Below, piece by piece: positions 1-64,000 of a stretch of 64,000 nt of DNA. Numbering within the stretch: position 1 is the first letter of the stretch; every line of letters starts with the position of its first letter. The position numbers were made by a program, and so were the translations under genes. Below the pieces are notes generated by a model. The model was not told the origin of the DNA. It ran no database searches and saw nothing but the letters and a program-made list of their open reading frames with translations. The DNA is taken from NCBI RefSeq assembly GCF_964355755.1, contig NC_092676.1:21806288-21870287 (forward strand), written 5' to 3'. This stretch comes from Antedon mediterranea. Its lineage: Eukaryota > Echinodermata > Crinoidea > Comatulida > Antedonidae.

Positions 1-80
1 TCGAAATTTACTGAAAAAGTTCAGTTTAAGAAAATCGGATTATACATCATTTAACAATATTTACTACCGGTACTTTGCAG

Positions 81-3000
81 GAACTGGAAATAGCGTTCCG
101 CAAGGAGTCTGAGTTACCAGGAAGACGTCGCCTTCTTCTCATCGCTGCTGTAACCGGAGAAAAGTACTACACGAAGGCTTATGAAATCGATAAGGTTGCC
201 AGGTAGTAAAAATACTCTTTAAAAAAAAATTCATTATTTTCAGGTTTATTATTACTTTGACTATCAAGTGGCTAATTGTGAAGCTTTAAAGTACGCGATC
301 GTGTTGTTGAATATAGTTGAGTCACAATGTTTGTTTTGTAATGTTTTTCCCCTAAACGCAATGACATACACGCAACACAATTGATTTTACCAATAACAAC
401 AGACCATCAAAACCTGTAAATTGGATTCGTTACACGTGCGTACGTACGTCCTTGTGCTAGCGTCGCAACGGCTACTAAAGCTTGGTTCCCACTAGAACGC
501 AAGGACGTAAACGCAACGCAAGCGTTTTAACCAATGACAAGCAAAGTTATAGACAGTTAGCAATATCACAAGCGAATAAGCCATCGCTTGTGATTGGTCA
601 ATTCACTTGCGTTGCGTTAAGTCCTTGCGTTGCGTTGCTAGTGGGAACCAAACATTAAAGACGTACTTAAGACGCGTCGAAGCTTAAAAAACCGACATTT
701 ATTTAAAAAGATATTAAATATTTGCAAAGGATTGATTATAATAACAAATCTAAACACATTTTGTTAATGCAGAAAAGGTTGCTGGATATTAAGTTGCGTG
801 GTTATCTGTTTCCCATTTGAAATATATACGGTTTTTTAATAGTTAATGTGTTTCTTTTTTGTCATGGGAATTATTAGTGTAGGATGAATCTATATATAAA
901 TTTACGTAAGGGCAAAATTCGGTAAATCGCGCGTTATTTCTAGAATGTTTACTCGATGGTATATAAAATTGGTTCGTACTTTCGGTACTGATTTTAACCA
1001 CCTTATGTAACCCTGTTTACTAATTAAATTGAGTTCGATAGTTAGTTATTGACGATTAAAACGAATTTAGGTTCAACGATTTGCCCCAAATAGGGGTGTT
1101 TTCCGATCGTGGTATACACTGTCTAATGGATGTCAATTTGAAAAATACCCGCACACAATAATACGAGGACACTTCGCATTTTCCTATCTCCTCCTACGAT
1201 AATTGTTTTTAATAGCTGAAAATCGGTTGAACAGTTCGAGTACATCATCATAATGTTGAAGACAGGCCGATTTTCTTTAAAAAAATGCTATTTTGATACA
1301 TTTAATATACGTTTTTACAAATGTATTGATTTGTGATGAATGGAACATTCCAAATTATGTGGTTTAACCATAGAGGTATAGGCTTACCTCCATGGTTTAA
1401 CACAAGTAGGTAGATTTATGGGCCCTTGGGGAACGTAAATGTTTCACTAGACTGTATGTAGTGGTATATTATGTATAGGCCTATAAAACATAAAAAAATA
1501 TATTTCGTTACTGAGTGGATAAGAATATATTTAAAAATGTTTCGTCTTTGTACCTGTCTTCTTCCCCATCCCTCAACTCTTAATGTTACATACAAAACAC
1601 AAATTGGGTTTGTTTAAATGAGTCCAAATAAAAAGAAATGACTCATTTTGTGATTTTGTGACAAGTTTCTCTCTCGGAAGTAATTCCCAGGGTGCTAATT
1701 TTGGTTGACTACATAAATCATTGTGTATATTTATTCGTTTCTGTAAACGACAATGTATTATAGTCCTGCAGTACGTACATTTGAAATCTCCAGTTTTTTC
1801 TCGCTGGAATTACTGTGTATTCGAGAACCATCTGTGGGCACGACCTAGATGGTACGCGAGCGAAACGAGCGTACCATCTAGTAAATATAATTATTATTAA
1901 TTATAATAACTTTATATATTAAAATCCAGTTAACATATCATCGCTTGGCTATTAGTAACGGTACGAATATTATTCATATGTTAATAATTTATCACAGGAA
2001 TTGTTTCAAGATGCTCGTTACAATTATTCATACAAATTAAATACATTCGAGTTGGGCTGATTGAATTTCGATGAATTAAATTCACAGTTCATGCAATCCT
2101 AAATGTTAAATGTTTCTAATCAGCAAACTACAATTGCTACTATTGTTATTTTAAATATGGCTATTAATATTTATTATAACATACCTGAATAGATTATTGT
2201 CATTTGATTGGAGGATTGTAAGTCACGTGATATTCAATAGACATACTATAGAATCTCGAAGTGCAATATTCTTGTCCTCAATTATGGACAAAATGTTATA
2301 CTAGGCGATTTGCGGTAAATATATAGCTCCTCCTATTAGTTTTGATATTTTTCAAAATAATACATTTTAACTAAATCACTAAATACATATTTTCAAAACA
2401 AAAACCTTCAACAACAAAAATGCTTACAAGTAGTGAAATCGTTTCTCTCGCGATTTTTCGTATCACTATCATATCTTGCCTAGCTAGGCACAGCCCCACG
2501 TTATTATTATGATATGTGTTGTGTTATGTGTCGTTCGGTCGGTTGGTCGATAAATGCAGTCATGTATAATTATGGCCTAGTTAGTAGATAGCTTATAGGA
2601 TATAAATTAATAGGCATTTTATCTATATTTACGATAGTGATAATACAATAATGACATTAAAAATGATGAAAATAATAAAATAACCGTACTGTAGGTCAGT
2701 GCAGTAATTACCATATTTCAATCACTACTGCAGAAGAGTATTACTATTACACTTTCCATGTTAGTAAAATATTTATGTCGTCATTAAAACTTTAATGCTT
2801 AAAAAATACGTCTATCTTGATTGCTTCAAAATTATTAAATGTAACACACGAGGAAAATAATTATAACTTAGCGAAATTACCGTTAGTTAATGACAGCATT
2901 ATTAGACTGTAATTAGACAAAAAGGAAATTTGAAATCATCTTGGCCTAGTTCTGAATTTACGATCGAGAGTAATGGAATGGAAAATTAAATGCATTTTGT

Positions 3001-5388
3001 TAGTAGAAGATAAAATTGCAGCTTTTTGGATTAAGCATGGGATTATTTTCGAATTAGATATGCCAATTTTCATTTGTTTTAATTGCAAAATTGTAGTCAT
3101 TCATTATCATTGCGTCAGTTCCAACTCCACGTACAGAGCCTGCTTGCTTCTATCAGAAAGGCAAAGCAAGTATAGAGCGTCAATTTGCAGTGACAAAATG
3201 ACAGTTTAATTATCCGTTTAAATCCAAAGAATCCCAATCCAAAGAATCCCAATCCAATTATATTAGCCTAGTAGTATAAGATGAATAGCAAAGATGAATA
3301 GCAAAGTTGAATTTAAGATTATTTAAAATAAGTTTCTATGTTAAGTGTATTAATATGTAAAATTCAAATTTAATCATCTTCAAGCTAAAGTGGATCTGAG
3401 GCAATTCGAATCAGGCCATTTGTCGCTCAATGGAAGGCTTGGAAGCTATCGGTGCAAAGCCTACCAAGATCAGAACGTTGGGGACATTATTTTTCCATAT
3501 CCAGTTAAAGCAGATAGATACTACTTTTTATAATACCAAGTTATCTAACGTTAGTACAGTATACTGAATGTACACAACTTTGAGTCCTATCTGAATCAAT
3601 TGGAAATGTAACCGTTTATTGGAGATTAATATAATATTTAAAATATAAATTAGCTTCTTTAAGCCTGTTTTCCTGAACCTAATGTTTTCGTAAGGACAAA
3701 TTCACGCTTCATGCTTTTTGCAAAATGTAGAAACTACATACCTCTGCATACACTGACGTCTGCGATTTTCGCGAATATATTCGCCTAGCGGAGAACATAC
3801 TGTCAATGAAGATCCAACAATGTCAAAATATAATCCATGTTTAACGTTTAACTGGGAATTACTTAAATTATTCCAGTACGGTAAGTTAGGGTTTACTCCT
3901 ATGATTGTATATAATTATGTATTGCATTATCGAACGATTGAATGATTGATTGATTGATTATAAATTGTATAATTTATATTTTAGAGCCGTTGATTACTTG
4001 ACAGTTCGTGCGTATGATTTGAACAACCCGGATGAGCCGTACACCCAACATCATTCACCGCTTTACCCACCTCCTGGTGGTAGCAGTGAACAAGAATCAA
4101 CGGTATGGACCGTTTGTATTTACATTCATTGTATCATAACACTTTAAGTAATACATAACATGTCCTTTATTTAAAATAATTGATAGTAAAATTTGTTCTT
4201 GGTTCTTCTTTTAAAGAAGTCACCTATCGTTATCGTATATATTACAGTATAACCATATCTCTATACATTATCACTAATAATGAATGTAATTAGTTATATT
4301 ATTAGTATATTATACTTAAAATATCGACATTCATTTATTTTCAAAATAATTCGCTTTAATTTAATATTTTCAGGAGTCTGTTATAGGATTTTGGATTAAT
4401 GGAGGTGCTCTTTACTCCAAAGTCGTACTTGGTATTACTAGTTTTGCTCGAACATTCACGTTATCCGCCTATAATGAGTCATATGTTGGTGCGCCAATAA
4501 TTGGCAAGGGCACCGCAGGACCGATTGTAAATGAGCCGGGATTATTGTCGTACTATGAAGTAAGTATATTTCAAAAAAACTTTCTCTCATACTTGCTTTG
4601 CAATTTATTAGCCGGTAGGGGGCGGTCTATATCCGGTTGTGTTGCAGTACCCAAATAGAGAGAGAGTAGCTGCAAAACCCTCTCTTCTGCACAAGGTGTG
4701 CATCGTCTTGTGGCTATGTCATGCAGGAATGTGTTACGATTACATGTAAACACATTATGAAAATCATTACTTTATAACTAATTGTCAGTTAATTTTATGT
4801 TGTTTAAAATAAAATATCGGTAAATTTGTACTACCCTTTTCAGTCGAAATAGGAATATTGACTTTTAAAAGACTTTTAAAAGACTTTTTCGACCAGCGTA
4901 TTAGTCCAGACTACGGAAGTATAACATTAGATACTTCTATGTCCTGACGGTAGCTACTGAAAATCATCATTTAAAATCGTGGTTCAGCTAATGAAGGCAT
5001 TCTATTATTAATTTATTATTCTATTATACACTATTTTAGATATGTCTGCTTAACGATAGTAACATATATTTTGATGACGAGCAGGAAGCTACTTATGCAG
5101 TTTCAGAAGATCAGTGGATGTCGTTTGATGACCCCAAGAGTATTCGAAATAAGGTATACTAAGACTTTACTTACTTGGTACAATTTTAGAATCTGTAATC
5201 TGTACATCCTACATTATACTGACACTAAAGATACTGTATTATCAATGAAAACTAGGTCGAATGGGTAAAGAAGAACGGATTTGCTGGAATTGCTATTTGG
5301 TCCATGGCCTTGGATGATTTTAGTGGCAGTTCTTGCCAAGAGGGTAAATCACCTCTAATACGCACAGCAGTGGACACACTTTTAACAG
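81..5388 (+). CDS. Gene 1 exons 1-5: C-terminal part of the GH18 chitinase-like domain
   Basis: Five exons (122, 118, 186, 114 and 133 nt) encode the C-terminal two thirds of a glycoside hydrolase 18 barrel. The first begins in phase 0 with ELEIAF, followed by LLLIAAVTGEKYY. The substrate-binding strand that usually reads MTYDxxG is RAYDLNN here. The insertion domain runs over the third and fourth exons. The last exon ends the barrel with GFAGIAIWSMALDDFSG, the usual barrel-closing Trp strand. The exon with the catalytic DxxDxDxE motif lies upstream of the window, so activity of this copy cannot be judged; its paralogue is catalytically dead. The intron 203-3984 is very long and carries a MITE. 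Confidence 0.85.
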
Positions 5389-8300
5389 GTATGGACTAGA
5401 GGCCTGGATGATATTTTGTTTTCTTGATAATATATTCATTAATTTAATCTATTTGTTTATTGGTATAAATCCAGTGTTTGATCGAGATACTCAACTTCAC
5501 AATCCCAGATTGATTAAAGAATATTAAATTATATTCTGTTTGCATATTTCCAAAAGACTGCTTGTCTCATGATTTTATAAACATTTCGATTTTGTATCAA
5601 TCGTGAGCATATTGTGTATCAGTCTATTACTTTATTATTTTATTTTTGTAAATTATATATGTAATTTACAGGTTCCTTGATTCTCCGAGATGGCTATTCG
5701 AAACGTGAAGGAAATATTTTAATTCGGCAAAACAGAACAAAAGGTTACATTTGCGACAAAGAATGGACACAAAAAGATGCAGATGTGGCCTGTCGACAGC
5801 TTGGTTATACAGGGTCCATGGCTGTGGAAAGCATTCCAAGTTTCAGTATGCCATTGGAATTTCGTCATCCAGTTCTTATGCAAGATATTGAATGTGACGG
5901 TACAGAAAAACGACTTGATGAATGCACATGGTCGCAACCAACAAATGACAGCTGTCAGCCTGTATCTGTTCACTGCAATGGTAAGGAGAAAACCTTTGAT
6001 AACTAAACAAGTTACTAATAACTATCCTCTTATCCCAATAATCTCTCGCAACTGTTAAAAAAGACACCCAATAAGGTAGATGGGTTCAATCAGTTCTTCA
6101 AGCTGAAATTCATACAATTCAGCTACAGAATTGACTTGCAGATAACCTATTTGATCTATGGGATTGTTAGAGAAGATCTTGGAAAACAAATTGTCAAAAC
6201 TGATTGCTAGTCCAATAGCAACGTCCCACTAATAGGTCATCATTATTTGACATTATTAAATGCATAAGACTATTTCCTACGGTTTTGTGAATTTATTTTT
6301 TGTTGGTGATATGCATCTCATCTGAGACAGGAATGATTATGCTGTATGTAAAAATAGGTAGTTCTGATTTATATAAAGCAGTTGCTATGTATTGTATTTA
6401 AGAATTTTGTTTTCTCTTTATTGTGCCTTTTTGTTTAATTTTATTTGTCAATTAGACGAAAGAAATAATTTTTTTCTCTCACTTTATCTGCGTCCTCCTC
6501 ACACAATTATATTTATTGATTTATGTTCTGTATTATATTGTATTGTGTGAAACAATAAACTTGAAACTTTGAAACTTGAAACTATTATTGTAGGAGATGT
6601 TAGACTCCAAGAAGAAGATAGCGATTATCCAAGTTTAGAAATATACTTGAATAATGATTGGCTGACCGTCTGCTCATCTCAATGGACTAGTGTTAACGCA
6701 GACGTTGTTTGCAAGATGCTTGGATACTTAGGCTCTGTTCCAGACGACTGCTGCTCGTCGAAACCGGCAACTGACAATACACACTATGTGACTGATGTTA
6801 TATGTGATGGCAGTGAGGACCATATAAAGAGATGTTCATACTTCATATCTGACTCTTGTGTTAGCAATGAGGTGGTCGGACTTAATTGTATCAAAAGTAG
6901 GCGATATTATACTTAAACAAAAGCATAGGAATAGTTTGTTATATTATATAAATGAAAAAGTATTAACTGTGATTATTTCGCATATTTTATAATGTGGAAA
7001 TATAACTAGCGACTGGCTTAGTAGTTAATCTAGTGATTAATAGCCATATTATTGGCAAAACAAGTTTACTCTGATAAGGACTACAAACCGTAGGTCCAGT
7101 GTACACAAAATGGTCTCACTTTTAAGAACCTAGTAAACTGAGTAGGGTTTTGCTGCCTGGTGTTCCAGTAAACACACTGTCTTAAGTAGGCATATTATTC
7201 CGTGATTATCAGTATGTTGATCGTGGAACTATATAATTTCTCTTACATATGCAGATAGATGTGGTGATCGATGGATATATATCGGAGGAAGGTGTGTTTT
7301 TATTTCGTCCCGCTTAGATGGCCTAATTCCATTAAACTGGACACAATCTAGAGATTATTGTAATGGCATTGATGCCGAATTGATAACGATAAAAGATGAT
7401 TCTGAGTTGGAGGAACTTAACAATCAATTTGTTTACGTTTGGATTGGACTTAATGATGACGTAAGTTTATCTTTACCCATGATGCAAGTTCATCAAATGT
7501 TTTAGCTCATTTCTAGGTTGTCTGTAACTGTACCTTATATAAATTTTCAAGTTTATATTAAATGTATGTTTCTGAAATGAAGGACTTCTGCCGTTTAGCC
7601 TAAATTAGGTATATATGTGTAGTATCGTTGTGCTATGATTCAGATGTAGGTATACTTACCCATGCGATTTCATCAAAGAATGGTCGGATTGGATTCAGGT
7701 GTTTTCAAACGTTTGAATTGCGCATGTGTTGGCTTTTAAGTAAGGTTTATAACCAGCAATCGGTAATGAAAAAAAGTTTCAACTCATGACTTGTCTGCTC
7801 AATCGACTAAAACATGCATATAATATGTTTAAGGTTGAAGAAGGTGTTTATAAATGGGAAGATGGAAGTTCCAAATCTTACAGTAACTGGCTTCAAGGAG
7901 AACCAAACAATTTAGGTATGTTTTCTGTTATTGATTGATCAAGTGGCCGAGCGGTTAAGTAAGGTTTTGTATGATGTGTCATTCATACGTGTACACAATC
8001 AGCCCAGTCTTAGGAAATATTGATAAGATTGTATCTGTAAACTTTTTTCCTAAAAGTTAAGTTATTGTTATATTTGGCTTAAGAATTTTATTGTTTAAAC
8101 AGGATGTAACCGAAATTGTTTGGACGCAAATTGCGTTGTCGTGGAAAGAACTAAAGGATACTGGGTAGATGAAAAATGTTCAAGAAAGCATCTTTTTCTA
8201 TGTGAACGTATGGGTGAGTTTTATAACGTATAGAAATGTTATTTGCAGGCCGATCTTGCGCTTTGGAACGAAATGTAGATGAAGCAGACGGAGATTGTAT

Positions 8301-11300
8301 GCGAAATATTTATCGGCGCATGCGTACACTACAAGTTCATTATACACCGTTTTTGTTTTATTATCGGAACGGTATTTGGTCGAGATTTTGTTATATTTAC
8401 ACTACATTAAGTAGTAATTAGACGAATTTCTGCACTGCCAAATAGGTACTTTTTAGTCCACAATGATTTATATTTATAATGCTCTATCCAAACTTTATAG
8501 AGAATGTTGAGTCAAGATTATATTAAGTATAAACAAACGTTTTGTGTTAATTTTACCAGGGTAAGAAACCTTTAGTCTGAATTAATTTTAAAGTATGCCT
8601 TTATTGGTATTATGCTAATGAACCACATATATTATGCACATGCTGAAATTGCAACTGACTATGATACATAACATAGGCATCATGGATAGAATACAAATTT
8701 GCATTTCATAGATATTATTTTTATTTATTATTGTGATAGAGTTACAAATCAACAAATCTAAAAATGTTCCTCCTGCTCCTCCGTGTCCACCTATGTGGAG
8801 AAAATACAACGGTTCCTGCTTTTTGCTGTCAAGAACACAATTATCATGGCAAGGGGCAAGACAGTATTGCAACAAGCGAAATGCATCTTTAGCCACTATC
8901 GGTAATTCTGATGAACAAGATTGGCTGGCAGAAATATTGAAGTTAAAGGAAAATGACAACTACTGGACAGCAATTAATGATATTGTAAGTATGTATTTTT
9001 TGAATTAGTTTCCTCTCCTTTGAACCACTAAATGAAATATAAATATTACAACCAACTGGACATCCAGTTCAGACGTAAGTTTTGACTTTCGGATAATTTT
9101 ATTTATTGCATTATTTAGTTACGTATTTACGTTACATTTTAAAGGAAGAAGAAGGGGTATATAGAGGGACAGATGGTATTTCTGCTGAATACCTAAAGTG
9201 GGACATTGATCAACCGAATAATAAGGGTAAATACAATATCGTAATTCGTACCATAGATCAGTGAAAGCAATTGATGGTGCTTTTTTCAGAATTGTTTATG
9301 TACAGTGTTCTGCATTCTAAAAAATGATTATTATTTTGTGCGTAGTGATTTCAAAATCTCTAATTATTCTGAATAGTTCAACACAAACTATATTTATGAT
9401 TTTAGGAGATTGTATAACATTTACACCCATGGTAGGAGGAGTAATGCACGACAGAGATTGTGCTAAAATTCAACCATGGCTCTGTGAACAGTCAGGTATA
9501 ATATTTATTATATTATGTTGCTATATAAGCGTGTATATAGAATAGATATAGCTTTTTTTCATTATTATGTTAAGAAGGGAAGAGTTAAGAACAACTTCAT
9601 TCCCAGGAAGATGATGTTATTTTTGTGCTTGTGTTTCGGTGAAAACATTTGAAATGTGTCTTTAGACCAATATTGACAATCAATAAGTATATAAATTAAT
9701 TACATTTCAGTGTTGTATACGCGTATAAACGATGATGCAACATATATATCAACATCGAAGAACACTGCTGTGATAGTTGCTTCTACTTGTTCTGCTGTAC
9801 TAGTATTAGTAGTGATTTTCGCTGTCTTAATTGTCCTGCGACGACGACGCAGGCGATCAGTGTTAAAGTCACTACCTTACAAAAGTAATGTTCGTCCAGC
9901 GTCACGTAAGTTTTTTTTTTTGCAAATCACATGAGAAAAAATGATGTGATGACATCAAAGACGACAGTGATATAAATAAAGATAAGGACAGTGATGACAT
10001 GACGAGAAGACAATAGACGGCTGTCAGTGATAACAACAAAATGTACAGTGATGCTAACAAGGACAACAATTGTGACAATAAAGATGACGATAAAGAAAAA
10101 AATGATAACAGAGCCAAAAATGATAAAATTAAGTGACGACCGTGATGACACAAAGAAGATAGTGTTTTCAAAGACGTGAACGAGGCAACAAACGACTGAC
10201 AGTTATGAAAACAAAGACATCCAAGAAAATATGTTGATGTTTTATATAATGCTGATGGTAACTGAATACATTTTTTTGTTAAATACAGACGACTATTTAC
10301 CTCAACCAATTGTGGAACCAGCTGAAGAATTTAAGAATATGGAAATTCCACGAAATAGAATTACAACAAAGGACAGAATCGGAGGTGGTCAATTTGGCAA
10401 AGTTTTGCTGGGACATGTTGCTGGTATAGACGGCAGTGGCGAGACTATTAAAGTAGCAATTAAATGTTTACGAGGTAACTATGTCATATTGTCATTAAGT
10501 CATTTTATTTAAATACTATTAACGCGTACGCTAATTTTTTTGTAAACATGGCAAGAAGAGTGTCTAGAGCGAAATGCCACAATGGTAAAAATGTTTTTTT
10601 ATTGTTCACACAAAATAAAAATGCATACCAATCCATTGAAAAGTTTACAAAAGTATAATGTGAGAAAATAGAAGCAGAATCTTATGCACTGTTGCACCAT
10701 TGACATTTAAAAAAGTCGAAGACTTGTAGGCTATTAAGTAATAATACTTTTAGTGCTATTAGTGATATTCCACGAAACATTTTTTTGGAAATTTCTGAAA
10801 TTCTTCATTCCAGTTTTTTCCAGTAATCTAACGTCTATACCGTCCCCGTCACCAGTATAAGACCGTACTTTCAGTGTTTAATAATATGTATTACTAATAA
10901 TACCATTTGTGTTGTAGATCACACATCGAATAAAGAGGACTTTTTGGACGAAATTAGGTTGTTAATCGAACTAGGAAAGCATAAAAACATCATATCTTTG
11001 GTGGGATGTGTTACAATAAGTCAGCCAAACATGGCACTGTTTGAGTTCATGCAGTATGGAGACCTACTACAATTTCTGCGCAAAGCTCGTCAGGTTAGAA
11101 AGCACGAAGTGTTCGATGTAGGCATATGGTCAAGGATTAACGATATTAAATCAACTACTGTCCTATCAGTTAGATGGTAATTCCTCTTACACAAGAGCTA
11201 TTTTGTGAACCAGTAACACCAGTTAGTTTAGTTGTTACCGGTAGGTTTTAAAATGTATATTGAGTAAAACGGCTATTATTGTTCTACAGGTCAAAGAGGG

Positions 11301-12911
11301 CGGTGAAGCCGATGACCCCATATATGCTGTTTCACTTCTCGACCAATTGAACATTGCAAGACAGATAGCAAATGGAATGGTAAGTTAATTTGACGAAAAA
11401 TGATATTTTCTCTAGCTAGCACTCTATTTTCTCTATCGAAATTGTCTGCTAACATACAAGCTTTCTTCATTTATTACTCCTGCAGGATTTTGTATCTTCC
11501 CTGAAATATTACCATGGTGATTTGGCAGCGAGGAATGTTCTCGTTGGTGAAAACTTGAACGTAAAGATTTGTGATTTTGGCTTAGCCGCTGATATATACC
11601 AAAAAGGATACGATCGTATGGCACCAGAGCAAAAACGACCGTTCAAGTGGTCTAGCCTAGAGACTTTGATAGAGGGTATATGCACCATTAAAAGTGACGT
11701 GTAAGGATGTATTCTTTTTTGTTTGGTAATACTTTAGTTGGATAATGATTTGATAGAACTATCAACTTGGTTCTGTTTTTCTAATAGATGTATCATTTAT
11801 AACTACAATAATTTGGCTATCATTTTGTTCTATATCAGGTGGTCATATGGGGTTGTTCTTTACGAAGTGTTTACACTTGGAGCTGTTCCTTACCCTCACA
11901 TTAATGCGAATACACTTCTTGAGCAATTAAAGGCGGGAACTCGACTCGCACAACCTAAGGATTGTCCGGATGATGTGTAAGTTAATCTTTCATTTTGTTA
12001 AATTAAAGACGATTAGGAAGTGAACTAAATGGCATTCTTTGCTGTATACTTTTACGAAAGCCGTTTAAGATTGTGCAAATATTTATATTATATGTTCTTT
12101 CCCAGGTTGAACCATTATTATATATAAATATTATTATTATAAAATAAGGTATAAACGGAAGAATTTTACCCCCTAAAGAAAAACGATAAGAAATGCATTT
12201 TGAACGTTGGCCTGTTGCGTTAGAGCTGCTTAACATCCCATTAAACTTTTATCGTAGTTAATTGTTTATAAATGAAATATTAGTACAGTATCTTATTTCT
12301 GTAGTATTACTTTTAATATGTGTGAAATATTTTTTCAAGTCAACTACTTTCTAAGTTGAAATTAAATTTAACTTGAAACAATTGTCTCAATAAAGTTTTT
12401 TTTTTCAATAATGTTCCTCGTTAACAATAAGTAGCCAATTATTTGAATACAAACAATATAGAAATAAAAAATTACATATATCAGCATACAGTATTACAAT
12501 GGAAATCATGTGGTAATTTAAATAATGGTGTACAAACATGAGTTTAATTAAAAGTTAAGATATACAGCCACTTTTTTGCCTATCCCCTTTTGTACAGCTC
12601 AGACATTGATTATCAAATATATAGGCCTATGTGTTACATTTTCTTAAATTCAATTCAGATACTCATTGATGTCGCTATGCTGGCTGGAGAATTCCACTAA
12701 ACGACCATACTTTGATGAAATTTCAAACAATTTAAGCCATCTACTAGAAACACATCATCAACCTGAAGGATATTTAGACTTCAATGCAACTGAATGTGAA
12801 CTAAACAATGAACATAATTCAAGCATATCGATGACGTCATTTTCAGACAAGACGAACACATCTATACGTTATGTTAATGATAAAATTAAAGCAAAATTTG
12901 TAAAGAATTAA
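81..12911 (+). CDS. Gene 1: GH18-SRCR2-CTLD2 receptor tyrosine kinase, 5' partial
   Basis: Twenty coding exons were placed by hand: 81-202, 3985-4102, 4374-4559, 5040-5153, 5256-5388, 5672-5980, 6594-6896, 7255-7460, 7834-7915, 8103-8213, 8740-8984, 9145-9226, 9406-9495, 9711-9905, 10289-10474, 10918-11093, 11290-11379, 11486-11700, 11839-11976 and 12659-12911. All have GT-AG borders and consistent phases, and together give 1117 codons plus TAA. The signal peptide and the first GH18 exon should lie upstream of the window. The product reads chitinase-like domain, two SRCR domains, two C-type lectin domains, one membrane span and a cytoplasmic tyrosine kinase, so it is inferred to be a cell-surface receptor. 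GH18, SRCR and CTLD modules are bounded mostly by phase-1 introns, the signature of exon shuffling. Gene 2, immediately downstream on the same strand, is a paralogue. The ligand is unknown. The architecture is seen in the sequence; expression is not shown. Confidence 0.88.
483..650. mobile_element. MITE, TGGTTCCCAC family, copy 1
   Basis: A 168-bp element begins TGGTTCCCACTAGAACGCAA and ends with the near inverted complement (GCTAGTGGGAACCA). The arms fold back along most of their length through shared ACGCAACGCAAG and ACCAAT/ATTGGT words. Two near-full copies (21192-21362, 50190-50354) and two decayed relatives (near 26717 and 49949) occur in the window. No ORF is present, so it must be non-autonomous. 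Confidence 0.85.
1846..1880. repeat. Perfect-stem hairpin
   Basis: TAGATGGTACGC and its exact inverted complement flank an 11-base loop containing GAGCGAAACGA, inside the long intron of gene 1. Stem-loops with GCGAGCGAAACGAGC-type cores are common in invertebrate genomes; no function is assigned. Confidence 0.6.
5672..6896 (+). CDS. Gene 1 exons 6-7: two SRCR domains
   Basis: Exon 5672-5980 (309 nt, phase 1-1) is a complete scavenger receptor cysteine-rich domain with six cysteines at group-A positions: YICDKEW, ACRQLGY, IECDGTE, LDECTW, DSC and VHC. Exon 6594-6896 (303 nt, phase 1-1) is a second, divergent SRCR. It keeps WLTVCSSQW, VVCKMLGYLGS, VICDGSE and LNC but carries an extra CC pair. 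The one-exon-per-domain layout with symmetric phases is typical of shuffled SRCR modules. SRCR domains commonly bind proteins or microbial surfaces; the ligand here is unknown. Gene 2 has only the equivalent of the first SRCR. Confidence 0.92.
6380..6590 (+). repeat. Possible LINE/SINE 3' end beside the SRCR2 acceptor
   Basis: The end of the intron before the second SRCR exon reads like a retroelement 3' tail: AATAAACTTGAAACTTTGAAACTTGAAACT, a short tandem repeat after an A/T-rich stretch. The SRCR2 splice acceptor (TATTGTAG at 6586-6593) follows it directly. I cannot assign a family by eye. Confidence 0.35.
7255..9495 (+). CDS. Gene 1 exons 8-13: two C-type lectin-like domains
   Basis: Each domain uses three exons with the same phase pattern: 7255-7460, 7834-7915 and 8103-8213; then 8740-8984, 9145-9226 and 9406-9495. 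The middle exons are both 82 nt, so one domain probably arose by duplication. CTLD1 starts CGDRWIYIGGRC, has WIGLNDD, then QGEPNN (an EPN mannose-type Ca2+/sugar motif), and ends YWVDEKC...FLCER, so sugar binding is plausible. CTLD2 starts PCPPMWRKYNGSC after a short Pro-rich linker and has WTAINDI and DQPNN, but lacks a WND-like strand before WLCEQ. It probably does not bind sugar canonically. Gene 2 lacks both domains. Confidence 0.9.
9711..9905 (+). CDS. Gene 1 exon 14: transmembrane segment and stop-transfer
   Basis: The 195-nt exon (phase 1-1) encodes a short extracellular stalk, then a single hydrophobic helix (about AVIVASTCSAVLVLVVIFA followed by VLIVL). It ends in a strongly basic RRRRRR stop-transfer run and the start of the juxtamembrane region. 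This fixes the topology with GH18/SRCR/CTLD outside and kinase inside. The homologous exon of gene 2 is 26022-26234. Confidence 0.9.
10289..12911 (+). CDS. Gene 1 exons 15-20: non-RD tyrosine kinase domain and C-tail
   Basis: The kinase resembles the FGFR/RET group by eye. Visible motifs in order: Gly loop GGGQFGKV, VAIK lysine, alpha-C DEIRLLIELGKHKNI, hinge FEFMQYGDL, a short kinase insert, catalytic loop HGDLAARNVL (positions 11513-11521 encode H-G-D), Mg-binding DFGLA, WSYGVVLYEVFTLGAVPYP, and CWLENSTKRP near the end. The catalytic Lys, Glu, Asp and DFG residues are all kept, so activity is possible. Two departures stand out. The Arg of HRD is Gly, making this a non-RD kinase. The APE stretch reads SLE (KWSSLETL). 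The tail carries YLDF, a possible phosphotyrosine site. The stop is TAA at 12909-12911. A candidate AATAAA lies at 13487-13492. Confidence 0.92.
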
Positions 12912-14024
12912 ATTTAATGGCGTACATTATATTATAATAAGTCTTTTAAATCATACTTTGGAAAAAGCAGTTAAATGAAATGTGTCAATTTTTGTCTATA
13001 GAAATGTATATCTTGTTTTAACTATGTATTGAAAGAAATTTATTCTTTCATCTCAATACATACTTAGCTTAATTTTGCGTGAGAAGTAGAAGACACCGTT
13101 CTACACCAACACAATTTAGTTTGCAAACTCAACATTTGCCAGTGTAGAACAGTTGTATCACACAATGAAATTGGCGATTACCTGCGAAGCCATGGAATCA
13201 TTAACGTAAAATAGAGTAAACAAAAATGTTCTAAGTGCAATAAGAAATTTAAATTTAAATTTAATTTTATCTTATTTAATATTAGTAATTATATAACAAT
13301 ATTTAGAAATAACATTTAGATACACTAGCTCTAGTATATCTATTTACAATTGTATATTTACCTATTTTAAAAATTTTTAATTATATGATCAATTTTCATA
13401 AGTATTTACTGTAAATAATGTCGGTTTGACTAATTGCTATGTATATTTTTAATTTGCATAATACAATATTATATCAAATAAACAACGTGTTATTGTATAA
13501 TGAAATTTGTGAGGGATATAATATAAAATAAATAAACAAAACGCCCAGTGATTGAAATTCTTGGCAAAATGAGCAATACATTTTTCACCTCGTACTAAAG
13601 ATAAGAAGTCGAGATTTTATTATTATTATTATTATTTACAATTCCTGAAATCCAATAGGCTCTCTAAGTATAACGGCAAAAAAAAAAATAAAACTAGGAT
13701 GATAAAAAAAATATGAAAACGCTTTTGTGCAAACAAAGCAAGTACGATACTTAAATTGTATTTTACCAAGTAGTAATAATATATGTTGATATAAAGTAAT
13801 AATATAATGAATGATTACAATGCGTTTCCGAATTCCAATGACCTACTTCAATAGATTATAAAACAATCATGTGAATTTAAGCCCTTGTATTAACCTTAGA
13901 AAATCTTTAATACAATAACACATCTATGATTATAATATTTACGAAGGTGACTACCATCCGGCATTTAGTATTCTACAATTTGTTTAACGGTCTACTGTAC
14001 GTGTTGAGGGCTCGAAGATAGTTT
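12912..14024. other. Intergenic region between the two receptor genes
   Basis: About 1.1 kb of AT-rich DNA lies between the stop of gene 1 and the start of gene 2. It contains candidate polyadenylation signals for gene 1 (AATAAA at 13487-13492, more AAATAAA near 13530) and must contain the gene 2 promoter, although I see no convincing TATA box or initiator. The short distance fits tandem duplication. Confidence 0.6.
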
Positions 14025-16983
14025 ATGTTGAAGGATTTTAGTATGCGTGGCATTGTGATTATGGTAATAGTTTCACTAGTGTTTGAGAATGTGGTAACTT
14101 CAGAAGAAAAAAGAAGTAAGTAAAAATTTGGTAATTAATCCGAATAAAAATTTTACAAAATAATAGTAGACTACTCATCTCAATAAATACTATAACCACG
14201 ATTGTGTATTTTTTAGTAAAAGTAGGAACAAATATACTTTCGGAAGGTTTACGTAAAAAGTGTCACGTCACGACTAAATTACTAAAAGAGCATTTTAATG
14301 AATTGTTTTCCATTTTCAGTTTATAACGACCATGTATCCATGTGTTACGTAATATCATGGGCACAGTATAGAGCTGGAATCGGAGCTTTTACTGTGGATA
14401 ACATCGATCCAACGCTTTGCACACACGTGATCTACGCCTTTGCAACTATTGACGATGACATGCACTTAGCAGCCTTGGAATGGAACGACTTGTCCAAAAC
14501 ATGGTTAGTCGGAAACTATGAGAGACTACATCAGCTTAAAAACATAAATCCGGATCTACAAATAATACTTAGTGTCGGTGGATTTTCATTCGGAACTGAA
14601 CCATTTACAATGATGACGTCTAATGTAGAGGTGCGAGCTGAGTTTATCCGACATGCAGTGACTTTTCTGAGGGCCAACACATTTGATGGATTACAGATTG
14701 ATTGGCAGTATCCTACTTTTGGTACTAGTCCACCGGAAGATCGCCAAAGATACACATTTCTGCTTCAGGCATGTTAGAGTCACATCTCATCTATGACTCT
14801 AAACACAGAGTTTCACATTTTTACTCTAGTTGTGTATCACATTCTTAAAGAGTATTAACAAAGTATAATCTGATTCAAAACATAATTACCGTACTTCCAC
14901 AATCCAACCTACACCAACGTTGGTGCAAATTGGTTTTTAGGATATTGTAGGTTGGTTTTGTGGATGTTGCTTATAGGCCTATTGTTAATTTTCTGTTGTA
15001 ATTGTTTCTCTTCTTGTTCTTTTTTTGTATATGATTTTTATATGGTTGTACTATCCGAAATAAAGAAATGAATGAATAGATTATACAAAAAATACCAATG
15101 CTTTTCATATCACTGGGTTCTCATGTCAACTATATCAGATCTATCCGTCGGACACCGAAAATGGTCATACTGTATGTCACTTCCTATCCCGTCAAAAAAG
15201 TAAACAGTTTTCATTGTGTTTGTCTAGTTTGTAAAGTGTTTTTATTTGTAATTTCAGGAACTTAAAGAAGCATTTCGTGAAGAGTCTGAACAACTAGAAA
15301 GAAAGCAGCTTATTCTTATTGCGGCAGTTGCTGGAGACAAGTACTATGAAAAGGCATATGAGATTGATAAAGTTTCAAGGTAAACAGAGTAGAGCTTTAA
15401 ATCGCATTTTCCATAACTTCTTATAAGGAGTTGCTGAACAATTTACTGTGTGGTCTTGTGTCTAAATCATTGCTACTGTTCAAGATATGAATAATTATAA
15501 AATCTTATGCTAATATTTTGCAATACATGTAAATCAATTATAAATCAAGTAATGTTATGCGGGATACCTTTGGTAATCATAGAAAAACTCATTTTGCATA
15601 GGATTTTCAATCAATAGCTTAGTCGATGGTGACATCTTACTATCAAAATAAAATTATTGATAATTCGTATTTCCAGGGCTGTAGACTATTTAACCGTACG
15701 TGCGTTTTACCTATATGATCCAGACGAACGAATAACTATACTTCACACACCACTTTATTCTAATCCGGGAGATTTGGACCACCATGAATCTACGGTATTT
15801 ATTTTATTCGTTCGTTCGTTTGTTCAATCTAATATTTCAGAATATCTGGTCTGTGGAAAATAACTTAATTACGTGTAAATTAGAAAATAAACTTTACTGA
15901 CTGATTATGATGATGAATATAATAGGTAAAAATGTTGTACCAATATATATACCTTAAGAATAAAATCATTTGCTTAAGCTATTTTATTCTTTATAATTAT
16001 TATTTAAAGGAATCCGTAGTTGGATTGTGGACGAATGGAGGAGCAAGTTACTCTAAAATTGTTGTTAGTGTATCAACATTTGCCGTAACGTTTACTCTAT
16101 TGGACTCAACCGAATCCTACATCGGTGCGCCAACAATTGGTGATGGCAAACCTGGACCATACGTCAACCAACCTGGGTTATTGGCGTATTATGAGGTATT
16201 TTGGACATTGATTGTAAAAATGTGTTTATTTTTTAAAGCCATTGTTCACGCTTTCATAATATATCATGAAATGTACCTCTGTTTAGACCTCTGCAAACTT
16301 TAAACGTATTATAATGTTTACAACTGCTCACACTATGCAAAAAGGAAAAGGAAGAAGAAAAAGAAGTCATGGTTGTTTACGTTTGAAATATCTACAATAA
16401 ATAACAATCAGCTCAGCAGTCATCAACGTCAGACATGATACCAGAAGAGGAAGAAGAAGGCCTAGTAAAAACATAAATGTCTATAAGATGTTGTAAAGAT
16501 ATTCTAACATAGACTTCACCTCTTTATCTCTAGGCATGTCCATTTGTCAACAACTACGACATTTATTTTGATGAAGAACAGGTTGCATTTTATGCAGTTT
16601 TGGAAGATCAATGGATATCATTTGATCACTTTAGAAGTATCGAATTAAAGGTAAAAATTGTTCAAAATGAATTACAACATTGTTTATGTTCACTTGATTA
16701 TTGTGGTACCGTGCGGTATTATCTTATAGGGAAAGTAGTACAGTAATACATATCACTGTAGTTGACAACTTTCAACCGGGCACTAATAATAAATAAAACA
16801 CGTTCTCGGATGCCTTAAACATGTACTCATTATTATTGCTCTTTTTTAAGATGGATTGGGTGAAACAAAATGGATTTGCTGGTGTTGCTATCTGGTCGAT
16901 GCCTATGGATGATTTTAATGGCACGGCTTGTCTTGAAGGAAGAAATCCTCTGCTGAATGCTATAGTTGATAACTTGAGGACAG
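14025..16983 (+). CDS. Gene 2 exons 1-7: signal peptide and inactive GH18 domain
   Basis: Exon 1 gives MLKDFSMRGIVIMVIVSLVF, a typical signal peptide ending near residue 26. The GH18 barrel then starts with CYVISWAQYRAG, keeps ILSVGGFSFGTEPF and ends with GFAGVAIWSMPMDDFNG. The catalytic motif (canonical DGxDxDWE) reads DGLQIDWQ at residues 153-160 (14685-14708): the second Asp is Gln and the proton-donor Glu is Gln. By established GH18 chemistry this cannot hydrolyse chitin, as in chi-lectins such as Ym1, but sugar binding may remain. The MTYD strand is also altered (RAFYLYD). The intron after 14768 has a GC donor (CAG|GCATGT); the downstream exon and phase fit it. Confidence 0.92.
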
Positions 16984-19900
16984 GTAAGACTTTCAACTTT
17001 GTTCACCACTGTGTCATCTTAACTATCTAAAGAAAACAACGTTTTAGGGCTCCTTTAAGCTGTCAACTGTCTATTCTTGAACCAACCACAGATGAGGAGA
17101 TCGAGAAATTGATCAAGGCATCCCCGATAAAGTCTTGTGAGCTAGATTCTATTCCAACTTGGCTTTTAAGGGATTGCGCTCCTGTAATAGTTCCAGTGCT
17201 AATGAAATTAGTTAATCTTTCACTTATCACATCCACAGTACCACAGAATTTAAAGAAAGCACATGTACGGCCTTTGCTGAAGAAGACTGGCCTCAACCCA
17301 GAAGTTCTTAAAAATTATAGACCGGTTTCAAATTTATCCTTTGTTTCGAAGCTTATTGAGCGTGTTGTTGCAGTTAGACTCTCTAAGCATATGTCAAATC
17401 ACAACCTCCATGAAACTTACCAATCAGCATACAAAGCTAACCACAGTGTTGAGACAGCGCCTCTACGTGTTCAGAATGACGTTTTGACATCAATAGATAA
17501 TCAAGAACTTGTTATTCTAGTTTTACTAGACTTATCGGCTGTTTTTGACACAGTAGATCACTCACTGCTTCTTCATAGATTGTCACATGATATTGGGGTA
17601 AGAGATCAAGCATTGTCTTGGTTCACATCATATCTAAGGAACAGAACCCAGGCCGTCTGCATTGGTGATGTTTCATCAGATGACCTTCCTCTATTATGTG
17701 GCGTCCCACAAGGTTCGGTGCTTGGACCACAGCTGTTTTCCATCTATGTTGCACCAGTTGCTGAAATAATACGAAGACACGGATTATGTCATCATTTCTA
17801 TGCAGATGATATACAAATCTACGTTTCTGTCAAGCCTTGCCAGACCAAGTTTCTGTCCGCCGTAAAACGGTTAGAAACATGCACTGCTGAGATTAGAAAA
17901 TGGATGGGCTCCAACTTCCTCAAGCTAAATGATAAAAAGACCGAGGTGATCCTATTTGGTTCTGTTCAGCAGAGAAAAAAGATCCGGTTTGATGGCCTAC
18001 ATATTGGTGGCGTACTAGTCAATCCATCATCAGAAGTTCGTAACCTTGGTGTACAACTTGATTGTAAAATGACCATGGAATCACATATCAACAAAATCTG
18101 CCGATCTGCTATTTTCCATTTATGTAACATCGCCAAGATCAGACGTTACATGAACTTGCTTGGTGATGTGTGCCAAGAAGTATGATCACGTCACACCATT
18201 GTTCAAAGAGTTAAATTGGCTACCCATGGAGTCACGTATTCAATTTAAGATCCTGCTGCTGGTGTTCCGATGCCTAAATAGTTGCGCTCCAAAATATCTC
18301 TCAGAATTGTTGACAGTCAAGAAGGGAAAGCTAAGATCTAGTCATCAGGTGCTACTGGACATTTCAAGGAGCAAACATAGTTGGGGAGATCGGACTTTCA
18401 GTGTTGCTGGACCTAGGCTCTGGAACCACCTACCCTTGAACATTAAACACACATCATTATTGAGTCACTTTAAGTCACTACTCAAAACTCACCTTTTCTG
18501 ATTTTTTTTTACAGCGCCATGAGCAATGAATGTTGGAATGGCGCTATATAAATTGAACGATTGATTGATTGATTGTGTAATTTCTTTTTTTTTTTGTAAC
18601 AAGCGGATCTTGACAATTTACATCAAATCACAGGTTACATTTTTATTGAATATCATTGCAAGAGTAGAGAAGCCAGCTGAGGTGGGGAAGTAGGAGGCCA
18701 TGCCCACTTCCCTTTACCCACATCGTCGAAGAATGTGACCTCTTCATCAAGGAAGACTTGACACTTGTGTTCATTGTTTATTCGACACAATCTTCAAGCC
18801 ACTTTTGCTCCTTTTTTAACCGTAGGGCAAAACTCGCAAATTGAGTAACATTGGCTAATTCAACACATAAATGAATTCCCGTGTCTTACATAAAAGATAG
18901 CTAACATTTTTTTAAATTATTTTTGATAATCAGATTCTGAATAATAAATGTTCTGTATTTTAGGTTCATTGGCATTAGTAAACGGTTTTTCTAGCCGAGA
19001 AGGACTTCTTACAATGTGGCAAAATGGAACATGGAGATATATCTGTGATGATCACTGGACTCAAGACGATGCAAATATTGCATGTAGGCAACTTGGATAT
19101 CAAGGATCAATTCCTCTTAATGAAGTCCCAATCTTTGAACGGTTAGAAGGCCTGTATTACCCTGTAATTGTTGGTAAAATAAACTGCGAACCCAGTGGGC
19201 AAAAATTGGTTGAATTAACGTTAATTCAACGTTATCTGCAAACGTTGAAATAACGTTGAAAAAGTGGTTGAAAATGAAAGTTTGCCTCAACGTAAATGTC
19301 AACGTTGAATCAACATAGAAATTATCAACGTTGAAACAACGTTAAAATAAGTAACGTTGAAATAACGTTGAAAAAATGGTTGAAAATGAAAGTTTGCCTC
19401 AACGTAAATGTCAACGTTGAATCAACATAGAAATTATCAACGTTGAAACAACGTTAAAATAGGTAACGTTGAAATAACGTTGAAAAAATGGTTGAAAATG
19501 AAAGTTTGCCTCAACGTAAATGTCAACGTTGAATCAACATAGAAATTATCAACGTTGAAACAACGTTAAAATAGGTAACGTTGAAATAACGTTGAAAAAA
19601 TGGTTGAAAATGAAAGTTTGCCTCAACGTAAATGTCAACGTTGAATCAACATAGAAATTATCAACGTTGAAACAACGTTAAAATAGGTAACGTTGAAATA
19701 ACGTTGAAAAAATGGTTGAAAATGAAAGTTTGCCTCAACGTAAATGTCAACGTTGAATCAACATAGAAATTATCAACGTTGAAACAACGTTAAAATAAGT
19801 AACGTTGAAATAACGTTAAAAAAAAATGGTTGAAAATGAAAGTTTGCCTCAACAAAAATGTCAACGTTGATTCAACATAGATTATCAACGTTGAAACAAT

Positions 19901-22900
19901 GTAAAAATGTCTACGTTGAAATTATCAATGTTGATTCAATGTTGAAATTATTAACGTTGAAACAACGTAAATATTAAGTTGAAATGAAAATTTGCATCAA
20001 TGTAAATTTAAACATAGATTTAACGTTGAAATTTGATTTGTTGAATTACTATATCCAATTTGAATCAACGGTTTTAAAGTAGTTAGTAGTAAAGTTACTG
20101 TTACGTCGCAGAATCCATCAATAGAGACATTTTATAAATACTGTATATCTTACTCTTTAATTTCTATAAAAACATAAAATAACATTTAATCAGGTGTTAT
20201 CAAATCATCAGGCAAAATCCAAACAACAATCAAATAATGTACAGTACATCCTCACTGACAGTTCTCAGGTACCAGTGTTAAGTATAAAAAATATACTAAT
20301 AACCAGTTTGTAATATGTTTGCCAACTAACATGATTGAATAACTATAAATATTGGCTGATTACAGTAAAACACAATAAATACAACACACGTCACAGGTGC
20401 CTTGTGCTAATGTTGCAGAAGTCCAAATGATGGCAATAACACAATACTGTAATTGCATTGTTCCGATTAGTCAATAAACAGTTGCCTCGATTCCTGTGTT
20501 GACATTGTCCTATGCTTTCCAAAAGTGTGGCAATATTATTTTTCCAAACCTGAAACAAATTCAATCAAGTTACTGTAGTTTTAAACAAAAATAATACAGT
20601 AAAAAATTAATTGTTGAAAGATTTATTGTCCCCAAAAAACATGAACAATGAAGATTAATACAATCATACTTTGAATACCTTGCCATTTTGCAATTTTAAC
20701 AATTTAGATATTCACTTGCCGTAGAAAATAAACAAAAACAATAAAGATTTCACTTAACAAAAATACAAAATAAACAGTACATTTAACCAAAAACCAATTG
20801 TTTGTTTAAATTGTCCCCCTTTTAAGGTACAAATGCATTTTTAAAAATCTAATTTTTGGTCAAACTGAACAACTCTATAGTGACGGCATATTCAACAAAA
20901 CATTTAAAAAAAAATTGTTCAGTTCAATTATATCTTTAACACATTGTTCAAAAATCATACTGTACATAAACAAAAATTCAATTCAGAACATCATTTCACA
21001 CTTACACGTAAAATATGCAATCAATTCAATTTATGTAAATAATATTGCAACACTGTATTAATATTTACGCCATGGTTAGGATTCCGGCACCGAAACTCAA
21101 CTGCCCAGCGTTAGGGAATCCGACACACTATTGCGCATGCCCAGAGCAAGGTAATCGGCGACTCTATTTTTGTCTACAACAGACCAAAGCGTGGTTCCCA
21201 CTAGCGACGCAACACAAGGACGTAACGCAACGCAAGTAAATTGACCAATCACAAGCGATGGCTTATTCGCTTGTGATTGCTAACTGTCTATAACTTCGCT
21301 TGTCATTGGTTAAAACGCTTGCGTTGCGTTTACGTCCTTGCGTTACGTTCTAGTGGGAACCAAGCTTTACAGCGATGGATCATTTTAATAGCTGCGCCAC
21401 GGCGAACTAGCCGGCCTACATGCCTACTAATACTAGTAGGCCTACAAGCTAGATGTGACCATTGGGCCTATTTATTTCGTAATTAAATTTGCTGCTTCAT
21501 TCATATATAAACTTTATATATTTATGAATTATAATTGCATGACTAGTTTTAATTTTTATGATTTTTCAAGTACAAAATAAAAGATTTCATATAACGCATT
21601 TATACTGTACATAACATCATTTGATTTGAAGTTGATTTGTTGACAGCAGCCGCCGTGCGGATGTGAAAAAAAAAAACAGAACTGTTCGGGAGAAGTCGGT
21701 GTCGCAACGCTACGCTATTCATTTTCGTACATTTCTTGAAATACGCAAGCTGATTCTTATCGATATCATAATAATTATTTTAACGCGTGGCGTAATTAAT
21801 TCATGTATGGCCTAGGCCAAGTTTCATCCATCGCTCTCTTCCCCGCGCGACGACTAACTAGGCCACAGCAAAGATATCTTTGGCTACACAGTACATCCCT
21901 AGTTAACACTCCGACTCTCGGGTAATGTGGTGCGCGGTCTGTGGCACTATTGCAAGCTATAACAAAGAACTTATAACACAAGAATCTCCTGTTCGTCCGA
22001 AGCGCGTAACAATTTCGAAAGGCATTGTGGGATAGAATAGAGCTATGGGTGGCGCCATATTGGGATCCATGGAGTAGGGCGCCCGCATCAAATTAGAAAG
22101 TCAAAATCATAGAGGGGATCTGCTAATGCTCTAGGGGGGATAGAGTAATTGACTGAGGAGTAGGGCGCCTGCATCAAATTAGAAAGTCAAAATCATAGAG
22201 GGGATCTGGTCTGCTAATACTCTAGAGGGGTAGAGTAATTGACTTCCTAGTTTGGAGGGGGCGCTGCTCCATGCTGTGAAATGGCGTCGCCCAGTTTGAC
22301 CTTTTAACCCTGTACTTCCGATACTGTGTTTTGAATGCAAATTGAAGAACAGGAGATTCTTGTGTTATAAGTTCTTTGGCTATAATTACTTCGCTCTGGG
22401 CATGCGCAATAGCGTGTCGGATTCCCTAACGATGGGAAGTTGAGTTGCGGTGCCGGAATCCTAATCACGGCGTAATATTTATTCAATTCAATATTAAAGT
22501 TAAGAACTATAAATACCAACCTTTTGTATATAAAAATATTGATCATCCATTAGATTTTTCTCGTTTGATTCACATAGAAAAGATTATAGGCCTACATGTA
22601 CTTCATTATTTTGTACTCTAGCTAGGCATAGGCCTAAGGGCCTTATTAGCTAGGCCTACAATCTGAAATAAAGAAAGCGAGTAAGTTTAACAAATAGCCG
22701 TCCTAGGCTAGCAGCATGTGTTTTAGCAGCTACTGTAGACAGCCTAGCAGAAAGCTAGCTAGGCCAACTAATTATATATTATAATGTTATATTTATGTAT
22801 ACTTTTGGATAAATAAAGAAAGTATTGAACTAAAAGGCATAATAGTACATACCATTTTATAACCATAATAAGTACAGTACTGTAGTTATCCTTGGCAAGG

Positions 22901-25900
22901 CAAATGTTTGCCCTTGACATGCATAATACCATAGAGATATTATAGTAATATCTCTATGATAATACTAAATGCTTCCACTAGGCCTAGTGAGTGAATTCAG
23001 TTCATCAGTTTGGCAGCCTGCCTAGCCTATTAGCCTAGCCTACCACACCAAGCTAATAATAGCCTAGGCCTAGCTAGCTATGCATGTGTGGCCTACTAGA
23101 CTAGAGGCTAGCTATTGACAATATTGATAAGGGTAAAATAGTCGAGCTCAAAGCTTATAAATTAGTAGATTACAAATAAAAAAGATTGTTTTCCTACCTC
23201 AAAACATACTTATTTGACAATTTCAATGATGAGCCTTTTTTTTCTACACACCACTGTAATAACTGTAGGCCTAGCCTACGTCGAAGTAACTGAAATTACT
23301 GACACCAGTTTCAAAATTTTATCAAAACGAAACTAACCAATGACAAGCTCGTATCTTATGAAATTTGATCTTGCAAAGGATCATTCAATTTTCAACACAA
23401 CTTCTAGAACATTTTTGTATTATACAGAGACAATAATATTTGCCAATCTAAAATTCCTAAATAACCAATAATCATTTGTTTTACAATAAAGGATGATAAA
23501 ATAAACCGCCAACTGAAATCTAATGTTAATTTAACGTTGAAACATCAATGGCAACGCACTTAAACACATATTATTTAATATTAAACGTTAAAAACATGTC
23601 ATTTAATTAAGTATTAAATAGAATTTATCTTTAATTTAACGTTTAATATTAACATTGAAAAACAAAAATAATAATTGTTTGAAAAAACAACATAATTTCA
23701 AGAGTTTTTCAACGTTGAAAACATGTCATTTGAAAATGACAACTGGATTTCAACGTTAAAATAACATTGGAATAACATTGAAAAACAAAAATAATAACTG
23801 TTTGAAAAAAAATACTAGTTAGAAATACAATGTTATTTCAACGTTGGATCAACATTGATAAATTAACGTAAATTACTAGTTAGAAATACAATGTTATTTC
23901 AACGTTGGATCAACATTAATAAATTAACGTAAATTACTAGTTAGAAAGACAATGTTATTTCAACGTTGGATCAACATTGATAAATTAACGTAAATTTCTA
24001 GTTAAAAATACAATGTTATTGCAACGTTGGATCAACATTGATAAATTAACGTAAATTACTAGTTAAAAATACAATGTTATTTCAACGTTGGATCAACATT
24101 GATAAATTAACGTAAATTTCTAGTTAAAAATACTATGTGATTTTAACGTTGGATCAACATTGATAAATTAACGTAAGTTTCTAGTTAAAAATACTATGTG
24201 ATTTTAACGTTGGATCAACATTTATAAATTAACGTAAATTACTAGTTAGAAAGACAATGTTATTTCAACGTTTGATCAACAATGATAAATTAACTTAAAT
24301 TACTAGTTAAAAAGACAATGTTATTTCAACGTTGGATTAACATTAATAAATTAACGTAAATTTCTAGTTAAAAATACAATGTTATTTCAACGTTGGATCA
24401 ACATTAATAAATTAACGTAAATTTCTAGTTAAAAATACATTGTTATTTCAACGTTGGATCAACATTGATAAATTAACGTAAATTACTAGTTAAAAATACA
24501 ATGTGATTTCAACGTTGGATCAACATTGATAAATTAACGTAAATTACTAGTTAAAAATACAATGTTATTTCAACGTTGGATCAACATTGATAAATTAACG
24601 TAAATTTCGAGTTAAAAATACAATGTGATTTTAACGTTGGATCAACATTGATAAATTAAGGTAAATTACTAGTTAGAAAGACAATGTTATTTCAACGTTG
24701 GATCAACATTGATAAATTAACGTAAATTACTAGTTAGAAAGACAATGTTATTTCAACGTTGGATCAACATTGATAAATTAACTTAAATTACTAGTTAGAA
24801 AGACAATGTTAATTCAACGTTGGATCAACATTGATAATAAAACGAAAACTTCTAGTTAGAAATACAATGTTATTTCAACGTTGGATCAACATTGATAAAT
24901 TAACGTAAATTTCTAGTTAGAAAGACAATGTTATTTCAACGTTAAATCAACATTGATAAATTAACGTAAATTACTAGTTAGAAAGACAATGTTATTTCAA
25001 CGTTGGATCAACATTGATAATAAAACGTAAATTTCTAGTTAGAAATACAATGTTATTTCAACGTTGGATCAACATTGATAAATTAACGTAAATTTCTAGT
25101 TAAAAATACAATGTTATTTCAACGTTGGATCAACATTGACAAATTAACGTAAATTACTAGTTAGAAAGACAATGTTATTTCAACGTTAAATCAACATTGA
25201 TAAATTAACGTAAATTACTAGTTAGAAGGACAATGTTATTTTAACGTTGGATCAACATTGATAAATTAACGTAAATTTCTAGTTAAAAATACAATGTTAT
25301 CTCAATGTTGAATCAACATTTATAAATTAACGTAAAACATTTGTTTGAAAAACAATGTTATTTCAACGTTGGATCAACATTGATAAATTAACGTAAAACA
25401 TTTGTTAGAAAGACAATGTTATTTCAACGTTAAATCAACATTTATTAATTAACATAAATTACTAGTTTAAAAGAAAATGTTATTTCAACGTTGATTCAAT
25501 GTTTATTACTAAACGTTAAAAAAATAGTTAGGGAAAAAATGTTATTTCAACGTTGATTCAACGTTTGAAATACGCTGACAACATGATTTCAACAAATCAA
25601 CTATATTTCAACGTTGATTCAACGTTGAAATTATGTTCTGTGCCCACTGGGAAGGCACAGAGAGGAGACTTGCGGAGTGCGCATGGGCAGAATCGACTAC
25701 TCAAAATTGTCAACCGGTTTCTTTATTGTGCAACAGTAAGTTAGTATTCTACACATGTCTTTAATTCACCATTTCTATATACGTCTTTTTCTAAGATTTT
25801 ATAAATACATTATATTCACATTATTTTGTAAGCGTTTGGAATGTAGATAAAAGGTAGGCCTATTTGGTCTAATGACACGATGTTACACAGTAGGCCTAAA

Positions 25901-28900
25901 ATGAACATGTACTGTAGATACGTAACTCAGACTAATGGACTATCTTAGCTACATGATGAGTGAATTTGTAGATGCGATGACAAAAAACTTATTAGTTCAT
26001 GTGATTACTATTTGTCCATAGGTTCTACTATGCACAAGGTCTCAAACAAAAAGAATGTCACGGGCTTGAGTAAGACCCTTATTGCTGCTGTTACAGCTAC
26101 TTTGTGTTCAGTTACTGTAGTTTTAGTTGCATTCCTGTATGTAATTGTGAAGAGGCGAACAATTAACAAAGACGGTATTGCAAATGTGACATTGCCACCA
26201 CCGAATAGTGTCAAACTAACAACTGTAAATTCTGGTTAGTAACATGACGTCATGATTCGGAATATTGTAAATCACATTCTCTGCCTATTAATATATCCTG
26301 CTGTTTTTAATTGGTCAGATAATCATGTTTGTCATACACTGACGTATATTTTTGTTTTGCTAATTACATTTTGAGATTAATTATAATATTATATGTAATA
26401 TTAATATTATTCTATAACAGTCTATGATAATTCTATTGAACCATCTGAACACGAGTTTAAAAACTACGAAATTCCAAGGAACCGAATTGTTGTGCAGTCA
26501 AAAGTTGGCAGAGGTGAGTTCGGTAAAGTGATGATGGGACACGTGATTGGTCTGGATGGAAGTGATGAGATGACAGTAGCCATTAAAAGTCTTAGAGGTA
26601 AGCATGCATTTGACATGTAAGTAAACCCACCTGTATTATAATTATGGTTTCCAAGTTGACTCTTGAATTATATTATCTGAAAATGAATATATTCACAAAA
26701 ATAAATGCCTTACGATTGGTTCCCACTTTGAAGAAACGACATGAGCACAACCAAGTGAGTTGACCAATCACACGCGACAATCCGGATGATCAATCGCGTC
26801 GTGATTCGTCAAATTACTCTGACATGGTTTTGCTGCTACGTTCTAATGGCAAACGAGCTTTATAGTGTATTTCTATTCACAAACCACAGTTACTAAATAA
26901 CCGACTACTTGTTCAAACTGGTTAAATGTAAGTGTAATGTGTTTTTTATATTGTAGTTGGTTAGTTGGATACTTTTATTTTGTTCTGCTATATTTTTATT
27001 GAAGATTATTTGATAAATTATACAGATAATTGTGATCGTAAAGATGACATGCTGGATGAGATTAGGTTGTTGATTGAACTTGGAAAACATCAAAATATCA
27101 TCAAACTAGTTGGATGTGTTACAACTTCTCAACCATATTTGGCTCTGTTTGATTTCATGAAGTATGGGAATTTACTGGAGTTTCTTCGCATGGCTCGCCA
27201 GAAGATATGTTATTATGTTATTACTTTCAAAAGAAGTACTACTTTTGTATGTACTTGTTGTTCAAAATGTTGTTGTACAACTCTTCTTGTGCAAATCTTG
27301 TTGTACAACTCTTATTGTACGATAACCTAATGTTTGGCAAATACTTATCAAGAGAAAAATCTATGTTTATGTATTGGTAAAGTAACAAAAGCTTATTAAA
27401 GGTTATACGTCGTGTCTTGAAAGTAGAATACCTTAATTTCGTTCAGTTTATGAGCCCTTAAATTGATTGTTCTTACACTGTCGTCATACGTATCATTGTT
27501 TAATAATCTGTATAATACTGTTTGGTCATTGTGTGTGTAGGTCAGAGATGGGGCTAAACTAGAAGACCAAATATATGATCTGTCTCTTGTCGATCAGTTA
27601 AACATGTCAAGGCAGATAGCAAACGGAATGGTAATCATGAAATTTTTTTAATATAATATTGATTATTGAAAGTATTATTTACTTTAAAACTATACCCATT
27701 TTTAGAACTGTTGTAAATAAAATAAGGTTCAGTGAGTGAAGAAAAAATGGTTTGCTATCATTACCTACGCAATCATCAACACATTATATTTTTTTAAAAA
27801 TTCCCATTATTATCATTCTATCTGTGTTCCATATTTCTTTTTAAAAATAGTGATTTTCACAGCTATAGGTTCCAACACATGCTATGCTGCTTGGAAGATA
27901 ATACATAAAAAGAAAATCTGCTGAAATTATTGGTTACAGATTTGCTATATATTTAAAAAATTATTATTTCCAAAGTGAAATACAATATCACGTTTTCTAA
28001 AACTTTTCAATTTAATTTTTATTGAAAACAAATGTTTGTTTGTGTTTAGCTGTTTGTATCTTCTTTGAGGTATTACCATGGTGATTTAGCAGCAAGGAAT
28101 GTCCTTGTTGGTGAAAACTTGACAATGAAGATTTGTGATTTTGGTTTAGCCGCTGATATATACCAAACGGGATACAATCGCATGACACCGGAGCAAAAGC
28201 GGCCAATCAAATGGTCCAGCTTAGAAACTTTATTAGAAGGAGTGTGTACAATTAAAAGTGATGTGTAAGTAAATAACACAACATTCTTTAGCAAATTCAT
28301 TGTAAAGTAAGTTTATGTGCATGCATAATAAGTGAGAGTTTCGTGAGGTGGTTTCCCGAATGATCGTAAAATCAAAACGGTACTGTGTATGACCAACTAG
28401 CGTTATTGTCACCGACTAGTCATCCATTCATAGAAGTACTGATGTAGTAGCCTACCTGTACGGTGACCATAGAATGTGACCTGAGGCATGACTAACTTTG
28501 ACTTTTAGTTGATAGAAGATTGAAAAAATTGTTAAGAAGAGTTGTACTGTATGTGGATGTTTAATGAAATTATGTCAAAAATTTTTACACACTATATGCA
28601 TATAAATAGTAATGTTTGTTAGTAAAAATAATTTTGAGTTAATAAGAATAAGATATAAGGAAGAAAAGCAAAGAGACTATAGAGCGGCTATTCCTGAATA
28701 TACAATATACTAAGTATCGTAGATTTAAATTATACATTTTAGGCGATCTTGTCAAAGGTCATGCGCCATATAGCCTGCTACGTTTCGATATTCAATATTG
28801 ATTATTAATTATTATTACAGTATTATTATTAATAATACTATTATCATACAATACTTGTGCAATGATAATAGAAAATGTTGACTTGTATCTTTAAAAATCT

Positions 28901-29915
28901 TAATTATTTATGTATTATTTATACAGCGAAAAGTGGGTGTGTAATACAAATAACATAAAAAAATACTAAAAAATAGAACAAAATAAATTTTATTTACATT
29001 TATTCTAGAACAGGGTTGATTATTTTGTATTTGTAAACTTGTTTCAATCGATTAATCATTCATTTACATTTTCTGCAGGTGGTCATACGGAGTTGTTCTT
29101 TACGAAGTGTTTACACTTGGCGCTGTTCCTTATCCACGTATTGATACAGAGACACTTCTTAATAACCTGAAGGCAGGAAAACGACTACCAAAACCAGAAC
29201 ACTGTCTTGAAGAAGTGTAAGTTCTTTCAGTTTATCGTTATTTTTATTCTAAAAGAAGAACCTTTAAATGTACTTTCAAATATAAGTTTCAATTAGTTTG
29301 AACGCTCTGTCCCTAAATCTAAGATAGTATCAACAATCTCAGTTAGTTACTAAAGGGTTTGCTACTGCAATAAGTAAAGTACTAATAATTCAAAATTACT
29401 ATTTCATAAGAATATCCGCTTCCTCTCTTCAATGACTTGTTTCTGTTGTGCCTTGTTTTTTTCCTTTCTATTTAAAGGTGGTGCAACATATCTTCTCTAT
29501 CCATTTGCTATATTTATTTCTTTTTAATTTTATTTATTTTTAATAAAAAAAAATTAAGATGAATTGTGTAAAAAGTGGAAGTTGCAACACTTTAAATGAA
29601 ATATTTGTATGTAGGCCTAAACAATGTTAGCCCAAAATTTGATGATTTTTTCGTTAAACTATTGAAATAATACATAAATCATTTAGTCGTTTTAGTCATG
29701 TAGAAACATGTCGAGTGCATTTCTTCAGAAACTCTTTTGTATTTTTCAGCTACCGACTTATGCTTCGATGCTGGTTGAAAAATCCAATTGAGCGTCCAAA
29801 CTTCGATAACATAGTTGAAGAATTTACTGAATTTTTGGAAAAACATAGCAATTCGCAGTATATAGAGCCTGTTTCTATAGAATATGAAAATCTTTCATCT
29901 CATAGAAAAAAATAA
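14025..29915 (+). CDS. Gene 2: GH18-SRCR receptor tyrosine kinase, interrupted by a transposon
   Basis: Fifteen exons: 14025-14115, 14320-14768, 15258-15379, 15677-15794, 16010-16195, 16534-16650, 16851-16983, 18964-19190 plus 25654-25735 (one SRCR exon split by an insertion), 26022-26234, 26421-26597, 27026-27201 (or to 27246), 27541-27630, 28050-28264, 29079-29216 and 29750-29915. The product is about 899 aa (914 with the longer exon) once the insertion is left out. The start ATG at 14025 opens a signal peptide. The order is GH18, one SRCR, transmembrane helix, non-RD tyrosine kinase. Most exon lengths equal those of gene 1 (122, 118, 186, 133, 309, 90, 215, 138), so the genes are tandem duplicates. 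It lacks the second SRCR and both lectin domains. Whether this allele makes protein depends on how the 6.46-kb insertion is handled. Confidence 0.85.
14880..15090 (+). repeat. Fold-back segment and possible LINE-like tail in a gene 2 intron
   Basis: TCCACAATCCAACCTACA near 14897 is followed after a short loop by its near complement (TGTAGGTTGGTTTTGTGGA, ending near 14965). The stretch then runs to AATAAAGAAATGAATGAATAG, a tail of the kind left by non-LTR elements. The family is not recognised. Confidence 0.35.
17046..18575 (+). mobile_element. 5'-truncated non-LTR (CR1/L2-type) retrotransposon
   Basis: A reverse transcriptase segment occupies 17058-18185 in one frame: KNYRPVSNLSF, then a palm motif with Asp altered in context (VLLDLSAVFDTVDH), GVPQGSVLGP, and the catalytic FYADD. 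A second piece in another frame (18160-18501) carries the usual C-terminal part (YDHVTPLFKELNWLP ... AGPRLWNHLP). The stretch that normally links them is missing, so an internal deletion has fused them out of frame. The 3' end has GCGCTATATAAATTGAACGA and then (TTGA)n/(ATTG)n repeats, typical of CR1/L2-like tails. The endonuclease half is absent. It lies in the intron before the SRCR exon of gene 2 in the same orientation and is dead. Confidence 0.85.
18964..25735 (+). CDS. Gene 2 SRCR exon, split by a 6.46-kb insertion
   Basis: The 5' part 18964-19190 encodes the first part of an SRCR domain (YICDDHW, IACRQLGYQGS, up to INCE). The 3' part 25654-25735 continues with GTERRLAECAW, QNCQP and LLCN. 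Joined without the insertion and one copy of the AA duplication they give 309 nt, exactly the length of the gene 1 SRCR1 exon, with all six cysteines. The flanking phases (1-1) are intact and neither half shows stops or frameshifts. The insertion is therefore recent, polymorphic, or tolerated. Confidence 0.9.
19235..19990. repeat. 112-bp tandem repeat (left satellite array)
   Basis: GTAACGTTGAAATAACG recurs at 19351, 19463, 19575 and 19687, an exact 112-bp period, with about five near-identical copies before the array decays after 19850. The high identity implies recent amplification or homogenisation. Confidence 0.9.
21067..22473. mobile_element. Nested 1.4-kb TIR element
   Basis: The left end (ACGCCATGGTTAGGATTCCG...) and right end (...CGGAATCCTAATCACGGCGT) are inverted repeats of about 85 bp that include GCGCATGCCCAGAG / CTCTGGGCATGCGC. 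AATATTT (21060-21066 and 22474-22480) is duplicated at the borders, a 7-bp candidate target duplication. Inside are a TGGTTCCCAC-family MITE, a tandem pair of about 85 bp (near 22075 and 22160, GGAGTAGGGCGCC...), and a second inverted pair (near 21963 and 22346, with CAAGAATCTCCTGTTC). No transposase is seen. It lies within the larger element, giving three levels of nesting. Confidence 0.75.
21192..21362. mobile_element. MITE, TGGTTCCCAC family, copy 2
   Basis: This near-full copy of the family lies in inverted orientation relative to copy 1: TGGTTCCCACTAGCGACGCA at the left and TTCTAGTGGGAACCA at the right. It is nested inside the 1.4-kb element. Confidence 0.85.
23815..25560. repeat. 61-bp tandem repeat (right satellite array)
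   Basis: About 28 copies of a 61-bp unit share TACTAGTTAGAAA, ACAATGTTATTTCAACG, TTGGATCAACATTG and ATAAATTAACGTAAAT. The period is exact over most of the array. Edge copies at the right are more diverged, the usual pattern for unequal exchange. It shares the TTCAACGTTG word with the left array in opposite orientation. Confidence 0.92.
26022..26234 (+). CDS. Gene 2 transmembrane exon
   Basis: This phase 1-1 exon of 213 nt encodes a short stalk with one NVT N-glycosylation sequon, a single hydrophobic helix (about LIAAVTATLCSVTVVLVAFL then YVIV) and a basic KRR stop-transfer, followed by a juxtamembrane stretch. It follows the SRCR exon directly, so this receptor lacks the lectin modules of gene 1. 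Confidence 0.88.
26421..29915 (+). CDS. Gene 2 non-RD tyrosine kinase domain and C-tail
   Basis: The motifs match gene 1: Gly loop GRGEFGKV, VAIK, DEIRLLIELGKHQNI, hinge FDFMKYGNLLEF, catalytic loop HGDLAARNVL (HGD at 28077-28085), DFGLA, KWSSLETL in place of the APE stretch, WSYGVVLYEVFTLGAVPYP and CWLKNPIERP. The same HRD-to-HGD change in both copies shows it is ancestral to the pair, not an error. The C-tail ends with YIEP and YENL; YENL fits the pYxNx consensus for a Grb2-type SH2 domain. Exon 27026-27201 ends CAG but is followed by AAGATA, so its donor is lost. The next in-frame donor (TTT|GTATGT at 27247) would add 15 residues in the kinase-insert position. Confidence 0.9.
26717..26853. 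mobile_element. Decayed TGGTTCCCAC-type MITE
   Basis: Starts TGGTTCCCACTTTGAAGAAACG and keeps the internal TTGACCAATCACACGCGAC and GTGATTCGTCAA words of the family, but the right end is degraded (TTCTAATGGCAAACGAGC). It lies in a kinase-region intron of gene 2. Confidence 0.6.
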
Positions 29916-30343
29916 TATAGATACAATTATGAATTCGTTTTATGTAAGTGCCAACTGTATGTTTTTAATATATTATTCTCGATTATTTTAACACGGATTG
30001 TAATTAGGTTCCGCACCTTAATTCAGAAATAATTATTAGCTACCGCACTGTATATATTTGTACACTCCGACTAGGAACCTATGGCTCTTTTGTTGAATCA
30101 ACGTCGATATATTGTCGAATGAAATATTGACAAGTTTGTCCTGCAACCCGTCAGCAAAATTGCGTTTGACAAAATGTTCCGCCACGATTACTAGTGTGGA
30201 GATTTCCATTAATCAATTTTGAAAATATTTTTTGTCAAAATATAAAATAACTATTTACGATACTTTTTATTTATTATATTATTATTTAATATTATTTATT
30301 ATTATATTATTATTATCACATTTGTGGTGTCATAAAAAGGTAA
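29916..30343. other. Convergent intergenic region between gene 2 and the dispanin gene
   Basis: About 430 bp separates the 3' ends of two convergent genes. It is AT-rich with (TTA)n runs; TTTATT at about 30265-30270 reads AATAAA on the minus strand and could be the dispanin polyadenylation signal. Nothing else is visible. Confidence 0.5.
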
Positions 30344-32611
30344 TTAGCCTACTAAAAATAAGGCAGCAACAATTGACAATATTGAAAGAAGGTAACAAAG
30401 TGATCCAAGCACTACGCCTGCGATTGACCACCGTCTTGATGACTTTGCTGAAAGACGAGCACCTTGTAAATCACCATTATCAAATCGTGATCTTACCTGA
30501 AAATATGAAAAATAATCATATTAACAGTTTTTTTAAAGGTATAAATGATAATTGTTATTAATGATAATATAAATACTAAAATATTATAAAAAAAATAATA
30601 TTATATTTCTGGTTTCTGCCCTAACACACATACAAAATAATGCATATAACAACAAGACGGTTAGGGTATGTAACGTAACGCATATTGTCCACTAGATTCG
30701 GTGAGGCGAATAATTTCCCACGAATAAAAAATCCTGATTTTTTATTGGTTTTATTTGTATGTTTATGATTTTGTGAATGGAAATAAAGAAACAAACAAAG
30801 AATTTTTCACGTCACAAAAAAGTAGGTGAAAATATTAATGCGCACGCGTGGTCACCGTTTTATATTCGCACGAACAAATTCGCCTAGTGCAAAGCCGACT
30901 TAAAATCAGCACAAACCTGCGATGATCTGATAATCGCAATTAGTCCAAGTGGTAAGCAACAGCATATTGTAACGATGATAGCATACGACATGTAGTCATT
31001 GGGTTGTACGTGAATTTCACGAATCATTACCATCTCACCAGGACCACTCTATAAAAGAAACAATGTGAGATTCAAATGTCTCGGCTTGGAAAAATAAATC
31101 AATTATCTGCAGGTTAGAAAAGCGTAGCCAAACCATAGAGGGCACTATGTTATATATTTAAACAACCAAACAAAGAGAGCGCTTTTTAATAATGCCGACG
31201 TTTATGTAGGCCTATTAGTTATGGAATTTAATAGTGATTAAAGATAAATATCACTCAAATCCGTATAGATACACGCCGCAAATTTAACCACATCTTTATC
31301 ACTATGGGCATTTTCGTATAGTATACAAATAGGGCTATAACATGAAACAATGTTTAAAGATGTATTGTCTCTTAAAACACAAAAAACGAAGGTCTAAATA
31401 TTCTAAATTTAAATTGGCCATATCAAAGTAATATTAAAGTTATTCACTTTAAGTCAAAAATTGTAGCCAAAAACAACAAGTTTACGTAATTAACAGCTAA
31501 ATTAATTTGATTACATTTCGTCTGGAAAATCGTCGCGAGAAAGTAAACAAAGATTTTAAACCACGAGTATGCATTATGCATGATGCTAATTAGGATTGTT
31601 TACAACTCTTCACGTTTGAGAAGGTGTTTTCACACAGATCGCGACGAAGTTTATGATTATGCATACAGAGTAGCCAAAAAAAGCCTGTTGCATTATGAGA
31701 TATGTTTTGACCGAAAACTTTGACTGGAAGTCAAAGTTTTTTTTTTTTTTTATAAAAAACGTCTGTATTTCGATTTTTTTCGACTAGTTTTTGGTAAAAG
31801 TTAATAACTATTATGATACTTCAAAATGACCCACTTTTTTTTCGAAATATTTATTTTTTTATTTTTTTTTGAATTAGTAAAGGGACAATAACTCTTTAAT
31901 GTTAGTCACTGATAGGCTTTAATACTGCAATTACTTTAACAAGGTAGGCGATGACTTGTGTAAGTGTGACAGTAAAGACGTTTTCTTTCTTACGACTCTG
32001 TACTGCGTCCCGGCGTGCACTTACACTTACACTACGTACGAATGTGTTTTTATAACAATAATAATTACCTTCATATGATCATTATAGATAACCTTCTCTT
32101 CGGCGATATCATATTTCACACCATTGGTTGGCGTTGAATCTACAATTTAAAATATAATTTATTTATTTACGTCCTTACATGATACGTACGGTAGGCCTAC
32201 TGGTTTAGAAGTGGTTCACTATGCAGACAGCAAACAACATAATTACACACACAATTGTAATACCATAACATTAATAATTATAAAGTTCAGATTTTTCGAT
32301 ATTTTATTAAACGGGTGAATGGCTAGAAGCAATTTTAAAGAGAAAAAAAACCCGTCAGTGATAAGAATATCGTCGGCCAAATAATAAGCCATGTTTTTTA
32401 AAGAAATGAGGAAAAAAATATAAATTACGTATATATTACAAACGTAGATGTAATTTAAATTTGACAAGGAGAAGATATTACTATAAAAACTATTACTAGA
32501 GGTTCATGCAAATATTATGAATTTAGAAATTATTTCGCTATAGTTTATAATAACAGCATGTGACGTAATAAATCATACAAATAATGTAAACTTACCAACG
32601 TTTGAATGCAT
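30344..32611 (-). CDS. CD225/dispanin (IFITM-like) membrane protein
   Basis: Four exons on the minus strand: 32596-32611, 32069-32139, 30917-31048 and 30344-30496, all GT-AG and in phase, giving 123 aa plus TAA. An N-terminal tail of about 45 residues precedes the CD225 signature: NDYMSYAIIVTICCCLPLG (residues 46-64), IAIIRSSQVRSRFDNGD, then a second hydrophobic segment starting RRWSIAGVVLG and running to the C terminus. CD225 proteins (IFITMs, PRRT2, SynDIG/TMEM families) are small membrane proteins that affect membrane fusion or receptor trafficking; the CCC triplet is the usual palmitoylation site. The family assignment is firm, but which subfamily, and whether it is antiviral, cannot be told here. 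Confidence 0.9.
31354..31899. mobile_element. TTAA-flanked MITE, copy in dispanin intron
   Basis: TTAA followed by AGATGTATTGTCTC at the left, and GGGACAATAACTCT followed by TTAA at the right. At 546 bp it is longer than the other copies, with an extra central segment around 31480-31700 that contains a GTCGCGA / TCGCGAC inverted pair. The TTAA target and these ends fit a piggyBac-type MITE. Confidence 0.7.
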
Positions 32612-33539
32612 GACGATAAACAAAATGAATTAATTATGACGTCATCCGTTAACGTTAATGATTACGTCTTCCTTCGAACCGTCCCGATGTAATTAACGCT
32701 AATTATTAAGTTTATTATTAATTCAAAAAACCAACATTATTGTTAACCGATGTTTTACTATAGTGATGAAGAGATTTAAACGCCGACGAATCGCGTTCAG
32801 CGCATGACTCAACAAATAATGCTCATGGCACATTCCACAGCCGTTTATAACTATAATTAATTTCAGCCATAGTCATCAAGTTCTATTTATGCCCTGGTAT
32901 GTGGCATAAACAAATAGGCCTAGCAATGGGACACCAGGAAGGACATTTTAATATTATTAATAAATAATTAATGTTCAAATTTTTATATCAAGCAATATCA
33001 CCATAAAACAAATCTTTGCGCGATCACTGTTATAAAAAGGGCTTCCATTTATTTATTTCCAATATGCAACGATGTTAACACTTATTGGCCTTAAAAATAA
33101 CGTTTAGGCCAAAAGCTTCTTTTGGTTTTTGGTTGAGTGTTGTTGAAGCCTGGACTGCTACTGTGGGCCTTCTACTTTTACTGTAATTCTGTGTATAATA
33201 TGTAATAATAGACCTGCATGTCACAGCCTAAATTCACGCGGGTATAATTAATATACTGTACTCAGTTATATGTAGACACTACAATACAACTGGCAATAAG
33301 TGTTGCCTTATTTGGAGTTATGCAGCGTGATATTGTCATGCGTATTGGTGTAGGTGATTATGAAACGCCAACGAGCAGCGATAGATTGCATTAGTTTTGT
33401 GATAATCAAATTGCAACATGCAATATAAAACATAGAATAATTCAACGTTATGACTTCAGAATGACCTATGGAAAAGAATAACAATTCGAAGAAAAACAAT
33501 GTATCCTAAAAACACTGGGGCCTACTACAAGATTCAGAA

Positions 33540-35440
33540 AAAATGTTATAACAAATATTGACTTTTCAAAAAATTGAGGTGAAATGCGCCAAAAAAATAC
33601 TATTTATGATTATATGTGCATGCCAAATTATTAATAATAATAATAATAATAATTAATAATAGTAGAGGGAATTTTTCGAAAAAATTCCAAAATATCGACC
33701 TTTCAAAATATTGAGGTAATATGCGCAGAACACATTATTTATGTAAAGAAAATAATTGAAATCTGGCAATTTTCGAAAATTTCTCTGTACATGGATTTTG
33801 TCAAAATATTGAGGTAACATGCGCAGAACACATTATTTATGTCTGCGCATGCTAAATTATGATATAGTAACCAGATACAGTATATCAAAAAAAATTAAAG
33901 GGGCGACATTATTTAATATCCATTTCAATATTAATATGCGCATATATTGTGTTATCATCATCTTATAGAGCCAGAATACCTAGTTACGTCAAAAAATAAA
34001 AGGGTCGAAATTTGACCATTTTTCGAAAATTTCCCTTTACTATAATACAGGGATTTTTTAAAAAATGACCAAAATATACACTTTTTAAAATTTAATAATT
34101 ATGCGATAATAATGCTATATATGCTCATATATTGTGTTACCATCATCTTATATAGCCATAGTAACTAATTACAGTACGTCAAAAAATAAAAGGATATAAA
34201 TTGGTTCTGAGGCGAATAATGGGTTCTGCGCATGTCAATTGTGATATAGTAACCAGTTTTATCGAAAAATTTAAATAAACATAACCATATTTGACATAAA
34301 TGGTTACTATAGCACAATTGACATGCGCAGAACCCATTATTCGACTATGCGCATGTCTTTATGCTTTTTTTTGTCTTGTGTGAGTTCATCTCACGTTTAT
34401 TTAAATTCTCATTGGCGAATATATTATATACATATAAGTACATTTGTGACAATTAAAAGTAAGTGTTTAAAGTAGTTAAAATACAGGTATATTTACATAA
34501 TAAGATGCTTGAATTCAGTATTAACCATATTTGTTTTCATTAACCTTTTAGATATGATGTTAATTAAAATGTCAAGATTATTTGTGATCTTATTTGTGTT
34601 CGAGTAGAGAGGCTATAAACTCAGGGGAGGAAAATGTAGTATCCTCCCTTTTCACCAAGATAAAAAGGATGAAATGAAAAAGAGGGATGCAAAAGTTTGA
34701 AAGTTATGCTATAGTAACCATTTATGTCAAAAGTGGTTACTTTTGACATAAATGGTTACTATTGCATAATAAACATGCGCAGAGTCGAATAATGGGTTCT
34801 GCCCATGTCAGTTGTGCTATCATAACCATATTTGACATAAATGGTTACTATAGCACAATTGACATGCGCAGAACCCATTATTAGACTCTGCGCATGTCTA
34901 TAATGCTATAGTAACCATTTATGTCAAAAGTGGTTTCTTTTGACATAAATGGTTACTATAGCATAATAAACATACGCAGAGACGACTAATGGGTTCTGCG
35001 CATGTTAATTGTGCTATAGTAACCAGTTTTATCAGAAAATAAAAAGTTCGAAAATTTGCCAATTTTTGAAAAAATCCCTGTACTATAGTACAGGGAAATT
35101 TTTGAAAAATGGCCGATTTCCGACCCTTTTATTTTTTGACGTAAATGTTACTATTGCACAATAAACATGCGCAGAGACGAATAATGGGTTCTGCGCATAT
35201 CAATTGTGCTATAGTAACCATTTATGTCAAATATGGTTATGTTTATTTAAATTCCTGTACTATAGTACAGTTCGCATGTTGAATTATGATAATTATATTA
35301 ACCAGATATGCCAAAAAAGGCGTTGAAATTTGACCATTTTCTGTAAAAATCAAAATATTTATATAGTAATGAGAAATAAAAGAGTAGTATTGGCCATTTT
35401 TCAACAATATTTCTATAAAATATTTGGCAGTTGAAATGGT
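33540..35440. repeat. Block of dispersed inverted repeats
   Basis: The same words recur in both orientations: ATGGTTACTATAGCACAATT, GACATGCGCAGAACCCATTA, TTTGACATAAATGG, and CTGTACTATAGTACAGG (itself a palindrome). Copies sit at about 34230, 34310, 34720, 34790, 34850, 34930, 35000 and 35170. Some pairs form near-perfect stems, such as 34225-34340 and 34715-34760. It looks like a pile-up of related fold-back elements. Confidence 0.75.
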
Positions 35441-37519
35441 GGATTGCATTCATTTTGTATTTCTAACAATTTATTATGTCGAACTTCAAAAGACAGACAA
35501 GAACACGAGACATAACTACATTTCTACTGTATTTGTAAAAAAGGCATAATATCAAATACATAAGACTTAATACACTAATTTGAATACAATTGACTGGTTA
35601 CAATTTCCTATATTGGGATACTAATACATTACTATAATATTTCAAACTTTATTTTGATTCTTTCCCTTAAAAATTATAACATTTTGCTGACATAGTCTAA
35701 TAATAAACGGAATCTACAGTTAATTTGGTCTAAAGAAATGCATAGATTAGATATTGAGTTTGATTAATACTGTAAATAGAACTTAACTAGTATCCTACAC
35801 TACTGCATGGTTAAATAAAAATTGTGCCCCAATGCAAAGGCTTCCAAATCGCAAGAATAGTTACAATTATTTTTTTACGGTATATCTTAAGTCGTTTATT
35901 GTGGATTTAATCACAAAAGTGTGGTAATTACGTCTATTTTTACATTCCACAGATTTTTGGCAAAACCAATATTGGCTGACCAATGGGGAATGCTTTACAT
36001 AACATCATTCTTTCTTTTCTTGTTTTCACTATTGCATCCGTGTATTCACTCTCCATAGTTTGCGTGTGGATAATACACACACTTATAAGAAAGTGCTCTA
36101 TTCCTTCTGCTGAGCTGGTGTTGTCCACTTAAGATGTACACATAGTAAACAATTTCAGGTCATTACTGGGCATAATTAGGGGGTGAACATCCACTAGAAT
36201 GTTCTCAAAAGATTTGTGTGATTTACGTAAGCTACCTACATTTTAATAAAAACATCTGGAACTGCAGAAAATGCACACTTTTGGTAAATACCAACACAGC
36301 TTAACAGTTGACGTACGAAGTCGGGCAAGGAGCATAAATGCGCCTCCTCAATCTATATTTGATAGCTTCACTGATTATCACTGCCATATCTCTTCATAAT
36401 ATAGTGCAGTTTAAAACAATATCAATAAAAAAAAACCAATATTGTTTAAAGGTTAGATTATGGACATAATCTAAAGAGCAATGAATATCAATAATTTAAC
36501 AATAATATTGATACACACTGTAGACAAGTACAAGGCTAGTATTTTAAACATAAATATATCAATCTAAAACACCTTCTATGTGGATATATTCACGTTACAA
36601 CATAATAGGCCTTGCTCATTGTACTAATCTATAGTAGGCATACTATTATAATAATATTTATTCGGTCACCAAGGAAAAATAACCAGGAGTGAGAATAGGT
36701 TAAAGACCAAACAGATTCTGGATTCAATCCATACAATACATATTGTTTCCCATCTAATTATATGTTCAACATATATTGCCTATATTATAAAATCATTAAT
36801 TGTTTAATACTACTGTACTTTTTGTTGTTTTATTTATTGTTAAATGCATGTATATGCTGCATTTAACAATACACAGTTAGTATGTTAGTTGTTTGAATAT
36901 AAAGTTTCATCGATGATTGATTATTATATTTTTATTCGGTTGCTTCATGTACAAATAAATAAATATTTTAACATTAATATTCTTATATTATAATCCCATT
37001 AAAAACTATTGCACACGCCCAACACATCAGCCTATTAATCTACAGTGATTGAGATCATTATCACAGTACCACACATTTTAAATGACAACACAACACATTT
37101 GCAGTCGGACAAATAACAATGTAGTAGATTTTTTATTAAAAATGTAACATTTAGACAGCTATATATCTAAATGTTTACGTTTATCAGGCAATACAAGAGA
37201 TTATATATACACACCCACACTGATATTGAACATTGTCTATTTTCATTTTTCAGTATAAATGAAATTCAAAATATATGATAATGTTTAATCTTTAGTTGGA
37301 ATGATTAATAGAAATTAATATTCTCACAATAATCAGTCTCTAGAGAATAATGAACAATAATTATTATGATATATGATATGTTATTGTTAATGATTTGCTA
37401 ATGCCCAATACATGTTTATTGCAATGCCTATAACAATCATGCACTTTGTAGGCAGTATCCATTCTCTTCCTTATAATACTGTTTTTTTATAACTGTGTGA
37501 CACAGGAGGGTAATGATGC

Positions 37520-37960
37520 TATTCCTTCTATGGACTTTATTGAATATATTGCATGGCTGCAATGTGCTTATTTTATTTCACACTTCATTTGCCAGGCTGC
37601 AGTGAGTCTATTGTATTTCCAGCATACAAAACACACTCCACATTACCTGTGTGCAAGTCTGCAGCGAGTTGCATTGAATTTCTAACATATAAAAACAAAC
37701 TGCATTACCTATATGAAAGGCTGCAATGAGTCTATTGTGTTTACAGCATACAAAACCCTCATACATTATTGCAAGGCTACAGTGAGTCTATTGTATTTCT
37801 AGCATACACAAATACACTGCATTTTCTATTTGTATGGTTGCTGTGTGTCTATTAATTAATTCTAGCCTATAACCACACTACACCTATATGCAAGGCTGCA
37901 GTAAGTCTATTGTATTTCCAGCATACACAAACACACTCCAGTACCTATATTTCTCTGTGT
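37520..37960. repeat. Imperfect 60-65-bp tandem repeat
   Basis: About seven diverged units contain GGCTGCAGTGAGTCTATTGT, ATTTCCAGCATACA and CACACTGCATTACCTATAT. It lies just beyond the 3' end of JMJD7. Confidence 0.75.
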
Positions 37961-38020
37961 TAATCTGAGACTAGTTCCAATAGGTAAAAATAAAAATTAT
38001 ATTTAACTTAACTTTTGTCT

Positions 38021-44318
<6,298 letters not shown>

Positions 44319-46636
44319 GTTCTGAAGATGAGAGAAATAACTACTGTGATTGATGCAAGCTGAAGAGTTTTATCCATCATCAAAAGAAAAATTTAAAACA
44401 ATGTTATCACATTTTATGATTTCTAAAGTTTTTTTTGTTTTTTTTTAATAACACTATTGTTGAAATATGCCATTTTATTGTCACAAAATAGTTATTAATT
44501 TGTAGAAAAAAAACAAGAAACTTATTTAAAATTAATATTTAATCAACTAAAAAAAATTTAAATGAAGAGAAAAATAAGTTAAGCTGAAAGCGGGTTATTC
44601 ATTAAATCCTAAACATTTGTATTTTAAAAATAAAAGTGAAATTAATTATTTTCGTTTGGATACTTTTTCCTGTAGTAAAGAAAAACGCCGTGGCTAAAGA
44701 TACGGTACCGTATTCTAACTTCTGTTTACTAAAGGTACGGTAAAATTGCATTACGTCATAACCAGCCAATGGGGTGCTGGGACGTGTGACGTCATCGTAT
44801 AAGGACTTTGTGGATTTTTTTCATATCGCGAAAACAGTGATCAACCGCATTTTCTTTATGCTTTATTTATCGCTATTATCGCCGTCGTGTGTGACAAAAA
44901 CTAAATGTAGCCTACGTCTGTTATTATTATTGAAAAGCCAAAACATGTTGATTTTAATTCTAGAATACAGAAAACCGTTTCAAAAGAGGCCTAGGCTAGG
45001 CCTACTTACTACGCCTACTATAACCTCATTATATGAGTTTGTTTGTGTAGGGAAAGCAATGCCAGGCTGGGGCCAGCTGCATGTGTGCGCTGATTTCTGT
45101 GACTCGTTAGCCCTGGGGCTACTGTCTAAATCATAGTATTTGAGGGCCCCTTTATTGTCCGCATTTGCTTGTTGTTTATGGTCACCATTGTAAACAAAGT
45201 TTTAAAAAAAATATAGGCCTAAATAGGCCATTTGGAATAAAAATAAAACCCTCATCTGCAGCGCACACACCCCCACGCAGCCTGGCGCCGCCGATAGGAA
45301 TTCTCTACACAAAACAACAGAGACGCGATATGAAAAAAAAATCTCAAGTCCTTATACGATGACGTCACACACGTACCAGCACCTCATTGGTTGGTTATGA
45401 CGTAATGCAATTTTACCGTACCTTTAGTAAACAGAAGTTAGAATACGGTACCGTATCTTTAGCCACGGCGAAAGAAAAAAGTATTGTATGTTATAAATAA
45501 CAATACATTTAATAATAATATTAATAGTATACCTAGTCTTGATTTTAATCTTCATTCATGTCATGTGAGAGTAGCAGGCTTGCGATGCGTACCTGTGTGT
45601 GGTCCGACAAGAAAGTATGCCTAGCCTCTCAGTCTAGGCATACAAGTATTGGTTTAGTCTACCTAGGCCTAGTAGTAGTAGTAGTAGTACCTAGTCCTAC
45701 CTATTCACAACACAGGCCTTGTCTAGCCTTGCTGTCTGGCGGCTGCCCAGCCAACAACAAATAGCCAGCCAGGCCTAGATTTAATAGTATTATTATACTA
45801 GGCCTAGTCAGAGGCCTAGCCGTAGATATATTATTAGGCCTACACTACTTCTAACAGGTATTATGCATAACCCGCTTACCTTTAAAGATGAATTATGTGT
45901 GTTGCAACAGTACTACAGGACAGTAGTAACTAAGTAGGCCTGACTCTGATTCTGACTGAATTTGAATGTAGAACAAAACATGTGTGTTAATCGTACGTGT
46001 TGACATTTAGCCCGCCCTCAACGAATCTTTTAAGTTTCCAATGTTATGAATATGAAGCGCCATGCATGCCAAAATGTTTATCGTTTTACCAATCAGAACC
46101 AATACCATCATGGCTCCTATATTCTTCTATCTAGTCGAGTATAATTATAGGTTCTAGACTCTGGTAGTTACATAATTGAATATAATAGAATACTCAGCAT
46201 AAAAAAAGACGAAGCAAATTCACATCAATCACACTTCGTAAAAAGTGAGATATTTAAGAATATCATTTAGAAAGGAGATATTTTAAAATTGTGTGAATGG
46301 TGAAAGGATTATTTTGTGGTGTATTAACTTTAATTCCCACAACCACATGATCCCTGTGTTGCTAACCGACTTGTTACGGATCAGTTTAAATTAATCGTCG
46401 TTATATTCTAATGCATGATTAGTTCTTTATGAATAATTGTGATATCTGATCCCTTATTCATGCTTGACGGTCTACTACCTATGAAAAGAAAACAAGCGTC
46501 CTCCACCAACGGCAAAATACACAATAGGTGCAAAGGTCTGTATAATTATAACTGCGACACTTGAGTATTGAGGAAACGACGGTTAATCGATAACATTGTA
46601 GCCTGACGTTTGGATATCTCTAGGCCTACAAAAATC
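44319..46636. other. Intergenic region between divergent JMJD7 and the His-rich gene
   Basis: About 2.3 kb between two divergently transcribed genes must hold both promoters. It contains the 785-bp inverted-repeat element (44686-45470) and many TAGGCCTA words (45600-45850). On the minus strand, the sequence ending at about 45890 reads CATCTTTAAAG followed by GTAAGC, a good donor, and could be a 5' untranslated exon of JMJD7. Confidence 0.45.
44686..45470. mobile_element. 785-bp long-TIR element with 9-bp duplication (MULE-like)
   Basis: The first and last roughly 120 bp are near-perfect inverted repeats: CGCCGTGGCTAAAGATACGG at the left and its complement at the right, both including GATACGGTACCGTA and CATTACGTCATAACCA. 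AAAGAAAAA (44677-44685 and 45471-45479) is repeated at both borders. Long TIRs with 9-bp duplications are typical of Mutator-like elements, but the duplication is A-rich, so its length is uncertain. No transposase is visible; the ORF at 44774-45136 has no family features. Confidence 0.8.
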
Positions 46637-49036
46637 ATGGTGAAACCAACAATACATCCCGTCGGAAAGGATGCTGTTGACCAAGAAAAGAAAGACCGCC
46701 AGAAGTATGACGACTCGTGTGTGGTTGTGGTAAGTAACATTTTCAGATTATCTGTTGACACGAACTCAATGTAAATCCGTTATGTACACGTTTAAGCTGA
46801 TCCGAATCATGTTCTTGTACAACCGCGGTAAAAATGCTTGTGTAATTTAACAATATTTTATTTATTGGAGTGAATTGCAGTCTATCGAAGTTCAGTTAGG
46901 CCTATAATTTGTTCTCTTCGTTCAAACGAAACAAAAATACACTAATATATACATATATACCCTGATAAGAAGTGCTTAATATACATTCTTTTACATCAGG
47001 TTTAAATTGTATTGGCGGATGTACCACTTACTAAAACCATTTCGGAGATGTATACCCGAGTTATCACGGTTACCGACACGGAGTTATAAGAAAGATAACG
47101 GATCACCTACCGGAGATGTAATTCGGATACGATATCTATATAATTATCAGTAATAAACGGGAAATGTACATTTGTCAAGTTTTCATTATAAAATGCTTAA
47201 TATAATATCTATGCGAGTCTACTTCCTACAACACCCGTCAGCAACGCATATCGGTATTCTTTCCTTTTCTTGGCCTTCTGGCCAATTTTGGACAGCTAAA
47301 CTATAGTAGGTATCGCCATGGATCCATTAATTAATTGTCATGGTATCTCTTATCGGTGTGGTGATCTGGTTGTCTCGGGTAGTAGACGGTTTAAGGCATT
47401 TCCTCAGTTTCTAGTCACAAGGGGGACGATATGTTTCAGTTTGTTTTATATTTTACTTTCGATAAGGGCTACTTTGAAAAAGAGATGTATGATTGTATAA
47501 CACATAAACGATAGACCTATACGGTATACACTTATTATTTACCGAGAGATAGATAATTATAAGCCTATCTGTACACAGAGTAAATCCAATATGTACAGTA
47601 AATATAGAAAAATGACATCACTATTGGCAGACGCTGTACAAATACGCCATACCACGAATATCGATTGTTTGAATTCGATCGGCCATTATTGTCGGAACTA
47701 AGGAAACCGATTGGGCATAATAACAATAACATGTCTTTACATTTTATTGTATTTATAAACCAAAGTCAATTATCATTTATTTACGTCTGTTTTATTATGC
47801 TGTTGGCTGAGTCGTCAGAGAGATGACACGGCAAATTCCGCATTGTGTGGCTTGTTTGCTTTTAGATTATATAACAATGAACATCTATAATGACGATAAC
47901 TGATGTATCAGGTACCCTTTCTCAAAATAATTTTTGCGTAACATATTATTTTTAGAATGTTGTTGTCTTGTTCTGGGAGTTGAGATTATGAATTGTCGTT
48001 AATCCTAATCCGGGAATATTAGCCATAATGGCTCTTTCAGCATTCTATAAAGACTCAATAATCCATAGAAATGGCCGAGCTAGTTGCGTAATTGGAGCCA
48101 GGTACTGTACTGGCATACAGACAGACACAACATACATACCCATAATAGGCCTACTTTTTGCAGATTTCACAAAAAACATGACTTTTATAGTCATTCTACA
48201 TCCCTTGCCTACGAGAAAATGTCATTTAAGTCACATATATGCAGTTTAATATCTTGCATTTGAACTTCATTGTAAGAATTGTTATTGTTTTCTAATAATA
48301 TGATATTATAGGTCACCACTGGTACAACAAAACCAGTTCCCAAGGCTGGATGCAACAAACGCAAAGTTGTCCTGTTGACCATTGCTGTTCTGTGTATAAT
48401 AGCAGTTGCTGTAATTGGAACGTACATTGCCCTAACATTAATGTTCGATTTACATGTAAGTTTTCTTTTATTTTTACGGTTTTGCTTGTTTGAGATGTAT
48501 AGGTATGGTACGCTACAAGTGCAAATATGTTTATATTTTTACAAAATTACAAGCGAATCGCAGTCTAAAACCGAGACTAAAAAGACGATTATGTCTTGTT
48601 AATGTTTCCATAGGATTCTGGGGACAGCAGCAGTAGCAGTAGTGAAAGTGGAGAATTCGACGGCAATCACGGAGAGCACGGTGGCGATGGAAACCATGGC
48701 AGTGGCAGTGACAGTGACGAGCACGGCGGTGGTGGTAGCCACGAACATGGCGGCCATCATGGAGGCCACGGCGGCGACAGCCACGAACATGGTGGACATC
48801 ATGGAGGACATGGCAGCGATAGTCACGGGCATGGAGGACATCATGGAGGCCACAGCAGTGGTGAACATGGAGGGGGACATCGACCTAGACCCACTCATCG
48901 ACCTAGACCAGAACCTGAGCATGGTCGACCAGAACCTGAGCACGGTCGACCAGAACCTGGGCACGGTGGTGGTGGACATGGCGGTACATATCCTCGTCCA
49001 TTTCCGGAGGGAACACGCGGACCCTACTACGCATAA
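46637..49036 (+). CDS. Small type II membrane protein with a His/Gly-rich tail
   Basis: Three exons: 46637-46729, 48312-48455 and 48614-49036, all phase 0, GT-AG, giving 219 aa. Residues 1-49 are hydrophilic and end in a basic CNKRK, residues 50-76 form one hydrophobic helix (VVLLTIAVLCIIAVAVIGTY...), and the remaining 143 residues are outside if the positive-inside rule holds (type II). The tail starts with an acidic Ser run (DSGDSSSSSESGEF), then has three HGGHHGGH blocks and about two dozen His, then RPRP and three RPEPxHG units, ending RGPYYA. Such His/Gly tails can bind Zn or Cu; that is inference. The basic-TM-short stalk layout recalls BRICHOS precursors, but no BRICHOS domain is present. 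I do not recognise a family. A candidate AATAAA is at 49605-49610. Confidence 0.82.
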
Positions 49037-49948
49037 AAACCTAAACAAACTAGATCTTCTAACCAGGCCTCGTCCTGGTCCTTTTTTGAGTAAATTACGC
49101 TTATAACAGTCGTGTATAATGATCGATTCAGTGATATTGTGAATATTTTCCTTAAAACGTTTATAAATTAATATAAACTACTGATTAAAATTGAATAGAT
49201 AAGAATGATTAATACAATTCAGAATACATTTCTTGATTGATAAAAAAAACTCTAATAGTCGATCTTTCAACGTTAAACAGCAATAACAAATTACTTTGTA
49301 TTACCGTAGTAAAATTAGGGTGATTGTTGAATTAAAAGAGATATTATATTTGAATTATTCTGTTTCTCAATTTTAATGATTTGAATCAATGATATTTCAA
49401 GGTATTAACAGCATTATGTTATATGTATATTTAATTTGATTGGTTACCTATTACGTGTCCTTCAGTATTAGTTCTACTATACTGAAGGGGAAGAAAATAC
49501 ATTTTCTTCTAAAAGAATGATGTGTCTAAAAGAACGGTTAATGATTGTTTAGTTACCAAAACATGTTTTTAGTCCATTTTATTATATAGCTTTAGAAATA
49601 ATTCAATAAAAAAAGTTCACCAATGACAGGCATGCAATGTCTAATCATGCATTAAAAGTGTAATCAAATCGAAAGTTTTAACAACCCTTAGAATTTCATA
49701 TCACAAAAAGTACATCATCCCAACGCGGTACATAACAAAAGTACTACAAATACAAACATTAGTCAAAATGTAGGTCTATATTGTAACAAATATATCTCTT
49801 TTTAAAGAGATATATTAGTAACAATTTAAAAATCGCTTTCAGAAAAAAATATCTTATTATATAATAATCTTATATAATAATCTAATAATATCTTAGTCCT
49901 AATTTAACATGCCGATTTCCGAATAACGTAACGATCAAACATTATGTT

Positions 49949-50100
49949 TGGTTCCCACTTGTTGGACGTAACGCAATGACGTAGGGGAAAAACGAGTTGA
50001 CCAATCACAAGCGACAGTTTGGATGATCCATCGTAATTTAAACACGTCAAATAAACGTAATTTCAATAACCATTACGTAAAACGAAGAACGTAACATAGT
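49949..50100. mobile_element. Decayed TGGTTCCCAC-type MITE
   Basis: It opens with TGGTTCCCACTTGTTGGACG and keeps GAGTTGACCAATCACAAGCG; the right end is decayed. It resembles the relative at 26717 more than the full copies, suggesting a subfamily. Confidence 0.55.
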
Positions 50101-50189
50101 AAAAATGTAGAAACTTGATAGGGTTTGTTTATAGATAAACATTGACAAAATATTGAATATTGATACATATACGTACGCGCCTTAAAGCT

Positions 50190-50354
50190 TGGTTCCACTA
50201 GAACGTAACGCCAGGACGTAAACGCAACGCAAGCGTTTTAACCAATGACAACCGAAATTATGGACAGTTAGCAATCACAAGCGAATAAGCCATCGCTTGT
50301 GATTGGTCAATTCACTTGCGTTGCGTCCTTGTGTTGCGTCGCTAGTGGGAACCA
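50190..50354. mobile_element. MITE, TGGTTCCCAC family, copy 3
   Basis: TGGTTCCACTAGAACGTAAC at the left (one C lost) and CGCTAGTGGGAACCA at the right. It carries the shared ACCAATGACA and CACAAGCGAATAAGCCATCG interior. Confidence 0.85.
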
Positions 50355-50929
50355 CGCTTAATTGTCACAAACATTGTGCGTATACATTGGGTTTTAATCC
50401 ATAGCCATTCATTAAAATGAAATCTAAGTATAAAAATGATGGCCAGGTGACAAATATTACCATCTATATTATAATACAGAAGGTGTACGTTTGTTCATAA
50501 AAAAAAGTCCTACTGCACGAATCCATACACATGGGGTATAAAAATGACTGCAAATGTACTGGGAATGTTTATGTGAAATCTTAAAAGTATCCGCCGACCG
50601 TACCACAATATCTTATAAATTGCCAACTTTTCACCACTTTAGCAGCTGTTTTTTGTACAAGTTTGTTCAGCTATTGTTTGCATCAATAACTACAATTTTA
50701 CTGGGAAGATTTTAAAATTACATTTGAACGAAAACCGGGTGCAGCAGTAGATGGAAGATGCTAGGGTTGGAGGTAATTAGGTTTCAAGATGACCACAATT
50801 TTACTAGCATCACAGTTTTAAACTACATTTAAACCACCATCCGAGTAGGGGTAAGGTTAAATGCACTGAGGGGGAAGTACCAGAAGGCATAGACCTATTA
50901 AAATTGCAGCGAAAAGAAAATTGTTTTGC

Positions 50930-53900
50930 TCAAGCTGAACCAGTGTATGGTTTTAGTGAGCTAGCAGCCGACTGTATAGTATATGTTGCGATAGAAATTT
51001 GCTGTTTAACAATATCCCATTTGTTAACATCCGGGTTGTTGTCAATGTCAAACATAGCGTCAACGATTCCTGGAAACTTGTCACTAGCGTAACTGTTCTT
51101 GCTGCTTGGTGCAAACACGATGTGCCTGAAATAATAATAATAATAGATAGATAGATTTATATAGCGCAAATAAACGACGTCTCTATGCGCTCTAAAGAGA
51201 AAGAGTGGAAACCAAAAGGAAGAGAGCAAAAAGACAAAAACACCAAGTTAGCACCCAACCCAGAGTATGGGGATACACCATCATCACTATCCGGGGATCA
51301 GTGTGAAAGTACCCTAGTTAGCATCGGTTAGGTATTGATATTTTCAGGGATCCGATGCCTCCTAGCCTAGTCAGAAAACAACAACATGCAAGAATTGTGA
51401 ACAAAAGCAATAAAAAAAGGATTACAATGATGCGAACAAATAAGTCTTAAGACGCAGCTTGAAAATGTTGACAGAAATAAATAGATTTATTGTTTGTATT
51501 AGCATCAAAAAATATTAAACATTTTCTGTATTTATAAACTGTAAGGCGTACATAAACTTAATTCTTACTCTAGCCTACTCACCTGGTAAGAGGGCGACCT
51601 GGTAGTCCAAGAGGATCTACAAATGTTCGCTCGAGCTGCATTATTTGGTCGTTAAACATTCTTATTTCAATTGGGCTTAAAAAAGGAGAAAAAAAAATAA
51701 TTAAACAAATAGCAGAAATATCTGACACTCAATTGTCAAGCATTGTCCATAGAGGTGTCTATTTTTATACCTCCATGCATTGTGTCCACTATGTAAAATG
51801 CTTATTTATACTTCATACACGGTTTTCTTTATTTTTGTCAGGTTCAACCTTATTACGATGCTTGTAAGGAAGATGTATGTAACTGTTATGAATCAAGATC
51901 CGACTGCACATAAATATATATATATTGTGTTAAACAACTGTGTTTCTTTTCATAAAATATTATTTTTTGGTAAGTATACATTTTTTTTATATACGAGGAG
52001 TACGCAAAAAAATCCACGCGCAAAGAAGTTTATTTAGAGTGGAGATCAGCAGATAGATGTCGTAAGTGAAGGGTTATTGTTCAATAATCATGTGTTTATT
52101 TTTGGTCAGTTGATAGGTGTACGTAGTAGGCCTACATAGTAATGAGGTTGATGGTTTTATGTGTAAATTTCGAATTATTTTCAAAGCGGTCGCGCCTGGC
52201 TCTACACTTTGTTGCCGTTTCAACATTGGATTTATGACTACTACTGACTAATTAATTGAATAACTTAAAATTGGTTGATATATTTTCTTAAGTCCCTTAA
52301 TTCAACTCAAAGCATTACACTATTTTTATGTTCAAGAAAAGATGTAATTGTTAAAATACATACTTCGTTTTGTCAACCTTAGAAAGTCTTTCCTCAAAAC
52401 CTGCAGCTGCGCTGGTAAAGTTATTCACAGCACTTTCGAATTCATCTGAAACAAATAACAAACTCAAACAATTAAATAAAAACAGCCACAATGATCAACA
52501 TAACTTCTGCAACAAAATAATACTTTTAAAAACTTTGAAAACTTGATTTTTCGAATTGTTCTATACACTTTGAATCAGTTTGTAAATAACAATACATTGA
52601 ATAATAACGTACCAAGTGACACATTTTCTTCAAGAATCCGTTTTCCAATTTCTCCTGATTTTAAATTATTGAAGTACATCTCAACGTCTGTAGCATAGTC
52701 TACGCAACTCATTGGAATTATCAGTGAATCAGAGAGCGCCCTCATAAGCTCTCCCATAATGTGACCTGTTGTCAGGTGGAACTTGAAGCCCGGATCATAA
52801 AGTTTGTCGACAAGGTAGAAAGTCTCATAAACCGAATGGTACATTGGATAGGACGCTACTGGATATGCGACCTAAAGATAAACAAAATCATTAAAATACA
52901 ACATACATGTATTGATCCCAATGTTTCTACATACATTTCTGGAAATTGGTGCTGTGCTGTGATTTGGTTCATTGGGTGCACTCTGTCGAAATATTTATTT
53001 TCAAATTTCCACTTTTTATTGTAAATTTGTTTAAAGAAAATGTCTTGCATATTTTATTCAGATAGTGTTAAGATTTAAGTATGTATTTATAATATTATCA
53101 CCATTTCTCAAGTATAATGATGCCTCCTGGTGTTTTTTTTTCCTAACTTTTTGATGTTGGCTTATTGTCAACTTGCAATAAAAAATTGTTTAATACTTAC
53201 ACGGTCGTATGTGTATGACATGTCAAAAGCGGAAATTCCAATTTGCTGCAGAAAGGATGCATAATCACTTCCGGAGCCTAATCCTCCAATACTACAATTA
53301 ACAAAATATGTTCTGTAAGTTTCTTTTGATGATAGACTGCTGATTATTGCGTTTCAAATGTATGCGGCTCACCGTATCTGTTGTGATTGTCAATATTATC
53401 TTAGAATGAATGCTGATGAACAGACGTTTGTAACCATACTGAGTAGGCCCTAATTAAAAACCTTGGTAGTTGTATTTAATTGTGTCCGAAACGGTAGTGG
53501 AAAGTCGAACTACAGTACATAATCACCATTTTCAGATTGTTATTCAAATTAGTGTTTAATGTTTTATTTTATTTAAAGAGGCATTGAAATATAATTCTTA
53601 AATTGTTTTTGTTGAATATGTCACTTCAATGCCACATAAGAGTTGTGTAATGTAATTAAACTGTATTTTTATTTTTTAAATAGTCAATTGACTGACAGTC
53701 AATGTCATTTTGGTTGATTTGATTTATTTTGTCATTTTAGGTAAAAAAATATTGTTTTCGTTTTTTTCTTACGGAAGTGATTAGCTTTACTAAAACTACA
53801 AAAAAATGAACACAATTTACAAACGTCGCCATGTACCTTGCATGTTTAAAACAACTTACTGTGGTTCTTCGTTCTCCTTCGTTTGAGATCTTTCTACCCA

Positions 53901-56900
53901 TATATCATATATACTTTTGCCTGTGTTTTCGGGATCCTTAACCTGTAATGAAAATATTAAATAATAAATCATTGTGATCTCTCATCAACATTATTATGCT
54001 AGATATTCTTTTTTTTTTAAAAACCTTTATGCACAAATGGCGTGTCATAACTGTACTTGAATTTGGGATAACCCAAAAGCTAGCTGGTGGCAGTACTTAA
54101 AAATAAATAATTGGATTAAAGCTTCTAATCGGCAAGTCCACAGCGTTAATTAATTTTTATTATTTTTTGTTGTTGAAAAGTTCTTAAGATGGATAGTATT
54201 TTGTAGAAAAGAGTTACGTGCTTTCGGTAAAAAAAATGTTTAAAACCTCCCAACGTTTTGTGCCTGTGTTAAAAACCTTACTAAAAACGTTTGTTGACGT
54301 GTGTACTTTTAAACTAGAAAAACAATTTAAAATATTTACAAGTTTTGCAGTATCATAAACCAGTTGCTTCATGTTGGGCGTGGCTGATGCATCTAACATG
54401 TACGTTCCTGTAAAAGTAAAATGAACCGGTATATAGGCAACGAAATATCATCATCATCGTGTTTTTTCTCCAATAAATGCAATTTAATAGGCAAGTGATA
54501 TCAGCCTCAGCTTTATTGTGTTATCGAAAGAAAGTTTGGTAATATTATCAACTGGAACTATTTTAAATACTCCTGTGTTGGTAAAGAATTTTGCAGATTT
54601 GAAAAACTTTCGAAAAAAAGCCACAAAGCTGAACCAGGTATAAATTATTTTGAAAATTGTAAAACCAGTTTTTTCTTCATTTATATTTTTTAACCTAAAA
54701 TAAACGTTGTGAACTCCTTTCTCTTTTACGAATCAATTTGTATGGTGTTGTGTTAATTTGTTAATGAATGAATTGTAGATAATACTTGTTAGTTTATTAC
54801 TTTATTGTATTGTATCTCCATGTGCTAGGTAATGTAATATAAGAAACATCACATTGTAAAAACATATACATGTTTAGTACTTAAATACCTTCAATTGCCA
54901 CGTCTAAATTTAGATATGTAACTGCCCTTTCACCAAGATTTTTGGAAAATTCCTATAACAAAAACAATGCAAAACACTGCATAATTATTTAAAATTTTTA
55001 AATGTCACTTCTTTACTTTATTCATATCTATAATTTAAGACACAAAAAGCATACTATTACACTTTTGTAGAGCCTAAATATTTTTCACCACCAGTACTTA
55101 TTGATGACTAATTGGACTCAGAAAAAAACAACAAAATAGCGATAGTAGGAAAAACCATTTTGCTTTTCAAAAGTCAGAAGATTACCTCATACGGTTATAT
55201 TTGACCCATGTACATTAGCTGTCCGATCATTTATAAAAATTAAATATAAAAACAAAAACACAAGTAGTCTTATCTCTTTACCTCCACCCATTCTGTAGAT
55301 CCAATAAGACCTTGTTCTTCAGCTCCCCAGCTTCCAAACACCAATGTGCGTCGTGGCCTCCACCCTAAACAACAGTTTAAATATGTAATATTAATAGTTC
55401 TTATTAATTGCAATGACTATTTCAATTCCCTTTCGCCAACGTGTTTATGTCAATACATGACGTTGTTTAATTGTAGCAAATCGTTCTATAAACTATGAAA
55501 TTTTGTCATTTGACGTACCATTGTCAACCATCTTACAAAATGCTCTAGCAACTTCCATCATGACAGCTGTACCTCCTGATGCGTCAATTGCTCCAAATGC
55601 CCATGCGTCTCTGTGGTTACCCATAATAACGTAACGATCTGGAGGAAAACAATCCATTCAGCGATGTGTATTTTGCATTGAATGCGCGTGCCTTACTAGC
55701 TAGTTTGGAAGTGCATGCGTTTTTGACAACATGGAGGTGCAGACCTACTTTGATCTAGGCCTGGAATTTTATCAATCTGTATTGTTAAGTAAAGATAGTT
55801 TAAAATTGCTTAATTTAAAACATGTCAATTAATCTACTTATCTTAAGGAATGGAATTTGTCATCTAAGAAATACGTAAAGGATATTTGCTTAAGTTATTT
55901 TGGAAAAAAAATCATTGAGCTGCAGCTAGTTTAATAAATCTTTAAATTTACCTGGTTCCACTTCGCCTTCAATCATTCCAATTGTGTTGTATGCCATTCC
56001 TCTCACATTCGATGAGTATATATTCATTCTCACTTCCCTATCAATTATAAAAAATACTGCTGTTTTATTCATATAGGCCTACAACTTTACTAATGAAAAT
56101 GATAGCTATCATAATCTGTATACACGACGTTTATTAATAAAAAATAAACTACTAAGAAATATTGATGGGATCAGAAACGAGTATAACGTGAGTCCTTGTT
56201 GGGACTGTACGAAAAAATTATATGGAATTGTACTTGATACATTAATCAAAGACTAAATAGGAGAAATGTTGTTATATTTTTTTCCATGAGACACATCTTT
56301 GTCTATCAAATAGTTTCAACTAAATTTGTGGTCATACAACGCATAATAAATAAACAAACTTGTTAATATCTGCGCCAGCGAATCCAGGTCCGTATCGATA
56401 GGTGAGATTCTCTAGGTTTCCGCGCCATTCTGATACCACTTCGTTACCATCAAGACGCCTTAAAGAGCAAAACGAAAACACAATAAGACCTAACTATAAA
56501 TGCACCCCCTGTCTTGAAGAATCAAAATAAAAAGATTGTATAAAAATGCTCTTCGATTACTATATTATCAAAACGCTACGAGTATTTTTTTTTTCAACTT
56601 TTTTAATTAATTAAATTGTTATGCCTACTTACTTCAGAAATTCTGTCGCGTCATCGTAGCCTATAGGATGAACGGGGATAGCAGGTAGTGAGTCTGCAAT
56701 GCTTTCTTCACTATGACGATAAGCGTAATCTATTAAAATAAAATGATCGGTAGGTAAATGTGGACACAATTTTCATCAACCGTAACATCTACTTGCTATA
56801 ATTTAATCAGGTAAATTATTAATTACAACATAAAAAATATCTGGGTATACGTAATATGTTAATTGAGATCAAATAGTGACGTCACATTTGGGCACCATCA

Positions 56901-59900
56901 AGTATATTTTTGGTCATCTCCGTGTGACAAGTGACGTCCTTCCTCTAACTTTCACAAAATAATACCAGTAGGCATATACAACATACCGTACCTTTTGCTG
57001 GATATCCTTGTGTAAGAGGGTCACCTCTACCTAAGTATGTTGAGCCTCGTTGACACCCTGTCCCCGGTAGAAATATTCCATCGGGGTACACCTTAGCATC
57101 GGGAACAGCGTAGTCACCAGGGTCCGAGTACAGTATCAAACCTTTTGCTCCTACCTCTGCAGCATTACGTACCTACATGGAACAGACTCAGACCCTTTTA
57201 TTTTGATTAAACATGATGGGAAATAAATAAATTACCAGACCTGAAGAAAATATGTGGTCGCTAGATTGGAGTGATGTTTCCATTTTTTTAATGGTTTAAA
57301 ATTATTAATTTATTAGGAGTAAAACAGGCATAGTAAGTAATACGTTTTCTAAGAAAGGAGGAATAAAGAATATAAAATAGAAAACAGAACTGTGCTATTA
57401 CGAGCGGTATTTTCTCTTTCTTTTAGGCGAAACAAAATGAATAATTTACTAGAATAGAAACAGATTTGGTGTTACTTACTTTGTCACCTCTGTAGATTTT
57501 ACCGTACCTTGCAATCACAATCTTGTCAGTAATGTTTAAAGATAAGTTTCGCGTCAGAAAGTGGAAGTCTTCAACGCGAGCGTAATTGGCGTACACCAGT
57601 TTACCCTAAAAATAAGAACAGTTTTTATTTATACTATAACTTAATAATATTAATACATTTTATTGCTATCCACGTTTGTCTTTATCTTTAAGTGCGCAAA
57701 ATAGCTTGCTTGCCTCCAGGAAAATTTGGAAAACGGCGTGAGGGTATGTGGCTATTGATATTTTTCTAGTTGAGAAGAGTTTTCCTTTTGACTTAAGTCA
57801 TTTATAAATTGTTTTTTTTTCTGTTTTTTGTTGTTTTTGTTTTGTACGAAAGCCCATTAATGCCATTTGAAGTATATGTTTTTCGAACGTAATCCGTTCT
57901 AACGAATTAGTAATTCGTTTGAACGGATTAATAATCTGTTCAAACGAATTAGTAATCCGTTCAAACGAATTGCAACATATACAACAAGTGCCATTTAAAG
58001 TATATGTTGTAATTCGTTTAAACGGATTACTAATCCGTTCAAACGAATTACTAATTTGTTTAAACGGATTACTAATTTGTTCAAACGAATTACTAATTCG
58101 TTCAAACGAATTAATAATTTGTTTAAACGGATTACTAATTCGTTCAAACGAATTAGTAATCCGTTTAAACAAATTAGTAATTTGTTTAAACAAATTAATA
58201 ATTTGTTTAAACAAATTAATAATTTGTTTAAACAAATTAATAATTTGTTTAAACGGATTACTAATCTGTTTGAACGAATTAGTAATTCGTTTGAACGAAT
58301 TAGTAATCCGTTTAAACAAATTAGTAATTTGTTTAAACAAATTAATAATTTGTTTAAACGGATTACTAATTCGTTTAAACGAATTAGTAATTCGTTTAAA
58401 CAGATTAGTAATCCGTTTAAACAAATTACTAATCCGTTTGGACGGATTCCTAATTCGTTTGAACAGATTATTAATCTGTTTAAACAAATTAGTAATTCGT
58501 TTGAACGGATTAGTAATCTGTTCAAACGAATTAGTAATCCGTTCAAACCAATTGCAACATATACAACAAGTGCCATTTAAAGAATATGTTGTAATTCGTT
58601 TGAACGGATTACTAATCTGTTCAAACGAATTACTAATTTGTTTAAACAGATTAATAATCTGTTAAAACGAATTAGGAATCCGTTCAAACGGATTAGTAAT
58701 TTGTTTAAACGGATTACTAATTTGTTCAAACGAATTACTAATTCGTTCTAACGAATTAGTAATCCGTTTGAACAAATTATTAATTTGTTTAAACAAATTA
58801 ATAATTTGTTTAAACGGATTACTAATTCGTTCAAACGAATTACTAATTTGTTCAAACAGATTAATAATCCGTTTAAACAAATTATTAATTTGTTTAAACA
58901 AATTACTAATTCGTTTAAACGGATTACTAATTCGTTTGAACGAATTAGTAATTCGTTTGAACGGATTACTAATCCGTTTAAACAAATTAGTAATTCGTTT
59001 GAACGAATTAGTAATCCGTTTAAACAAATTAGTAATTCGTTTGAACGGATTAGTAATCCGTTTGAACAAATTAGTAATCCGTTTAAACAAATTAGTAATT
59101 TGTTTGAACGGATTAGTAATCCGTTCAAACGAATTACAACATATACTTTAAATGGCACTTGTTGTATATGTTGCAATTCGTTTGAACGGATTACTAATTC
59201 GTTTGAACAGATTATTAATCCGTTCAAACGAATTACTAATTCGTTAGAACGGATTACGTTCGAAAAACATATACTTAAAATGGCATTAATGGGCTTTCGT
59301 AGTTTTGTTTTGCACTTTGAGACGATACTATTGTGTGAATAGCATGAACAGTAGAGCATGTACATAACTGTTTCTAAAAGCACGGACCTATACATTGTTG
59401 GTTCATGATATTCAAGATTAAGAATAAAATTTAAGATAAAATTGAAATAAAATCTACTGTACAGAAACTCCAAATTGTGCTGACAATAAGATGAATTAAT
59501 CTGTCAAATATAAATCAGTGTAAAAGGGAAACCGAACCCACATTAAAAACTAATTAATTTTAATTTTAGATAATATAAATAAATATTAATATAATATAAG
59601 TATATATGTGCCTAAACTTGTTTTCGGTTGATGGTTAATCTTTTAGTAAGTATAAGTTTAAAAAAAGCAGTTTTAATAATGTCAACCATAGGAAAACTGT
59701 TATTAAAATACGATGTAAAAACATGACTAACAGTAACGATCCCCGCTGGTGAATATGCATTGAATGGAGGAAGCAGGTCATCCCGTTCAAGTGCTGTTTC
59801 ACCAAGAGAGTCTTCTTTCAACTGCGATGTGAATATAACATTCCCGGTTTCACTCAGTAATTCAATCTAAAAAAAAATTGTCGAGTTTAACATGTCTTAA

Positions 59901-60381
59901 ATTGATAAAGTTAGGTTACCACTCGGATGTGCAGTAAGGATATGACCATAATCACAAGCGACAGCGATTATCACTACTTACAAGTTACTTAACTAAATTA
60001 TTTGTTTATTGTAGGCCTATCGACTTCCATGATCAGCTTCTGATAATCTTTGTTTGAATATCCAAACTATAAAGCACTTCAGTCTATTTCTAATTTCATC
60101 CAGTCGTAAATATTACCAAAAAGATTTTAGGTAAAAGAATAGCCGCGGCGGACCTGTGCTAAGTTAGATGTTATGTCATACAACATCATAATATCATTAT
60201 TTTGCCTTTCACACTAACTCTGTTTTCTTCGCCTTTGATTTCAGACGGGAAAGAAAGAAGCACTTCGTAGCTCAGTATATCAGCACTAGTCATTCCCCAA
60301 TCCTTGAATCTTTCTTGCATCCATTCTGCCAGTTCTTTGCTGTATTTTCTTCCAGCTACGTGTGGATTTTCGGTCAAATGC
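50930..60381 (-). CDS. FOLH1/NAALAD2: Glutamate carboxypeptidase II / NAALADase (M28), N-terminal exon(s) not found
   Basis: Seventeen minus-strand exons: 60219-60381, 59732-59866, 57480-57605, 56992-57172, 56633-56729, 56360-56458, 55952-56037, 55519-55638, 55282-55364, 54889-54952, 54340-54407, 53860-53942, 53201-53291, 52613-52871, 52364-52445, 51593-51675 and 50930-51125. All are in phase and give about 671 aa to TGA. They cover the family from [10 protein letters not shown] to the C-terminal helical domain ([23 protein letters not shown]). The di-zinc site is complete: HRD, AID, GAEE (catalytic Glu plus ligand), LNLD and YHSVYET. The mammalian enzyme is a type II ectopeptidase that releases glutamate from NAAG and folyl-polyglutamates. 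The signal-anchor exon lies further 5', possibly with a weak candidate exon at about 60908-60938. An exon order matching the vertebrate gene is likely. Confidence 0.92.
51130..51410 (-). repeat. Microsatellite plus probable LINE 3' end, antisense
   Basis: An (ATA)n(GATA)n run is followed by ATTTATATAGCGC, the inverse of the GCGCTATATAAAT that closes the LINE fragment at 18541. This looks like a truncated relative of that element in the last GCPII intron, starting about 5 bp from the last exon. Confidence 0.5.
57847..59299. mobile_element. 1.45-kb TIR element filled with a 21-bp palindromic satellite
   Basis: It starts CGAAAGCCCATTAATGCCAT and ends with the exact complement, flanked by TA on both sides (57845-57846, 59300-59301). 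The terminal arms extend about 45 bp to TTCGAACGTAATCCGTT. The interior is an array of a 21-bp unit, AACGRATTACTAATYYGTTYA, itself nearly palindromic. Related AACATATACAACAAGTGCCA / ATTTAAAGTATATGTT islands lie at about 57970, 58555 and 59130. Because 21 is a multiple of three and the unit has no stops in several frames, long heptad-repeat ORFs run on both strands; they are not genes. It sits in a GCPII intron. Confidence 0.9.
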
Positions 60382-60428
60382 CTACCGGTATTTAAAAAAA
60401 AAAAAATTATATATATAATATGTAATAT

Positions 60429-60567
60429 TTTGAAACGATAAAGATGAGGAAATCTGTGAGAATGAGAAACGCCCCAACCGAGTTTCAAACCCGGAACATT
60501 CAGCTTGATATGCAGATGTCCTAACCATTAGATCATGGTAGTATTTCCTCATATTTATCGTTTCAAA
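60429..60567 (-). mobile_element. Fold-back element containing tRNA-like pol III boxes
   Basis: TTTGAAACGATAAAGATGAG (60429) and its near complement (ending 60567) form 25-bp inverted ends. Between them, read on the minus strand, is a tRNA-like stretch: TAATGGTTAGGACATCTGCA (A-box-like) and GGGTTTGAAACTC (B-box-like) about 30 bp apart. It could be a tRNA-derived SINE or a decayed tRNA gene captured in an inverted-repeat element. It does not fold into a clean cloverleaf by eye. Confidence 0.6.
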
Positions 60568-62038
60568 TTAATTAATTTCTGTATATCACCGAGCGGTTTT
60601 GAATTTATTCTGTGCCTGTGATGTTTCTAAGCGAGTTAGTTATATATAAATAACTTGGCGTTATAACTTCTGAAGGAAAAGTTAACTAAGTTCCAAGTTA
60701 TACCCTTTCAGACCACCGGGAAACTTTTGGAGATAATCCGGAATTGTGTAACCGGTGTCGTACCCATATGCAAAAATATGGAAACGTAGGCGCTGTAAAC
60801 GACGTAAATAAGGTGTGATATAGTCATGCACATACGTAAAATATATTCCTTGCATTAGCAATGAAATTATGGAAATGAATTTACGGTTCGAATGTCTCAT
60901 TCAGATACCATTTAATTTCTCCTTTTCTCACATTTGACCTTTGTAACAAAAAACAATCTTTCAATGAATGCAAAGTTCATCTCTTTATGGCTTTATGTAT
61001 GTTTACATTATTAAGTAATTTTATAATATCGTAAATTCCATAACAGTATAAACATTATACGACTTGTAGTTTTATAGTTTCTCTTATAGTTTTTTCTTAG
61101 GTATCAGACCTAAATATTATAATGTATATTAATTTTAATAATCTAAAACTTTCTTTTTCTTTTTTTTACTTACGTTTACAAAAGTTTCAATAATCTTTAA
61201 TACTTCAGATCGGTTTATTAAATAGAATAATTGACAATCTGTTTTTATTTCAATTTACTAGACATTGCAAAGTGGAAGTGAGTGCTGCAAACAGATATAA
61301 CGCCTAGCACGATTTAAGCAAAAATAAGTTTGTAATGTAGGCTACTTAAGCCTATGGTATGGTATCATCACAAAACAAGTGAAATAATGTGTAATAAAAA
61401 GGTTATACTGTAGGACAGTAGAATAACTTAGAGTAACTTAGAAATAATTGTATTACGGTACGTGTGTTTATTTGTTTTACATTTTTTAAAGGATTGCCAT
61501 GAGATACGGTAAGTTTTGAAAGTTTTTTTTTCTATCCTAGAAACAGAACATACCGTTTTAATCTTAGTTAAAATGTAACACTACACATTCCAAAAACCAA
61601 TGCAAAATTAATTTATATAATATAAAAAACACATTATGCCGTATTGCAAAACATATTATAGGAAACGATTTCGGATCTATAGTCGAATGGGAGTTCTTAC
61701 ATCAACATAGAAGCACAATAGACACAATATTTTTATTACAAAATACTTTAAAAACTCATGGCTTATTATACAAAATGAAAAAATTTCTAAAATGGATTGT
61801 GAGACACATTTTGAAATTGCAAGAAATATTATTTTACTCAACGTTAGAAATATGAAAATACATTTAAATACAAACATCATAATTAGGCTATTTCATTATT
61901 AAAAATATTTCGTATTTTTTGTTGTGTGTTTTGTCTGTACTGTGTCTCCTTCGTTATGTTAGAAATTGGAAGAAACAGTAAACGTTAGATGTTTTACCAA
62001 ATGCTAAATTATAGACCTACTTGTGCTAATAGTATAAA

Positions 62039-62179
62039 ACTCTGTCTACACTATTTAAACTTTATGTGACAAACACGTGTGATGTACCCAAATATAGACA
62101 CGATGATGTCATATCCCTACCATATTTGGGTACATGACACTTTTTTTGCCAAACTAGATTAATAGTGTAGACAGAGCTT
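62039..62179. mobile_element. MITE with CTCTGTCTACACTA ends
   Basis: CTCTGTCTACACTATTTAAA at the left and AATAGTGTAGACAGAG at the right, with complementary interior (TGTACCCAAATATAG / CATATTTGGGTACATGACA). At about 141 bp it folds nearly end to end. TTTAAA/TATAAA-like flanks leave the target duplication unclear. Confidence 0.75.
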
Positions 62180-62773
62180 TAAACAAAGATATCTCATGAC
62201 ATATAAATTTCTTTACGATTGCTAAACGTTTGTCCCCATTTTGTTCTAAAGTGTTCTTAAAAGCCTATTCCAATCTACTGAATGCTGTAACGACATCCTT
62301 CCAATTAAGGCTATAATTGGAAATTACAAATTAGATACTATAAGTAGAACTAAGTAAAAAATATCGTAAACACATTATTATTATCAACTATTATAATTAA
62401 TAAACAAAATATAATTGAGAAAAAGAACAAAGAATTAAGAAGTGGACATCCTATTGAATTAGTAGCAAATAAAGACATTTCGGAAATTAGATTAATACGT
62501 ACAACCAAGGTCATGATTTGCTTCTGCAAATTGATCTTATTCTGCTAGCAGGACTTAATTAAAACTTGAAAATGCAAGTAATATAATTAAATAATCATTT
62601 TATATTGTACTGTTCCTAATTTATTCTATATGTTTATTTCTTGTAGTTTTGTATTTTTAGGAGGTGTCAGTGGGTTTCCTGCTACTGTAGTAATAATTAT
62701 CAATGGTATTGTAGTTACTGTAGTCGAATTGTTTTGACATGTTGACCTACATCGAATTGTTGTTTACTATAAC

Positions 62774-62813
62774 CATGGAGAAATAAGTTAGGAACCTAAC
62801 TTATTTCTCCATG
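62774..62813. repeat. 40-bp near-perfect palindrome
   Basis: CATGGAGAAATAAGTTAGG and its exact 19-base complement are separated by AA. It could extrude as a cruciform; no known function. Confidence 0.85.
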
Positions 62814-64000
62814 CTATAACTATCATGTTCTTTTTGTATATTTTTAATGGATGCACCTTCCAATTGGCCAAGTGTCACTGTTGTAAAAGTGTAAACTCCA
62901 AATAAATTATTTATTTATTTATGAGGTATGAACCATTTTTAACAAGTTGTCAACTCTTTCATATAATAGCTTAACAACGTTGTCTCACATAACTGTACGT
63001 CTGTAGAAGATGAGATTACTTTTAAAATGTCTCAAACATTAAGCGATCTATTAAATCGGTGGTCTGTTCTAGCTTTGCTATCTCTAGCTAAAAGTACAGT
63101 GTTTTTAAATTCAAGTTTCTTAGGCATGTAGACTAATCAAAAATTATTATCAGATAATTTGCTTATTTTGTTAGTAATGGTTTATATTATGAACATTTAG
63201 TTCCGCTACTGTCGTTTGGAAAAGACAGAAAAGATTGACTTGTTTAATCAATTTGTGGTAAATGTTTACTTGGTATACACCCTACCGTAAATCAAACATA
63301 TTTAGGAATTAGTAAACAAGAACGTATTTTGTCACTATGAATGAATTGGGCATATATACTTTATTGCACCATGAACTTTGCCTGAAATCTCTAACAAGAA
63401 AGGAGTGATGTAGAATAAACATTGCCTGCGTGGTCCTCGCGTGTTACACAGTGCTGTAAAATAAATAGTACTCGCATGTTCATCAAATGTTCTAGTACAA
63501 TTTTTAGGAAACTCTGTCCGTGCTTGAATTTAATGTGTGTTATAATTTGTGTACAATAACACGTTGGGCACTTTTGAGTTAGTGAACTCGAGCCTACCAT
63601 TGTTAACAATATTTCTCTTAGTTACGAAGAAAAATCAAATCGATGTTTTTAGTATTATCCTTTACTATGTATTCTCTATAATGTGGATTTTCTAATTACT
63701 TGTAAGAATTGTTATTGTAGGCCTATTGGAACTTGTTTGTGAGGTTAAATTACCTTTGTTGTATTTATAAAGTAGATTTGTGTGTATATTTTGCTACAAA
63801 AGTTGTCTTACAACTATAACTGTTATACATGTTTCTTGTCGAAAATTCACAAGTTGAAGTTTGCATATTGATTACCTAAGAATACATATCGATCGATTGA
63901 TTAAAACAATCTAGTATAAAAGTATATAGGCCTATTTTGTTATTTACAGAAACTGATAACACATTTTACAAAAACGGTGCTTGTTTGGCTAATCTAAACT

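Follow-up and report, generated by a model that had tools for sequence, protein, structure and literature searches.

The stretch of DNA analysed here, the window (64,000 nucleotides with a G+C content of 32%; G000:C7:21806288-21870287), belongs to the 354 Mb genome of the crinoid Antedon mediterranea (∼353.5 Mb in eleven contigs of 22–41 Mb each, in keeping with n = 11 in feather stars, the next contig, C12, comprising 0.57 Mb) and carries two neighbouring genes, designated copy 1 and copy 2. A comparison of all open segments between the left and the right half of the region revealed co-linear homologous exons, that is, six for a GH18 domain, one for an SRCR domain and six for a kinase, and exon borders were set manually on the basis of open frames, AG/GT sites and phases. 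An earlier note on this DNA had proposed that GH18, SRCR and, in one gene, C-type lectin domains are joined to a membrane helix and a tyrosine kinase; exons for these modules indeed follow one another in that order along the + strand of each copy, with C-type lectin domains in copy 1 only. The region given for the pair, positions 81–29915, holds copy 2 and copy 1 from its third coding exon onwards; copy 1 starts further to the left, at −2279, so that its first two coding exons are located in a segment reaching ∼2.3 kb beyond the window (locus L001).

Copy 1 comprises 22 exons encoding 1,291 residues, arranged as signal peptide, GH18 domain, two SRCR domains, two C-type lectin domains, one membrane helix and tyrosine kinase (Table 1). 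Every intron is bounded by GT-AG, the phases are consistent, and neither stops nor frameshifts nor non-canonical sites occur in the 22 exons. The Pfam E-values are 4.9e-74 for GH18 (residues 32–374), 2.9e-33 for SRCR (two stretches), 4.9e-32 for Lectin_C (two stretches) and 3.7e-80 for the kinase (residues 965–1233). Judged from its sequence, copy 1 is the intact gene of the pair.

Table 1. Exons of the two receptor genes, inserted elements and related kinase loci. Positions refer to the window unless a contig is given.
Feature	Position	Strand	Remarks
Copy 1 signal-peptide exon MHLKILIIFTALMFSNVSMIEESR	-2279..-2207 (C7:21804008-21804080)	+	73 nt
Copy 1 first GH18 exon (N-terminal third)	-1772..-1324 (C7:21804515-21804963)	+	
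Copy 1 third coding exon (GH18)	81..202	+	phase 0/2, GT-AG; coordinate 81 is the acceptor
Copy 1 GH18 exons	3985-4102, 4374-4559, 5040-5153, 5256-5388	+	phases 2/0, 0/0, 0/0, 0/1
Copy 1 SRCR 1, SRCR 2	5672-5980, 6594-6896	+	one exon each, phase 1-1; Pfam
Copy 1 C-type lectin 1	7255-7460, 7834-7915, 8103-8213	+	Pfam Lectin_C; EPN and WVD
Copy 1 C-type lectin 2	8740-8984, 9145-9226, 9406-9495	+	Pfam Lectin_C, second stretch
Copy 1 membrane helix TAVIVASTCSAVLVLVVIFAVLIVL	9711..9905	+	followed by RRRRRR stop-transfer
Copy 1 kinase exons	10289-10474, 10918-11093, 11290-11379, 11486-11700, 11839-11976, 12659-12908	+	Pfam
Copy 1 stop codon	12909-12911	+	
Copy 2 signal-peptide exon MRGIVIMVIVSLVFENVVTSEEKR	14043..14115	+	73 nt, phase-1 donor
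Copy 2 GH18 exons	14320-14768 (GC donor), 15258-15379, 15677-15794, 16010-16195, 16534-16650, 16851-16983	+	Pfam
LINE-like reverse transcriptase ORFs	17031..18498	+	in the GH18-SRCR intron of copy 2
Copy 2 SRCR exon, left part	18964..19190	+	Pfam SRCR E 2.8e-10, model positions 2-50
Mobile element, 6.5 kb	19191..25653	+	inverted ends CCCAGTGGGCA / TGCCCACTGGG, minisatellite arrays; splits copy 2 SRCR exon
Copy 2 SRCR exon, right part	25654..25735	+	57% identity with end of copy 1 SRCR 1; phase-1 donor GTAAGT
Copy 2 membrane helix exon TLIAAVTATLCSVTVVLVAFLYVIVKRR	26022..26234	+	
Copy 2 kinase exons	26421-26597, 27005-27216, 27541-27630, 28050-28264, 29079-29216, 29750-29915	+	Pfam
Copy 2 stop codon	29913-29915	+	
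HGDLAARN kinase paralogs	C11:9.14, 9.17, 1.16, 0.10, 16.56; C3:37.24, 7.73; C4:3.71, 8.57, 23.63; C2:35.89 Mb		L004-L014, L024-L034

Copy 2 encodes a signal peptide, a GH18 domain (Pfam E 2.6e-69), one SRCR domain (2.8e-10, for its first half), a membrane helix and a kinase (7.7e-79), and Pfam detects no C-type lectin domain in it. Its SRCR exon is split by a mobile element. More than 30 further places in the genome contain the first 99 nt of this element without a single mismatch, which points to a recent insertion, and since a recently mobile element interrupts the exon, copy 2 may be damaged in the assembly. A loss of function is nonetheless not certain, because an in-frame splice over the element (donor after 19194, acceptor before 25661) is possible. 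Apart from the insert all reading frames are unbroken; two donors are non-ideal, namely the GC donor at 14768 after the first GH18 exon and a weak kinase donor at 27216. Until a short time ago copy 2 was probably an intact gene; unless the element is spliced out, its SRCR exon is now disrupted. As a separate observation, the ends of the element could supply splice sites in copy 2 and thereby give rise to a new intron. Of the LINE-like frames in the preceding intron, the one at 17031–18182 matches RVT_1 in Pfam (E 4.2e-32).

It is very probable, as far as the splice architecture tells, that GH18 and kinase belong to a single transcription unit. The lengths of the signal-peptide and GH18 exons (73, 449, 122, 118, 186, 114/117 and 133 nt) match between the copies and their phases are identical, just as the earlier note had asserted for exon lengths and splice phases; for example, exon 81–202 of copy 1 is equal in length to exon 15258–15379 of copy 2. 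A scan of the whole + strand (73 kb) for an ATG with hydrophobic core and phase-1 donor yielded seven matches at the stricter setting, and N-terminal signal peptides are recognized by hydropathy in both copies (MHLKILIIFTALMFSNVSM in copy 1, MRGIVIMVIVSLVFENVVT in copy 2). The signal-peptide exon precedes the first GH18 exon by 434 bp in copy 1 and by 204 bp in copy 2, which anchors the start of each gene ahead of its GH18 domain. At the other end of that domain, the last GH18 exon has a phase-1 donor in both genes (CAG/GTATGG and CAG/GTAAGA), and the SRCR exon has a phase-1 acceptor.

Two adjacent genes, i.e., one for a secreted chitinase-like protein followed by one for an SRCR/lectin receptor tyrosine kinase, might be suspected since (i) read-through of the last GH18 exon encounters a stop shortly past the donor, (ii) two AATAAA/ATTAAA words are located inside the GH18-SRCR intron of copy 1, and (iii) in copy 2, directly before the SRCR exon, an in-frame ATG (18948) might conceivably serve as the start of a shorter form devoid of GH18. 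However, the phase-1 donor is kept in both copies whereas the positions of the read-through stops differ, A+T-rich hexamers are common in many introns of a locus with 32% G+C, and copy 1 has no ATG corresponding to that of copy 2. Moreover, the intron in copy 1 spans 283 bp, which is too little for the promoter, start and signal peptide required at a gene border, and the scan found no comparable signal-peptide exon in it. Two separate genes thus appear quite improbable, and the claim that the modules form one gene rather than a chance juxtaposition is strongly supported at the level of the genome by the conserved signal-peptide exon, the phase-1 donor and the short intron. Still less probable is that both genes are decaying pseudogenes: the element in the SRCR exon, the GC donor and the weak kinase donor of copy 2 would fit such decay, but copy 1 is free of defects in all its exons, the frames of copy 2 are unbroken outside the insert, and dN is far smaller than dS in both domains compared. 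Between the copies, the GH18 domains share 64% amino acid identity with dN 0.25 and dS 2.7 (rough values, dS being near saturation), and the kinases share 66% with dN 0.25 and dS 1.1 (likewise rough as measures of selection); the large excess of dS over dN indicates purifying selection on GH18 and kinase.

What the GH18 domain does is constrained by its active-site residues. Its nearest solved relative in the PDB is human chitotriosidase (E 1.6e-92), itself an active enzyme, so that an active chitinase tethered to the membrane and bearing a kinase tail might be envisaged. Yet the DGLDLDWEYP segment of chitotriosidase reads DGLQVDWTYP in copy 1 and DGLQIDWQYP in copy 2: the proton-donor Glu of the DxxDxDxE motif that marks active GH18 chitinases is replaced by Thr or Gln, respectively, and the Asp that comes first in the motif after DG is Gln in both. 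Catalysis is hence predicted to be lost in both copies, and a working chitinase is the most improbable of all the readings considered here. A GH18 fold with the catalytic Glu replaced is what characterizes chi-lectins, and binding would be the simplest reason for conserving a domain deprived of catalysis. The substrate-lining Trp residues of chitotriosidase are partly kept, namely the one on the first strand and the one before LDD, while the Trp of GGW is Tyr in copy 1 and Phe in copy 2. Since only some of the Trp residues of the cleft are retained, something other than chitin itself may be the ligand. One could then also imagine a single fused gene in which GH18 merely serves as a spacer or protein-protein surface, its fold being retained for stability or dimerisation, with the ligand being a protein or being bound by the SRCR and lectin domains. 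The loss of the catalytic Glu and Asp and the changes at several substrate-lining residues would be compatible with such a role, SRCR domains are known for protein-protein interaction and ligand binding (PMC10855680), and the first lectin domain of copy 1 retains its EPN motif. The GH18 domain is, however, nearly as conserved as the kinase, suggesting that it has some function by itself, and we regard the spacer role as unlikely, though deserving of far more weight than an active enzyme.

Among the GH18 loci found genome-wide, only the pair in the window adjoins a kinase match, the others being located far from any. Two candidates for further members were rejected: the GH18 gene at C7:22.22 Mb encodes an ordinary chitinase that is secreted and carries a Thr-rich linker together with peritrophin-like repeats, no kinase being found for it, and the one at C1:16.12 Mb encodes an ordinary chitinase with five CBM_14 domains; DGLDLDWE is kept in both, and both possess chitin-binding tails. 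At G000:C1:1479288-1492096, about six GH18 units that are almost identical follow one another in tandem at intervals of ∼2.2 kb.

In both copies the kinase exhibits the motifs GGGQFGKV, VAIK, the αC Glu (DEIRLL), HGDLAARN and DFG, and it is of the tyrosine type by its Pfam family (PF07714), its AARN motif and its P+1 region. A single membrane helix with basic residues on the inner side separates ectodomain and kinase. In the PDB (phmmer), the kinase matches mostly FLT3, FGFR, VEGFR, CSF1R and RET (E ∼1e-57 to 1e-59), with the EGFR-labelled entry 9p9u ranking first. A search of the Antedon genome itself yielded further kinase loci with 45–72% identity in the catalytic-loop exon; HGDLAARN is present in all eleven paralogs read, and a twelfth, more distant locus has HRDLAARN, the usual form. 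The existence of these further HGDLAARN loci places the pair within a local family of receptor tyrosine kinases (RTKs) with about a dozen paralogs. No GH18 domain is found within 10 kb upstream of the eleven. At one of them (L006), 15 LDLa repeats are located upstream on the same strand (Pfam E 5e-112), and weak Pfam matches to Ig-like (L008) and MAM (L012) domains lie near two others, all three being at most candidate ectodomains of these kinases; FN3, LDL-YWTD and TSP1 ectodomains discerned by eye in paralogs were discarded, Pfam support being absent or weak. Swapping of ectodomains within one RTK family is possible.

On balance, we consider it probable, with some reserve, that the tandem pair encodes a non-enzymatic, chi-lectin-like glycan receptor tyrosine kinase made by exon shuffling. 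As read from its sequence, the protein is a single-pass receptor with an intact kinase, and from this architecture we infer all of the mechanism beyond. Exon shuffling would have joined GH18, SRCR (and, in copy 1, C-type lectin), helix and intact tyrosine kinase. The GH18 domain, lacking its catalytic acid, would act as a chi-lectin, binding chito-oligosaccharides or else a glycan or glycoprotein related to them, and the SRCR and lectin domains might raise avidity or co-recognize glycans of microbial or self origin. Once clustered by a multivalent ligand, the receptors would trans-phosphorylate each other through their kinases, and the resulting phosphotyrosines would recruit SH2 adaptors.

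A precedent for such an architecture is found in plants, where tobacco CHRK1 has a GH18 ectodomain devoid of the catalytic Glu and of chitinase activity (PMC10573068); 91 plant GH18-kinase sequences have been noted, for which enzymatic activity was assumed (PMC5485988). The proteins of CHRK1 type share with copies 1 and 2 the extracellular GH18 domain, the single membrane helix and the cytoplasmic kinase, but unlike the Antedon genes they possess neither SRCR nor C-type lectin domains. Plant receptor-like kinases are of the Ser/Thr type, and since the kinase here is of the tyrosine type, the Antedon receptors may work like CHRK1 without being members of that group; their origin would then be independent of the plant GH18 receptor kinases, that is, convergent. 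The earlier suggestion of a CHRK1-like glycan sensor is strengthened by the absence of the catalytic Glu from both copies, a residue that CHRK1 lacks as well, and is weakened with regard to chitin by the incomplete set of cleft Trp residues. The chi-lectins CHI3L1 (YKL-40), CHI3L2 and YM1 likewise combine the GH18 fold with loss of the catalytic Glu, and the PDB matches of the Antedon domain include CHI3L1 and CHI3L2 (E ∼1e-79 to 1e-76); these proteins are, however, soluble and secreted, having neither membrane helix nor kinase. The loss of Glu looks independent of theirs because chitotriosidase scores best and the substitutions (Thr/Gln) differ.

Among RTKs, structures of the FPVR group (FGFR/PDGFR/VEGFR/RET) mostly score best with the Antedon kinase domain in phmmer, behind the EGFR-labelled entry, so that the pair may group with them. 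Members of this group differ in having an Ig or cadherin ectodomain, neither of which Pfam finds in copy 1 or copy 2, and HRD in place of the HGD of the Antedon pair, whose dozen or so local paralogs form a separate expanded family. Venus kinase receptors, which are invertebrate RTKs, have likewise recruited a small-ligand-binding domain ahead of the kinase (PMC4026697), but combine a Venus-flytrap ectodomain with an insulin-receptor-like kinase. In the expanded SRCR genes of the sea urchin each SRCR domain is encoded by one exon (PMC10855680), as is the case for the phase 1-1 SRCR exons of copy 1; the main text of that paper mentions neither tyrosine kinase nor chitinase partners. The Antedon genome contains 408 candidate SRCR exons, and the 150 that were scored are all strong, many of them being arranged in tandem clusters (e.g., at C1:13.9 Mb, C7:4.3 Mb and C6:30.5 Mb).

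The statement that no animal RTK with a GH18 ectodomain has been described agrees with our search of the full-text literature for GH18 or chitinase together with receptor tyrosine kinase, which returned no animal GH18 receptor kinase, the matches inspected being unrelated or from plants; as this search covered papers and not animal protein databases, its null result argues only weakly for absence. The GH18-RTK pair is real, well-built and, as far as this search reached, undescribed in animals. Animals make and digest chitin, and to our knowledge no dedicated transmembrane chitin-receptor kinase has been established in them. A chitinase-derived RTK would represent a concrete candidate for such a receptor, with a ligand that can be tested. 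It suggests the conversion of an ancient sugar-digesting enzyme into a sensor, a change that plants made independently, and would constitute a clean case of convergence in which an enzyme is recruited as ectodomain, catalysis is lost and binding is kept. The pair may also point to an RTK family that swaps ectodomains in this lineage. It is then tempting, if rather tentative, to speculate that these are the first animal RTKs to sense chitin-type glycans by means of a converted chitinase, having arisen independently of plants, but likewise in two steps, GH18-kinase fusion and loss of the catalytic Glu, from a kinase family that has been joined to many ectodomains.

Three other features were observed in the window. 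Long open frames on both strands at 57801–59503 represent a short tandem repeat (minisatellite) and not a gene. A Cupin_8/JmjC gene resembling JMJD7 is located on the − strand at 38680–41901 (Pfam 2.6e-18). At 50933–60527, also on the − strand, a gene has a C-terminal exon encoding a TFR_dimer domain (4.8e-15) and resembles, by eye, glutamate carboxypeptidase II / NAALADase.
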